The notes under the pieces were generated by a model. That model made no database searches. It worked only from the letters and a program-made list of their open reading frames with translations, and was not told the DNA's origin. 64,000 nt of DNA from the NCBI GenBank assembly GCA_002104985.1, contig MCGO01000001.1, positions 620,001-684,000 of the forward strand. Reading direction: 5' to 3'. Origin of the DNA: Rhizoclosmatium globosum (Eukaryota > Chytridiomycota > Chytridiomycetes > Chytridiales > Chytriomycetaceae). The translations under genes and the position numbers were made by a program. Of the stretch, positions 1 to 64,000 are shown piece by piece (within the stretch, counting starts at the first letter, position 1; each line of letters starts with the position of its first letter).

Positions 1-141
1 TCAGAGCAGAAGGAACGAAATATGTTATAGTATAACAAGGCAAAGTGGCGAACTTGTTACTGTGCACAATGTCTTTGCATAGATTGACTGAATTCTTACG
101 ACCCATTGGCTTCATTAAAAATGCTAACTGATCTGATATAG
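1..141 (+). other. Intron tail upstream of the SH3 gene
   Basis: No reading frame continues into this stretch from the exon that begins at 142. It ends with a branch-site-like TGCTAAC (122-128) and an acceptor TAG at 139-141, so it is most likely the 3' part of an intron of the SH3-domain gene; the earlier exons lie outside the window. Confidence 0.55.
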
Positions 142-858
142 GACTCGCGAGGAAGGATACTTCCCACTCGATATTCTCCGTGGTTACGGCAACGTCCAAC
201 AGCAAGACAACCGCCAAACAACTTACACTGACTACTCCAGACGCGAATCCTCTATCCGCACAGGAATCGATTCCATGTACCAATCCGTTTACCAAGACAG
301 TGTCGCCCTCCATTGCCGTTACCAATTGCCAAGCTCGGCTCCGACGAAGCTGTCTACCCATTCTCTCCCGAACGTGACGACGAAGTCCTCCTCCGCGCTG
401 GAGACCGTGTCCTCGTCAAGAAGTCATACGATGATGGATGGTGTTACGGAACCAACCTCGTTTCCCAACGTGAAGGGTACTTCCCATACGACTGTCTCAA
501 GTCCTATGCAGCTGCCAACCCTCCACGCAAGCAAGGAACGGACAAGAAACAACGTGTTTCTTCCATGTTTGAGTTGGATCAGCCAGGAACTGTTGCTGTC
601 ATTTACGATTATGTTCCTCAGCAAGGAGATGAGTTGGCGTTGCGTGTTGGAGACCGTGTCACGATTAAGCAGGCTTATGATGATGGATGGGGTTTCGGAC
701 GCAACGAGACTTCCTTTAACGATGGTATTTTCCCATTGGACTGTTTGGAAGGAAACGGAGTCTCTTTTCAAGACCAGGAAAAGGCTGGACCACAGCGGTT
801 CAGCAGCAGAATTTCGAGTATGTACACCACTGGAGAGAATTCTGTGTATTACAACTAG
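142..858 (+). CDS. Multi-SH3-domain protein, C-terminal part
   Basis: Three SH3 segments can be read. The exon from 142 opens with the end of one SH3 domain (REEGYFPLDIL). After a proposed 47-nt intron (287-333, GTTTAC...CCAAG), which links the two frames exactly, two complete SH3 domains follow: one with AVYPFSPERDDEVLL...YDDGW...GYFPYDCL and one with AVIYDYVPQQGDELAL...YDDGW...GIFPLDCL. SH3 domains bind proline-rich peptides, so an adaptor role at the cortex, actin or signalling complexes is likely. The protein ends 30-35 residues after the last SH3 with a short Ser/Tyr-rich tail and a TAG at 856-858. The 5' end is outside the window. The frame change near 287-333 could also be a sequencing error; I prefer the intron because its length fits other introns here. 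Confidence 0.75.
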
Positions 859-1014
859 ATTCCTTCGTGGTTGGGCATTTATAACATCTCTTTTTTTGTT
901 TTAAGGCTGGTTTCTATTCATTCTCTTTTCCCTTTTACCCATTTATAGAGTAAATTAGTATGTTTTTATACACTTTCCTGTACGTATTTTTATTACCTGG
1001 TAGTTAATTACGCG

Positions 1015-2063
1015 TCAATCAAGCCGAAAGTAGACAAGTTGTACAGCAACTTCTCTTTCCAAATCTTTTAAGAGAGGCGTTTCCTGTCCAACAGTAGAAC
1101 CCATCCCCATTCCCTTGCTTTAACAGCTCGACTGCGCGAATTTGATGAGTGATAAGCTCTTCCTAATGGGTTTGGAAATTGTATCTCGGATTCTTGCTGA
1201 TTTAGAGGCACTGCATTGCTTGAATCCAAGAGTTGCGCATCAACACGGCCAATTGCATCAGCAACATTTTGAGAGAGGTCCTTCCAACTAATTTCACCAC
1301 TTTCGGCAAATAAATAGCCTTTCGTTCCTGAAGGGACTGAGTTTGAATCCAGCATGAGCTTGTTGACAACAAGAACAAAAAGTTGAGCCAAGTCCTGAAC
1401 GTGCACATGATTCCATATACCCAGTCCCCGCCCAATGTATTCCGCTTTTCGGCGTTTAAGTGTGCGTCGAATGAGTCCAGGTACTTGAGAAGAATGTGTT
1501 TTGAATTGACCAAGACCGAGACCATACACAAGAGGAGGAACGATGGTGACGGTTTTAATTGAGCCTTCAGTATCCGCTTGAGCGACAGCGAGATCCACGT
1601 CGCGGTGTGGTTGTGATGGGTCAGGGCAGCAATCAGCTCGTAGTCGTTGTCTGCATAAACTACGTCGCTCGGTTCACCGAGAAGGTTGTCCATAATGACA
1701 CCGTACCACTGACATGGACGAGTATTGGTTGTTTCGCAGATGTTTTAGCACGAAGTTTCAATCCGTCGATGATTGCATTCGTCCCAGCCAAGTGATCTGC
1801 AGCGTCCGCAGCGTTGACGACAACGTCAAAGTTTGAGCAATTTCGGACAATTCGGCGGTGGAGTCAAGGCCGCCAAAGCGACGGACGGAAAAGTTGGCTC
1901 GAGACGTTGCCGCGAAAAGCCGCGCTTCTTTCGAAAGGTAGTCATCGCCGCCACCGCGAATGAGACTTGTGACTTGAACGTGCGGAGGAAGACCGGCGAG
2001 AAGCGCCGTGAGGACTGTGCCGCCAATGAATCCTGTCGCTCCAAGAACAAGGACAGACTCCAT
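1015..2063 (-). CDS. NAD(P)-binding extended SDR / epimerase-like protein, frame broken
   Basis: The start at 2063 is followed at once by a Rossmann motif (VLVLGATGFIGG). Further pieces typical of extended short-chain dehydrogenases follow in order: DVVVNAADAADH, VHVSGTG, a YADNDYELIAALTHHN segment, then VDLAVAQAD and VTIVPPLVYGLG, IWNHVHVQDLAQL, and a C-terminal segment REWGW...LLKDLEREV ending at 1015. The family uses NAD(P)H to reduce or epimerise small metabolites or sugars; the substrate cannot be told. The pieces lie in different frames. Each join needs one missing base: near 1830, 1697, 1605 and 1090. There is no room for introns at these points. All four are single-base losses, mostly in runs such as AAA, GG, CC or TT. 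Either a young pseudogene or sequence error; I favour error because comparable breaks occur in essential genes nearby. Confidence 0.7.
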
Positions 2064-2351
2064 TTCAAATGCACTTTTCACAAGCACATTCACTCAACTA
2101 CTCCCTTTGAACATGTAAAACTCAATCAACCCATATTCAACGACAATTAAACACCTCTCCAAAAGCCGTGCCAATAAGGAATATCAGAACGCATGTACCT
2201 GGAAATCATCACCTCCAACTTAGGTAGGAGGAATCAAGGACTCCAGCAGATACTTCAGAATGCATACATTCACTTCGATACAGTTGCATAAGTTAATTGT
2301 TTTACTGGGAAGATACGACAATATAATAAAATAGTCGACAATTGGTAGCAA

Positions 2352-2425
2352 GCCTGATTAGCTCAGTGGTTTAGAGCACCCGCCTTTTAAGCGGGTGGTC
2401 GCGGGTTCGACCCCCGCATTAGGCT
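2352..2425 (+). tRNA. tRNA-Lys (anticodon TTT)
   Basis: A full cloverleaf can be folded. The acceptor stem GCCTGAT pairs with ATTAGGC (one G-T pair). The anticodon stem CCCGC/GCGGG closes the loop CTTTTAA with anticodon TTT at 2386-2388, and the T arm GCGGG-TTCGACC-CCCGC contains the B box. The A box (TTAGCTCAGTGG) is intact. No intron is present and CCA is not encoded, as usual for eukaryotic tRNA genes. Confidence 0.95.
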
Positions 2426-2681
2426 TTGGACGGCAGCAATGTGCGGGTAGACGTTTTGTGTCGTTGATGGTGAGGGTGGAGGGGGCAACGGGATAGGGTT
2501 AGCACATTTGTGCTCAATAGGTCCGAATAACACATCGTACTCATTTCAACATCTCCAGAACAGCGAAAAGTATCGGAAAGTTCAGTTTTTCTGCGTGGCC
2601 ATCAGCCGCTTGATACTTACCACAACATTCTTTTCAAGTGGCAGCAATTATTCCGTAAAAACACAAGTTTATTACAGCCCA
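2426..2681. other. Spacer after tRNA-Lys, no gene seen
   Basis: No convincing coding frame or RNA gene. Pol III would terminate at one of the short T runs after the tRNA (TTTTG at 2454-2458). Confidence 0.5.
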
Positions 2682-3500
2682 TTAATCCTTCAATAATAGA
2701 TTCGTAAGAAAACTAGCTGGGACAATAAATTGTTTGAGTTTCTTATTCAACAAAGTCACATCCGTCAACTCTGCGCGCGATAAGTATTCATGTCCTTCCA
2801 CTCTTCCTGTTGTAAAAGGAATCTTATCACTTTGATGGAATGTGAACAAATGCTCAAATTGAAGCTGATCCTGATTATACAATTATGTGGAACAATCAAC
2901 TCGAATTGGTCTGCTGTGTCCAACATACAAAGCGAAATATTGATGGCTCCAAACGCATCCAGTAGAGGCAAACTTGTGGAAAGAGCTTCCAATCCAAGAG
3001 ATTCGCAAAACTTGTGTGGCCTTGTCGTTACTTGTTAAAGTTGAGTCACCCATTTCTGAATCTGTAATGACTAGAATAGAAAAGTCCTGGCGCGTAGTTA
3101 CAGAAACAATAACTGCTGAACTATGTCCGCGTCCCACTGATTAGGTAGATATGACAAGGCGCCTTCAAGAGTCAGTTGTGGGTAGACTGCCGACCAGTCC
3201 GTCGGCTCTGCAGTGCTTGATCGAAGCACACCATCATCGTTGGCTGAGATTTGAATCCAATTAAGGTCCCTGCTGGAAGAGTTATGAGTTGCATTTCTGG
3301 ACTGGGTGAAGCAATGATTGTGGTCAAGTTCTTCCACCTGATCTTGATAAAAAAAATCATGGATTTCAAACGCTTCATGCATCCGAATAATATGTGTTCC
3401 CTCAATAAAAGCTTTCCAGAATGCACGTGTCCACTCACTTGCAAAGTCTACCAGCCCCCTGTTAGCCCCATAAAAATCCACCACTCTTCTCCCTCCATTT
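2682..3500 (-). pseudogene. Frame-disrupted coding region of unknown function
   Basis: The minus strand carries overlapping open segments that look like one protein broken into frames. In order: WTRAFWKAFIEG...HEAFEIHDFF, then either DDGVLRSSTAEPTDW...EGALSYLPNQWD or the alternative LTTIIASPSPEMQLITLPAG; next VTTRQDFSILVITDSEMG near 3070; then LPLLDAFGAINISLCMLDTA near 2930 with FELIVPHN; and finally a C-terminal frame VEGHEYLSRAELTDVTLL...ending at 2682. At least three single-base frame changes would be needed. I do not recognise the family. It is head-to-head with the secreted-protein gene at 3523. It could be a decayed gene or one damaged by the same single-base losses seen around it. Confidence 0.35.
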
Positions 3501-3522
3501 AAATTACGCCTTAACTCAAAAC

Positions 3523-4350
3523 ATGAGCCTTGCCAGTGATTTCCTTGTGACCTCTTCCACCATGACGGAAACTGTCCGCCAACAACTTGTTTGCCTATGG
3601 AATCACAGTGTTCCATCTTGCGCAACCGCTAAACCAGCCGACAAGCTCGACGGAAGCTGTGTCCTTGCCGGCGGAAAGCAGATGCCAAACGACTACAACA
3701 CAAACCTCTGTGTAAAGAAGGATTATGACTTCGTGGGACAACTCGTCAAATCCCTCGGAAGTCAAGACTTTATTATCCTTCAAGGATTTGAGAACGACTC
3801 AAAGTGCAGTGACCAATTCAAGACGACTGCTTACTATGCTTTGACATTCAAGAAGGGCTTGAACTTGAACTTGCCAATTGAGGAGTGGAGTCCAAATGGC
3901 CTCCAGTTTTCTCGTGTCACTGGTGATGCCTCGAGCGTTAACGTGATTGGACTAGATGGAAAGGTTGTCAAGACTATTCCCGTTGATACTTGTGTTACTG
4001 TTGGTACTGGATCCTACATTTTGGCATTCCCAGATCTTACAAATGCTGCCACTACCACTACTGCCTCCGGTGCAAGACCAACTAATGGTCCAATAAGTGA
4101 TATCGGTGGTCCATGTAAGCAGGCTATTCCAAACCCCGCTGTTTGCAAGGCCGGACTGGTTTGTATTCCACCTGCAATTGCTTTGCCAGGAGCTCCAGGA
4201 ACTTGTCAGGCTCCTTCCACTTCTACTTCCACTTCAGCTGCGGCTGCTAAAACAACCTCTGCGGTGCCTGTGACTACCACCCGCACATCTGGCGGTAATT
4301 CCTTGGTGGCATCTGGTTTTGTTGCTATGTTGACCATCTTCTTGGCTTGA
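3523..4350 (+). CDS. Cys-rich surface protein with Ser/Thr-rich stalk and hydrophobic tail
   Basis: This 275-residue frame has a Cys-containing globular region (about residues 25-185), a Thr/Ser/Ala-rich stretch (about 225-255) and a C-terminal hydrophobic segment (LVASGFVAMLTIFLA) that ends the protein. That arrangement is typical of fungal GPI-anchored wall or surface proteins. A paired-Cys segment (GGPCKQAIPNPAVCKAGLVC) precedes the Thr/Ser stretch. The N-terminus as annotated (MSLASDFLV) is not a good signal peptide, so the true start or first exon may differ; another frame over 3540-3620 encodes a Cys-rich peptide and might be the real N-terminal part if a base is missing. No enzyme motif was recognised. 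The C-terminal plan resembles the unrelated surface protein at 52741-53493. Confidence 0.6.
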   Translation: MSLASDFLVTSSTMTETVRQQLVCLWNHSVPSCATAKPADKLDGSCVLAGGKQMPNDYNTNLCVKKDYDFVGQLVKSLGSQDFIILQGFENDSKCSDQFKTTAYYALTFKKGLNLNLPIEEWSPNGLQFSRVTGDASSVNVIGLDGKVVKTIPVDTCVTVGTGSYILAFPDLTNAATTTTASGARPTNGPISDIGGPCKQAIPNPAVCKAGLVCIPPAIALPGAPGTCQAPSTSTSTSAAAAKTTSAVPVTTTRTSGGNSLVASGFVAMLTIFLA

Positions 4351-4409
4351 TTGTAATAGAAAGAAGAACTAGAATTAAATTCATTTGCGATTCATCAAAA
4401 TTTTTTATT

Positions 4410-4883
4410 TTATTGTGTTTCAGAGATTAGGAACGAAAGAGTCATCACATCTGGTGATCTTGGTGAATCTATATTTCCAGAAGTTGAAATAGAACGTTCT
4501 CCTCCAGGTTGTCTCTGTGAACTTAGAGATGCTAACTGCAACAGAGCCTCTACTCCTGCCAGTTTTCGATTCCAGTAGACCTTGGCGTCTTTTTGATCCC
4601 GATGCAATTTTGCACGAGTGTTTGCGAACCAGTTGTTGACTCGATCAAAAGACATATGGATACAATATGCGAGTTTTTGTTGTGTTCTTGCAGAAGGGTA
4701 AGGGTTTTCTTTGAAGGCTTGTTGAAGTAAAGCTCGTTGGAGTCTTGTCAGTCTTCGAGTGCCTGGAAGCTGCTGCGAGCCATGGCATTTTGGTAAACCG
4801 TGTTGATTTGAGTTGAATGGACTTTGGGATGCGCTGGTAGCTGAGTAAGAGGGTTTGGGAAGGAAGTTGGGTATGTATTCCAT
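4410..4883 (-). CDS. Homeodomain transcription factor (first of a tandem pair)
   Basis: A typical 60-residue homeodomain is visible: helix 1 around RLTRLQRALLQQAFKENPYP, helix 2 around QQKLAYCIHM, and recognition helix VNNWFANTRAKLHRD with the invariant W48, F49, N51 and R53. The spacing between helices 1 and 3 matches the classical, not the three-residue-longer TALE, type. The Met at 4883 is chosen because it starts a short Ser/Pro/Gln-rich leader. The C-terminus carries DVMTLSFLISETQ, echoed by the neighbouring homeodomain gene (MSISSLIF). It presumably binds DNA in the nucleus; targets are unknown. It lies 140 bp from its paralogue on the same strand. Confidence 0.85.
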   Translation of the reverse strand: MEYIPNFLPKPSYSATSASQSPFNSNQHGLPKCHGSQQLPGTRRLTRLQRALLQQAFKENPYPSARTQQKLAYCIHMSFDRVNNWFANTRAKLHRDQKDAKVYWNRKLAGVEALLQLASLSSQRQPGGERSISTSGNIDSPRSPDVMTLSFLISETQ

Positions 4884-5023
4884 GTTGAAGGCTCTTGAGC
4901 AGTTATTTTCACAGTGAATAGAAATCGCAATCAATAGGCTCAAATAGGTGGATTGGAAATGGATCTCTTTAATTAAGTAGGCGCGTGGCAATCTTAAAAT
5001 TAAGTACTATTCATGACTGAAAG

Positions 5024-5446
5024 CTAGAAAATAAGTGAAGAAATACTCATTGCGTTGGATTTGGCTCTGGGATCATCACTGGATGGTGTAATAGATGGCA
5101 GCTTAAGTCGCTCGAGTTTCGAAGGAGTTTGCTCATGTTGAAGTAAAGTAGCCTCTCCAGTTAGTTTAATTTCCATTTTCTCTCTCTTGGCCCTTGCCCT
5201 TCGGTTTGCGAACCAGTTGCGAACTCGAGAAATGGGTATTCTGATGCAATCAGCCAATTCGTAAATCACTTCAGAGGATGGAAAAGGGTTTGTACGAAAG
5301 ACTCGTTCAAGGTACGCGATTTGAGCTTTAGTGGTTTTCACTGCACCGGATGTTGGCGGGAGATGAAACATTCTTTGATTGGAAGAATATGTGCTGGAGC
5401 TCGAGTTTGATGGAATGTATGTTGTATCTGGTAGTGTTGATTGCAT
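5024..5446 (-). CDS. Homeodomain transcription factor (second of a tandem pair)
   Basis: The homeodomain runs from about residue 37 to 95: KAQIAYLERVFRTNPFPS, YELADCIRIPIS, then RVRNWFANRRARAKRE, with W48, F49, N51 and R53 in place. It shares N-P-[YF]-P-S at the end of helix 1 and a short Met-Ser-x-Ser-Leu-Ile terminus with the gene at 4410-4883, so the two are tandem duplicates that have diverged. An upstream Met-led frame (MFPQNATKYTSF, from 5586) is open on the same strand but one base out of frame; if a base is missing near 5446 the true protein would start at 5586 and have about 45 more Ser/Pro/Asn-rich residues. Confidence 0.82.
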   Translation of the reverse strand: MQSTLPDTTYIPSNSSSSTYSSNQRMFHLPPTSGAVKTTKAQIAYLERVFRTNPFPSSEVIYELADCIRIPISRVRNWFANRRARAKREKMEIKLTGEATLLQHEQTPSKLERLKLPSITPSSDDPRAKSNAMSISSLIF

Positions 5447-5733
5447 AGGGAGTTTGGAGTTTGGGTTTGATTCTCAGAAGGTAAATCTGAACATAACATT
5501 GGTGGCATCGTCTCGAATGAAGAACCGTGATCGAGAGGCGGAGTCCGTTGAAACGATGTATATTTTGTTGCATTTTGAGGAAACATGAGTGAGACATTTG
5601 CGTTCCATGAATATTGAGACGTCCATCATATTGAGATCAACTCAAAATTAAGTTGAACGTGTACAAGAAAAAGTATTACCTCAGCCCATCTTGCCATCAT
5701 GTCTAAAACGCAAAAAAACACCGAATCTAAAAA

Positions 5734-6556
5734 TCATTTATTCGCCAGTTCATCAATGTACTTGCGCAACTCCTTCCGCTTCCGTGACACTTCCTCTGGC
5801 GTCAATACTTTCTGCATTTTCCACTGCGAAATGTCACCGGGCTTTCCAGTAACCCCGAATGAGCTTGTACCCAGTCGTGACACAAGCAACTCCGTCATGC
5901 AAATCACGTATACGCCGCAGTCATATCCGTTCAATTGTTTTTGAATGTCCATTTCTTGAAAGTGGGGCTTTGCTGTGATTCCATTTCATTGGAAGAATGA
6001 CTTTCAAGAAAAGACTCAACGGTCTGACTTATGGCGCCTGAGTAGAGGCCATAATTTATCGCGCACCCTTTTTGCAGCTTCGATGTTATATTTTGAAAGT
6101 GAATCTGGTTTGGACTTGGTGTGAATGTTGAAAATTCATATGAACTCAACTCACCATAATAAAAGAACGAGTTGTCTCTTCTGCTGAATACTAAAAGGCT
6201 CCAATGACTTCCTCCGGGGGCATCTAGCCCTCACTGTCATTCACAGGCAGGAACACTGTTTCCTTTGATTCCAGTTTGAGTGGATTTGCGACAGAACGCG
6301 CAAAGTCCTCATCTGGTGGCAATCAATCAACACGCAAACTGCAATTCAACCGAGCAAAACCATCGATGTGTCGTAGCAAATGGACGACCGCGGGTCCAAC
6401 GAGAGCCGTTCGCCGCCTGTCAACAGCACCGTCAAGTTCCAGGCGTTCCAAAGCGAACTGAATGACAGCATCATTGAGCCACTCTCCGTCATTCAAAAGA
6501 ACAAGATCGGATTTGCGCAGAGAAACATCGCCGAGCGTGACCAGAACCGGATCCAT
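5734..6556 (-). CDS. NEDD8-specific protease (SENP8/NEDP1 type, peptidase C48)
   Basis: The N-terminus (MDPVLVTLGDVSLRKSDL, GEWLNDAVIQFA) matches the Ulp1/SENP fold start, with the WLND motif. The catalytic triad is visible in order: His in GGSHWSLLV, Asp in FFYYDS, and Cys in NGYDCGVYV. The short length (about 250 residues) and the MDP start fit NEDP1/SENP8, which trims the NEDD8 precursor and removes NEDD8 from substrates. Exon 1 is 6361-6556; introns at 6313-6360 (48 nt) and 6105-6154 (50 nt) are supported because they restore frame and, in the second case, the catalytic Asp. Two one-base losses remain, near 6225 and near 5965 (a CCCC run). The start codon lies 49 bp from the THOC7 start, so the two genes probably share a promoter. 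Confidence 0.8.
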
Positions 6557-6605
6557 TCTGTTTTGAGCAAAGAAAACAACGCACAAAACACAGAACACTT
6601 CACAA
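6557..6605. promoter_or_regulatory. Shared 49-bp divergent promoter (NEDP1-like / THOC7)
   Basis: Only 49 bp separate the start codons of the two divergent genes. No TATA box is obvious. Whatever elements drive both genes must lie here or inside the first exons and introns. This is inferred from geometry only. Confidence 0.4.
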
Positions 6606-7306
6606 ATGGACGGTCTCGGAGAAGGTTTGTAGTCCTCTTTCGGCTTCTTATTGCTTACACTTGCGAATAGAGTCAATAATCAAAAACAAGTTGGCCGTCG
6701 ACACGCAGCCTTTGAAGCGGCTCATTCGAAGTTCCAACTTCTCAAAGCCGCTGTTGAGACTTCCCAATCAGAACCAATCTGGTAACCTATCACTCTCCTT
6801 CGCTTCTTCTCCCTTCGCTCTACTCTTCATTGCGTATAACTAACGGATAGCACAACTTAAGTTCTCAAGCACTCGATATCTTCCTCACAGAGCTCTCCGT
6901 ATACTCGACTTCAGTCCTCACAAAGCAAAAGCAAATTCAGCTCATGAATACTCGACAACAGTCGCATTTCCTCTCAGACCTCGAAACAGTTGTTTCTGAA
7001 ATCGAAGAAACCCGTGCGGATATCGAAAAACTGAAACAGGAGTTGGAGTGGGAAGGTCTTCGACGAGCAGAAAAGTTGGAGTATGATGCTATTGCCCGGA
7101 AGTATTGGAGTTTGCTAGTCGTGAAGAAACCGAGAGGTTTGTTATCCCTCTTGTTTCAAGTAACCTGAATGTCACCATATTCTAGGAATATGGCTACATT
7201 ACAGCTCGAGATTGCCTCGTTGGAAGCGGAACAGCAGCGATTGAATCAGGCCTTTGATTTCCGGAAAACTCTTCTGCATAATGTGTTTCGGCTGTATATA
7301 CCATGA
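6606..7306 (+). CDS. THO complex subunit 7 (THOC7)
   Basis: The N-terminal signature ESIIKNKLAVDTQPLKRLI is that of THOC7, followed by a coiled-coil with ELSVYTSVLTKQKQIQL, SEIEETRADIEKLKQELEW, EYDAIARK and ASLEAEQQRLNQAF. THOC7 is a small coiled-coil subunit of THO, which couples transcription to mRNA export. Four exons are inferred: 6606-6624 (19 nt), 6671-6781, 6870-7136 and 7186-7306, with introns of 46, 88 and 49 nt. A one-base loss near 7101 (AAG-GTATTG read as AAGTATTG) is needed inside exon 3 to pass from EYDAIARK to LEFASREETER. The TGA at 7304-7306 overlaps an ATG that opens a basic 88-codon frame (7303-7569); if another base is missing there, that frame would be a C-terminal tail. 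Confidence 0.85.
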
Positions 7307-7569
7307 AAGACGCGATAAATGGATCTAGTGGTGGAGGAAAGGCAGGAAAGAAGCGAGTTGATGATGATGAGGGTGAGGAAGGTGGTGTATGGAAGAGGGT
7401 GAAGAAGCAGAAGGTAGAGACGAGCATGGGGATGGGCGAAGAGGTGCAAATGGAGCTGAAGAAACAGCTGGAGACGAAGAGGAGGAAGGTGCATGTGATG
7501 AAATGGATGTATCTTAAAGGAATGAAAGATGCTAAAGATTTATTCTCTATCCCAACCCCATTCTACTGA
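7303..7569 (+). CDS. Small basic ORF or C-terminal tail of THOC7
   Basis: An 88-residue Lys/Glu/Gly-rich frame begins at an ATG overlapping the THOC7 stop (ATGA). It contains GSSGGGKAGKKRVDDDEGEE and RVKKQKVE stretches. It has no domain that I recognise. It is either the tail of THOC7 (if one base is missing at the overlap) or a chance frame. It ends within 7 bp overlap of the convergent gene at 7563. Confidence 0.25.
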   Translation: MKDAINGSSGGGKAGKKRVDDDEGEEGGVWKRVKKQKVETSMGMGEEVQMELKKQLETKRRKVHVMKWMYLKGMKDAKDLFSIPTPFY

Positions 7570-9437
7570 GCAGCTTCTACCCTCCGTTCTTCTGCTTTTA
7601 TGTCTGGTAGCTTTTTATATGCGTTGTTTCCTGACGGCTCTGTTGTCCCGCGAACTGCGAGTGCCGGAAACGGAATAGGTCGCAACGATGGTTTCGCCTT
7701 ATTCAGAATATTACTCAGCATTGGGTCTGCTTTGACGAGTCTGCTGTCATGCTAACTTGTTGTTTCTTCAGAGCCCTTGGCTGTGAACCTCCAGCAGTCG
7801 GACTCAAGAAGACTCCCGTTGTATCTGTGTCTGGATTAACTACTCGATCGTGAAACTGTTTAATAGTTTGAGTGTTATGAGCGTGGATTAAAGTCTATCA
7901 CCTTTCTCGTTGAGACTGGGCCTTTTTTAACCACATCGCCTTCTTTCAATGTTACTCCAGGAGCAAGCCTCATTGTCTCCGTCTAATTCAAGTGTAAGAC
8001 TTTTTGACATCACTCTGGTTATTTCTTACCAATAATGGAATATCCAAACTTGTGTCTGGAACGAATCCGCCATCGAGCCAGCGTCTATTGCAGTAACACT
8101 GCCAGATTGCACACTTCCTAAACTTCCGATTGTAGTTCGACTCATTGAGACTTGGCTCTCGCCAAATCTAACGGACGCAGCGGCTGTTGAAAGGGATCCT
8201 ATTGCAGCTTGACCGCCGGGAATCCTACTTCCTAGTTTCTTTGATTTCTGCACTATCGAAGAAGTTCGTTTGACAACGCTTTCACGCTGTATGGTTGGTG
8301 GCTGGGGAGGCGGGAGAGGTTTGTGCGGTGATTCTTCTGGAGGTACAACACGGGCTTTCACTCTTCGGATTGTTCGGATTCAGCGTCAAATTATCATCAA
8401 AAAACGAAGAGAAATGCTCACCCTTGAGTAAACAGCTTGCTTGCTCCCGCGCGTTTGACCATCAGGATCCGTCCGTCCGAGTCATATCCAACGTCAGCCT
8501 TTTGACCATCTTTCTCAAGATTTTGAATTCGTGTAACGATCCGTTTGTTTTCCTTTATTGTTAAATAAGGGTGAGAAAACTCCGAATGGTATCTTTCATG
8601 TACCTCTAAAATGGCGCGTTCAGCAGCGGTTGCAGGAATTTCTCCAGCTTCCGTATTATGAGCACTGATTCCTCTACGGCTTGCTGCTTTGGTGCTAGTC
8701 CCAATTATTTTTGAACCTCCCATAGGATCCTACAACAGAAATCTCAGCTCCACTTGCAACCAACACAAACATCCAACCTTTGAAACACGTGAAGATACGA
8801 TAGAAGTTGAAGAAGATCTTTTTCCAGCTGATGTTGTCTGGCCTGCTGCAGGAGCAATCAAGGAATCCATTGTACCCATATCTGTTTCCGAGTAAACAAG
8901 GTCCCCACTCGCAGACACTTTTTGAAAATCATCCAACGGTTTTTTCGCCTGAAGTGGTGTTCCTCCGAGTCTTCTGATGGGTATGGCTCCACGTGCCCAC
9001 GAATCTATCACGGCTGGTTGCGGTTCTGTTTTTCAACACCAACCAGAGGTCAGAATCTGAGGTTACATCGACAAAGCTCTATAAACACCTTCATCTGGCT
9101 CCCACGTAGCAGGTAAGATTTCGCCTGCGTCGCGTCTGAAAAATTGCCACTGCAACACAACAGTCAAACATAGCTGCTCACAATGGAAAGATTCTCCTCT
9201 CCATACCTGCACAATCTTCAAAAGCGTTCCTTTCGCAAACTGAACCGCGTACGGAAGTACTTGGCTTTCGATGTGCTTTTCGAACAAGACTTCCTGTCCT
9301 CTGTTCACGATACTGTCCACGATGGAGGAGGCTAAGTTTTCTCCTTCTTCTTGGTCAATCACCATAAACCACTCCGCGGAGCCTTCTTTGACTGGTGGAG
9401 CAGCTCCAGTCGCGATCATAAAGGTGGAAGCCATCAT
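7563..9437 (-). CDS. C2orf81-like (DUF4639-type) protein
   Basis: The first exon reads WFMVIDQEEGENLASSIVD and is followed by LQWQFFRRDAGE, TWEPDEG and then DSWARGAIPIRR. This order (acidic/EEGE segment, ERF-like helix, Glu/Pro turn, D-x-WA-x-G-x-[IV]P) is that of the animal C2orf81 family as I remember it. A later block RLAPGVTLKEGDVVKKGP also fits. Function of the family is unknown. Exons inferred: 9207-9437, 9089-9149, 8778-9025, about 8416-8729, about 8030-8365, 7902-7982 and 7563-7855. Two one-base losses are needed: near 8067 (to reach PDTSLDIPLL) and near 7732 (to reach ADPMLSNILNKAKP). The gene is head-to-head (41 bp) with the SET gene. Confidence 0.55.
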
Positions 9438-9478
9438 TTTCCTGGGTTGACAAGTTTTTGTTTTTTCGAGGTGCAATA
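9438..9478. promoter_or_regulatory. Shared 41-bp divergent promoter (C2orf81-like / SET)
   Basis: The start codons at 9437 (minus) and 9479 (plus) are 41 bp apart. The gap is T-rich on one side (GTTTTTTCG). Sharing of regulatory sequence is inferred from spacing alone. Confidence 0.35.
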
Positions 9479-10888
9479 ATGCAACCGATTCGGGATGAGG
9501 ATGATGATGAGTGGGCACGATTTCGAGAATGGATGACCAAAGAGAATTGTTGTACTGGTACGAACTTGACGTTGGCGTCGTCGTAAGTTGCTCGTTTGAA
9601 TGGGATCAAGACATCTCAACCCACAGTGCAGACCTGTTACTGGACGGGGCCTTATGGCTACACACACGATACCATCAGGATCTCCGATTATATCAGTCGA
9701 TGCAAAGTTCTTGATCACAATCCAAACCGTCCAGAAGCTGTTCGAGGGGAAGTTTGACGTCATTACGAGCCTGAACGAACAAGCAGCGTTGGCCCTCTTT
9801 CTTGCATTTCAACGAGTAACAAGAATCGAAAATGGATTCTGGAACACTTATATTGATATGATCCCGAAAGACTTCAACACGGTCGCAGCAAACCTCCCTC
9901 CAACATTATTTGCTCTGCTCCCGTACCAAATCCAGGCACACGCGAAAAAACAGATGCAGACTTTTGATAAAGACTATGATTCAGTTGTCAAACTTGTGGG
10001 CGATAGTATCCCGGCCATTTCAAAGGAGGAATATCGATGGGCCTGGTTTGCTGTAAACACTCGCTGTATCACTCTCAATACTACATTACCAACCACGAAA
10101 TATTCTGCTCCAAAATCCAAGGCGAAGAAAGGTACTCCAAAAATCGCATTGGCGCCATTCTTGGACATGTTGAACCATTCACCGACTGCCAAAATCAATG
10201 CGAACTTTGATCCTGTTGCAAAAGCGTTTGTGATTACAGCACTCGAAGAAGTCTCTGCTGGAACGGAATGCTTTATAACATATGGAGCTCATGACAATGC
10301 CTTCTTGCTTGCAGAATATGGGTTCGTGATTTCGGATCCTTTACTAGGAAGCGGGAATGAGTTCTGGGTTCATAATCAGTACGATTTCGTGTCTGTGGAT
10401 CGCGAAATAATAGGTCTTGAGGTTCCCGGAGAGAAAGAGGGGCTACGGGAAAGAATAATGAGTGAGCTAGAGGGAGCAGGATTATTTGGGTGAGTTTTAA
10501 TCTGATTATGGGGGATGGGTTCTGACCTCCTTGAAGCGATTATACATTGCACTTGGATCAGGAATCGTATCGAGTCATGAATGCATTACGTCTTTATGCA
10601 TGCATGACAAATCCAGCTGAGTTTAAAGGACAGCTGAATAGGTGGAAAATGGTTGTCAACGGGCAATTAGAAGTTGTCTCACCAGAAAATGAACGAATTA
10701 CGAAGGGGCTCTTGAAGACGATATGCACGAACTTGATTTTAAATATTTCAGAATCAATCAATCGTTTAGATGACAGGAAATCTGGGCCGGAATTGGGGAA
10801 AGATGGGGAGATTCAGATGCATTTTGTAAGGACAGTATTAGAGAGTGCTCTGAGCATTTTGAAATGGAACGAGTCACAGTGTAAATAA
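9479..10888 (+). CDS. SET-domain lysine methyltransferase (SETD/Rubisco-LSMT type)
   Basis: The protein starts MQPIRDEDDDEWARFREWM and soon shows the SET opening VTGRGLMATHTIPSGSPII. The catalytic core is in exon 2: APFLDMLNHSP (the conserved D-x-x-N-H motif that binds AdoMet) and ECFITYGAHDNAFLLAEYGF (GxY-like catalytic Tyr with N-x-x-L-L-x-x-YGF). A long helical C-terminal half resembles the substrate-binding domain of Rubisco-LSMT proteins. Related proteins methylate lysines in ribosomal proteins, elongation factors or histones. Exons: 9479-9582, 9632-10489 and 10537-10888; introns of 49 and 47 nt keep the frame exactly. No frame breaks. The substrate cannot be told from sequence. Confidence 0.85.
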
Positions 10889-10938
10889 ACTCACTCCTTT
10901 CTTTCTTCGGTGTCCCCAAAAGTTGTTATCAAGCAGAC

Positions 10939-12087
10939 ATGCTACACACAGCTGGCCAAATTCTTTTGCAACGGACATACTTTGCTTTGTACTATACTCT
11001 GGAGGACTTGTGTTGGCTCCATTTGAGCTCGTGCATGTGCTTCGTTTAGTTGACGACGGTGATCAAGTGGAAACCGAGGTATTGGTACCGGACTTGCATC
11101 AACCTGGACTAAGAAACTTTTTGTAGCTGGCACGTATAGATTCGAAAGCATCCTTGAATACTGTTAGTACTGTTGGAAAGGTGGAGCAGCTGTCGCCGCA
11201 AGACGTTCAAATTGGAGTGACAGGGGCGAGCACACTGACAGCACTGACACGTATCTCTAAATGCAAGAGTGAAGGTTTCTGGAGGCTTTGGAAAGGTATG
11301 TTAGCTCGTTTCAATGATATACAATGTTGACGTTTCACAACAAGGACACCTTGTATCATGGTTCCGAGATGTAGTCCACGCCCTTGTGATTCAACCAACA
11401 ATGGAGCAGTTAATTGGAGACATCTTCCGTAGTGCAAAGAAGGAGCGATATGAGCCCCTCCGGATCGTAGCGAGCGTCATTGTGAGCAACACTCTGACGG
11501 GAGTCCTGCTGTCACCCTTGGATCTTGTGCGTACTCGAATCATGGTTCAATCTTCGGAACCACAATTCAGAATGTATCGCTCTATTCCAAGTGCGATTAG
11601 GGAAGTCATCCACGAAGCTGGAAGCTTTCAAGGTTTATACCCTACTCACAGGATGATTCCTACCATCTTGTTGAAGACTGTTCAATCCGTTTGCGATTAT
11701 GCGATCCCGTCGTTTCTTGAACACATTTACGGAATCGATCCTGACATGTCCCCACTGTTGTACCAAACGCTTAAGTTTGGGTTGGGAGTAGTGGAATTGC
11801 TTGTTACATATCCACTTGAGACAGTGGTGCGGAGGATGGAATGCCAAGTGGACGCGGAGAAGCAGCATCCACCAAGGAGCTTTGTTGGAATGATTGCGTT
11901 GGAACAGAAACCGTATACGAGCGGATGGAATTGCGTGGAACGGATATTGCGGAAGGAAGCACAGCGTCTTCGACGAAAAGGATCCAACGATGAGCTGGCT
12001 TCGTTGTCCGCTCTTTATCGCGGATTTGGTCTCCATTTCACTACCCATACAGCCATATCTATTCTTCGATTTATTGCGGATAAATAG
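10939..12087 (+). CDS. SLC25 mitochondrial carrier family protein, Ugo1-like
   Basis: The diagnostic carrier motif is present once in strong form (LLSPLDLVRTRIMVQ) and twice in weak form (VLAPFELVHVLRL, LVTYPLETVVRRMECQ). GFWRLWKGHLVSWFRDV and ALYRGFGLHFTTHTAISIL are also typical carrier-repeat endings. The degenerate first repeat and the length resemble Ugo1/SLC25A46, outer-membrane carrier relatives that act in mitochondrial fusion and lipid traffic, but a transporter of the inner membrane is not excluded. Exons: 10939-11078, 11127-11295 and 11345-12087; introns of 48 and 49 nt. One base appears to be missing near 11000 (LQRTYFALY to YSGGLVLAPF). The next gene starts 24 bp after the stop. 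Confidence 0.7.
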
Positions 12088-12110
12088 AGTAAATAAATTA
12101 GATTAAAAAT

Positions 12111-13786
12111 ATGTCTTCAAGGAACCATTAGAAGCACCACTCCCACCAGGCCTCACGCTCAAGCAGCTCCTCGTTGTGCACCGCCACGGCGAGCGCGTCC
12201 CTGGTCAGTGACTGAATTGATTACCCCATCGCTGACTCATCGCCGCAGTCCGTCACGCGCCAAGGATCCACGGCCCCGGCGAACCGTCGTTTGAGCAACT
12301 GTGGCGCCAGTGCTCAATCAAGCCATTTATTGGCGCACTTCATTCGTTCAAGGAACACTTTGAACCGGCGCTTCCCTTCCACTTTCCGTTTGCTGCCCAT
12401 GCCCCGCACTTTCCTCCTCCAATTGGCGAAATCAGATTCATCCAGGGTGACTCAGAGCCGCTTCCGCCTTATCTCTTTAACCAGGGCTCGCGTATGCAGT
12501 TGGACACTGCGAACGGAGAGCCTGGCTTGTGGTGAGTAATCACTTACCAACTTAACCCCAACTGGTTCTCAACCTCCTGCATTCAGTCATCCAGGGCAGT
12601 TGACCGATATGGGAAAAAAGACTATGCTTGAACTTGGGAATACGCTGCGTGAAACATACACTGATGAAAAGGGTTTCTTGCCAAACATCCTCAACTCACA
12701 CTTCAACAAACACAACTTGTATGTGAGATCTTCGGCGTACGTAAGAACTATTGAATCCGTGCAGTACCTTCTTGCTGGTCTGTTCCCATTCCACACTCGC
12801 GAACAAGGGCAAGATATTGCAATTCACATCAGGGCCGAAGAAAACAGTGAGAATTCTCATTCGTCTGATCAGTCCATGCCTCTAAACATGATCCTAAATA
12901 GTGTATATTGACTTACAATGCCAAAAGCTTCAAAAACTCGCCGCACCATTCAAAGCTGCTGTTCAGCAGCGAACTGGGACCTCCACGACTGCCCTAATGA
13001 ATAAATTGACGAAAGCCTTTCCTGCGGGAGATGGAAAGAAGGATGGAAAGAAGGATGATGACTTTGACGTTATGTCAGTTCCCGGAGAAGTGAAAGCTGT
13101 CAAAAAGAAGCCCGAAGAAGCGGATCGGCTCAAGGCGTATGATATTCGTGAAATTGATGTCTTTTTTGACACTTTCAAAGCCATGAAGGCTGCAGGCATT
13201 CCTCTTCCTCCTGGCGTTTCTGATAAAGATGTGGAAGAATTGGGAACTAATTTCATGGAACACTTTCTTGGAGGCTTTGTGGATGCAGCAACAGAATCGA
13301 TTTCTGGAACTTCAACTGCAACAACTGTCAAGCGCTTGTTCACTGGGCGGTTCATTGGAGATTTGTTGGAGGTGATGGATTCTCGAGTCCAGAAACCATT
13401 GGACGACGAATATTCTATTAAGTTGGGCTTGTTTTCTGGTCACGACACTACAATTGGTCCTCTTTTGACGGGAATGGGTCTGTTCAACGGCGAACGACGA
13501 GCTTGGCCAAAGTTTGGAGCCAATGTCACATTTGAGTTGTTTGAGAATCATGTAGGCGCTCTAAAAGCGGAAAACGATCACTTTGTACGTGTCAAATACA
13601 ATGGAGTGCCAATGAAGTTGCCTTTCTGCCAGAAACAAGGTTTGTTTTCAAAATCAATCAACAACAACTAATTTGTACTTAGGGGCGCACTTTGTCGGAG
13701 ATCCAAACTTGTGTTCATATAAGACTTTCAATAATGCAATGAGCTTACTCGTTTCAAAGAATCACAAGGAAGAGTGCAGGCTTTAA
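12111..13786 (+). CDS. Histidine acid phosphatase
   Basis: The catalytic RHG motif (VVHRHGERVP) ends exon 1, the CHPGQLTDMG segment begins exon 3, and the proton-donor motif is GLFSGHDTTIGPLL in exon 4; LYVRSSAYVRTIESVQYLL is also typical. The enzyme hydrolyses phosphate monoesters through a phospho-His intermediate; lysosomal, secreted or cytosolic forms exist. No clear signal peptide is seen, so location is open. Five exons: 12111-12203, 12249-12531, 12587-12846, 12902-13639 and 13683-13786. Introns are 45, 55, 55 and 43 nt. The start codon at 12111 needs one missing base near 12118 to join the frame. An insert rich in Lys, Gly and Asp near residue 260 is absent from short acid phosphatases. 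Confidence 0.88.
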
Positions 13787-13925
13787 CGTGAAGCTCTAGG
13801 AATAAAGGGAAAATAACGGGAAATTATTCATACTGTTGGAGAAGATTTCATTCCGTTCAGGTGGCGACGATCGCATGCCAGGCACGTGACAGCAAGCAAA
13901 GACCCTCATTTGGTCAATTCAGCGA

Positions 13926-14616
13926 ATGAGAAAAGTAGCAATGATACAGTTCCAAGGTCCAGGCGGTGTGGCACTTTGCGATGAACCGATTTGCTTTCAT
14001 GACAAACGGCAATGTCATGCCTTCCAACACTTGCTAGTACTTCTGTCATTTCTTCTGGATTAGCCGGTTCGCCTTCACTTCTAACAAACTACGACCAACC
14101 ACCCTCAGACAATGTCTACTTTATTCTTCGAATGCCGCAACAACAGAGCATCTATGTGTCTACAGGTGCTACGAAGGAATTCAAGGAGCCACTTCCCTCT
14201 TCTCCCAACATCCCTTATGTTACGATTCGGCCGGTTAATTCAATAACTGAAGCAGTGTCCCTATACTTCCAAACTCTGTTGCTATTGAAGTATTGACAAG
14301 ACATGTGCGATCAATTACACTCATCCAACATTCGACCACCCAATTACTCCGCATCGCACACCGATGGAACCTCAAATACGAAACAAATGTGAATGGTTCG
14401 GATGTGGTAGAACTTCACGAAACCTTCGTTACTAGCTGCTCACTTTAGAGCCCATCAAAACTTTCGCCCATTCCTCTGCACTATTTGCAATCATTCATCA
14501 TTTGCTAGAAATCACGACTTACGACGACACATACGACAGGTTCATGGAGTAATTGGTTTGGACAAGCCTGGGCACGCGAAGAGGCGAAACAAGACGGAAG
14601 GCTGTCTTTGGCAGTA
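13926..14616 (+). CDS. C2H2 zinc-finger array member A, degenerate
   Basis: The N-terminus carries the family motif (FQGPGGVALCDEP). A Ser/Pro/Gln-rich linker follows in another frame (SSGLAGSPSLL...DQPPSDN). Finger 1 is CEWFGCGR with its His pair in AAHFRAHQNFRPF; finger 2 is CTICNHSSFARNHDLRRHIRQVHG. No third finger follows: the frame runs into KPGHAKRRNKTEG and stops. At least two frame changes break the reading (one in the linker, one in finger 1 near 14430). It may be a pseudogene or affected by missing bases. It is one of only two array members on the plus strand. Confidence 0.55.
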
Positions 14617-14949
14617 GACTAATGACTGATGATACAAGAATCATTTTAAAATATAGTAACAATATCCATATTATTTCTTGTTGTTGTTATGGGATAACAA
14701 GCAGGCACGATTTCACAGGCAATTTGCACGGTTCAGAAACAAGCAGGAGACCAACGATCAAACAAACCAAGCGAGGTAGGGTTCACAAGAAAAGGTCGTT
14801 GGTGAAGCACACGTGCAAATTGTTTTCTGGGATCCATCTCTTGTTTCTGATGTCGCAATTTCCACGCAGCCACTGCGTGCCCACCGATAAAAAGTCAAAG
14901 GAAACGTCAAACTGTGCACGCACTTGAAAATCTTTAAATCTTGCATCAA
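14617..14949. other. Spacer between array members A and B
   Basis: No coding frame with recognisable features. AT-rich around 14640-14690. It would hold the terminator of A and promoter of B. Confidence 0.4.
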
Positions 14950-15590
14950 ATGTTCATTGGCCCTGGAGGAATCTCGCTCATTGACGAACCTGCCAACTGT
15001 CACTTACTTCACCTTCCACACCGCCATTGCAGTACTATGGCAGTCCGTCCCGGAAACCATTTACTTCCATCCATCACCGTCGTCCCTTTACCCACCAACA
15101 AGCACAATCTTATTCGCTATAAAGCGACCCCAAGTAGTCATGTCCCACTCCAACAACGATACCAGCAAGGAACAGTACTACCAAAACCTCCGATCAGGCA
15201 CGTCAAAAGCATACAAGCGATTCCAGCCATACACATCTCCTCCACCTGCATTACCAGCTGTAGTCGCCAGACTCCCAACAACACATTCCAGTGAATTGAC
15301 AGCACCCAAGCTTCCACAGACACATACGTGTAACTGGGAAGGATGCACCAAGACGTTCACGAAAGCGTCGCTTCTTACGTCGCATTTACTTTTGCATCAG
15401 AATGTCAGGCCGTTTCAGTGTACGTTTGCTGGATGTGGCGCTGCATTCACCGTGGGCATGACAGGTCAAGGCATGAACGACATGTTCACGCGGTTGTGCA
15501 TGAATATGTCAGTTTGGATGTGGGAAGCAGTTCTCGCGGTCAGATTCTCGGATGTTTCATGAACGGACGTGTACTTTGAAGCGGGAGTAA
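14950..15590 (+). CDS. C2H2 zinc-finger array member B
   Basis: The protein starts with the family motif after two residues (MFIGPGGISLIDEP). The linker frame with QPYTSPPPALPAVVARLPTT leads into three fingers: CNWEGCTKTFTKASLLTSH, then CTFAGCGAAFT followed by a frame with RGHDRSRHERHVHA, and last a frame with CGKQFSRSDSRMFHERTC. Each step between frames needs one missing base (in the linker, near 15452 in a CC run, near 15510). No intron splits finger 1, unlike most relatives. Stop at 15588-15590; the next gene converges 97 bp away. Confidence 0.65.
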
Positions 15591-15686
15591 CTTGGTTTAT
15601 GAAATTCGTTTCATCTATGCATTTGATTTATTTTATTTTGGCATTTCAGTAATATATACATGGTTTAGCAGTGTTTGGTATGTGGC

Positions 15687-17245
15687 TTATAGTATGACAT
15701 CTTCAAAGAAACGGCTTGCACCACTCTTTCTCCGTTCAAATTCAAGAATAGATCCATATCGATGATCGCTTACGCCTATATACAATGTATCCGCACCATC
15801 AGGTGTGAATGAGATGCCAGCAATTTCGCCGAAGAAGTCAATCACTTGTGACTGGAACGCGTCTGTCCCAAGAGGCCCATGTGCGGAACTATCACGGTTT
15901 GTTATTGTATCCACGAGAGAGTCTGTGTAGAATGAGGATGCTTTAATTTGCGAAGATGTGCCTTGGAAGTCGTAAATATGGACAAAGTCGGAAGGTTCAG
16001 CTGCAGCGAGGAATGCACCGTCGTCTGACATTAGAAGGGGAGTTAGCCTGAAAATTGCTTAAAATGAAAGCACGAACCGAAAACCGCAGTGAACGAACAG
16101 CGCCGACTATTGTTGGTAAGACAACAAGAGATTTCTTGGGGTTTCGTATGTCGTACACCCGTGTTGTGAGGTCTTGATTTCCTGTCGTAACAAAACGTCC
16201 ACACGGAGACCACGCACACGCGAATGAGAAGTCAATGTGCCTTTCAACGTGAAACTGGGTCTCCTGAATCCGCGAGACTATGGACGCGTCTGTAAAGTCA
16301 CCGGTAACGCAAATAAGCCTCTTGTCGGGACTCAGAGACGAACACTGTTCCAAATAAAAGTTAGTTTCGTTTGTTTTGCTGGAAGAGGCTTACATTTGCA
16401 GCCCAGGGAAAATCAAACTCATGTGTAATTTCAAGCCTGTTCATATTCAATAGCCGTACTTTGTTGTCGTTACTTGAAACTACCGCCATCAACTCTATTC
16501 ATCCGAAAATATTAGACTGCGTTGGATCAAAACCAAAACATAACATACCTTGACTCCGATTCTCGACTAACTCCACATGATTCGTGATTCCATACGGATC
16601 CGTCGTAATCACACCATTTCGCTCGTCACCATTTTCATCACCCTCCTCCACATCCAATCTTCGGCAAACGTATTCTCCATTAAACCCACCCAAAAACACA
16701 ACCGACGAACATGCACTGATCGTACTTGTTCTAAACCGATCCGTTTTCAAGATCTGAGAGGATGTTCGTGTGATTGAGTTCCATGATCGGATGTGTCTTT
16801 GTGGGAGTAAAGCATGAGTGTTTTGTGGTTGCCCAGACGAGGTTTCTGAGCTGGAAGTGGTGATCTGTGCATTTGAATCTATATTGACTTGATAAGTTCT
16901 TTGACGGTTGTGAATGAGGAGTTAGGTGAAACCTGTGTTTTGTGAGTGTGTATCGAAAGTCGTAGAATTCGCCATCTGTGTATCCATTGTGCAAGTCCTG
17001 ACAGATTCCATAAGTACATGATGCTATGAAATACGAGTACAAAAGTACCGCTGCGATTTCTGAGTGTGGCGTTGAACAGTTTCGATAGTTCCTTGTGTTG
17101 GTGATACGCTGCACCCTAAACGAGTCCCTTGTAGTCGGCTGGAAGTCCACCCAGGCATACCCTGAATATCGCAGTTGTCCCCCAAGTCCTCAGGCGTCAC
17201 AGGAACATCGCTGACTTCGCCGATAACCTCATCATCAAAGTCCAT
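15687..17245 (-). CDS. WD40 protein with DUF2415 signature
   Basis: The C-terminal exon holds [18 protein letters not shown] followed by [16 protein letters not shown], the DUF2415 signature found in fungal WD-repeat proteins of unknown role. Further WD-like segments read [49 protein letters not shown] and [10 protein letters not shown]. The start at 17245 begins [20 protein letters not shown]. The family is cytoplasmic or nuclear and uncharacterised. At least four introns are implied (about 51-60 nt each; for example GTACTTTTGT...CTGTCAG at about 17003-17053 in reverse, and GTAAGCCTC...GGAACAG at about 16348-16396). Single-base losses seem needed near 17160 (GMP to WVDFQ) and 16820. It is divergent from CWC2 with 55 bp between starts. 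Confidence 0.72.
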
Positions 17246-17300
17246 TTCTTTTCTCCAAAGTAGAAATCCAACCAAACAAAAAAGTAACTATTCAAAAAGT
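17246..17300. promoter_or_regulatory. Shared 55-bp divergent promoter (WD40 / CWC2)
   Basis: The starts at 17245 (minus) and 17301 (plus) are separated by 55 bp that is A-rich (CCAAACAAAAAAG). A shared promoter is inferred from the distance only. Confidence 0.35.
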
Positions 17301-19229
17301 ATGAACTCAGCACACAAGGCTGTTGTTCCCTTTTGTCCGCTTCTCGCACGACCCGCGCGGAAACAAAGCTCCGAGTTTGGCGGGAAGGTCGTGCAGCCAA
17401 CTGGATCCGTCTATAATATTTGGTACTCAAAGTGGGCTGGTGGTGACAAGTTTGACAAGAACACTGCGTGAGTACTCTTGGTTTTTAGATGTATCTTGTG
17501 GGTTGAACACCCTCTCTTGATTGGTAGGCTCGAGAAGTCAGAGACAAGATGCAACATTCAGAACGACTGCGGATACACTCGAGCCACAAAGTCTTCTTCC
17601 TTCTGTATCCACTTTGCTCGAGGTTGTTGTGCGAAAGGTGCTGATTGTAATGTATGTCTATGGTTATTGGTGGAAGGAGGTTGGATAGTTGCTAACTTGT
17701 CCATCCTTTCAATTCTCTCAGTTCTGGCATCGTATCCCTTTGCCCATCGACAGAGTTCCGATGGCTCAAGATGTATTCGGAAGAGATCGTCATCGGTATG
17801 TGTGGAGTTAGTTTAGCTGAAACGGTATGAACTGATGTGTTGCTGTTTCAACAGTGATGAACGAGATGATATGGGAGGCGTTGGATCGTTCGAAAAAGAT
17901 AACTGTACATTATATCTCGGACAACTTGGACTGGATGCTGGATTGGAGGATATTATTTATCGACATTTCATTGAATGGGGCGAGATTGAATACTGTACGT
18001 AGCCTATTTTAACTGTTTCGGGTAACCCAAGGCTTACATGTCTATATAGTGCGCTTGTTGAAAGGAAAGGGAGTCGCCTTTATTCGATACAAGTCAAGAA
18101 TATCCGCAGAATTCGCCAAGGAAGCCATGAACTGTCAGTCAATGGATAATAACGAAGTAAACCCTTTATTATTTTCTGTGACAGTATGCTAACAAGGAAT
18201 GCCAGATTTTGAACGTTCGTTGGGCAACCGAAGATCCAAATCCAAAAGCCGCGTTGATCAACAAACGCAAAGCCGAAGAGAAAGTTGTGGACGCTTTGAG
18301 AGCGAGTCTTCCTGTGATTGGAGAGCATGGAACTATTTTGGATTACCAAACTTTGGCGTTACAGGCTGCCGCATCTGGCGGAAGTGGAGCAGATGGAGAA
18401 GAGTCGAACGAACAAGAGACGCAACAGGTTCCTGCCGCGGCTTCGTCAATTCCGAGATCGATTGGTTGGGATACACCAAATGGATTCTTTTATGCGAGTA
18501 ACGATGCAGCGGCAGCTGCGGCCCGAGGAGCGCAGGACCAAGTCCATTCCAAATCTTTATTAGCTGAGTTGGATGGTGGACTGAGTGGAGAAAGTAGTGC
18601 AGTTATATTGGAGGGAAACGGAGTGGAAAAGAAGCAACGGGACGGAGCCTCGTTTGTGACGGGAGTTGGTAACTCGCGCGTGTACACTGGAGAAGGCCAA
18701 GGGCATGCAAAAGTCCGTGAAAAGATTCTTGAGGCTGCTGTGACTGGAGGATTAGAAGACGGCGGAATTGGAGTTGGTGGTGTCAGCCAAGGGTGAGTCC
18801 AGTTTTGAGAAGTCAGCGTGCGTGCTCACTCTTTTTCATTTTTTCAGTGGAGCAGGTTCTGGAGGTGTCGCTGGATTGGGTGGTGTTGGAAAGGGAGGCT
18901 TTTGGCCAATGCTGCCTCAACAACAAGTTGCAGTTAAGCGGGCGAGGATTGATGAGCCAGGAGCACATCGCAAAGCTGAACCTGTTTCAGTTCCTCAACA
19001 ATCGTTTACCGTAGCACCTGTTGCTGGGAAGGGAATTGTTTCTGAGTCTACTATGCAATACTTGGCAGAGCTGAACGCAAGGAAGCGACAGGCAGCAGTA
19101 TCACAGACTGGGCAAAAGAGGAAATCTGGTGGAGTGCTAGCGGTTGATTATGGAGCGACTCTGAGTAAAATAAAGATGTCTCCCGCTTTCCTACTGATGT
19201 GTCCCACTCACGATCAAAAGAGTAATTAG
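17301..19229 (+). CDS. CWC2: Pre-mRNA-splicing factor CWC2 (RBM22-type)
   Basis: The N-terminal region has RPARKQ and YNIWYSKWAGGDK, then a CCCH zinc finger (C-IHFARGCCAKGADCNFWH) and an RRM (CTLYLGQLGLDAGLEDIIYR, KGKGVAFIRYKSRISAEFA). This is the Cwc2 plan. Cwc2 binds the U6 catalytic core in the spliceosome's Prp19-associated complex. Seven exons: 17301-17467, 17528-17651, 17722-17795, 17855-17994, 18050-18156, 18206-18792 and 18848-19229. All joins keep the frame, so the gene is intact. The C-terminal 250 residues are Gly/Ala/Gln-rich and longer than in yeast. It shares its promoter with the WD40 gene. Confidence 0.93.
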
Positions 19230-19579
19230 AACAGAATGCCAATAGAGTGTGGCACTGGACCAGTCCAAGCAGTGTATAAACCAAGCAGCTGAAACGAGGC
19301 GGTCCAGAACACTTAAATGTGTCTTTGTGTAACGTCAACGAGGTCTCGCCCTCGTCCAAAACCATCTTCGAATCGCTTCTTTCGTCGAAGCGCAGCAGTG
19401 AACGTCGAATGGGATGCACTATTTAATCAGTGGATCCAATTTGAAGCACGTGCTTCGACGGAGGCGCTTTGGTGCTTTTGGTGCTTCGATGCTTCGAATG
19501 CTTGGCTGGTCCTCGAACTCAAATCAAAACTTTGGAACAACACCAAAACTCACTGCGAAAACATACACACTCTCTCTCA
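19230..19579. other. Spacer / 5' leader of the zinc-knuckle gene
   Basis: No coding region supported. It contains CT-rich stretches just before the start at 19580 (ACTCTCTCTCAATG), which resemble a pyrimidine-rich fungal promoter or leader. Confidence 0.4.
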
Positions 19580-20899
19580 ATGCCTTCCTCCTTCGCACTT
19601 GACAATTCCTACTCTCTCTTTGACGATGCTTCGGCGTTCGGCAAGACCCGAGGATACCCGGCTCATCCACACTCCTCGCTGGACTACTCGCCTTCTCAGC
19701 AACACTTAACCGACTTGGACGCCTCCTGCTTCAGTCCGCCTATGGTTCCTCGCTCTGTCACTGCCCGTCCTCAAAACGACGCATTCTTTGCTCGGTGAGT
19801 AAAAGTTCATTGAGGTTGACTGAATCATTGAGTTCTTCAACGAACCTTGAACCCTTGTTTACCTCCCATTCTGTGTCTGAGCACATTACTGACTCATTTG
19901 TATTCAATCAGGGACTTGTACGGCGTCGTGGACTTCCTGGATGTTGATCACGATGTTGCCGCAGCACAGCACCAAAAGGAGCTCAAGCTGCAACAACTCA
20001 AGCACCAACAACTTTTGATTGACGAGCAGCGTCGAATGCAAATGCAAAAAGTTCGTGCAATTCAACAACAACGCGATGAATCAGCCTTCTTTGAGTCAAT
20101 CAACAACGCCCCAAGAGCGACTCGCTTTTCTTCCTCTTTCGACGATGACTTCACGGCTCCAAGTGTCAGCAGAAACAACTCGTTTGACTACCCCGGATCT
20201 CCTGTTTCTCCATCTTCCACGTCGTATTCCGTTCCGTCTTCTCGTAACAACTCGGTTGACATGGACGCCAATACCTTCAGTGCCAACATGTACCTCCACC
20301 AGCAACAACAACAGCTTCAACAACTGCGTCGTCAAATGGACACTCCTCGATACACAAGAGATCGAGTCTATGACGATCAACCAATGTCGCCACGTGAGCC
20401 AAGCCCATCCGTCAGTGTGGCACCTTCTCCTCTCCAGTCCACTGGTGGAGGAACTGCTGCCTTGACTCCACAATTGGCGGTTGCGCTCACTGCCGCTCAA
20501 ATCCAGCTCTCTCAACGCAAGAAGCAACGTGACTCCCTCCCACCACCAGGCTACTGCTGTCGTCTCTGTGCCATTGAAGGTCACTGGATGGAAAACTGTA
20601 TCCTTTACAAGTCAAACAAACACCCACAGTACAATAATGCCGCTCGTGCTGTCGCGTTGAACATTATTTCGCCAAGTTCCCAACAAGTTTTGAACTCATT
20701 GCCTGTCGTAGCCCAGCCTACCCAACTCTTTACCCCCAAGTTTTACCAAGAGCATCAGCAAAAGATTCAGCAACAGGATTTGTACCGCCACCAACAACAG
20801 CCTCGCTACCGTTCTTACGAATCCACTTCTTCATCTCCTGTTTCTGTTGGCTCTCCCGGTTCCACCAGCCGCTTTGAGCAAATCTGGGCTCAAAATTAG
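19580..20899 (+). CDS. Gln-rich protein with a CCHC zinc knuckle
   Basis: Two exons (19580-19794 and 19912-20899) join across a 117-nt intron. The second half has GYCCRLCAIEGHWMENC, a C-x2-C-x4-H-x4-C zinc knuckle preceded by PPP, a form used by RNA-binding fungal proteins. The N-terminal 70 residues are aromatic and Ser-rich, the middle has polyGln-type runs (HQQQQQLQQLRRQ, QLKHQQLLIDEQ) and many Ser-Pro sites (PGSPVSPSS, EPSPSVSVAPSP), which suggest phosphorylation and low-complexity assembly. The likely role is mRNA binding in the cytoplasm or granules. This is inference from domain type. The frame is unbroken. It is followed by a T-rich 3' region. Confidence 0.72.
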
Positions 20900-21203
20900 A
20901 TTTTTTATTTAGGTATATTCATACCAGCTCATTTACCATTTTCTCCTATTGTATATCCTTTTATACTCCCTTTATTTGTACATTTAACCCCTGCTCCGTT
21001 CCTTATTGATTTATCTTCCTCTTTTGTCGTAGTGAGTAACCCTTCCCTTATTTATTCGTCCTGTTGTTTGTCTCTTGGAAGTTCGTTGCTTTCTATATTA
21101 CCATTAGTTACCCTTCTCAGTTCTTATTCTATATAGCCCTTTTAACCGAAAGTACCCAATAAACTATACAGTTATCAGTGAAGTATTACTTCGGATTTTT
21201 TAT
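20900..21203. other. T/C-rich 3' region after the zinc-knuckle gene
   Basis: Pyrimidine-rich with several TTTTATAC and AATAAA-like signals (CAATAAAC near 21159). It likely contains the 3' UTRs of two convergent genes. No ORF or RNA gene seen. Confidence 0.4.
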
Positions 21204-22365
21204 TTACTTTGATGATACGGCTGCATTTTGGTTATTGATAGTATCCACAATCTTGGAAGTCACTTCTTGGAACACATCATATACACCACTCTTTGGGAAT
21301 CCAACCACATAACCGCCAACAGTATTATCTCCTTCAGAACCATCTTCCACAGGTACGCTCGATTCAATCATCGACACAAGAGAAGGATCGATTGGAATAT
21401 ATCCCAAGAAAGGAAGATTGTGCTCTTTAGCAAGAGCTTCGCCGCCACCCTTTGAAAATAGATTTGTGCATTCCTGCAATCCAACTAGGAATTAGAACAG
21501 TTTCCTCAAAGAAAAGCACATACCGCGCAGTGTGGACAAACGTATCCAGACATATTCTCCACGATTCCCAATACTTTGATTCCAACCTTGTTACAAAAAC
21601 TGAGCTCCTTTCGCACATCCGCAATCGACACGTCCTACGAGTCCATGGTTAGGTTACACCTAATCGGCTCCCCCAAACACCAATCACAAACGAACCTGAG
21701 GCGTTGTCACCAAGACAGCTCCCGTCACATTCCATCCTTCTCTCAAGTTTTCCACCAATGCAATGTGCTCGTCTCCAGTTCCAGGCGGTGTGTCGACAAT
21801 CAAATAGTCCAGCTTCTCCTTTCCCCAATCAACGTCCTGAAGGAACTGTCGAATCATGGCAGTCTTCTTGGGTCCTCGCCAACTACAAAGTCAATATATT
21901 AGATGCGACATATCTGACAAGGTTTGGATTTGAAATGGTTTCCTGATACGTCATCGTCGTCGACTTTCTTCAGAGCATCCTACTGTCCAAGATGCAAGGG
22001 GGTTTTGATTAACTTACATTACGGCATCGCCTTTATCCTTCAACAAAAAGCCAATGCTCATGCACCCAAGACTTCCCTGCTTCTCCCCATCTCCCTTCTT
22101 TGGCAACGGAACCTGCACGGGGACCCAGCCTTGCTGCCCTGATGCACTCGATGATCCGTAACACCAAGATCCGTGGTACAGATGGCCCCGTTAGATCAAT
22201 GTCGAGGATGCCAACGCTGCTGGAAGGTGCTTTTGAAGATCCACCGCCCATTGCAAGTGCAAGGGAGAGGGAGGTTGAGACTGTTGATTTCCCGACTCCG
22301 CCTTTTCCGGAGAGGACGAGGATGACGTTTTCAGCGGCTGGTTGAGGGACTTGTGGTGTTGTCAT
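21204..22365 (-). CDS. Cytosolic Fe-S assembly P-loop ATPase (CFD1/NUBP2)
   Basis: The protein begins with the deviant Walker A motif ([14 protein letters not shown]), then [14 protein letters not shown], switch II in [11 protein letters not shown] and the scaffold Cys pair in [20 protein letters not shown]. It lacks the N-terminal ferredoxin-like Cys cluster of NBP35, so it is the CFD1/NUBP2 subunit. The NBP35-CFD1 complex holds a bridging 4Fe-4S cluster for cytosolic and nuclear proteins. Exons: 22018-22365, 21696-21882, 21524-21634 and 21204-21473; introns 135, 61 and 50 nt. Two single-base losses in exon 1, near 22155 and 22115, break the segment between SVPRIL and [13 protein letters not shown]; both sit at GG runs. 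Confidence 0.9.
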
Positions 22366-22612
22366 TGTCGGTGTGATTTTTTAGTAAGGAGGGAGAAAAG
22401 GAAAGATGAAGAACAAGAATGGCTTTTATTGCATTTTTAGCCTACTGAAGTTACGAAAGGATATACACAATGATGAACACGCAGCAGAAGAAAGAATGAT
22501 CAACACTCCTGATCAAAAGGGCTGCCTCCCCACTTCACACCAAAATAAGCATAATAAACAAGAGAAGAACGTAAATTAAACAAATGATTTTGAGAGTTAC
22601 TCCCATCTAGTT
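22366..22612. other. Spacer between CFD1 and zinc-finger member C
   Basis: AT-rich; no coding frame. Probably CFD1 promoter and the 3' region of the next gene. Confidence 0.35.
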
Positions 22613-23630
22613 CTAAAATGACAGTTCGCTTGAGTCAGATGCACCAACACCTCCACAAGTCTTTTCGTGAAACCGTGCACTATCTGATCGAGTAAACAGC
22701 TTATTACATCGTCGACAGTGCGCCTCCTTGCCACCAACTTGGTGCACGCACCGCTCATGACGTTTCAGATCATGGTTCCTTGAGAAAGCAACAGGACAGA
22801 ATTGACACTGGAACGGTTTAATGTTCTCATGTATAAGTTCATGACTCCGTAACAGGCTTGGTTTTGCGAACTCTATTCATTTTGGTGAAAACGATTGGTT
22901 AGAGATCTTGATCATATCTGATGGAAGACACTCAAACAGGGTTCTCACGATGGCTCACCTTTTGTGCAACCCTCCCACATGCATTGTACATTTGCTTTGG
23001 CCTTTTGAAATGGCTGCGGACGCTTGCTCGAATAGGCATGTTATGAGGTGATGATGGAAGCTTTGGAATTTGTTGCATCACCATGGGTGATTGTGGCATC
23101 TGCTGTTGTACCAATGGAGAAGTAGCTGCTGCAGGCGGTGGAGGCGGAGGTGGGAGTGCGTGTAAGACTGGAGAGTGCATTGGTTGGAAGTGTTTGTATC
23201 CTTCTTGGAAGCCGTATCGGAGCTCGTGGTGTCGTAAAACGGTTTGTTCAGACTGCCAAGTGTGGGACAAGAGAACGGGCCTGAACGCTTTGATGAGGAG
23301 AGACGGCTGATGAGAGTACGTGTATGGACGGGTTGGGTCGTTGTAGAGTTGTTGCATTGAGACTGATCCTGCACGAGAACGTGCTGGTGTGATGGGAAGT
23401 ACGACTGGTTGCTCAGGAATAGATGCTGCAGGAGCTTCTTCTTCCTCTGAATCGTACATTAATGAAACACCACCAGGTCCTTTTGGTGCGCCAGATGGTG
23501 TTGTGGGCGAGGGCAAGTCGTCCTTAGTGCCACTTGTTAAATCACCCTTGCTTAACGTGGCAGCTGCGTCAGCGAGCCCGCGAAGGGCATCAGCGGCAGC
23601 CCAGAAATCACTAGCAGATGCGTATTGCAT
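22613..23630 (-). CDS. C2H2 zinc-finger array member C
   Basis: The family motif lies about 50 residues in (KGPGGVSLMYDSEEEE), followed by a Ser/Pro/Gln-rich linker with a poly-Pro run. Finger 1 (CMWEGCTK) ends exon 1 at 22959, one base out of the long upstream frame. After the intron 22873-22958, exon 2 gives EFAKPSLLRSHELIH, finger 2 CQFCPVAFSRNHDLKRHERCVH and finger 3 CRRCNKLFTRSDSARFHEKTC. This is the standard array plan. A nuclear DNA-binding regulator is inferred. One base is missing near 22990. Stop at 22613. Confidence 0.82.
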
Positions 23631-24114
23631 TGTATTGGTTGGCAGGTTGGTTGGCAGTTGGTGGCGGGCGGGAAAGGATGGTTTCGACGATGGATTTCTT
23701 TTCTCAAAGTGTTCGGGGCCAGCCGGAAAGCATTTGTTATGCCATGAGTCCTTCTCTCAGGTGGCTGAGAAATTGTTTCACTCTTTTGAAACGGCAAGCC
23801 CCAACATCACCTAACCCTTTCCGACTGATTCCGGTGCCACATGCGAAGCATTCATCCTAAACTATTCCTCCTTCGAATAGTGCGACCAAACATGTTCATT
23901 CCCGCAGCACCCTAGCCTTGTGCTTTATCAAATTTTTCAATTTCGTGGCTTTCTGCTATTTCCGGTGGCTCAGATGTGAAACACCTCAGTTACCCCCGAC
24001 TCAGTGCATTTGTCAGGTAGGGTTCGCAGTGTCAGTAATGATCGTATCACATAATATTCACATTGTATTTGGGAAATGATTTGAAAAATGAAGAAGAGTC
24101 TAATGAAACCCGAA
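23631..24114. other. Spacer between members C and D
   Basis: No gene seen. Just upstream of C it has GGTGGCGGGCGGG (reverse CCCGCCCGCCACC), a GCCACC-containing word also found upstream of several other array members. Confidence 0.35.
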
Positions 24115-24916
24115 TCATTCCGAGACAGGGTCCGCCACGCAAGTCCGTTCATGAAAACTCCTGCTGTCTGGTCGAGCGAAATTCTTCCCACACGTTCGAC
24201 ACTTGGTTTGATCTTTGTTTTCCTGTGGATTTCTGATTGAGCTAGGGTGCAGGGTGGCAACAAGAATATCGAACTTACCCCAATGTGATGCACAGAGCGA
24301 TTATGCCGTCTCAAATCATGGTTCCTTGTAAATGCAGCGAAGCATATAGTACACTCATAAGGCCTTAGGAGTCGATGAACGTTCAAGTGGCTTTGCAACA
24401 AGCTGGGTTTCGGAAACGCTAAAATACAACCAATTAGAACCACCGATTCGAATAATTCGACTACTTACTTTTATCACATCCTTCCCATGTGCACGTATGC
24501 GACCGTTGTTGTGCTTTGACTTTCAGTGGCAACCCATGTGTGGGCGAACAACGGGCAAGCACCGCCTTTCTGGCTTCTTTTGGAATGCGTTGAATATGAG
24601 TAGCTGTTTCCTCTGAGTCGCTCTTTGATAATGAGGTTTTGCGTGAAATGGGGCTTTGATGACGGCAAAAGTCGGGTGTCGCTGAGAGGTCTCCATCATC
24701 ATTAAGAAGATTTACACCTCCAACGTTATATTCAAAATAGCGCAGTGGTGCTCCGGTATCGGAATGTTGCGGTGAGGAGCGACAGGGATTGTGGGATGTG
24801 GCTTTCTTGGCTGACTCGGTCTGACTAGTGGAGGTCGGTGACGGCGGTATTTTATAGAGTGCTACCGTATCTTGACAAGGAGCAGTTGAATCAATGTTGT
24901 AGGACGACGGACTCAT
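24115..24916 (-). CDS. C2H2 zinc-finger array member D
   Basis: Three exons: 24469-24916, 24279-24418 and 24115-24222. The motif reads NVGGVNLLNDDGD (the first Pro is replaced). Finger 1 is CTWEGCDK, split by the intron, continuing TFPKPSLLQSHLNVH; finger 2 is CTICFAAFTRNHDLRRHNRSVH; finger 3 is CRTCGKNFARPDSRSFHERTC in its own exon. The frame is intact throughout. The linker is Ser/Pro-rich and carries many Lys/Arg (RIPKEARKAVLARC). Closest in finger sequence to members B and C. Confidence 0.85.
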
Positions 24917-25167
24917 GGGTGATGATGATGGGGCACGAGTTTGAACTGAACTATTTTAACAGCGAAATGTTTCTGCCACATCTGTTTGAAACTCTTACAT
25001 GTAACCGCATAGACGGGAAGGCATGAAGAATTTCCCCGCGATGATGTTGGATTCCAAAAATCAGTAAAGATGGTCTGGCTTGACGAAACTCAAAAAAGTG
25101 TAAATTCTATTATAATCATACGAAAGCTAAACAAATAAAGCGATAATAAAAGCAGCTAGTAAAACAG

Positions 25168-25770
25168 CTAGTGAACTCGTCTCTTTTTACAGGTGCTCTG
25201 ATGTCTCTTACATGAATCAGTTCGGGCAAACTGCTTTCCACACTTGCTACAAGCAAGTATCCGTTGTGTCAAAAGATGAACAGAGCGCTGGTGACGGAGA
25301 AGATCATGGCGGCGAAGGAAAGAGACCGAACAACCGGGTTGCGCGCACATGTGTAATTTGTCGTTACTGCCTTCCATGTTTCCGGTTTCAATTTGAAAGA
25401 GAGGAACGGCATTTGATGAAGACACTGACAACAAAGCTTGTATTTCATTAGGACCCTCCGACGTTTCATAAATTTCTTGGTAGTCATTTGTAAGATGTGA
25501 TAGCGTTGATCCGTCATCAACAGAGAACAGTGTCAGAGACGACAACTGTGGAGAACCAGAGCGCTCTGAAATCTGAGGCGAAAGCTTAGGACTGGGAATG
25601 GCGTCGTCGAGCAAGTTGATGCCACCGGCTCCGCGAAGGTAAGCTGTTGAAGAAATGGGGCTTTCTGAAGTGGCAAGGCAGCTCGAGGTTGAAAGCGGAG
25701 CGGAATTATCCAGTGACAGCAAGAGATGAGCATGATGGATAAGCGGGGCTGAGGCTTTGGAGGCTTCCAT
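25168..25770 (-). CDS. C2H2 zinc-finger array member E, single exon
   Basis: An intact 201-residue frame with the motif LRGAGGINLLDDAIP, a Ser-rich linker and two fingers: CAQPGCSVSFLRRHDLLRHQRSVH and CSKCGKQFARTDSCKRHQSTC. There is no separate first finger and no intron, unlike most relatives. The ATG at 25770 is used; the frame stays open to 25854 without another ATG, so a longer protein is possible if the start lies in an upstream exon. Regulator by inference. Confidence 0.8.
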   Translation of the reverse strand: MEASKASAPLIHHAHLLLSLDNSAPLSTSSCLATSESPISSTAYLRGAGGINLLDDAIPSPKLSPQISERSGSPQLSSLTLFSVDDGSTLSHLTNDYQEIYETSEGPNEIQALLSVSSSNAVPLFQIETGNMEGSNDKLHMCAQPGCSVSFLRRHDLLRHQRSVHLLTQRILACSKCGKQFARTDSCKRHQSTCKKRRVH

Positions 25771-25997
25771 AGTTCGGTATGCTGATGGTTTGGTTTGGGT
25801 TGACTTTTTTTTCGGCTTTGCTAGATTGAGATTTTTGGGTGGAGTTTCTTTCAAGATTTGTGATACGATTTCAAAGTATTATGTGTAGTTTCAGGGAGTA
25901 GCTGGTAGGATATTTATTGCACTATCCTGTCGAGTCTCGGAGAACTCAATCTCTATTACGTATGGTACAGCATATTAAATACAACACGGAGAGGAAT

Positions 25998-26967
25998 CTA
26001 TCCTTTACAAATCTTGACATGTCTTTTCAAGGAGTCAACTCGACCGAAACCTTTTGACGAACGTTAGCCACAATATCCAATGACAAAGTCAGATGATGTA
26101 CCTTTCCCACAAATGCCACAAGCAAACACTGGGGCCCCAGCTTTGACTGCATGAACACTGCGTTCATGACGAGAGAGATCCTATATCGCAAATTGTTACT
26201 GATTTTAGTTTACACAAGCCGCACCCTTACATGCTTTCGGGCAAACGACAAGGGACAGAGAGTACAAGCAAATGGCTTTATGTTTGTGTGAGAATTATTG
26301 TGTGAAATGAGATGCCATTGAGTCTTAAATTCTACAAAGATTGAAGTTATGGGTTTCATCTTAATGTATGTGGATTAAATACCTTTCCCGCACCCTTCCC
26401 ATTCGCAAACGAAGGAGGATGTGCTGGGGGATTTTCGTCGACTGGGACTTGGGGCACCTACCGATGACTGATGAGTCGGGGATTGTGCTGATATATCTGG
26501 TTGGTTATGAAACCTCCGACAACTTCAAATTGCCCATGACTACTATGCGGAATTGCTTGAAAGAGACCCTGGGGGGCGTGGCCTTCTTCGAATTTATCGA
26601 TTTGCTGCCTATTGCCAAGATCTTTGCTTTCCAATTGCGCCGCAGAGGATGAGGAGCCTCCGCCCATGTATACATGGTGAAAATAATACGATTGATTTGA
26701 GTAAAGGGTCTCAGGGGGTATCTGGGGTCGTTCCTGAGGCTCTGGCGAGTCCAAGATGTTTCGACCACCGGGCCAAGAACTCTTGAGTTGTCTCAAAAAG
26801 TGGCTCAGCAGCTGTAGCTATGTAATAACTAGAAGTAGCTGTTTCCTGAGGATAAGAATCTTGGATGGTTGTTAAGCGGTTTAGTGGCGTGACAGCAGCT
26901 GTTGACCACCAGGATCGGGTTGCTGCGGGATACTTTGGTCATAAGATTCTGAAGAGGTCGTTGACAT
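25998..26967 (-). CDS. C2H2 zinc-finger array member F, four exons
   Basis: Exons inferred: about 26383-26967, 26231-26331, 26102-26180 and 25998-26050. Introns interrupt all three fingers: after CEWEGCGK, inside CPLSFARKH/DLSRHERSVH, and after CGICGK/GFGRVDSLKRH. The motif is altered (SWPGGRNILDSPEP) and a second PGG-like stretch (DPGGQQLL) lies near the start in another frame. The linker frame changes at least once, so one or two bases may be missing before 26800. The last finger ends CKG just before the stop at 25998. Confidence 0.7.
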
Positions 26968-27777
26968 TTTGAATACGAAGCGAGACGATGCTGAGCTGCT
27001 ATCCTGGCCGAGTTGAAGGTCCCGTATCAGTTTTGAAGCAAATTTTGGAGGAAGACGGCTTTTGTGTTCTCACCAAGCCGCTACGTTGAATGATCCTAAG
27101 AGTCCCACAGAGCTTTCAAAGTGTCGGGATATGGTGGCATGCAGTTTTACGGGAAGCAGTCGTATGCGAGAATCATCATATTGTCCGCCCTACTCCGAAC
27201 TCTGCTCATCTTTTGCCGATAAGCAATGCAATTATGAATGAATAGTTTGCACCAATTATCGCCCATTCCGTTGAGAGTTGGTGCAGATATCTCATTCAGA
27301 ACTCGGAAAAAAATTGTCCCATTGATCCGTCATCGGCCGCTTCTGGTGGCTTGGCGCCTGACAGACCCTTCTTCAGCACAATTTATTACGAATTACATAT
27401 TTCCCATCGCCAGGCATTAGCTCATGCGGACCGATGAACACAGTCGCACACGAACCCTTTTAACACAACTTCAATATAGTGCCGCACCCAGTCGGGAAAG
27501 ACAAATCAACCGATCATTAAATAAGGAAAATCATCAAAGACTCTGTTACTCGATTTCATCTGATCATCGTTCTGAACTTTGGCATATTCTGCACAGTTTT
27601 GAGACCAATGCAGCCCAGATATATAATCCATAAGTCTAAAACAGAGGACTTCATGAAGCCATATCGTCGACTTGAAGACGTTGGAACTAAGACAGGGAAA
27701 ATTATGTAAAATGCACATATTATTCGATTACAGCAACGAACAAAAGAGAAAAAGTAGCTCAAAGAATATGTAATAAT
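26968..27777. other. 810-bp spacer between members F and G
   Basis: No convincing gene on either strand; only short unsupported frames. It likely contains the promoter of F and the 3' end of G. GAAGCAAATTTTGG near 27035 resembles the A/T core seen upstream of other members. Confidence 0.4.
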
Positions 27778-28574
27778 TCAATGCTGTTGTTCTTGATCCG
27801 GCAACTCCTTGCATAATCTCAAATGACGTTTCAAAGAATCCACACGTCCAAACTTTTTCAAGCATGCCTTGCAACTATATTGCGGTTCACTATCCTTGCC
27901 TGCATGGACTGTACGTGCGTGGCGGAGAAGGTCGTGCTTACGAGTAAAACTGAGAGTGCAGTCGGTACAACCGAAACTCCGCAAGTTCGTGTGATGACGC
28001 ATATGACTTTGAAGGTGCCAGGCAGTTTTGAAATACCGACCGCATCCTTCCCAATCACAGTGAAACTTTTTTGTTGGGTGCTGAGGGTGTTGGCTGACGG
28101 GTGTTCGATTAAAGGGGAGGAAACGGAATCCTCGGAATTCGACGAATGTGCTGGTGAAGAAGGGTGCGACTCATTGTCAGTTGAGAAGAAGTGTTGTGCA
28201 GGCGAGGCTAGAGGGCTGCTTCTGTATTGAGTTGCTGTGATATGCTGTTGAAGTTGATTTAAATGCGGTTGAACTCGGATTGCTTGAATTGGCCTGCTGT
28301 TATATTGCTGGATATGCTGGTGGATGTAGTCTTGGTGCGTTGGCGCATGCATAATGATACGGGGAGATGCAGTTGGTGTCTGTGGCGTGGAGCGTGGCGG
28401 TTCATGGATGCTCAAAGCGGATGATTCGCTGTAGTTTGCTCTTGTAACCGCATCTCTGAGAGCTTGTTGACCCAAGACGAAAGTGGTGGAAGGGTAACAT
28501 TAGTGTCCTTGGGGGCTGAAAAGCAAATCGGCGGAAGCTGCACGGAGTAAGCAATGCTATTCTGGACTGGCATG
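27778..28574 (-). CDS. C2H2 zinc-finger protein G (no GPGG motif)
   Basis: The start at 28574 gives MPVQNSIAYSVQLPPI and a linker rich in Ser, Thr, Pro and Gln (QPHLNQLQQHITATQ). Three fingers are coded: CDWEGCGRYFKTAWHLQSHMRHH, CTDCTLSFTRKHDLLRHARTVH and CKACLKKFGRVDSLKRHLRLC. The GPGG motif is absent. Finger sequences are closest to F and H. The linker is joined by one base missing at an AAAAAA run near 28070, and another frame change occurs near 28440. It ends with QEQQH at 27778. No intron needed. Confidence 0.72.
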
Positions 28575-29012
28575 GATGGCTGTGTCTTTGAGAAGATGCA
28601 ATTGAGTGATCGCCAGTGGTGACAATAGCTGGCATAGAGCGAGAACCTTTTTATGATGCAAAAGCGAAAAGGAGTGGCGGTTGGCATCAGAAGACATCCG
28701 GTTCGTCCGATGCGAACCCTGAAAACCCTCATTTTCGAAGGGTTTGTTCCGAAAATTGTGTGCGCCTCGGAAAGCCACGCTCGCAGCTCGGCACGCTTCG
28801 CTGACGCCATTCATTCAGTGAGAGTAAACATTGTAAAGGTAAAGGAAGTTGTTTACTGTGCCTTGTGCAACTTCTCCGAGACTCGGTGGATGTATATCTT
28901 TGGAGACGCAACGAAACTGAAACACAGATGGTGATGGGCGAAATTTTCCGAAGTTGCGTGTTTCCTATTGGGTTATCGGACGATGATTAATTGACAGAGT
29001 TTAATGACCTGG
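28575..29012. other. Spacer between member G and the small ORF
   Basis: Contains GGCGAAATTTTCCGAAG at 28937, similar to words upstream of other array members. No coding region supported. Confidence 0.35.
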
Positions 29013-29309
29013 CTACGTTACTATCCTCGCATTGGTATCCGACAAGGGAACATTCAGCTGGGTGTCTAACCTTATCACCGCCACAATTACTTCAGTGGCG
29101 TTTTCAACAACTCCTTCATCAATCAATAAGTCCTTCCTAATCATCCACTTTATGATTGCATCCAATAGCATCCTTCTTCCGTAATAAGTATATGAGTGTT
29201 CACTTTCACGTCTCAAATAGACTGCATCCACATTTCTTACGTCTTGAACCGTGCTACTTATCGTTGATAAGGATTCAGGGCTCGGTCTTCTCTTTTTCTC
29301 GCTGTCCAT
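29013..29309 (-). CDS. Small hypothetical protein (98 aa)
   Basis: An intact Met-to-stop frame with a basic/Ser start (MDSEKKRRPSPESLSTISS), a middle YYGRRMLLDAIIKWMIRKDL and a helical end (ATEVIVAVIRLDTQLNVPL). It is not recognised. It is divergent from the ABC transporter, with under 80 bp between starts, and shows no finger motif. The mixed hydrophobic helix could be a dimerisation segment. Confidence 0.45.
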   Translation of the reverse strand: MDSEKKRRPSPESLSTISSTVQDVRNVDAVYLRRESEHSYTYYGRRMLLDAIIKWMIRKDLLIDEGVVENATEVIVAVIRLDTQLNVPLSDTNARIVT

Positions 29310-29388
29310 AACTCAAAGAAGGTTTAATATTAGCTCGGAATAAATGAGGCGTTTCCAAAATCAACTTATCACAAAAAAAGATCGCAAA

Positions 29389-31474
29389 ATGACAACAGCA
29401 AACACAGCCATTCAGGTCAACACCGGAATTAAACCCCAAGGGCTCACCCTCACTTGGAAAGAGTTGGGATACTCTGTCACGAATTCCAAGACGAAAGAAA
29501 ACAGCTTCATCTTGAAGGAGATATCTGGAACCCTCCAACCAGGCGAGATTCTCGCCGTATTGGGCCCATCCGGCGCTGGAAAGAGTACTTCTTGGTGAGT
29601 TCTTTGCATGATATAGAGCCGCCTTTCCTTCTTGCATAATATGTGTCTTGTGCTATCAAATTCCAATTTCATATCCACACTCAAAACGACAAACCCCAAC
29701 TTCCAACCAGCATCACCCCAATATATGAGCTAATCAAATGTTAATTATTTTAGGATGTAATCGCTGGCCGCAAAGGCAAGTCTGGAACAGTTCATGGGTC
29801 CGTCTTTCTCGATGGCCAGGAAAGACCCATCAAAAAGTACGCTTCTTACGTAACTCAAGACGACTCTCTCATTGGCAGTTTCACTGTCCGCGAGACAATT
29901 CGTTGGGCTGTGAAGCTGAACCTTCCTACTCTCCCCTTCCCAACGCAAGAGGCCAAAGTACAGGATATGCTGTTACAGTTCGGACTCACAAAGTGTGCGG
30001 ACTCTGTTGTGGGAGATGTATTGAGGCGAGGGATTTCGGGAGGTGAAAAGCGACGTTTGTCGATTGCTGTTCAGCTTGTGAAGGAATCCAAAGTTGTCTT
30101 TTTGGATGAACCCACGTCTGGATTGGATTCTGCTGCGTCTTTCAAAGTTATGGAGAGTATCAAGAACCTTGCGGCGAAGAGACAGTGTGCTGTCGTGTGC
30201 AGTATTCACCAACCGAGTCCATCGACGTACCAGTTGTTTGACAAAGTGTTGTTCTTGGCTCGCGGAGAGACTATTTACTTTGGACCCAACAACGGAGAGG
30301 AGGTTGATTACTTCGAGGCGATTGGTCATGCTATTCCAGAACACGTTAACGTGCCTGACGCTGTATTAGACTGTGAGTAAATATATGCAAGTGAATTCGA
30401 TCTCACATATATAATAGCCATCAATGTTGACTTCCTCGGTGACGAAGAGCTGGCTAAATCTCGAATGGACAAGTTTGTCGCAAACTGGAAGTCTTCTACC
30501 AATTTCGCCAGTGCTAAACAAGCCGTAGACCAAGACCTCAGCAAGCACAAAGCCAGAGATCCTTCTCCTGGCAAGGTGATTCTTGGAAGTAACGACTACG
30601 CTCAACCATTCTGGAATCAAGTTGCGATTCTCACACACCGAAACTTCAGTAACGCCATCAAGAACATTCTCATGTTCTGGGTCCGCTTGGTGCTCTACGT
30701 TGCAATGGCAGTCTTGATGGGAACTACATGGTGGCAAATGGGAAACGCACAAAACAGCGTTCAATCTCGCATTAACGCCTTCTTCCTCAGTGTAGGCTTC
30801 TTAGCTTTCATGAGTGTTGCAGGAGTTCCCGCGATTTTAGAAGACCGTCAAGTGTTTTATCGTGAACGTATGAATCGCACTTATTCCGTCGGTGCGTACG
30901 TTCTCGCAAACACGATTGTGTCGATTCCGTTCATTTATATCTTGGCACTTGGATTCTCGTTGCCTGCATATCTGTTCATGGGACTTCAATTGAGTGCGTC
31001 CAAGTTCTTCATCTACACTTCGTTCATGTGGTTCACGTTGTACGTCGCGGAGTCTGTGACTGTCTTTATTGCTGCGTTGTTCCCGATTTTTGTTATTGCT
31101 CTTACGCTCGCGGCTCTTTTTAACGGGTTGGAAATGGTTACTCATGGAGCACTTGTTCGTGAAAACCTTCCTTCGTTTTGGAGGTATGGGTTCCATTACT
31201 GGAACTACCAAAGTGGGCGTGGGATGGGTTCGTTGGAAATGAGTTTCCAGGAATCACGTTTGAATGTGCACAGTTGCCAAAGGGCGGTTGTTTTTGTTCT
31301 GTTCCCTCCAGTTTGGGAGATGATGCCTGTACTTTTAGCGGAGACGACGTTTTGAAGGAGTATGGTTACTCGGAGTACAGCTACTACAAAAGTGTTGCAT
31401 GTTTGGTTGCGTTGATTGTATTCTTCCGTCTTGCGTTTTACATCACACTCAGGCTCAAGAAGCCACAAGTCTAG
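29389..31474 (+). CDS. ABCG (White/WBC) half-transporter
   Basis: An ATP-binding domain comes first: Walker A GPSGAGKST, then GRKGKSG, a Q-loop TQDDSLIG, the ABC signature ISGGEKRRLSIA, Walker B VVFLDEPTSGLDSA and the H-loop SIHQPS. A membrane domain follows with about six helices (for example ILMFWVRLVLYVAMAVLMG, SIPFIYILALGFSLP, VFIAALFPIFVIALTLAALF). NBD-TMD order and one NBD make it a G-type half-transporter that must dimerise; substrates may be lipids or xenobiotics. Exons: 29389-29594, 29754-30372 and 30418-31474. One base is missing at the exon 1 end (KST-LDVIAGRK) and one near 31207 (YQ-KWAWDGF). An in-frame ATG at 29344 is an alternative start. Confidence 0.9.
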
Positions 31475-31614
31475 TTTCTTTTCCATTGAAGCAGTCTCAT
31501 ATTTCGTTCATCGAACACAATGCCTCAGTTCTAAAAATCCAACAAATATATTCTACAAATCAAACAAAAAAGTATACGCGAGAAAAAAATACAATACTAA
31601 CATAGAACAAAGAG

Positions 31615-32824
31615 TTACTGCCCAAACTGTCCCTTCTCCCTACAAATATTAACATGCCTCCTCAACGAATCAACCCGTCCAAACCCATGTCCACAGTTCC
31701 CACAAGCAAACAACGGCTGCCCCGCCGCAACTTCATGCACACTCTTCTGATGCCGCCCCAAATCGTGTTTTCGAACAAAGGCAAGCGGACACTGGTCGCA
31801 CTGGTGTTTTCGGACATTCTCGTGATGCTTGATATGGAGATGCATTGCCACGGTGTTCCAAACTCTTTTGGCAGTCGTCGCGCGGGCAGGGGTACGCTTT
31901 CTGGCCGTTGGGGAGGATTCGGAAGGGGATTGTTTTTGAGAGTGGTTTGTTTGAGGGTGGGACTTGTTCGGGAAGGATTGTTTGAGGAACTGGTTGAGTT
32001 GGTGGGATTGGGGTTTGTTGAGGGGCGATGGGACGGTAGATTGGTTGTTGGATGTGGTGTGGGGTTTGATGTAATCCCTGGTTAGGCTCGGATTGAAAAT
32101 GTGTTTGTCGAGGTTGCGGAGCAATTAAAGATACAGGTTGCGAATACTGAAGATGATATTGAACCGGCGGTGCTTGTATAGGTTGTGGCTGAGATCGAAA
32201 TTCGTGGTTTTGAGGAATTTGTCGATTTGTGGGATAGGCGGCGACACAGGAGGAGAATAGAATGAGGAACCGTGTCCGACTGAGTGAGGTAGTAAGGACG
32301 GTTGATTTTGCTGAAACGAATTCGAAGCGGATTCTGAGGAACAACATTCGGTACATGTTGATTTTGACGCATGTATGTGTTGGTGGGGGCTGTTGAATAA
32401 ATTGGGCTTGGGGGGCGAAAGGTGATTTTGTAGACAATGCGACAAGGTGTTGAGGCGGTTGATATGGCCTGAAACGGTTGCTAATTGGAGGAACACGATG
32501 GACTATCTCAACCTCCCGTCGAGGTTGAGTTGGTAAAGGGTTCACAACATCATCAACGAGGCTGACAGATCCAGGACCTAATGGGGCTCGTGGAGGCGCT
32601 GTTGGTCTTGAATCCGTAGAATCGCTGGACCCTGTCGCGGGGAAAGCCTCTAAGGGCTGCTTCGAGGATGCTCTGTTCATGAGCAGATAGTTTGCTCTTT
32701 GTTGTTGTTGGAGCGGCATTGCAACGACCGATGATGGCGGTGATGGAGGAATGGATCTTGGGCTAGAGGTGTGTTGGCCGGCAGGGAAGTGGGCAAGGGG
32801 TGCCTGAGAGGGAAGCAGACTCAT
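31615..32824 (-). CDS. C2H2 zinc-finger array member H
   Basis: The start at 32824 leads to a long Pro/Gln/Ser-rich region with the variant motif APLGPGSVSLVDDVV. Fingers: CPRDDCQK (joined after one missing base to VWNTVAMHLHIKHH), CDQCPLAFVRKHDLGRHQKSVH and CGNCGHGFGRVDSLRRHVNIC. The fingers match F and G most closely. The middle frame (about 32080-32400) reads with less biased residues than expected, so compensating one-base losses are likely there. The final residues are EKGQFGQ. Confidence 0.72.
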
Positions 32825-33464
32825 CCAACGTAATGGTTTTTGAGAATTTCACAGCCAAGATGAGGAGATAGATAACGAAAATGGGAGATTTCAGCCCAAA
32901 ATCTGACGCCACCCAACCTCTTCAGCATATCACTTTCCACCATTCACATTCCATTTATGCAGTCCCAAGTAAGCAGATAGTACTCTAAGCAGACAATATG
33001 CTAATCTAAAAGTACGATGGCTGTGACCTGTGGATCTGCATTTGCCACCATTTTGCCACTCCCTCCAGAGTGCTGAGAGAAAGATAGAATCATGACTGGT
33101 TTCAATTAGAGTATATTCCACTGGTCAATATGTCAAAGTTTTAAAGGCAAGGGTATGTGACGCCACCTTTGAAATGCACGTGCTGGGCTTGACTGAAACA
33201 GGAAAAAACGCCCCCTGTGCCGTCCTGAATGGAATGAAGTTGGGTATTTTTGCGACAGTTTTCGCTGATGTCGCTTACAGTAGTTATGAATCAATTAATG
33301 AAACATACATAAGTAAACTGATTCTAGATCCCTCAGGGAATATATTACTTACACAAAATGCTACAAACGATAACAGTACAAAAAGGTGAAAAAAGAATAA
33401 TATGCAAAAGGGCGAGTCAATGAAGAAGGTTGAAGGAAAGAGTGGGAACCCAGCTCCTACAATT
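32825..33464. other. Spacer between members H and I
   Basis: No gene supported. It holds two GACGCCACC words (about 32903 and 33160) and AAAATGGGAGATTTCAG (32880), similar to other array upstream regions. Confidence 0.4.
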
Positions 33465-35211
33465 TCAACAGTTGTATCCCTCCAACGAAATTCCCTTGAT
33501 CTGAATGATTTGCATACATTTCGACAACCTTGAATCATCACCGGCAGGCTTCAAATGTCTCTTGAGTGCATCACTACGCAAAAACGACCGTGAACATGCT
33601 GGACAGACATGCTGCTTCCCACCACCATGAATTAACATATGTCTCTTGAGATCGTGATGTCTGAAAATGACATTGGACATTGCGTGCACACAAAGGGTCG
33701 TTCACCAGTGTGTTGGCGGTAGTGTGAGCGCAGGTTATAAGGTCTTGTGAATTGTCGACCACAGCCGTCCCAGGGACAAAGGAAAATTGATTTTCCTGAA
33801 GCGTCTTTGTTGCTGTGATTGGGATTTGGGAAGCCGCGTCGGAGCCGGAACCGAGGTGGGTGTCGGCACCCGTCGAAATCACCGTCTTCGTCGTTGGAAC
33901 CGTACAGACCGTTCATTCCATGAGATCCGTGTTGTTTTGGACATGATTGCAGAGAAGGGGAGGTCGAATGCCTGGTTGTTGAAGGAGGAAAATGGAAGGT
34001 CGGGCATTGGAGCAGGAATTTGAAAGACGGGGGTGAGCATTTGTTGCTGCTGTTGCATAATGTTGGAGTTTTGTGGAGAAAGTCCAGATGACTTGATGGG
34101 TGATGTTTTGCGCGAGTTTGAAGTATTGATGGCTGAAGGGCGCTGTTGAGGAGCAGCAAATGTAGGAGTACCAGAGAGAATGGCTGCCATTGACATGTTA
34201 TTGTTGTACATTGGTGGAACAGTTGGTGTGTTTGGAGTTGAAACATCTAGCGACGCGGCAGTGGCGGCAAAGTCTTGAACTAGCTGCTTCTGGTTGTACT
34301 GTCAAACTGGTTTGGAAGCGAGGGGAGTGAACATTTGGTGAGGTGGAGGCAGCAAGAATCAGAGAGATAGTTTGTCTGTTCACTGCTCTGAATTCTTCAA
34401 AGTTTGTGATTGGATTTGGAGGGAAGCCGGGAGTGTTCATTGAGTGGTTGTTGAAGTTTGGGGTGCACATTCCGAGTGCAGGAAAGCTCTGGTGGTTGAG
34501 CTGCGGCCTTGCGGAAGACAAGAGAGAAGCGAATGAGTCCAGGTTCTGTTGTTGTTGTTGGTGTTGTTGTTGTTGCTGAGTCATCGGCGGCACGGGCGAC
34601 AGACAGGGCATCTGAGCCGGGCCATTTGTAAAGAGCGGCGTTGTTGGCGACGGAATGAACGACGAGGTCAGCGTCGACGGCCGGCTGCTTCCAAAGGCCG
34701 GCGATGCGTCGCCGAGGCCGAACGACGGCGCATTCGAATTCGAATAGTTCGTGTTGTCGTCGCCGCAGATTTTGTTGAAGAACTGGTTTGGATTGGTTGG
34801 TTGGTTGGTTGGTTGGATTGGGTGAAGGAAGGCAGTGTTCAGCTACAACTATTCTCACTTTCAAACAAGTATAGTACTCACATCGAGATCGAGGTCGAGG
34901 CCCTGCGACGCCGCATTGACGCCGCTGTCAAAGGCTGAGAGCATCGTGTCCACTTGAGTGTCAACTCCTGTCAACAGATGAAACAAAATGATGGTTAGTT
35001 TCAGCCGCCGAAAGGGGGAGTCCAATAATTGATGGAGTGAATACTAACCATTCATTTGTAGCTTTGGCGTTGGTTGCACTCCGGTCTTGCCGGAGCTGTT
35101 GGCTGCTGTGGTATTTGAGCTGCTTGAGTTGCTGAACGTGCCACCACTTTGATGTGATTCAGCAAAACCCGTTTGAGTATCCATAGTTGTGGCAGTGAGA
35201 GGGGCGGACAT
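33465..35211 (-). CDS. Crz1-like C2H2 transcription factor (I)
   Basis: Three C-terminal fingers: [43 protein letters not shown] (one base missing at 33665) and [20 protein letters not shown]. The YNLRSH and SDALKRH forms and the TGERPFVC linker resemble Crz1, the calcineurin-controlled regulator. The long N-terminal part is Ser/Asn/Gln-rich with a polyGln run. No GPGG motif. Exons 35049-35211, 34882-34967 and about 33465-34782; introns 81 and 99 nt. Other single-base losses appear near 34300 and 33915. Ca2+/calcineurin control is inference only; no clear PxIxIT site was identified. Confidence 0.7.
34789..34816 (+). repeat. (TTGG)n microsatellite in an intron
   Basis: Five to six TTGG units lie next to the 3' splice site of the 99-nt intron of the Crz1-like gene. 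On the coding strand it reads as CCAA repeats just before ACCAG. A likely site of length variation between strains. Confidence 0.8.
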
Positions 35212-35992
35212 GGCTGGTTGCTTTGGTCTTGGGTGAGGCAGTGTTGACTTGCGTGGCGGGTTTTGGATGCACTTTTTATGGCGGCTTCTTCAAATTGCAT
35301 GCCCAAAAATTGGTGTTCGGTCAAAAGAAGGTGCCGTTTTGTGGCAGTGCTGGCCGAACTGTTACACAAGGTCGGATGGTTACACTTTGTCAAAGGAAGG
35401 TTCTCTGCCTGCTTCCCATCAATGTCCAGGAATTCTGCGAGCAGCCGAAACATAATGACTCTAGCAAAAGCACCATTAACTCCATAACATGGAACTTCAT
35501 CTCCTTCTTTTCTCTCCCGCCACAGATGTGGTTGGTTCTTGACATCCAGCACAGCCTCCCCCATGCGGACGACAGCCAGCCTCACGCCGAATGAAGTTCT
35601 GCAGCAATTTGTAAACTAATACACATACAAGAATGTATTTATGACCGAATAAATGTTCGGGCTGAACGTCTTTGCGACAGACTTTTGTCGCGGTAATTAT
35701 TTAGCAAGAACTATTTGCTGGAAAAGAAAACGAAGAGAAACTTGAGCCATTCATACAGAAAGGAACGAGTGCGAATCAAAGTGCGAATGGGCGGAAGTTG
35801 TTGACCGAGTGGAGATCTAAGTTTGATCTTCCACATACAACTTGCCGGATTGATGACGACTCAATTTGATTGCCGTGATTGAGCACCATCTTACCATCAT
35901 CCTTCTCAAAAAATAAATAAATAAATGAGCAACTCATAGCTTTACTTAGAAATCTATACAGTAATCAAAATGCAAAATATAGTGAAGACAGG
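35212..35992. other. Upstream region of the Crz1-like gene and spacer to member J
   Basis: No convincing gene. Only short frames overlap here, none with a motif. It should contain the promoter of the Crz1-like gene. Confidence 0.4.
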
Positions 35993-36571
35993 CTAGTTTC
36001 CTCGATATGGACAACTCTCCCGCATATGCCGTTGTAACGAATCCTTTCGTGCAAAACAATCCAAACATTGAGGACATTGAAACTGCTTGCCAGGACCAAC
36101 ATCATGCACGGATTTGATGTGCCGTGATAAATCCCTCTTTCGCACAAAATCCATCGTGCAAAATGTGCATTTATGGGGTCGAATGTTGCTGTGGATGAAG
36201 AAGCTGAGGTGAAGGAGAAGAGTTTTAGAAAGTATCCTAATTCGGCGATGTTATCTTTAAACTCACTGTGACTTTAAGTTGAATCCTTCTGTGAATTCTA
36301 ATTGCGATATAGAAACCGTTTTAATGAGTCTGTGTTAAAAGTAAGCAGTGAGCGACTCACCCTTATTGCATCCCTCCCATGGACACTTGAAGACTTGCTT
36401 CGATGTTGAACTGGAACTACCCTCGCCGAATCCAAACTCAGAGTCTGATAGTAATGGGGACTGTGTTGGCTCCCGTGAAGCCGCCTCTTGTTGTGATGAT
36501 ATCACCAGGTCTGATTTCAGATTCGTAATCGGATCAACGAGATCGACTCCTCCAGGTCCTTTGAAACTCAT
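35993..36571 (-). CDS. C2H2 zinc-finger array member J
   Basis: The protein starts MSFKGPGGVDLVDP, so the motif is at the very N-terminus. Exon 1 (36361-36571) ends with CPWEGCNK. A 31-nt exon 2 (36267-36297) gives EFTEGFNLKSH and exon 3 (35993-36203) gives HFFIHSNIRPHKC. Fingers 2 and 3 are CTFCTMDFVRKRDLSRHIKSVH and CPQCLDCFARKDSLQRHMRESC. The frame is kept by introns at 36298-36360 and 36204-36266 (63 nt each). The short linker (about 55 residues) is Ser-rich. Intact. Confidence 0.82.
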
Positions 36572-36654
36572 GATTGGTAACTCTCTGGCACTGATACGAA
36601 GTCAGTCAGTATGCCAATTAACGGAAGGATCTTTGCCGAACCGGAAACAGGGCA

Positions 36655-37386
36655 TCAGATTCCGCGAAAGGATTTGAAACACAAATTAAAAGCAACAGCA
36701 AAGTTCGCAGGACATACTCCGCCTCGTTGTTGATGGCGACGCAAAGAATCTATTCGTGCGAATCCAGTTCCACAGAACACACAAGAATACGGTTTCACTG
36801 TATTATGCACTGTGGCCACGTGTCTCTCCATATCTCGTACACGATTAAAACTCCGAGGACAAAACTTGCACACAGTTTTAATGATAGATTGCGTGTGAGT
36901 GGCTCGATAATGCGGTTTCACGTTGTATGATTGGGTGAATTCTAAAAATGGTGCGGTCAAGTTTTAGGGCTTGCGTTTTTGGCTTTTGAAGGTTTTTTGG
37001 GGAGAGGAGTACCATTTACCTTTGTTACAGCCGGGCCAAGGACATCGGTACCTCAATCCATGCGACTTATTTACAACTATTGGCGGCGGAGGGGTGCTTG
37101 AGGAGCTCCTTTGAGTGGCTTTGGTAGACCAATTAAGTTCCCGTGACCTTGGTTCTGCTTCGTATGATAAAACCGGAGACGAGTGGTACGCCGTCGGTAC
37201 AGGGAATGTAGGAGACGGGTAAGAGTAGATTGGGGACTTTGAATTTTGATTAACGGCCAGCAGCTGTGCATGCCCAGATGGCTGATTTAAGTCGATAGTG
37301 TCTGCCAAAAGAAGTGATATGCCTCCAGGCCCAAAGAAAGTAGTTTCGCACGACATGGCATGGTATAGATCTCGTTGTTCCATCAT
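36655..37386 (-). CDS. C2H2 zinc-finger array member K
   Basis: Exon 1 is 37020-37386, exon 2 36655-36941. The motif is TTFFGPGGISLLLADT at residue 15. Finger 1 is split after CPWPGCNK and continues EFTQSYNVKPHYRATH; finger 2 is CKFCPRSFNRVRDMERHVATVH; finger 3 is CVFCGTGFARIDSLRRHQQRGG. The linker is Ser/Pro-rich (STPPPPIVV). The ATG at 37386 is used; the frame is open further up with only a GTG. Intact. Confidence 0.84.
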
Positions 37387-37555
37387 TAAGTCTGGCTTTT
37401 GTGAAGAGATTTTGAAGGGGCGTTTAGTTGACCGCACTGAAAAATGTGCACTGCCTCATCCGCAAACTCGCAAGCGCCACCTTTCTTCTATTTCATTTTT
37501 CAAAATTAGCCATTAAAAATCCAGGAAAGAAGAAATAAATTTATTGTGCCAAGGC

Positions 37556-38260
37556 TCAAATTGTGGAAGTTCCGTGTACATTCTTCATATGCCGTACAAG
37601 TGCATTTCGTCTTGAAAACCCAAACTCACACACTCGACACACGAATTTCCTCGCATTCAAGTGTGTTGCAACCTCGTGCCTCTCGCAATCTCGTTTCCGG
37701 GCGAACTGTTTCGGGCAATACCGACAGTGGAAATCACGGATATTCAAATGGAGAAGAAAGTGGGGTTTAACGTTGTAAGACTGTGAAAACACCTTCTCAC
37801 AGCCGGGATAAGGGCATTGGAATGGACCTTCCGATTGTGTTTGATGAAGAGAAGGAGAAGTTGACGCAGACGATGATGTAGTGGCTTGTTGTGGAAAGAC
37901 GCAGGAGTCAACGGGTTCGATTGTAGTTTCATAAAGTAGAGGGGTTTGTGCTGAAGATGTTGTGAGGGAAGGCGACGACGGAGTAGTTTGAAACAAATGT
38001 TGAGGAGTAGAGTATAAAAGAGTCTGTGGCGGCTGTTGAGAAGCCTCGAAGGAAGATAATGGAGCATTCTTTTGATATGGTTGCTGGTACAGCGGCTCAT
38101 GATAGCTGTAACTCAGGATTCGAGGCGTCTGTGACTGATCTGAGTAATCAACTATGATGTTGCTGTCGGAAACGTCTACGTCGTCGTTATTGAGAAGGAT
38201 GCCGCCTGGGCCGTGGTAGAGCACATTGCACTGCATTTGGTTCTTGACTGATTTTGTCAT
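37556..38260 (-). CDS. C2H2 zinc-finger array member L, single exon
   Basis: An unbroken frame: motif YHGPGGILLNNDDVD, a Ser/Thr/Pro/Gln-rich linker, then three fingers: CPYPGCEKVFSQSYNVKPHF, CRYCPKQFARKRDCERHEVATH and CRVCEFGFSRRNALVRHMKNVH. It ends GTSTI. It is a close tandem copy of member M (same linker landmarks such as SQTPRILS and TTPSSP). No introns, unlike J, K and N. Confidence 0.88.
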   Translation of the reverse strand: MTKSVKNQMQCNVLYHGPGGILLNNDDVDVSDSNIIVDYSDQSQTPRILSYSYHEPLYQQPYQKNAPLSSFEASQQPPQTLLYSTPQHLFQTTPSSPSLTTSSAQTPLLYETTIEPVDSCVFPQQATTSSSASTSPSLHQTQSEGPFQCPYPGCEKVFSQSYNVKPHFLLHLNIRDFHCRYCPKQFARKRDCERHEVATHLNARKFVCRVCEFGFSRRNALVRHMKNVHGTSTI

Positions 38261-38692
38261 GATTTGGTTGTTTCCAAGCAAAACTAAGTGATTTTAGAGA
38301 TGGGGAGGCCCACGCATGGAAAAAAATTGCGCCCACTCATCCGCCCGCACCAGAGGCACAATCACCTTCAAATTCAATTTCATTTAGAGTTCTTAATGTT
38401 AAATCCGTGCTTTAGGTTAGTCTAATCGTCCAACAGAACTCCTAAAATAAATTTGTAATGTCGAATCCCTGCTCGCAAATCCTTTATTACAAAGCTGTAA
38501 CTGATGGCAAATTAACTTCTTTCCTTTGCCCGTATACCGTACCATGTGCCTCTGTGTACATTTGTTGAAGGCACTGAAAAATGCACTCGGCAAATAACGT
38601 GCGAGCCACTTCTCTTCAATTTGTCCAATAAATATGCGTATTGTTCAAAAGCGATTTATTTTGCGTTAGAAAGAAAATTGGTATGCCGTGGC
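38261..38692. other. Promoter region of member L
   Basis: Contains GATGGGGAGGCCCACG (38301) also present, with one base less, upstream of M. Also two GAAAAA-rich words (38320, 38574) followed by GCG/CCAC words. No gene seen. Confidence 0.4.
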
Positions 38693-39370
38693 TTAAATTG
38701 TTGATGTTCGATGAACATTCTTCAAATGCCGTGCAAGTGCGTCTCGCCTTGAAAACCCAAACTCACACACTCGACACACGAAATTCCTTGCATTCAAGTG
38801 CGTTGCGACCTCGTGTCGCTCGCAATCGCGCTTGCGGGCGAATTGCTTCGGGCAATGTCGGCAGTGGAATTCACGAACGTTCATATGGAGGATAAAGTGG
38901 GGTTTTACGTTATAAGATTGGGTAAATAGCTTTTCACAGCCGGGGTAAGGGCATTTGAACGGGCCTTCCTTTTGTATTGGAGGCAGCGAAGGAGAACATG
39001 ATGGAGGAGTTGATATAGAGGCTTGTTGTGGAGAGGAGCAAGAGTCAAACGTTGTAATAGGGGTATCATGCAGTATAGGGGTGTGTGCTGAAGAAGATGT
39101 GATGAAGGGTGATGACGGGGTGGTTTGAAACACATTTTGAGGCGAGGAACACAAAAGAGACTGAGAAATGCACTCGGGAGCTTCGATAACTGCTACTGGC
39201 TCATGTGTCTGATATGAATGACGTCGGTATGGCAGCTGGGGAGGCCCATTGCTCAAGATTCGTGGAGTTTGTGACTGATTTGAGATGTCAGCCAAGGAGC
39301 AGTCATCTGAAACGTCGTCTTCATTCAGAAGTATGCCTCCTGGTCCACGGTAGCGCATATCGCACTGCAT
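38693..39370 (-). CDS. C2H2 zinc-finger array member M, single exon
   Basis: Intact 225-residue protein with MQCDMRYRGPGGILLNEDD at the start and the same three-finger end as L: CPYPGCEKLFTQSYNVKPHF, CRHCPKQFARKRDCERHEVATH and CRVCEFGFSRRDALARHLKNVH. L and M are tandem duplicates: the fingers are nearly identical, while the linker has changed. The two also share upstream sequence. Confidence 0.88.
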   Translation of the reverse strand: MQCDMRYRGPGGILLNEDDVSDDCSLADISNQSQTPRILSNGPPQLPYRRHSYQTHEPVAVIEAPECISQSLLCSSPQNVFQTTPSSPFITSSSAHTPILHDTPITTFDSCSSPQQASISTPPSCSPSLPPIQKEGPFKCPYPGCEKLFTQSYNVKPHFILHMNVREFHCRHCPKQFARKRDCERHEVATHLNARNFVCRVCEFGFSRRDALARHLKNVHRTSTI

Positions 39371-39573
39371 CCGGCACCGAATTGATTTTGTTTTGATTTA
39401 AAATTAAACGTCGCCTCAAAGAAAAAATAAGTGATTTTGGAGATGGGAGGCCCACGAATGGCGAAAAATTCCAGCCGCCACTTCCGCAAACAAATCAGCC
39501 TTTCTTTCAAATTATTATTTCCCATTTATTGTTGATGTTGTAAACTAAAGACGAGATATGTATGTACCCAGGG

Positions 39574-40360
39574 CTATTCTCCCCGTCCAACACAACCCCT
39601 CAAATGTCGTTGTAATGAATCCCTTCTCGCAAATCCCCCATCACAAATATGACATTTAAACTCTTTCCCGTGCCCATGAACCGTCCGTATATGCCTCTGT
39701 ACGTCCCTTTGACGAACGAAATCCGAATCGCATTGGTCACACTTGAAGGGCCGAATATTCGAATGCAAAAAGAAGTGAGATTTGAGGTTGTAACTCTCAG
39801 TGAATTCTATCCGTTTAGAATTAGTTTACAAATAGGTTGGAAATTAACTCCTTCGACATACCCTTTTCGCAATTTGGCCACGGACATGCATAAATCTTGG
39901 TTGCGCCATCCGACCTGACAATGGGACAGAATGTGCTCATCGTTTCGGCGAGAGCATATCGGCTCCCCATCGGCTTTCTCGTCAAGCCGGATACTGAAGG
40001 TGCAGGATGCGAAGGCAAAAATGCCTCACTACTATCAGCCTCACTGACACTGGACTTATATGGAAGAGAAGAGGCTGGGATGCCCTTTCGATTGTATGGC
40101 TGTTTTGATGACTGCGTATCTTGCGGCAGGTTTCGCTGATGAATGTTTCCTGAATCAGACGGGGATGGAACAGCATGATACAATGGATATGATGGAGCGT
40201 AGGCGAGCTGGGGCGTCGATGATCCGCTCGACAATAGTGCCGGTGAAGAGCTGCTGTTCAGAGATTCGCAAGCAAAGGAGTCATCCGTGAGTAGATTGAT
40301 TCCGCCAGGTCCGCGAAGCACAGGGATGGTATACATAGGGTACGGCTGATACGTTGGCAT
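39574..40360 (-). CDS. C2H2 zinc-finger array member N
   Basis: Exon 1 39862-40360, exon 2 39574-39806. The motif is VLRGPGGINLLTDD at residue 16. Finger 1 is CPWPNCEK then EFTESYNLKSHFFLH after a 55-nt intron; finger 2 is CDQCDSDFVRQRDVQRHIRTVH; finger 3 is CHICDGGFARRDSLQRHLRGC. Intact. The linker is Ser/Pro-rich with a Ser-Tyr rich start (PTYQPYPMYTIP). Confidence 0.87.
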
Positions 40361-40666
40361 TGGCGAGAGGACAGGTGGAGCAAGACGAATGTTGTGTTAC
40401 TCCTTTTTCGAATCCGCTTTTTGTCTTCCGTGGGCCACGGAGCCAATCAGATTGAAGGATGGCGTTTTAGGCGTGACGAAAAATTTCAATTTCTTGGATC
40501 CCGCTTTGAGTTGGCAACCAACCTCAAACAATCAAATGTTAGAAACAATCAAAACAACTGAGCAAAACAGACGAAGAACTGGAACAATTTGATACCTTCG
40601 AGCGACAAACTAAGTGGTAAAGTTCGATATATTGAATCATTATAAATCAAACAATTTATTCACATA
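40361..40666. other. Spacer between member N and the membrane-protein gene
   Basis: Contains GACGAAAAATTTCAATTTC (40475) upstream of N. No coding frame supported. Confidence 0.35.
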
Positions 40667-41459
40667 TTATGCAAGTGATTGATTGAACGGATGCTTCTCG
40701 GCAGAACTGGTCCCGTAATTGTTCAATGGCACGAAGCTGCTGTTCAATGGTGCAGTTGTGACGATTTCCCTTTCAACACTTTTTCTCTCCTTAGCGTCTC
40801 TATAAGCAAGGATGCCAAAAACAAGGATGGCCTCAATCAAGAAGAAAGATCCAAACGCAAGTCCAATCACGAGGTAGTTTTTGCACGTGGCATAAACGTC
40901 TTCCATTGTGATGTTGGGGCTGTCGTCGACATAAATGTAGCTTGTTCCAATATCGTTGTATCGGTTTTGGTAGACGGGTCCCCAACTGAAGAAGATGACA
41001 GCATAGAGTAAAGTCGCAATGGCTATTCCACGTAAGTACGGCTTGCGGAAATTATAGGTATCTGGTGCACAATATAGCGTGAAGCCCACAAATATGGGAG
41101 ACAGCATCATGGTTGCAAGGAAGCCAATAATGGCAGAAAGTATTGGCTGCATGCTTTGTTTTGCTTGAATAGAATATGTGATTAGAATGAAATTGGAGCT
41201 ACGACTGAACATGCATTTTTGGTGAAAGCTTGAGATGCTGCTGAACACGGCGCAAAACATTAACGCGGTAGAGCCAGAAGCAGAACAGTAACAAAACTAG
41301 AGTTAAGTTGCGGGGATCATTCCTCGAAGATCCGCGGAAGCTGAAGCCTTTCCAGGCAATAGAACGGAATGTCTGCAAAGATGGAGACACAAAAACGAGG
41401 AAACCAATGAGAGTGATAACAAAGGGCTGAAGTGGTTTTGTATTGGCAGAACAGAACAA
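40667..41459 (-). CDS. Multi-pass membrane protein, unknown
   Basis: Hydrophobic segments are visible in one strand: LIGFLVFVSPSLQTF, LVLLLFCFWLYRV, ILSAIIGFLATMMLSPIFVG, IAIATLLYAVIFFSW and YLVIGLAFGSFFLIEAILVF, so four to five transmembrane helices. A loop with Tyr/Asp/Asn (NRYNDIGTSYIYVDDSPN) lies before the last helix, and the tail is polar. The two open pieces (41199-41459 and 40667-41260) overlap in different frames; they probably join by an intron near 41200 or a missing base. The start codon is not fixed. Function unknown. It interrupts the zinc-finger run. Confidence 0.5.
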
Positions 41460-41498
41460 ACTCTGGAGAGTAGAACATCAATAGTCAAAATACATTTA

Positions 41499-42210
41499 TT
41501 ATAATTCATTATTCCTTTCATTTGCTTCTTTTGATTCGTATAATTCCCTCCAGGCCTCTCCCACTTTCGTACTCTGGAATACCTTACTATCATTTCGTTC
41601 ACTTGAAGGGCCACCTCCACACAACCGTTCATGTCGTCGTTTTGCATCTAAACGAGAAAAGTTCATATTGCACTTCGAACAGCTTGGAAGCTCTTTTGCG
41701 AAATTGTGGGTCTCTTCATGACGTGTTTTATCATGTTTCCTAACAAACGTCGCATCACAGTGACTGCATTTATGTGGCCGAATATTGTTATGCTCGTTAC
41801 AGTGCGTTTGAAGAGTGCTTGGCCGGTCAAAGACTGGTTATCACGAATTATTAAGATGATCCAACGGTGTGATTTCACATATTGAGTAGATGTGTTCAAG
41901 GAGTGTTCGTCATACCTTTACCACAATGAGGGAATTCACAAGCGTATCGTTTTGGTCTTGGTTTCCGTTTCCGTTTCACAGGTATTGCGCCGCTTGTTGA
42001 TACTCCTGACTGAAGTACTTCTGGTGCACAATAATTCGAGTACGAATCGGATTTATCGTCTTTGTGGTCAAAAGCATCATTGTCTGATTCACAGCGTTCT
42101 GAGGAGGAGCAACTGCCGCTTGAGGAGATCGGACAACTTGAGGTAAGCAAGTTAACACCGCCAGGACCAATGAAGCTGCCGCTGGGAAACATAGGAAGGT
42201 AGCAAGGCAT
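41499..42210 (-). CDS. C2H2 zinc-finger array member O
   Basis: Exon 1 41916-42210, exon 2 41499-41833. Motif: SFIGPGGVNLLTSSCP. Before finger 1 is a basic run (KRKRKPRPKRYAC) that may be a nuclear signal. Finger 1 CEFPHCGK is split, then VFDRPSTLQTHCNEH; finger 2 CSHCDATFVRKHDKTRHEETH; finger 3 CSKCNMNFSRLDAKRRHERLC. A 40-residue tail follows. Start uses the ATG at 42210; the frame is open farther upstream with a GTG. Intact. Confidence 0.83.
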
Positions 42211-42418
42211 TAGGTATATGTGGCCAAGGCTTCTTGGATCTTTTTGTGGCCGTCTGATTCGAAACTCTGTCACGAATCACATTTTTTGATTTTGTCAGCC
42301 AGCTCATTTCCCTTGACGTAAGCAGTAATGTTACAAACCATTTAGCTAGAGCATCTATACTTTAACTGAAATCTAAAAAGATCAATGGATGCGAAGTACA
42401 CACAACTTATGACACAAT

Positions 42419-43225
42419 TTATTTGAATACAGAACTACAGCCTTTTTCATGCCTCCGCAACGCATCCGTACGGCTAAAACTCATTCCACATGATCTACAT
42501 GATGATGAAGGCTTCCCCTTGTGATGTACGGTACGCTCGTGTCGAAGTAGATCATGCTTACGGGTGAATTTGAAGGGACAATCAGGACACTCAAACGGAC
42601 GGATACCGTTGTGTTCGTTGTAATGTACTTGTAATGTGCATGGGCGGGCAAAGGCTGATGATATCGGGGTGATTAGTCATGTGAGAGGAGGAAAAAAGAA
42701 AGCAATCAGGTGACCGCGAGAGACGAAAGAGGGTGGCTTCTTACATTTATCACATCCTGCAAACTCGCACTTGTACTTTTTGGGACGGGGCTTTGAGTTT
42801 GGCTTTTTACTCGACAGCCTCACTAGTGACCCTGATGCAGCAAAATCGTCGTCGCTCTCGGAAGATACTGGAGAGAAACTCTCGTCGGGACTTGTGGAGG
42901 CGGAGACTGAGGGTTGGCGGTGTTGAACTTGTTGTGTTGCGTAAGGTGGGGAGTCATGGTTCAGCTCAAACGTTTGTGGCAACGCCAGGGGTGCCAGTGG
43001 GTTTTCGGGGACGGAATATGAAGTGGTAGAAGGTGGAGTTGCTGAAAGTACTGGACTGTCTAATAGGTTGATACCTCCTGGTCCACGTAATGTTATGGCG
43101 GCGGGTGGCTTATATGCCGAATCAAATGCGTCCACAACCTTGGATTCAGTGGGCTGCCTGGAAAGCTGCAACAAGAGCGCGGAAGCATCTGACTCGTGTT
43201 GATTGTAGACGGGGAAGACGGGCAT
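42419..43225 (-). CDS. C2H2 zinc-finger array member P
   Basis: Exon 1 42745-43225, exon 2 42419-42654. The motif ITLRGPGGINLLDSP sits near residue 50. The linker is Ser/Pro/Gln-rich and acidic (SSESDDDF). A basic patch (KPNSKPRPKKYKC) precedes finger 1 (CEFAGCDK, split). Then SFARPCTLQVHYNEH, CPDCPFKFTRKHDLLRHERTVH and CRSCGMSFSRTDALRRHEKGC. Intact. Like O it has a basic run before the first finger. Confidence 0.87.
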
Positions 43226-43962
43226 TATGCTTGACTTTGACAGCAACGGACGGGGTGGTTCAGCAATCTTGTTTGTTGAGGCTTGCAAGAAACGGTTACG
43301 GGAGCTTGGAGGTGGTACCGAGGAGACTTAGAATCCTTGAAGCAGACAAGAGTACGATGAGGGGATTCCGTGTAAATGGTATGACAAAGAACGGTTTGAG
43401 CGCTGGCCAAACGAAGATTTTCGAAGAAATTTTTCTTGAGCCCTGCAATTTGCGGAGATGAGGAAAGGCCCCAGAATTTCGTCTTGCTAAGCAGAAATTT
43501 CAGGAGTCCTTAACGTCCGCCGTAAGATCTTTGTAGTATGTTCAATCGGGCAAGAATTAGACTCAATTCCGACAGACACTACTCGATTTTGTCAAGAAAG
43601 GGCACATAAGGATTTACTTGTCGAACTCCGTTGGCTCCGTCAGCCATCCCATTACAAATGGCCGTGTAAGAAATGATACGGCAACACGTGCTAAGAAGTC
43701 CACCCTCCATATTACTTTGATCAAACTATTTCAAACGAGTAGGGGCTTTTACGACGAAATCAACAGAAAACGCTACAGTGGAAGGTAAAGCCACCTTAAA
43801 TGTGGCAGAACCAACTTGAAGTAAGAAATATGAAAATGTATTAGTGAAAGTAGGAAAAGTTGACTATAAATGATATACATAATAGGTACAATGAAGAAAA
43901 GAGAAAAGTAGAGCACGTTGGCATCTGGGAGGTAACTGAGAGGCAATTACGAAGAGTAGATG
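43226..43962. other. 737-bp spacer between members P and Q
   Basis: No gene. CGAAGAAATTTTTCTTGAG (43424) is an A/T-core dyad like those upstream of other members. Confidence 0.35.
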
Positions 43963-44989
43963 TTAGGTTTCCATAGCATCTGACGCTCCACTTCGCCCCT
44001 CTCCACCAGGAAGGAAGCAAATCTTTTCGTGTCGCTTGAGAGAATCAGGCCTCGAAAAGGTTTTGCCACAGCCACGACATACATCTCCTTTAGGTCCAAA
44101 TGAATGAACAGTCTTTTGATGTCTGGATGATATAATATTAATAAATGAATTAGTAAAAGAGGAAAACACGTGGAAGTATTGTGTCTGGCTTACCTAAGCA
44201 GATCATTCTTTCGAGTGAACCGTGCCTGACAGTCAGCTTGTGGACAAATGTGGGCTGGTATCTCAGGATGCATCAATGCAGTATGATTCCTTAATTCACT
44301 TGCGCGCGAGAACTCTAATTGATGGTGGTTGGCTGAGTAAGTGTGACAGATAACAACGAAGATAACACTCTTAAGGGAAAAGAATAAATACCTTGATTAC
44401 AATATTCCATTGAACAAACGTACACTCGATCCCCTAATGCGTTTGTTTTCACGATTGATGAGACGTTGGAAGAGATGACGCTCCATGTGCTGTCGCTTTG
44501 CCGGCGCAGGTCCTGATACTCTTGGAAGGGATTTGTGATCGGACCTGGAGATGAGATTGGCGAAGTTGGGATAATGTGGAGACGGCCGGTGCGTGGGTCG
44601 CGGTGTGGGAGGGAGCCGGATAGGAGGGAGTTGTGGTAGTCGCGGGCACGGATTCGGGTTGGTGTTTCTGATGTGCTAGGGTATTCTTCGGAAAAGGCTC
44701 GTTGGCGTGGTGGGTCTGGATCTGGGAGCATGTATTCGGTCATTAGGATATCATTCATATCAGCTTCGGGACTGCTGTCGTTGAGGATATCTACGCCACC
44801 GGGGCCTCGGAGGGTAGGTGCTGATGATACGATTGTTTTAATAGACATTGGAGACGTTGCTGCACGTGGATTGTTTCCTCTTGTTGGAATTGGGATTGGG
44901 GCAGATGGTTGCGGGAAGGAGGGCACGCCACCGGCCGTGTTGATTGCGTGAGCTTGTTGACGAGTGTCTGGGAACTGATGTCCGTTCAT
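43963..44989 (-). CDS. C2H2 zinc-finger array member Q
   Basis: Exons about 44392-44989, 44194-44314 and 43963-44122. Motif TLRGPGGVDILNDSSP at about residue 60. Finger 1 CSMEYCNQ is split, then EFSRASELRNHTALMH; finger 2 has CPQADCQARFTRKNDLLRHQKTVH with a second intron just before the final His-containing part; finger 3 is CRGCGKTFSRPDSLKRHEKIC. The linker is Ser/Pro/Arg-rich. Intact; introns 77 and 71 nt. Confidence 0.84.
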
Positions 44990-45490
44990 ATTTAAACGAA
45001 TGGAGGGAGTGGGAGTGTACGTTGATGAAGGAGGGAAGAGTGGTTGCGGCAGATTCTAATTCGAGAAGTTGTGATTTGTGGGCGGACACTAGGGTTTTTA
45101 TCAGTTGGGGGAAAGCGAAAAGATAGCAAAAAAACCGGGGTACTACGCCACCCGCGGTGACTGAAAAGAACTTGAGTACTCAGAACTGATAGGAACTCTG
45201 TGATCTGGGGGGAAGAGTTGTGATATTGGCTTTTGCTGCGCAGAAGGAGGAATGACGCGATTGACAAAGACGTCCGGGCTCTAGCACATGGAATCATCTT
45301 AATGTGTTACTCAGTTTTAAGTGATGAGCGTGCAGCTGTTACTCAGTGAAACATCAATATCAGTTCAGCAATATCAACAGAATCTATTTACGCATTACAT
45401 TATAAAAAAACAAACAAACAAATAAGAACGAAGAAGAATACAAAAATACACATGGATGGGCGTTGGTGGTGGTGTGGCTGAATGAATTTG
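44990..45490. other. Spacer between members Q and R
   Basis: Includes ACTACGCCACCCGCGG at 45141, a GCCACC-containing word shared with other upstream regions. No coding region supported. Confidence 0.35.
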
Positions 45491-46312
45491 TCAGGCTGTT
45501 GATGCCTCCGTACATCTCCGTTCATGTCTCCTCAAAGAATCTGGGCGAGAAAATGCGTTGTTACAAAATCTGCATACGCAATTCTTAGGTTTCTCTTGTT
45601 CCTCTGACTTGTGGACGGTCTTGAGGTGCCTCAAAAAGTCGTGGCGGCGAGTGAAACGTGAGGAACAAAAGGTACAAGCATGGGGTTTGTCAACTGCATT
45701 GCGACTGTAGAGCATGGAAGGATGGTGTGATGCTGTTGAGAAAGGAAGGTTAGGTCATGTGTTTGTTTTGGCGGCGGGGTGGCGTTTTGTTTGCCAGGGT
45801 TGTTATATCTCACCTTTTGGGGAATTGATTGAGGAGCCAGAGAGGGCGTATTGGTGGTGAGAGCGGATTGAGAGTAGTGGAGAGGTTGTTGTGATAGGAG
45901 GTGGCGTTGATTGTGAGATAACACGGGCTTGAGGGACTTGAGTGGCTGTCAGCGAAGGGTAGGTTGGGACATGGTCCTTGAATGGAATGTAGAGCGCGTG
46001 GAAGTAGGATTGCACAGCAGATTCTGGGAGTTGCATTGGCGGAATCATGAGTGGTCCTTGTTGAGATAACGTGGAGGGTGAAGAACTTTGTGAATCATCG
46101 TCTTCGTCCTCTTCCAGGAGGTTGATTCCTCCGGCTCCTCTAAGTACAGCGACGGGAGAGGGCTCAAAGGAGGAGAGAGTTGATGTTGGTGGGGATGGGA
46201 GTGAAGGAGAAGACAGCGAAGGCAATGTTGTAGACATCTTGCGAGAATGTTGGATTTGAGACAGCGGAGGCAACTGGGATTCAGTTTGACAGATAGTAGC
46301 AAGGTATTCCAT
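45491..46312 (-). CDS. C2H2 zinc-finger array member R (two fingers)
   Basis: Exon 1 45814-46312, exon 2 45491-45732. The motif is AVLRGAGGINLLEEDEDDD. The Ser/Pro linker ends at SINSPK and, after an 81-nt intron, ASHHPSMLYSRNAVDKPHAC leads straight into finger 2 (CTFCSSRFTRRHDFLRHLKTVH) and finger 3 (CRFCNNAFSRPDSLRRHERRC). Finger 1 is missing. Last minus-strand member of the array. Intact. Confidence 0.83.
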
Positions 46313-46855
46313 TGGAAAGATAGTGCTGCGTACAACAAGAGTGGATTCGATATCAGTTTTTTTCGACGTTGAAATCAAAGCCACCGGGGTTGTTCCTCCC
46401 CACGAAATCCTGAAAATTTTCACGTCAAGCACGCACTTCCTCCCAGATAAGATTGTTCAGGGTTGTTGGGTGGCTCAGCAAGTGATTTGGCATCGGGGGT
46501 ATCAGTTCTTGCGCTTCAGTTACAGAATACATGGGTGTTTGAACGTGATCGTTGATCATAAGCAGTTGGATGTTTATGTACAGGCCATACGTTACAGTAT
46601 GCTTCAGATAGAAAGATCCTCTGTTATAATACGACATTAACAACCACAATAATAAACAATTGAGAACAAGATGATAAGTGTCTTGAGATGCCTTGAATAG
46701 AATGCTACGGATGCTGAGATAACGTGAGAAGCCACCCATCAACACGAAATGAAAAAGGGTATTCTTGGGTGGCACAGCAATCTCGGAATAATGCGCCATC
46801 AGCGCCAACAAAACATTCAAGGGATCCTAATCTTTTCCATTGAAACTTCATAGTA
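46313..46855. other. Spacer at the end of the zinc-finger array
   Basis: An open minus-strand frame (46425-46820, with MGGFSRYLSIRSILF) has no motif and is not supported. Near 46375-46430 there is GCCACCGGGG and GAAAATTTTCACG upstream of member R. Confidence 0.35.
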
Positions 46856-47215
46856 TCATTTGCTCTTTAAACGTCTGAGAGGATTAATTATCATGAATAT
46901 GAAGACGGTACTGAATGTACTCTTCGACTGGCGGCGGAGTTGAAAAGTACTCACCTGTTTTGAAAATCTTTGACAATTCCGAAGATGTCCTCGTTCCAAT
47001 ATTGTAACTTCAATTTATCCTCCTCATATGAATCATTATTCTTTGAGGTAAAAACCTGGAAGTTGATGTCTGATGTCCAATAATTTGCGGCTTGAGAGCT
47101 ACAAGACGAGCTCAGTTAAATATATATGCAACAAAAAACTGCTGAGATTCTCCTCCATTCAACCTGCCAAGTTGACTTCAATATTTTGGGATGCTTTGTT
47201 ACGTGGCGTCGTCAT
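46856..47215 (-). CDS. Small coiled-coil-like hypothetical protein
   Basis: Three exons with good splice sites: 47164-47215 (MTTPRNKASQNIEVNLA), 46955-47098 and 46856-46874 (ending RRLKSK). The middle exon reads SSRKLLDIRHQLPGFYLKE or, in a second frame, DSYEEDKLKLQYWNEDIFG; a single missing base would join the two to a protein of about 75-80 residues with a helix-rich composition. The family is not recognised. It is divergent from SIN3 with 147 bp between starts. Confidence 0.4.
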
Positions 47216-47362
47216 AATATACTGTAGCACTTTCAGCCTTAAAGTGGGTATATTTCGTTAGGACTTAATATGCCACGCCGCCGCTGCCGCCGGCTGTGTC
47301 CTTCTTTTTGTTGTTCCTTGTTCACATTGTAAACAATTTTTTCGTCGTCTCCAACCCACGCA

Positions 47363-50300
47363 ATGTCAGACGCGCAACAACCAAGCGGCACAGGGAACGG
47401 CAGTGGAAGCCTCGGAGGCGCGCCCCTTGTAGCGTGAGTACTTGTGATTCCGAGGTAGTTTGTGTGGTTCGACTGAGACTGACTGCGACTGCGAAGGCCT
47501 GTGCTCGTTCCGTCGCCGTCGCTGCCGCCAACAACAGCACCAGCCACTGCGCTTCAGCCACCGCCGACCGACGCGCCACTGCCGCCGCCGGGTCTCAGCC
47601 ACCAAGGCCACCAGGGCCACCTCGCCTCTGCCCCGAACCACCAACCACTCAACCAACAGCAACAGCAACAACAACAACAAAACCATCCTCAAAATCAACC
47701 CAGCCAAGTTCGCGTTGCTCCGCTCTCGCCACAGCTTCCCGTTCCGCCTGGAATGGCCCAACCAATGCCCTACAAACTACCCACCTTTTCAAACTCTTCA
47801 GTTTCATCAGCAGTGTCCACTCCGCCTCCTGTCCCCGCTCCAATCCAACAGCAAACACAAGCTGTCAAACCACCTCCTTCTCAGCAACAACAGCAGCAAC
47901 AGGAAGGAGCTCGCTCTCTCAACGTGAAAGATGCTCTTTCTTACTTGGATCAAGTGAAGGCCCAGTTTCAGAACCAGCCAGACGTTTATAACCGCTTTTT
48001 GGATATCATGAAGGACTTTAAGTCACAGAGGTTAGTGAGACGAGACTCAGAATGAGAAACATCAACTTTGAAGAAGGTGGGCTGGAGCGCAACAAAGATT
48101 GGAACTCAGGAAGCGTGAATATGAGTCGTATGGAGCTGTTCAGTGTTGTGTTTTGTCGAGCTCATAGGATAATGTTTCTGAAACGTTGGATCTGACTTTT
48201 CATCCCCCAGCATCGACACTCCTGGCGTTATTGACCGCGTATCAACTCTTTTTCGTGGACATCCGAGCCTTGTGACGGGTTTCAACACATTCTTGCCTCC
48301 TGGATATCGTATTGAAGCAACAATGAACCCTTTGGATCCCATCAGAGTTTTCACCCCGACTGGACTTCAGCAAACATCTTATTCGTCCGGTCCAGGACCC
48401 ACTCCCGGTTCTTTGGCTCCTCCACCAGGTGGTCCAGGTTCGAGGCAAACATCAGTACCACCACCTCTTCCTCCTCCTGTCCAACACCCTTCTCCAAATG
48501 TTCCACACCACAGGTAGAGCCAAATTTGCTATTATGCAATCAAAATATCTAAAACTTGATTTTCAGTGTCCCGCCTCCTCAAATTTCGCAACAGCCACCT
48601 CCACAGGCTTACTTCCCTCCGCCACAACAACACCAACCAGCACCTGTTTACCCCCCACCGCCACAGCGAGAACATGTGCTACCTCCACCCCAACCAGCAT
48701 ATGCTCCTCCACCTGTTCACCAGCAAGCGCTTCCACCTCCGCAGCCTCATGTTGAGCCTCCTCAGCCCGTCGCAGCAGCAGTGCCTAAAAAGGCTCCTGT
48801 TGAGTTTGGACATGCCATTAGCTATGTAAACAAGATCAAAGTTGGTGCTTTCATCAAGGTTGTCCTTTTCAACTAACATAACGAACAACCATAGAATCGA
48901 TTCTCCAATGACCCCGACACGTACAAACAGTTTTTAGAGATACTTCAAACTTACCAAAAAGAGAGTAAGCCAATCCAGGAAGTATATGCTCAAGTCCAGA
49001 TCTTGTTCAAAGGGGCTCCAGACTTGTTGGATGAGTTCAAGCACTTCTTACCTGAGGTTAACTCGGTCGTAAACAAGAGTACGTCTCATACCTGATGTAT
49101 TGACGTCAGCTAATATTCGACATAGATCAACCTCCACCACAGCGAACAGGAATGCCACCGATGGCAAATTGGCCTGCCAATGATGCTCGGCGTGGTGCTG
49201 GCCCAAGCGTTCCACCTGTAGCGCCTCCTGCAAAAAAAGCGACCGCTGCCAAGCGACAAGGAGTGTTCAGCGGTCCTCAACCGGGATATTCTCAACCACC
49301 ATCAATTCAACAACAGCAATCGGGTCCTCCTCAAATGAGTGGAATGGGTCAACCACCGTCTGGACAACCACCGAAAAAGCGCAAGTATGAAACTACTCGC
49401 GGTCAAGCGGCAGGTGTTAGTGGTGGATATGTTCCTGGTGGTCCAGTGGCTCCAGGAATCGGTTCAGCTGCCGCCCAATATCCCGGCGACGCCGGTACTC
49501 CAACCAATGCGTATACGGGACCACCTCAACTCCCTCCTCCTGGACCTAACGGAAACGTTGAAGAACTGGAATGGATTGATCGTTGCAAACGCTCCATTGG
49601 AAACAAAGCCACATACAATGAGTTTTTGAAAGTCTTGAACCTCTTCAGCAACGAAATCATTGATGCTAAGACACTTGTGGAACGAGTGGAGCCGTTTTTG
49701 GCCAAGAGCCCTGATTTGTTCTTGTGGTTCAAGAAGTTTGTAAAGTATGAGGAAGAACAGATTGTTTGTGAGTGTTTTATATCAGGACTTGATGTGGTAC
49801 TGATATCCTTTCCTCAGACAATTTCCCCGCACCAAGACCTGAATTTGATCCTCGTACTTGTCGCAAAAGTGGAAGCAGTTATCGTCTTCTTCCAGAGAGC
49901 GTAAGCAATCACCAACTTCTGTAATGTGACTGAAATGTGCAAACACCAGTATCCACGCACACCATGCTCTGGTCGCGATGATCTTTGTCGTGAAGTGCTC
50001 AACGATGACTGGATCTCACAACCCGAATACATTTCCGAAACTGGTTTCGTTGCACACAAAAAGACAATCTTTGAGGAAGCCCTTCACAAATGCGAGGAAG
50101 AGCGGTATGAGTTCGACATGAATATCGAGGCCAATTTGCATACCATTGCGCTTCTTGAACCCATTTATCGTCGCATTCAGGCGATGAGTCAAGAGGAACG
50201 TTCTAAATTCCGATTGCCTGTTGGACTTGGTGGGATGAGCAAGACGATCTATCAACGCGTTATCAAGAAAGTGTATGATGTTGATAAGGGGCTGGAAGTC

Positions 50301-52399
50301 ATTGAGGCGTTACATAATAACCCTAGTGTTGCGGTTCCTGTTGTCCTTAAGCGTTTGAAGCAGAAAGATGAAGAGTGGAAGCGATGTCAGGTATGTTGCA
50401 GTCTGAGTTATTCAAGTATCTTAACTGATTTTGATTTTCTGAAAAGCGTGATTGGAACAAAGTCTGGCGTGAAGTTGACCTCAAAAACTACCACAAAGCT
50501 CTTGATCATCAAGGAATCAACTTCAAAGCAACTGACAGAAAGCAACTTACAATCAAATCTCTCACCACCGAAATCGAGACGTTGTATAAAGAGCAGCGTG
50601 ACCGAAAACGGAACCATCAAGTATCAACACACTATGGTTTCGTCAGCTCCAACACGGCGCATAGCCTCATGAGCACTGCATACACGAGGCATCAAATGGA
50701 CTTTGGGTTCCCAGACCCAGCCGTCTTCCGTGACGCCCGAAAGCTCGTTTTGATGCAAGTTGGAGTCACTGGAACGATTGGACAGGCAGACGAGGAACGC
50801 ATTGGAGAGTTTTTGACCAACTTTTTGAAGCGATTCTTCCACCTTGATGGCGCTGCTGCTATTGAAGGTGCCGGTCTTGTTCCTGATGAGGAAGAAGGTG
50901 GTGAAGAGGATACTGGTGTGAAGGACGAAGGTGATGACGTCAGTGGTTCAAGTTCTACAAATGGTGGCGGGGCGAGCAAGTCAGCGCAGACTTTGAGGAA
51001 AGAAGTTTTGTTGAAGCAAGCTACTGCTGCTGCGGCGGCTGCCAGTGGAGCTACTTTGGCGCCTGGTGGTTTCAGTGGCGATGATGCAATGAGTGAAAGT
51101 GGGGAGAGCATAAGTGCCAAGGTCACTACGTCACATGTGAGACCGGTTCAAAAGAGGGAATATTATCCCTTCTTTGCGAACACGACGTTCTATGTGTTTT
51201 TCCGGTTGTATGAGGTTCGTATCGATTATCTCGTCTAGTTGTTGCTGAATGATAATCCATTCACAGATTCTCTGCTCTCGATTGCGCAAGATGAAGGAGC
51301 TCTCTGATGAGTTCCAGAAGAATCCTCCTCATCACAGCAGTAAACTGAACACTGTTGCCGTTAGCCTGGGACTTCAGGCTCCTGATTCACTTGATACCGT
51401 TCAACCAAAAGGCAAAGACCGCTACACAGATTTTATCCGTGCCGTGCATGAACTCTTTGATTCCAAAATCGAAGCCACTGACTTTGAAGACCGACTTCGG
51501 GGATTGTTTGGAACTTCGGCATACTTGTCATACACGATTGATAAGCTCGTTCAACAGATTGTGAAGCAAATTCAAAGTGTTTTGAGCGATCCTGTGTGTT
51601 TGGATTTGGTTGATTTGTACTTCCGTGACCGGGACAAGCCTTTGAGCAGTTCTCGACAGGAGAGTGTGTACAGGATGAATGCGGAACGTGTTGTTGAAGA
51701 TGACGCATTGTATCGATTGGATTACGTGAGTAACTGCTTTGGTATCGTGGGTTTGTTGAGCTAAATATCGTGTTTCAGCATGTTACTCCAAAGATTCTTA
51801 CGTTCCAACTCATCAACAAAGACGAACCTGTCATTCATGAGGGGTCATCAGTTGAGGAAAAGTGGTCTGTGTATGTTGACCAGTTTATTCAACTCTCGTC
51901 GACTTCGAGTACAACCACAGCACATGGCCATATCGGAACTGGTGGTGTGCACTTATACCGTCGAGCCAAGCTCTTTTCACAACCGCTTGATGTCGACGCG
52001 GTGGTGGGAAGCGAACCATTCCTCAGACGAAACCTTCCTTCACAAGTTCCTTACGGCCCTCTTACTGGTGACCTTGTCGAAATGCGGTCAGGGCTTGAAC
52101 TCAAAATCTGTCTCAACACGTATAAAATGTTTTTCGTGGAAGACACGGAAGACTACTTTGCGAGACGGAAGGTGTTGAACACGGTTCCTGTTTCTGATGT
52201 CATTGGACGTAAACGGAGGGTTGGGTGGAATCCCATCACTAGACGGCTTGGGAGCCAGGCGCGGACCAAGAAGTTTGAAGGATGGTTGGAGACAAGGATG
52301 AAGGGGATTGAGAAGGATGAACAGGAATGGGTTTTGGTGGATCGAGCCGTTTCTGTTGGACCCAAAGTAGATGCGGACGGGGATGTGGAAATGAAGTAA
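47363..52399 (+). CDS. SIN3: SIN3 transcriptional corepressor
   Basis: Three PAH domains: PAH1 ([45 protein letters not shown]), PAH2 ([32 protein letters not shown]) and PAH3 ([36 protein letters not shown]). Next is the histone-deacetylase-interacting region ([35 protein letters not shown]) and a long C-terminal half. SIN3 is the scaffold of the Rpd3/Sin3 deacetylase complex; PAH domains bind repressors. Eleven exons: 47363-47433, 47497-48030, 48211-48513, 48567-48840, 48895-49078, 49126-49767, 49818-49900, 49950-50390, 50447-51214, 51266-51725 and 51779-52399. All joins hold the frame. Gln/Pro-rich linkers separate the PAHs. Confidence 0.95.
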
Positions 52400-52740
52400 G
52401 CATTTGGAAATTTGTTTGTCGTTTTTCGTATTCCTCTCTTTGGTTTTTTGTAATGAAGTTGTTGGAATGGTTCTTGGGAATGCGAGTAATAAAGAAGCAT
52501 TTCCTCTGCATCTGTGTTTGTTTGTCAAGTTGGGTATTCGGTCCGGACTCTTTCATCACGTGAAGAAATGTCACATCCAACTTCCGAAAGGATAATCCTA
52601 TGATTGTCTTCAATAAAACCTAACTGCCCAAGTCACACTCCTGGTGTTCTGTTCTTCGAAGCACGTACGTAACTAGTTTCATCATACCTTTTTCATTTCA
52701 CCGAAGTTAATATTTCAGAGAACCTCAAGATCAACCCGAA

Positions 52741-53493
52741 ATGTCCGCGATCTTGATTATCACGTCTCTATTGTTTTTAGCTGAAGCTGCAACGAATTGG
52801 ATTGCTATTCAAGGACTCGATTCTGGGGGATATGATATTGGGTGTTATGATGTAGGAACAACAATCGCAGGAATCTCTCTACAAACCGCCACAGACTGTT
52901 ACAACGCCTGTGATGCATATGTCGGATCTAAAACCTGTGTGGCGGCCATATGGGTGAATAATGTAGCCCCTCTGACCAAGGCTTGTTGTTTAAAACAGGC
53001 CATGAATATTGGAAATCTGGATAGTCGCTGTACTTTGTATCTTCCAGGTGGCAGTGGTTGGGAGAAAGGAGTTTGGCTTCAAGGAACTCCCATGAGATCA
53101 ATTGCTGACTCTGATACTACTGGAACAACTTGCCGAAATTCATGTGCAAATGACGATCAGTGCATTGTTGGAGTCTTGAAATTGGGAATATGTTACTTGC
53201 AAAATTCTATTGGCGCTCCACTGGCGGATCCTGACTCAATGGTCGTTGTTCCCCAACCACTTGGAAAGAGAACCACTTCGACTTCAACTACAACAACCAC
53301 TTTAACGACGACTACTGGAACGACTTCAACATCAAGTTCAACAACCACTTCTAGTGCCAGCACCACCACAACTACCACAACCACAAAATCTCTAGCCGCA
53401 GCACCCAAAAACGTATCAATCTCTAATAAATCCAACAAGAAGAGCTGCGCAAAACTCACGTTGTTGTTTGTGGTTGTATTTTTGTTTCTTTAG
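52741..53493 (+). CDS. Secreted GPI-type surface protein with PAN-like Cys repeats
   Basis: A signal peptide is clear (MSAILIITSLLFLAEA). Two Cys-containing repeats follow: CYDVGTT...CYNACDAYVGSKTC...CCLKQ...C and CRNSCANDDQCIVGVLKLGIC, a spacing like PAN/WSC carbohydrate-binding modules. A stretch of about 60 Ser/Thr residues and a hydrophobic C-terminal tail (LTLLFVVVFLFL) after a small-residue region suggest a GPI anchor. Such proteins sit in the cell wall or on zoospores. No enzyme motif. Single exon. Adjacent to SIN3. Confidence 0.75.
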   Translation: MSAILIITSLLFLAEAATNWIAIQGLDSGGYDIGCYDVGTTIAGISLQTATDCYNACDAYVGSKTCVAAIWVNNVAPLTKACCLKQAMNIGNLDSRCTLYLPGGSGWEKGVWLQGTPMRSIADSDTTGTTCRNSCANDDQCIVGVLKLGICYLQNSIGAPLADPDSMVVVPQPLGKRTTSTSTTTTTLTTTTGTTSTSSSTTTSSASTTTTTTTTKSLAAAPKNVSISNKSNKKSCAKLTLLFVVVFLFL

Positions 53494-53836
53494 TCAGGAA
53501 CTATAAATAAACACTGAACGTTCTGTTTTTCTTCAGAACTTCGGCATCGCTTCCTTCTTCCGTGATGTCCAATGAATGATATCACTTACCTTGCTGCAAT
53601 TTAGAGTGCTGAAACACCTTGTTCACTCACACTTCTAATTTATTCAGTAGGATGACCCTAAAATATTGCGAAGGTTGACGGTTTCGGCATTCGATAACTT
53701 AAATAATAGCTTAATTCAAGATCAGGAGAGGTGTTTATTTAATGTGCGGTGCGGATTCAAAAACTCCAATCAAATATTTTGAGTGCAAACGTGCCATACG
53801 CATTCGTTGTGATATTGTATAGCGCTCCACTTTGAT
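53494..53836. other. Spacer before the PAH-membrane gene
   Basis: AT-rich; no coding frame with motifs. Holds the 3' end of the surface-protein gene and the promoter of the next gene. Confidence 0.35.
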
Positions 53837-54512
53837 ATGACCTCACCTCAGTCTCATGACATGATGACAAGCGCTATCGACTTCATGTCGAAAGTCCGTC
53901 AACTCCTCCACAACGACCCGGATTCATACAACACATTCCTGGACACGATCAGGATGATGCGGTCGAAGGAGTGAGTAGTCTAACGCCTGTATGCAGTAAC
54001 TTTTGATGACATCCGTTTTGCACAGAGGAGCCGAGTTAGATGTGAACTCCCTCGATAATATCATCACAATACTCCAAGCCAGTCCTGATCTCATACTGAA
54101 ATTCAATATGTTCTTGCCAGCCGGCTATCGTATTGATCCGCCTCATGAAGCTGGAGGGCGATACGTCATCATCACCCCAACAAGTACCACAAAGAACTTC
54201 GAGAATACAGCGATCGAAATGAGTCCGTTTTCTGAAATTGTGATTAACTGGTGCCTTTCTTTATTTGCGCAGGCGTTCTTTCTGTGTACACTTGTACTTG
54301 GCTTCTGTCTTGTTTCTCCCACTTGGATGTTATGGTTTTCTGAAATCGACACTGTTTCAGTGATGATTTTTGTGGGATTGGGAATGGCGTTGTTAGAAAG
54401 TGTGAAGCTTTTGCCGAAATTTGGTTTCAATAATCCAGTTATTGAGCTTCGTTCCCGTTTGGGTTGGTTTCGTGGAAGTGGAGGGGGTTCTGGAAGAGAG
54501 TCTAAGGTTTAA
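53837..54512 (+). CDS. Single-PAH-domain protein with transmembrane tail
   Basis: Exon 1 (53837-53970) and exon 2 (54026-54512) encode one PAH domain: SAIDFMSKVRQLLHNDPDSY, then FLDTIRMMRSK, DNIITILQASPDLILKFNMF and LPAGYRIDP. This is most like PAH1 of the SIN3 encoded 6 kb upstream. The intron (53971-54025) falls at the same place in the domain, between helix 2 and helix 3, and in the same phase as the PAH1 intron of SIN3. The second half has two hydrophobic spans (CLSLFAQAFFLCTLVLGFCL, SVMIFVGLGMALLESVKLL) and a basic tail. So it looks like a PAH1-derived duplicate that gained a membrane anchor. Function unknown. Confidence 0.78.
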
Positions 54513-54648
54513 AGGAGGAATAACCAGTCTGTTTTTCTCGAAATATTCAACATAAATGAATGAGTCGATTTACTAATATCACTGTCGTCCCGAAGTCTGT
54601 TTCAAGTTTTGTGGCTTCCTCCCCTTCATCAGACAAAAAAAGTGCACC

Positions 54649-56391
54649 ATGTTCCCCAATTCTGACACATCAGATATCGAAATGGAGGCCGCTGCCGCCA
54701 TTCTCCAGATCGGAAACATTCCGCGGAGTAGCCCAGACTTACCTCCTCTCACGAGACCCTCGGATTCCAACGCTGTCTCGCCAACAGAAACACAGTGGGT
54801 GGCACTGCCGCAGCAGCCGACACCAACACCACTGCCACAAACCTTGAATAACCATCTTGGATCGTCGTCTCAGATTCCAATGCCTCGGCCGGTATCTTGC
54901 ACAACTTGCCGGCACTATCGCAAAAAGTGCGATTCCCTGACACCATCTTGTAGCAGATGTATTCAGCGGGGCGTAGCTTGTGATTATGGAGCTTCTTCGT
55001 TCTTTGTTGCTGGATCGACAATGGACAGTGAACACTTATCGACTGGTTGGTGTCTTGTATTCTGATATGACGTATTCTTCATTTATCAGTAAACTGACCT
55101 TTACTACCATTTAGCTGTTCCTAATTCGCGTACACCTGTCAAGGCGATTTCCTGTAAAGTCTGTTATACCAAGAAGCTCAAGTGCGATAAGGTCAAACCG
55201 GCCTGCAGCGGCTGTATCAAGAAAGGCACTGATTGTGAATATGTAGTGACAGCACAGAATGATGCCCTCATGGCAGTTGGTGTTGATCATAAGCGTCTTC
55301 GGGTTGAAGTAGAAAGTTCAAGTACTGTGCCACCAAAACAGTCATACCACGCATCTCTGCTTCTTGACGAGACGGATTTGATGAACGAGCAAGAAACTTC
55401 AACAGATATTCAACAGACTCTCAAGAGGAAACGATCGTTAAACTCTGACACACTTGTGAATGCCGATTCCTGTCTCGCCGATATCGTAATATCTCGCTTG
55501 CCTCAACTTCCAGACGGAACCTCCCAGCTCCTTACCGCCGCGAAGCTCTGGATCAAAGACCCGATAACTTCTGAGAAAGTTTACTGTTGCCCAGCTTCAA
55601 ACTGTAAAAAGGAGTATAAGACTTCGAACGGACTCAGATACCACCTCGCACAGCACACTGACTCCAAGAATGAGTTTCCGACGGGTTACTATTTTGACAG
55701 AGATGCTCCCGACGCCGAAAAAGAGCAGCACAACTACGTTTGTCCGATTCAAGGGTGTTCGAATGATTACACTTCTGCGGGAGGACTGAAGTATCATCTT
55801 TTGCATGGACATGCTTTGGATGAGGATGAACTTGAGCAAGATGAGTCAAGTGAAACGGATGAGGAGCAAGTTGTCACATCGGATAGCGATGGGACTGGAC
55901 TCGATCAGCTTGTTCAAATTGCTAAGTTCAAGTCGCTGAAGAAGGCGCGTATGGCGTCGAAAGTCGCAGCTGCGATGGCGAATGGGAAATCACTGGCTGA
56001 CATTGTATTTGACCGTCTTCCGAAACTCAAACCAGGCGTTCAAAGGAAATTGAGCTGTGCAAAGCTTTGGGTGCTTGATCCTGAATCTGGGAAGCAGCTC
56101 TTCTTTTGTCCTATCAGTACTTGTCAACGAATGTACCCGACTGGAAATGGTATGAGGTATCATCTTTCGAACGGGCATAAAGATCCGACTGAGTTTCCTG
56201 TGGGATGGTATTGGGGCAAAAAAGGGCGAAGTGAAGTTGCGGAAGAGAAGAATATCGAGTTGCCATTCCACTGTAATGTTGGAAAATGCAAGGCACGTTT
56301 CTCGAAAAGTGCTGGACTCAATTGTCACATCACAAGAATGCATGGAAGGGATACTTCTGAGGAACACGAGGAAGATCTTGAATCTAATTAA
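54649..56391 (+). CDS. Regulator with two Zn2Cys6 clusters and C2H2-like fingers
   Basis: Exon 1 (54649-55045) ends after the first cluster: C-x2-C-x6-C-x6-C-x2-C-x6-C in CTTCRHYRKKC...CSRC...GVAC. Exon 2 (55115-56391) has a second cluster in CKVCYTKKLKC...CSGC...GTDC. A duplicated module follows: LADIVISRLPQLPDGT...LWIKDP...CCPASNCKKEYKTSNGLRYH then LADIVFDRLPKLKPGV...LWVLDP...CPISTCQRMYPTGNGMRYH, each with a second finger (CPIQGCSNDYTSAGGLKYH and CNVGKCKARFSKSAGLNCH). An acidic linker separates the modules. The 69-nt intron keeps the frame. The combination of two Zn2Cys6 with four fingers is unusual. It is presumably nuclear. A fold-back repeat begins 13 bp after the stop. Confidence 0.82.
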
Positions 56392-56403
56392 ATTTTGAAA
56401 AAA

Positions 56404-56455
56404 CCAAGGCGGCTCCCCGGGAGCCCGTGGCTCCCCCCCACTCATTTTGAGTCAT
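56404..56455 (-). repeat. Half copy of a GC-rich fold-back element
   Basis: CCAAGGCGGCTCCCCGGGAG starts at 56404 and continues through CCGTGGCTCCCCCC to ACTCATTTTGAGTCAT. It is nearly the reverse complement of 57007-57058. It lies just after the stop of the preceding gene and is followed by a short second GAGTCAT (56466-56472). Confidence 0.8.
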
Positions 56456-56925
56456 AATAAAATGTGTGAGTCATAAGTTTTGTATCTTTTTGTGGAAGTG
56501 AGAGATCATGGAGATGAACATACATATTTTCGGACACTGGTAGCAAATAGCGCAATAGCCAACAATCAGACGCTTTTCCCTTTCAGCGAGTCTTCAGCAC
56601 CTCCAAAGAGACTTTCGGAAGAAACAGTGTTCATATTGTCAAGGAGGTTTGTGTGAGTCTTGAGTTTCCAACTGCTGTTAAACACTGTGGTTAAACTAGT
56701 CGAAAGTCGAAGAAAATAAGGCAAAATGAGAGCGACTCCCTCTCTGCTGAAAGAAACAAAGAAGCGAGCGATTTAATGCGGAAAATGCGAAAACAGGTCA
56801 CAATCAGGCAACCTGTACAGTTTAGTTTCGTACATTCAAGTTATTGGACAAATAAAGTTCGCTACTGAGGGTATTTATTCAAGTTATGGGATGGAGCTAT
56901 GGAAATGTTGATGGTATATAGTGGG
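56456..56925. other. Segment between the two inverted fold-back copies
   Basis: About 470 bp with no gene. It is bounded by inverted repeat copies, so it could be the inside of a non-autonomous mobile element or plain spacer between two separate insertions. Confidence 0.4.
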
Positions 56926-56949
56926 AGTCGGCGGGGGGAGCCGACTTGG
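56926..56949. repeat. Short GC-rich hairpin related to the fold-back element
   Basis: AGTCGGCGGGGGGAGCCGAC folds on GTCGGC/GCCGAC and ends ACTTGG, close in style to the 92-bp element 17 bp further on. Perhaps an eroded copy. Confidence 0.5.
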
Positions 56950-56966
56950 AAAATGTCTCTCAGATA

Positions 56967-57058
56967 CCAAGGCGGCTCCCGGGGAGCCGAAACTTCTTTG
57001 GCTCCCCATGAGTCACAATGAGTGGGGGGAGCCACGGGCTCCCGGGGAGCCGCCTTGG
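56967..57058. repeat. 92-bp palindromic MITE-like element
   Basis: It begins CCAAGGCGGCTCCCGGGGAG and ends with the reverse complement of that start (CTCCCGGGGAGCCGCCTTGG). The arms of 20-25 bp can fold into a long hairpin with a middle of about 45 bp. No target-site duplication was identified. The right half matches the element at 56404 in inverted orientation. Confidence 0.8.
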
Positions 57059-57178
57059 AACTTCCTTAAATTTTTAAGTGTATTAAAGATCAAAGTAAAC
57101 GGAACATCTGAAATTTTACACACTCCATTTTCTTTAATTTTCTTTTATATGGAACAAATTAGATGAATCAACAATGAA

Positions 57179-58291
57179 TTAAACTCGCTCATCGGCTTGA
57201 GCCCCCTTCTGTTTGAATCCAAAAAAGACCATAATCTCAGCCCAATACGATGTCAAAAAGAAAACAAATGAATTCCAAATCCCCATCATGGAAAAACTGA
57301 GTGTCATGTAAATACTCAACCATTGCGGAACTGTTATGTTGAAGAACTGCATCAAACGACCTGCTGTTGGAGGGGTCCAAATTACAATGAAACCGCCTGC
57401 AATTAAAACCGCGCGAAATACGATTGCTTTTACACGTGAGTTTGACATTGTTGATGGTTGTTGTTTGGACGACTTGACGATTGAACTTGAAACTCCTTTG
57501 TTACTAGGCACATTTAGAGCCCCTTTTGATGCGCCAGTTGTGCTCTCTATGTTCGTCGAAGGAGACTTGAATGAATCTTGTCCTCTTTTTGTTTCGTTTT
57601 TTGAGCTATTGTTCGTTGAATCTCCAGTTGAGCCTGAAACATTCGAAACTTTGTTCATAATCTCAACTACACGTCGGAAGAGTAATGTGTATAAGACGAG
57701 GATTACAATTAGATGCAACCTGAGCAGACTTTAAGTCAAATAAACGGTTAAATAAGTGATTACCAGAGCTCAATGTAGAAGATGAAAACTCTCATGTTCT
57801 TATCTTGAACCCAGCAATAGTTTCCTGCACTGCCGTAGATGGGAGTTTCGGTTGCTTTCTGTACAACTAAACCGATTGCGGTCAATAGAAGAGGACATCC
57901 CCATCCATACGCGTGATAATAAAGCCAATATGAATCAGCAATCATGGCACCCTTCATCACGGTAAAGTAACAGTGTACTAAGTCGTACGTGTAAGTGAGG
58001 TGGTATAATTTCAAAATTGCACTCACCCGAAATCAGTACTGTCCAGCACACAGTTGCGTTCAAGAAAAATTCGTGCCAAATACCAATCGCCATACATGCC
58101 GTTGTGTCGGAAGCGACACCAATGGCCCAATCGATACCACAAATCATCTCACTGATTGCTAGAAAGACTTGCATGTAGAACAAACCTTTGTGGAATCGCT
58201 TTGTGAAGGCAACGCAGGCTATGACTGCTGTTGTCACTGCAATCGTGATGGGGCCGACAATCGTCAACGTGAGCTGCTGTGGAGTTGACAT
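57179..58291 (-). CDS. cAMP-receptor-like seven-helix GPCR
   Basis: Exons 58027-58291, 57764-57977 and 57179-57719. Seven hydrophobic segments can be read, from IVGPITIAVTTAVIACVAF and YMQVFLAISEMICG through CPLLLTAIGLVV, VFIFYIELWLHLIVILVLY, AVLIAGGFIVIW and YMTLSFSMMGIWNSFVFFLT. A Trp-Tyr-rich segment (DSYWLYYHAYGWGCP) near helix 4 and a Cys in NYCWVQD fit the class E/Dictyostelium-type cAMP-receptor-like family. The third cytoplasmic loop is long and Ser/Asn/Lys-rich, a likely phosphorylation site. It would signal through a heterotrimeric G protein; the ligand is unknown. Frame intact; introns 49 and 44 nt. Confidence 0.8.
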
Positions 58292-58551
58292 TGTTTCGAG
58301 ACTGGAATAGTTGGGATTATGGGAGCTACTGATGCGTTTACAAGAGGGTTTATATTTCTCTAGGTATATTGTTCCAGATTTGCCTTTGTTTGGATCAGCC
58401 TAGGTCCGCCATCATTGTGCAAATAAGCCAACTTATTCTCAGTATCGAATGATATTTCATCCCATCCATAATAACCACAACCACAAAAATAACAAAGAAA
58501 AAAGAGTCTAGACTCATAGTGCACCAGAAGTCATCCATACTAAGTAGCACA
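58292..58551. other. Spacer between GPCR and SED5 genes
   Basis: AT-rich, no gene. Confidence 0.35.
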
Positions 58552-59828
58552 TCAACTAATAATGACAAACAGCATGAAGAACACGACCAAAATACCAAAC
58601 ACTTGAATCATGAGCCACCGATTTCCTTGCAGCCTCTCCAAGAATTTAGCCAACTCATTATGAGCACTGACAACATTCATTTCAGTATCCATCACATTCA
58701 CATCAATCCGCTGCACCATTTCTCTCTGCTGAGACAAAATCTGTGTAAACTGTGAATAAATCTGCCCCAACTCAGCAATCGTTGATTCAATCGATTCAAT
58801 AGCCTGACCACGAGACTCAATGTACTCCAGCGTTGCCGTGTTGTTGGACTGCATAAGAAGTTGCTGTTGCGAGCCACCACCCATTCCGCCCATATCAATT
58901 ACGGCTGAGTCGCTTGAACCTGCTGTCGATCTGTTTCGGAGGCCGTCTTCATCGGTGTGGAGTTTGCGGTCGGGGTTGTAAAGTGGCGATGAGTAATTTG
59001 ACGCGTTGGGTGTGAAGAGAGATGAGGAGTCACCTGAGAAGAGGGGGCTGGAGGTGGATGGGGGGAGGCCGAACATTGGTTGTTGTGGTTGTGGGATGGA
59101 GAAGGGGGATTGCTGTGGAGTTGGTTGTTGTCCTTGGAGAGAGTATCCTGCTGCAGATGATGAAGCTGAGGCTGTAGGAGGTGCAGTGTATTGGTCTCTG
59201 CGGGACTTTTGGTCCTTCATGTTTTGTGTTCGAAGCTCCAAGATTGATTTGAACTCCGAGGAAGTGGATGCGAGCTTTGTTTGAAGTGAGGTTATGACAT
59301 TTGTAGAGTGTTCTTGGATCTGTTTTGCGGCAGGTTGTTGTGGTTGCTGTGAGCGTTGGTGTTGCTGCAGAAGGGCAATTTGACGGTTTATTTTAGTGAT
59401 GTCTGCCTTGATTGCCAAAGTCAGGTCGTTTATTTCAGTTGGTCGGTCGTCAAAGAGCGTCTTCTTCTTTGCGAGTTGGGTCAGCGAGTGTAGTTTGGCT
59501 GTGAGTGTGTTTGTGTGAGTGAGTGAGCGAGTGGAGTAAAATTAGAATGAGGCGTTTGAAGCAGGAACAGGGCAGGAGACCGTGGCATAGAGCCGTGACC
59601 AGTCGCTAAAGAGAGGCAGTGGAGGTGGAGGTGGAGGTGCGCGGGGTGTGCGGCTGGCGTACCCATCGTTGAGTTGATTTCGCGGGCAATCTGCGAGGCC
59701 GCCTTTGTGAACTCGGACTTGGCGTGCTGGCTGTGCTGTCCGAGCAATGCACTCGACGCTACGTTGTTTCTCTGCGACAGCGACTCGGCGCAGGCGTGGA
59801 ACTCGGTCGTTCGGTCGCGGATCGTCAT
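58552..59828 (-). CDS. SED5: Syntaxin 5 / SED5 (Golgi Qa-SNARE)
   Basis: Exon 1 (59663-59828) gives MTIRDRTTEFHACAESLSQR, the N-terminal peptide that binds Sly1-type SM proteins. Exon 2 (58552-59498) opens AKLHSLTQLAKKKTLFDDRP and contains the SNARE helix (ESRGQAIESIESTIAELGQI, IDVNVMDTEMNVVSAHNEL) with the central Gln in IYSQF, and a C-terminal anchor (WLMIQVFGILVVFFMLFVII). The middle is Ser/Pro/Gln-rich. SED5 acts in ER-Golgi and intra-Golgi fusion. The 164-nt intron sits after Met-Gly. Intact. Confidence 0.92.
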
Positions 59829-60095
59829 TTGGAGCGGTTTTTTGGATGCTCTAACTTCAACGTCACACGTTCAACACCATCAAATACAATGCAAACAGTT
59901 CGATTATAAACGATTTGAGGGCATGCCTCGTCCTCCCTACTCTTTATTTTAGAGAGACTTCCGATTCACTTCCTCCATAAACAACCCTTGTACGCAGATA
60001 TGATACGAAAATGGTAAATTTACTGAGAGTAGCTCCAGACGCTGTGAAGAATGAGGTCAGTTTCTGTCACCCAACGAATAAATGACTGAAATAAC
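59829..60095. other. Spacer between SED5 and eS21 genes
   Basis: No gene seen. It contains the SED5 promoter and the eS21 3' end. Confidence 0.35.
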
Positions 60096-60574
60096 TCACT
60101 TCTTCAAGAGACCGTCCTGGGTAGCAAGGCGGTTCAAGGAGTCGTCAGCCTCACCAAGGGAACGAACGAATCCAGAGAAAGCGTAAGCCTTGGTGGCACC
60201 AGTGAGACGACCAGCAGCGTCAACCTCACCAATGGCGATCTGAACGGAAGCGTGGTCCTTGGCGGTGATGAGACGGCCGGTGGCAGAGCACTTGCGTGGG
60301 ATGTACAAGTCAACAATCTGAATGAATATTGTTGATTAGTATTGATGTTTCGATCATTGGAGTTTCGTAGGTGCCCAGTTTGATTTCCCCCCAGCTCCTT
60401 CAGCCAATCCCTCCGAGTATCAAGAGTTTCTTAAACATTCCATCTTTGACTGACTGATTCGTTCTGATTGAGTTACGGGAGTTACGGGCTGAAGGGGGTT
60501 CCAGATCCAGACTAATTCACAGTTGTAGGACTTTGGAGAGGATCAATACTCACTTCTCCCTTGTCGTTCTCCAT
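60096..60574 (-). CDS. RPS21: 40S ribosomal protein eS21
   Basis: Exon 1 (60554-60574) is only 21 nt (MENDKGE); exon 2 (60096-60317) continues [32 protein letters not shown] and [20 protein letters not shown] to DGLLKK. This is full-length eS21 (81 residues). It is a component of the small ribosomal subunit. The 236-nt intron is much longer than the usual 45-60 nt here and splits right after the start region, as often seen in ribosomal-protein genes. Confidence 0.95.
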
Positions 60575-60960
60575 TTTCTGATTGACCGCAGATTTGGGAA
60601 AAGAAATGACGGTTAGTATCTTGTTGGTGGAATTGAGGAGGTGTGGTTGTTTGCTGATAGTTCCCACTTCGTAGTCTCGTGCCCTGCCACAACCAGTTTG
60701 ACGCCTCCCTTCACGGCGATCCAACACTTTTCCGAATGGTTTCGTGTATCTGAATATGAGAGTCGGCAGAGTACTGCTGGGGCAGCCGATTGAGAGATGC
60801 AGGTAAGGCACCCTCTACTTCCAAGGTCCATCTCGGCTGCCCCAACCATCGTGACCTCCATCCGGCACATCCATCCCGTTCTCTGAATCAGTATTCATCC
60901 GTACGAGGCATCGAATAGCGTCTGATGGTGTTGACGGGCCGGTGATGGAGCTGAAGGGAC

Positions 60961-63900
60961 ATGGTCGCTTACGAATTTTTGGTTGGTAAAGGCCGAGCAA
61001 AATTGAGACCAACACACACTCAAAGGGACAACCAAGACTGGATGGACTACGACGACCTCGAAGAAACACAGGACTACGACGACATTGACGCTGATGCGAT
61101 GGAGGCGATGCGTGAGGCCGAAGAAGACGAGGTCCGGGAACAGCGCGACAGGCAACAAAGTAAACTGAATACGAATGAGTATTCTTAAGTCGTTAAAACA
61201 ACAACTCAAAACAGATATCTTCACAACAAAGTACGATGCTGTCTCAACGAACCCGCCAAAGCCGTTTGCTCCTCTTGCGTGTCCGGACAACGACTTCAGC
61301 TCTTCCCCACCCGCGTTCTCGTCTCCTCTGACGGCACAATCAAAAGAGAAGCAAAAGATTGTAATGCCATCAAAGTGGCAACAGTCGCTGCCAAAGTGGA
61401 TGAATGCAGGCGTTGAGCTCGATGATGAAGTGAACGAGAGTTCGGACGAAGACAAGGAAAACGAGTCAACACAGGTAGACCCAGATACTGCAGCAGCGAA
61501 TGCGCGTAAAAGGCTTGAGGAAGCTCTCGAAATGGAAATGTTTGGGTCGGGTGTACGCCGGTTGATTCCTACAGATCCGCAGGACTTTCCGGAGAAACCT
61601 CCTGCTGATATGGATGACGACGATTTAAGCGCTCTGTTTAGTGATAGTGATGTGGATGACGAAGCTTTGAAGCCCTGGGAGGCTAAAGATAAGGAGGTGT
61701 TGCCTGCAAACAAGAGAAAGGCCCTTGTAGAAGGATTCAAGAATAAGGCCGCAAAAGCTGGAGAAAACGATGAACCGGCTGTGAAATCGCGGTATAAGCA
61801 AATCAGTTTGAGTGATTCGGAGGATGATAGTAGTGACGAGGAGGTTTCTCAGCGGCCTGGAGGAAGTGGAATTTCGAAAGTCTCCAAAACGGGATTCTAT
61901 GGAGACGTGCAAATAACGGATGAAGATATGGGTTTTGGGAGACCGTACCGACCAGCTCCAGCTCCTCGTCCTAAATCGCCTGTTATTGAATATGACGAAG
62001 ATGGGGAGCCTATATTTCAGTACCCTGACTCCAGCGATGATGACCAACCTGCAGAACGACCAGCTCCTCCACTTATGGATATGGATGACAACAACCATAC
62101 GTCACCACCTCCAAATCAACAACGTCAACGCCACCAATCCCGCGAAAATGACGACCCATCTGCTCCCCGTCTCTTCTCCACAGACCCACACAACCCACCT
62201 CCACACAAAAAGTTCAGCCTCCCCACCGGCGGCCGAAAGAAAGCTCCTTCAAAAGCGGAAATCGAGGCGAAGCGTTACAAAGAGCTCATGCGAATCGCGC
62301 AACAAATGAAGAAAGAAATCGAAGCCCGAAACGCCGGAGTCGTTGAACAACGGCCTGGAGAAAACGGGGAATACGACGAAGATGAGTGGAACCGTCGACG
62401 CACTGGATCTGACGTGAATTACTTGCTTATGCCGACGGATGGACGGAGTTGGAGGACGGGTGTTGATTCAAAGGGGAGGAGGCTTTATTTCCCTTTGAGA
62501 GAAAAGGCGGATTTGATGCGGCTTGTGCAGCGGGCGAGTGGGGCGAGGAAAGTTGATTTGTTGGGGGAGAGTATTCATGTTTTGTTGCGGAAGTTGGAAG
62601 AGGAGGTTGCGAGGGAAGCTGATGAGAAAGAAGCAAGGAGACAGGTTTATGAGCGGATGGGGAGTCAAGAGGGGAGAGAGATGTTGGGTGAGGAGTCTGT
62701 TGACATTGGAGAGAAGCAGGATGGGAAATTGTGGGTTGACAAGTATGCTCCAAGAATGTATGTGGACTTACTTGGAGAGGAGGTAAGCTTGAATGATGTG
62801 TTTAATGTTAGATTCTTACTTTAAAACAGAGAATCAACCGCGAAGTTTTGACGTGGGTGAAGCAGTGGGATCACTGCGTGTTCAAGAAACCCATCAAGAA
62901 AGTACAACCTGGAGGGAATGTTGGAAGCAAGGAGTGGATAAATAAGGTACGTGAGTAACTATTGTCCTTCTTGTTCCTCATTGCGTCCTTTCTTTTTCTT
63001 AGCCAATTGATCCATACCATCGTCCAGAAAAGAAAATTCTGCTTCTTTCAGGACCGGCTGGTTTGGGAAAAACCACCTTGGCCCATATTGTTGGACGGCA
63101 TTCGGGATACAATGTCATTGAAATCAATGCGAGGTTAGAAAAACTTGCTACTTTTACCTCGTTTTAATGTTCAATAACAGTGATGACCGAACGGGGGAGT
63201 CGTTGCGAAACAAACTTATTGGTGCGATAGAGTCACAATCACTGAATAGCAAACGTCCAAATTTGATTATCATTGATGAAATTGATGGTGCAAGTGCCAG
63301 TGGCGGTGAAGAGGTTTGCTCATTTTGTTGATTTCGGGTCTGTAACACCCTCGCGACAGAGTTTTATGAAACTGCTTGTAGATTTGGCAAATGGAGAATT
63401 GAAGGTCAAGGGAACGTCATCTTCTGGTGAGGTGGAAAACGAAGGAGAAAAAGAGAATGATGAACCTTCAGACAAGAATGGTATATTCAAAAATTCACTC
63501 TGTAGTTCACTGATGATTTAATAGCGAAACCAACAAGCTCAAAGCGCCGTGTTCTCTTGCGTCCAATTATTTGCATTTGTAACGACCAGTTAAGATGACT
63601 TTCACTTTCGATTACATGACTCACAAATCCACAGATATGCTCCCGTGCTTCGACCTCTCCGTGCAATTGCTCAAACATATGCTTTCCGTCCTCCTCCTCA
63701 TCGAATTCTTGCGAATCGTCTCACTGAAATCTGCAAACAAGAAGGCCTTCAGACTGACCTGCGTGTCCTGATGACACTCTGTGAACTTACGGACGGAGAC
63801 ATTCGGTCCAGTTTAAACACATTGCAGTTCTTCAGACGAAAGACGCGTGTCTTGACGATCGAAATGCTGGCAGGTATGGAAGTTGGAAGTAAGGACATGA

Positions 63901-64000
63901 CGAGAGGGCTCTTTCGAGTGTGGGAGGATGTGTTTACGATTCCTAGTGCCAAAAAGAAGAAGAAGCTGGGAGGTGGCGAAGATGGGGATGCTGGAAGGTA
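60961..64000 (+). CDS. CTF18: CTF18, alternative clamp-loader large subunit (truncated)
   Basis: A long acidic N-terminal half (DDDLSALFSDSDVDDE and similar) precedes the AAA+ module: KLWVDKYAPRMYVDLLGEE, Walker A LLLSGPAGLGKTTLA, INASDDRTGESL, Walker B LIIIDEIDGA, sensor 1 RPIICICNDQYAP and LTDGDIRSSLNTLQFF. This is the CTF18/Chtf18 plan; the complex loads PCNA and supports sister cohesion. Exons: 60961-61159, 61215-62782, 62830-62946, 63003-63133, 63181-63313, 63360-63480, 63525-63588 and 63635-64000. The start may be 60961 or the in-frame ATG at 61042. The C-terminus lies beyond the window. All joins keep the frame. Confidence 0.92.

Follow-up and report, generated by a model that had tools for sequence, protein, structure and literature searches.

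The aquatic chytrid Rhizoclosmatium globosum carries, within the 64,000-nucleotide stretch of DNA analysed here (the window), an array of 17 related C2H2 regulator genes (A-H and J-R), with a Crz1-type gene, I, inside the array. We regard the array as the probable product of a family-level tandem expansion of a Crz1-type three-finger C2H2 factor, whose members would combine a common core with a paralogue-specific triplet and would use a short N-terminal tag to dock a cofactor. If this is true, the genes form a family of transcription factors so far undescribed, in a fungal lineage that diverged early, and a natural paralogue series in which one recognition unit has changed while its partners stayed nearly fixed, so that the evolution of specificity by single-finger change becomes directly testable. 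The private tag hints at a cofactor.

Composition of the array

The original prediction listed 16 genes (A-F, H and J-R) sharing one plan of N-terminal motif, linker and C-terminal fingers. The array of tagged C2H2 paralogues is real and, with its relatives, monophyletic (95/91), and all 16 listed genes are tagged. The list is one gene short, however, as G also belongs by its position in the tree, although it lacks the tag in the models of both haplotypes. The proteins are about 140-435 aa as modelled.

A, 13941..14560, plus strand: tag at 13956; fingers 1-2; frame-broken in the window, open in haplotype 2
B, 14950..15590, plus strand: tag at 14959; three fingers; frame-broken in the window; allele at C393:82787-83431 a single open exon
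C, 22613..23630, minus strand: tag at 23480; three fingers; frame break ahead of finger 1 in the window, open on C393
D, 24115..25024, minus strand: variant tag NVGGVNLL at 24727; three fingers; conserved intron
E, 25168..25770, minus strand: tag GAGGINLL at 25632; two fingers (2 and 3); single exon
F, 26005..26967, minus strand: variant tag PGGRNIL at 26772; three fingers, each with introns; deposited as P0038
G, 27778..28640, minus strand: three fingers, no tag; deposited as P0033; start uncertain
H, 31615..32824, minus strand: variant tag GPGSVSLV at 32578; three fingers; finger 1 frame-broken in the window, open in haplotype 2
I, 33465..35211, minus strand: untagged, Crz1-type, three fingers; frame-broken in the window; open frame at C393:110052-111435
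J, 35993..36571, minus strand: tag at 36559; three fingers; conserved intron
K, 36655..37383, minus strand: tag at 37332; three fingers; conserved intron
L, 37556..38236, minus strand: tag at 38212; three fingers; single exon; copy number unequal between haplotypes
M, 38693..39370, minus strand: tag at 39346; three fingers; single exon
N, 39574..40360, minus strand: tag at 40312; three fingers; conserved intron; relative P0003 (Obelidium)
O, 41499..42210, minus strand: tag at 42168; three fingers; conserved intron
P, 42419..43225, minus strand: tag at 43084; three fingers; conserved intron; relatives P0030 (Obelidium) and P0031 (Siphonaria)
Q, 43963..44989, minus strand: tag at 44806; three fingers; conserved intron and one in finger 2
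R, 45491..46312, minus strand: tag GAGGINLL at 46138; fingers 2-3; degenerate finger 1 with the common intron position

The members had been described as having two or three fingers, but the two-finger reading was mostly an artefact. Fourteen of the 17 have three (B, C, D, F, G, H and J-Q). A phase-1 intron, right after C-x-K/Q, cuts finger 1 in ten genes (C, D, F, J, K, N, O, P, Q and R; called for C on the model from contig C393 and for Q on the window model only), so that two fingers appear when the exons are read separately. E has two fingers, R two plus a degenerate first, and A lacks finger 3 in both haplotypes. The finger sequences are also less uniform than supposed: finger 2 is not always [KN]HDL, with RD in J, K, L, M and N and ND in Q, while the finger 3 form CGxxFxRxDSL often has DA and in B, C and D ends in DSxxFH. 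Two deposited gene models merge neighbouring members, and surveys of deposited proteins would therefore undercount the family.

The N-terminal tag

The pattern G[PA]G[GS][IV]x[LI] is matched by 14 of the 16 listed genes, the exceptions being D (NVGGVNLL) and F (WPGGRNIL, but GPGGRNIL in the other haplotype). It occurs 14 times in the window, always in a listed array gene, far above the chance level of 0.08 (mean of 100 first-order Markov copies, maximum 1). Genome-wide, a strict form of the pattern had 12 matches, eight of them in the array (K, N, O and P in each of two haplotypes), and its reversed control had none; with a narrower pattern, 8 of 8 matches fell inside the array. Four strict matches lay elsewhere; three of these showed no C2H2 fingers in the 1.8-2.3 kb of sequence read at each, and the fourth is on contig C213. 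Across the genome, the motif is almost exclusive to the array. A chance motif was rejected on the excess in the window and the concentration of strict matches in the array, and a generic motif of other C2H2 genes was rejected because none of 17 C2H2 loci outside the array carried the tag (50,059 bases in all; some of the loci duplicate others, and for most the sequence read extended about 1.5 kb per side).

The tag mostly reads [RK]G[PA]GG[IV]xL[LMV] and is followed by acidic residues. These make up 34% of the eight positions that follow the tag core (21 tags) compared with 7.6% of the linkers (12 window models), whereas basic residues make up 0.6% of the eight positions and 8.6% of the linkers. 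The tag matched no Pfam entry in a scan of the 14 modelled members, which at E ≤ 0.001 returned 12 zinc-finger-type models and, for one member, DUF7128 (4.5e-4), but no KRAB, ZAD, SCAN or BTB domain.

Relatives and origin

All 67 proteins recovered by word-seeded database searches were scanned for the tag, and tagged proteins were confined to five genera of Chytriomycetaceae: Rhizoclosmatium, Obelidium, Siphonaria, Podochytrium and Chytriomyces. The tag is also present in P0003, P0031, P0034, P0035, P0036 (GPGGRNL) and P0039 (GAGNVSL), and in P0030 as deposited it is broken off after GPGG. The only other match, GPGGVGV, lies deep within a mollusc protein (sp8, P0021). P0034 and P0035 (Siphonaria) and P0036 (Podochytrium) are relatives of C, and P0039 (Chytriomyces MP71) is related to F. 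Searching with a 14-row alignment missed relatives that single-sequence queries recovered, and the 60 rows listed of 169 in a search of solved structures were C2H2 proteins of other kinds. No single dispersed orthologues in distant fungi were found among the 67, in agreement with the predicted lineage restriction.

In a tree of 90 columns with several long branches, which included 14 of the 17 array genes (A, E and R left out), a branch at 95/91 separated the array and its relatives (20 of 20 rows) from 13 Crz1-type or other rows, gene I among them. A first tree that contained two-finger fragments nested three short two-finger genes within the array clade; for the final tree five two-finger rows were removed and four other rows added. 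Four subgroups each contain a row from another genus, and the predicted local expansion is thus neither recent nor purely local. The occurrence of tagged proteins in five genera likewise makes it an old, family-level event, and an expansion in one species was rejected on these relatives and the tree. Gene I, Crz1-type, untagged and inside the array, is a candidate for the founder. Within the searchable data, the genes remain a regulator family of paralogues, confined to one lineage and marked by a private motif. The original prediction knew of no such family, and the literature searched likewise contained no published description of a GPGG-tagged one.

DNA-contact residues

Contact residues were compared at positions -1, 2, 3 and 6 of each finger helix. 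The Crz1-type contacts, RYNS/RHDR/RDAR, were present in 11 of 11 chosen rows, from which the pattern was derived; yeast Crz1 is not among these rows, and two R. globosum rows on the Crz1-type side, C202 (RYNS in finger 1, deviant finger 3) and C179 (KMNS), were left out. Gene I matches all three contact sets, whereas RYNS is found in finger 1 of 0 of 14 array members, which show nine different contact sets there. The mean pairwise contact identity among the 14 array rows was 0.21 for finger 1, 0.85 for finger 2 and 0.76 for finger 3, compared with 0.27, 0.26 and 0.25 for non-contact helix positions, and the difference between fingers 2 and 1 was equalled in 0 of 2000 swaps. The paralogues were expected to differ mostly in linker and finger details; this is true in part, but the main difference is in the finger 1 residues that contact DNA.

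In six cross-genus pairs, which fall in four subgroups and so are not independent, 72 of 72 contact residues were identical compared with 55 of 72 other helix residues. The pair F-P0039 was chosen by likeness; the tree puts P0039 beside H with weak support (91/33), and P0039 differs from H at one finger 1 contact.

The Crz1 core is given in passages of PMC6942403 and PMC9604740 as GNGGC(G/T)CA. Upstream of the array genes, GNGGCK sites were not enriched (38, compared with 33.9 ± 7.0 expected, p 0.28), so autoregulation of the array is not supported.

Proposed model

We propose that a Crz1-type three-finger C2H2 ancestor acquired the N-terminal tag and the finger 1 intron and expanded as a tandem array within Chytriomycetaceae; the distribution of tag and intron is observed, while the order of events and the founder gene are our reconstruction. 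By the zinc-finger code, the contacts of fingers 2 and 3 would specify 5'-GNG-GCG, which is the core of established Crz1 sites. It appears that finger 1 escaped its ancestral contacts and settled again into several forms particular to subgroups, and because of this refixing the subgroups should read different flanking triplets: from the residues seen, each is predicted to bind the common core plus a triplet of its own. The variation of finger 1 could partly reflect a lost role, since neither E nor R has a normal finger 1. The acidic-flanked tag most likely docks one common transcriptional cofactor, and its hydrophobic-acidic make-up renders an activator somewhat more likely than a repressor.

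Alternative explanations

Several features of the array would suit a decaying birth-and-death cluster, in which many copies are dying and the tag is a relic of common descent. A, B, C, H and I are frame-broken in the window, finger 1 is degenerate in R and missing in E, and R has four amino-acid-changing and no silent differences between haplotypes. Haplotype 2 has an additional L/M-type copy, split in two parts around a Ty3/gypsy-like element, and there is a Helitron-like insertion. We nevertheless consider general decay unlikely. In the second haplotype (contig C393) the frames of all five are open, those of A, B, C and H from tag to fingers and that of I across its three fingers, and the breaks in the window may be assembly errors; haplotype pN/pS is 0.26 overall, 0.11 in the fingers and 0.42 in the N-terminal parts (10 genes); and the tag and contact residues are kept across genera. 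It is also rather doubtful that the paralogues are dosage copies acting on the same sites and split by expression timing, with finger 1 adding little to binding. The almost identical contacts of fingers 2-3 would fit, as would the persistence of E (pN/pS 0.02) and R without a normal finger 1, but finger 1 contacts are identical at 4 of 4 positions in each of the six cross-genus pairs (3 of 4 with H in place of F as the partner of P0039), and a dispensable finger would need no such conservation.

Instead of activating transcription or recruiting a coactivator, the tag itself may dock a corepressor or act as a degron or localisation signal, a serious possibility that falls somewhat short of even. 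It is short, sharply conserved and N-terminal, with LL and then acidic residues, and repressor tags of comparable size exist (WRPW, EAR). By eye, however, it resembles neither of these, and its acidic-hydrophobic composition suits activation regions at least equally well. The Crz1-type ancestry of the fingers raises the further question of whether the members are Crz1 paralogues still under calcineurin control, which is very unlikely: PxIxIT-like matches occur at no common position in the array models, being single and scattered in R, H, E, C, A and F and lying inside finger 1 in L and M. The yeast docking motif, in a passage of PMC9604740, is PIISIQ.

Comparison with known systems

The array resembles the calcineurin-responsive fungal C2H2 factors Crz1/CrzA in the contacts of fingers 2-3, of the same kind as in the Crz1-type rows (RHDR, RDAR or RDSR), and in a Ser/Pro/Gln/Thr-rich linker. 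It differs in its finger 1 contacts, in having the GPGG tag and no common calcineurin docking motif, and in forming a cluster of seventeen. The two-finger families of R. globosum (C101, C1:870 kb, C389 and C18/C359/C117) are similar in having two C2H2 fingers, whose contacts, where read, are of the RxDR and RD[SA]R types, and in a Ser/Pro-rich N-terminal part, but have no GPGG tag in the loci read. Some of them share another N-terminal stretch, about LPSVWxLFRSC.

The animal KRAB-ZNF and ZAD-ZNF genes form tandem arrays of C2H2 paralogues with one common N-terminal effector and diverging contact residues. The chytrid array likewise consists of tandem C2H2 paralogues with one N-terminal element and diverging contacts, but the element is a short motif rather than a folded domain, there are at most three fingers, and mainly one of these diversifies, its contacts later being kept across genera. 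With odds we put just below even, the array is a fungal counterpart of the animal KRAB-zinc-finger plan, a tandem set of regulators that is still changing, with a private cofactor-docking tag, a fixed two-finger core, one address finger that became specific to each subgroup and was then frozen across genera, and a Crz1-type founder still in the array.

Gene membership and the two haplotypes

The original prediction described sixteen genes of one plan (A–F, H and J–R); all are family members, and the membership is 17 with the addition of gene G, which carries no GPGG-type tag. A and B are encoded on the plus strand, C–H and J–R on the minus strand. With gene starts predicted, the tag begins at residue 4 to 85 in the window models. 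Ten genes (C, D, F, J, K, N, O, P, Q and R) have a phase-1 intron in finger 1, immediately following C-x-K/Q; the call for Q comes from the window model only, since the model from contig C393 reads through the intron. This intron is absent from A, B, H, L and M; finger 1 of G is uninterrupted in the window, and E has no finger 1.

Rhizoclosmatium globosum, of the Chytriomycetaceae, is a chitin-using saprotroph according to PMC12115818. Its assembly has 420 contigs (56.9 Mb), with 1,023,498 bases in contig C1, which holds the window at C1:620001–684000. Four deposited proteins (P0001, P0032, P0033 and P0038) match array genes. By-eye comparison with the window models (window 22613–43225) indicates two mis-joined deposited models: P0001 combines segments of genes P, O, N and L; P0032 combines D and C. 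The copy of the region on C393, with 9 of 11 aligned blocks 92–97% identical and the other two, at genes K–L, 82% and 88%, was taken as the other haplotype. The window alleles of A, B, C, H and I (the untagged Crz1-type gene inside the array) are frame-broken and open in the other haplotype; the breaks are either true null alleles or assembly errors.

Other features of the region
Window 30465–31352, plus strand: ABC-2 type transporter piece, a foreign gene inside the array
Window 40673–41260, minus strand: 196-aa protein, no Pfam match, membrane-spanning look by eye, a foreign gene inside the array
Window 55246–56391, plus strand: gene outside the array that matches PF17017, the 'aberrant zinc-finger' family of Pfam
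C393:101147–109829: Helitron-like element of ~8.7 kb (Helitron_like_N, PIF1), beside gene I, haplotype-specific
C393:114788–121967: Ty3/gypsy-like element (RVT/reverse transcriptase and chromodomain matches), between parts of an L/M-type gene, haplotype-specific

The C393 haplotype has an extra L/M-type copy, consisting of a tag part and a frame-broken finger part on either side of a ~7 kb insertion. This copy and the insertions indicate that the array is still changing. Over ten genes (R, Q, P, O, N, M, K, J, E and D), haplotype pN/pS was 0.26 after codons in badly matching stretches were dropped. By part, it was 0.11 in fingers and 0.42 in N-terminal parts, the latter including the fingers of J. 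Gene R ran opposite to this trend, with four amino-acid-changing and no silent differences.

Frequency, range and composition of the tag

The possibility that the motif occurs at chance level was not borne out: the tag pattern G[PA]G[GS][IV]x[LI] matched 14 times in the window, always within a gene of the array; the mean in 100 Markov copies was 0.08. Genome-wide, a DNA pattern for GPGG[IV]xLL gave 12 matches (reversed control, 0), eight of them in the array (K, N, O and P, both haplotypes) and four elsewhere; zinc fingers were sought around three of these four, and none was present in the stretches fetched. All eight genome matches to G[PA]GGINLL were in the array.

Relatives were sampled as 67 different proteins from three word-seeded searches, each scanned for the tag. 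Tagged proteins were all from Chytriomycetaceae, apart from one further match in mollusc P0021 (GPGGVGV at residue 236), which looks like chance.

Tagged proteins among the relatives
R. globosum: P0001 and P0032
Obelidium: P0003, N-like; P0030, P-like, tag GPGG only
Siphonaria: P0031, P-like; P0034 and P0035, C-like
Podochytrium: P0036, C-like
Chytriomyces sp. MP71: P0039, near F and H

In P0038, the deposited protein of gene F, the tag takes the variant form WPGGRNIL. The two Obelidium genes are probably clustered as in R. globosum, judging from their gene tags (868920 and 868923) and contigs of equal size. Chytridium, Cladochytrium, Phlyctochytrium, Boothiomyces, Mucor, Halteromyces and Basidiobolus gave three-finger Crz1-type proteins, and those read lack the tag, as do the other R. 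globosum C2H2 genes read. No description of a GPGG-tagged family was found in literature searches or in term searches of PMC8887899, PMC12115818, PMC5415576, PMC8778642 and PMC10406608.

A second C2H2 family of R. globosum, with two fingers, shares an N-terminal stretch of its own, about LPSVWxLFRSC...LPSLxxQLxxHxxxxxxLE.

Two-finger family with this stretch
C101:424120–427182: L003
C101: L008
C1:869201–872000: L059
C389: L060

A further two-finger cluster occupies three contigs (C18:8–19 kb, C359:330–353 kb and C117:5.7–17 kb); the tag was absent from the copies read (L032–L034).

The consensus of 21 tags is R/K (13/21), G, P, G, G, I/V (19/21), N/S/D, L, L, D/N, D/E, D. Over the eight post-core positions 34% of residues are acidic, compared with 7.6% in linkers, and 20 of the 21 tags have at least one acidic residue there. 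In a Pfam scan of 14 members, the only domain besides those of zinc-finger type was DUF7128, matched once and weakly. We favour the tag as an acidic–hydrophobic cofactor-docking motif, through which array proteins would dock a putative cofactor.

Relationships of the fingers

The main tree used 33 three-finger rows over a short alignment of 90 columns, with A, E and R left out. Fourteen array rows and six relatives fell on one side of a branch with support 95/91, and gene I grouped with Crz1-type rows. The predicted single clade holds for array rows with their Chytriomycetaceae relatives, but not as a purely local expansion: each of the subgroups J/N/K/L/M, O/P, B/C/D and F/G/H contains a row from another genus, so the duplications predate the genera. 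An earlier tree that included five two-finger fragments did not keep the array alone, since three of them nested in the array clade (93/90).

Contact residues and predicted DNA reading

Contact positions −1, 2, 3 and 6 of each finger were compared. Crz1-type rows had RYNS/RHDR/RDAR in 11 of 11, gene I among them, a count that leaves outside two Crz1-side R. globosum rows, on C202 (RYNS, RHDR, deviant finger 3) and C179 (KMNS, RHDR, RDAR). Array contacts were R[HRN]DR in finger 2 and RD[SA]R, RNAR or RDSF in finger 3, while finger 1 had nine sets in 14 rows (EYNS, EFNS, QYNP, RCTV, RSTT, KSLS, TWHS, TWQS and RSEN). In six cross-genus pairs, contact residues were identical at 72 of 72 positions versus 55 of 72 for other helix residues; one pair, F–P0039, was chosen by likeness, and H–P0039 in its place gives 11/12 agreement.

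Under the Zif268 code, RD[AS]R corresponds to the triplet GNG and RHDR to GCG; joined, they predict a GNGGCG core. Crz1 sites are given as GNGGC(G/T)CA in PMC6942403 and as GNGGCKCA in PMC9604740. On this comparison, array proteins are predicted to retain the Crz1 core reading and to differ in the sequence beside it; B, C and D, with RDSF in finger 3, would lose the outer G contact. Upstream of array genes, GNGGCK was not enriched (p 0.28), and calcineurin docking motifs, sought in array members, were not common to them. Compared with the 11 Crz1-type rows, the array is nearly alike in the contacts of fingers 2 and 3, whereas finger 1, RYNS in all 11 rows, takes varied forms.
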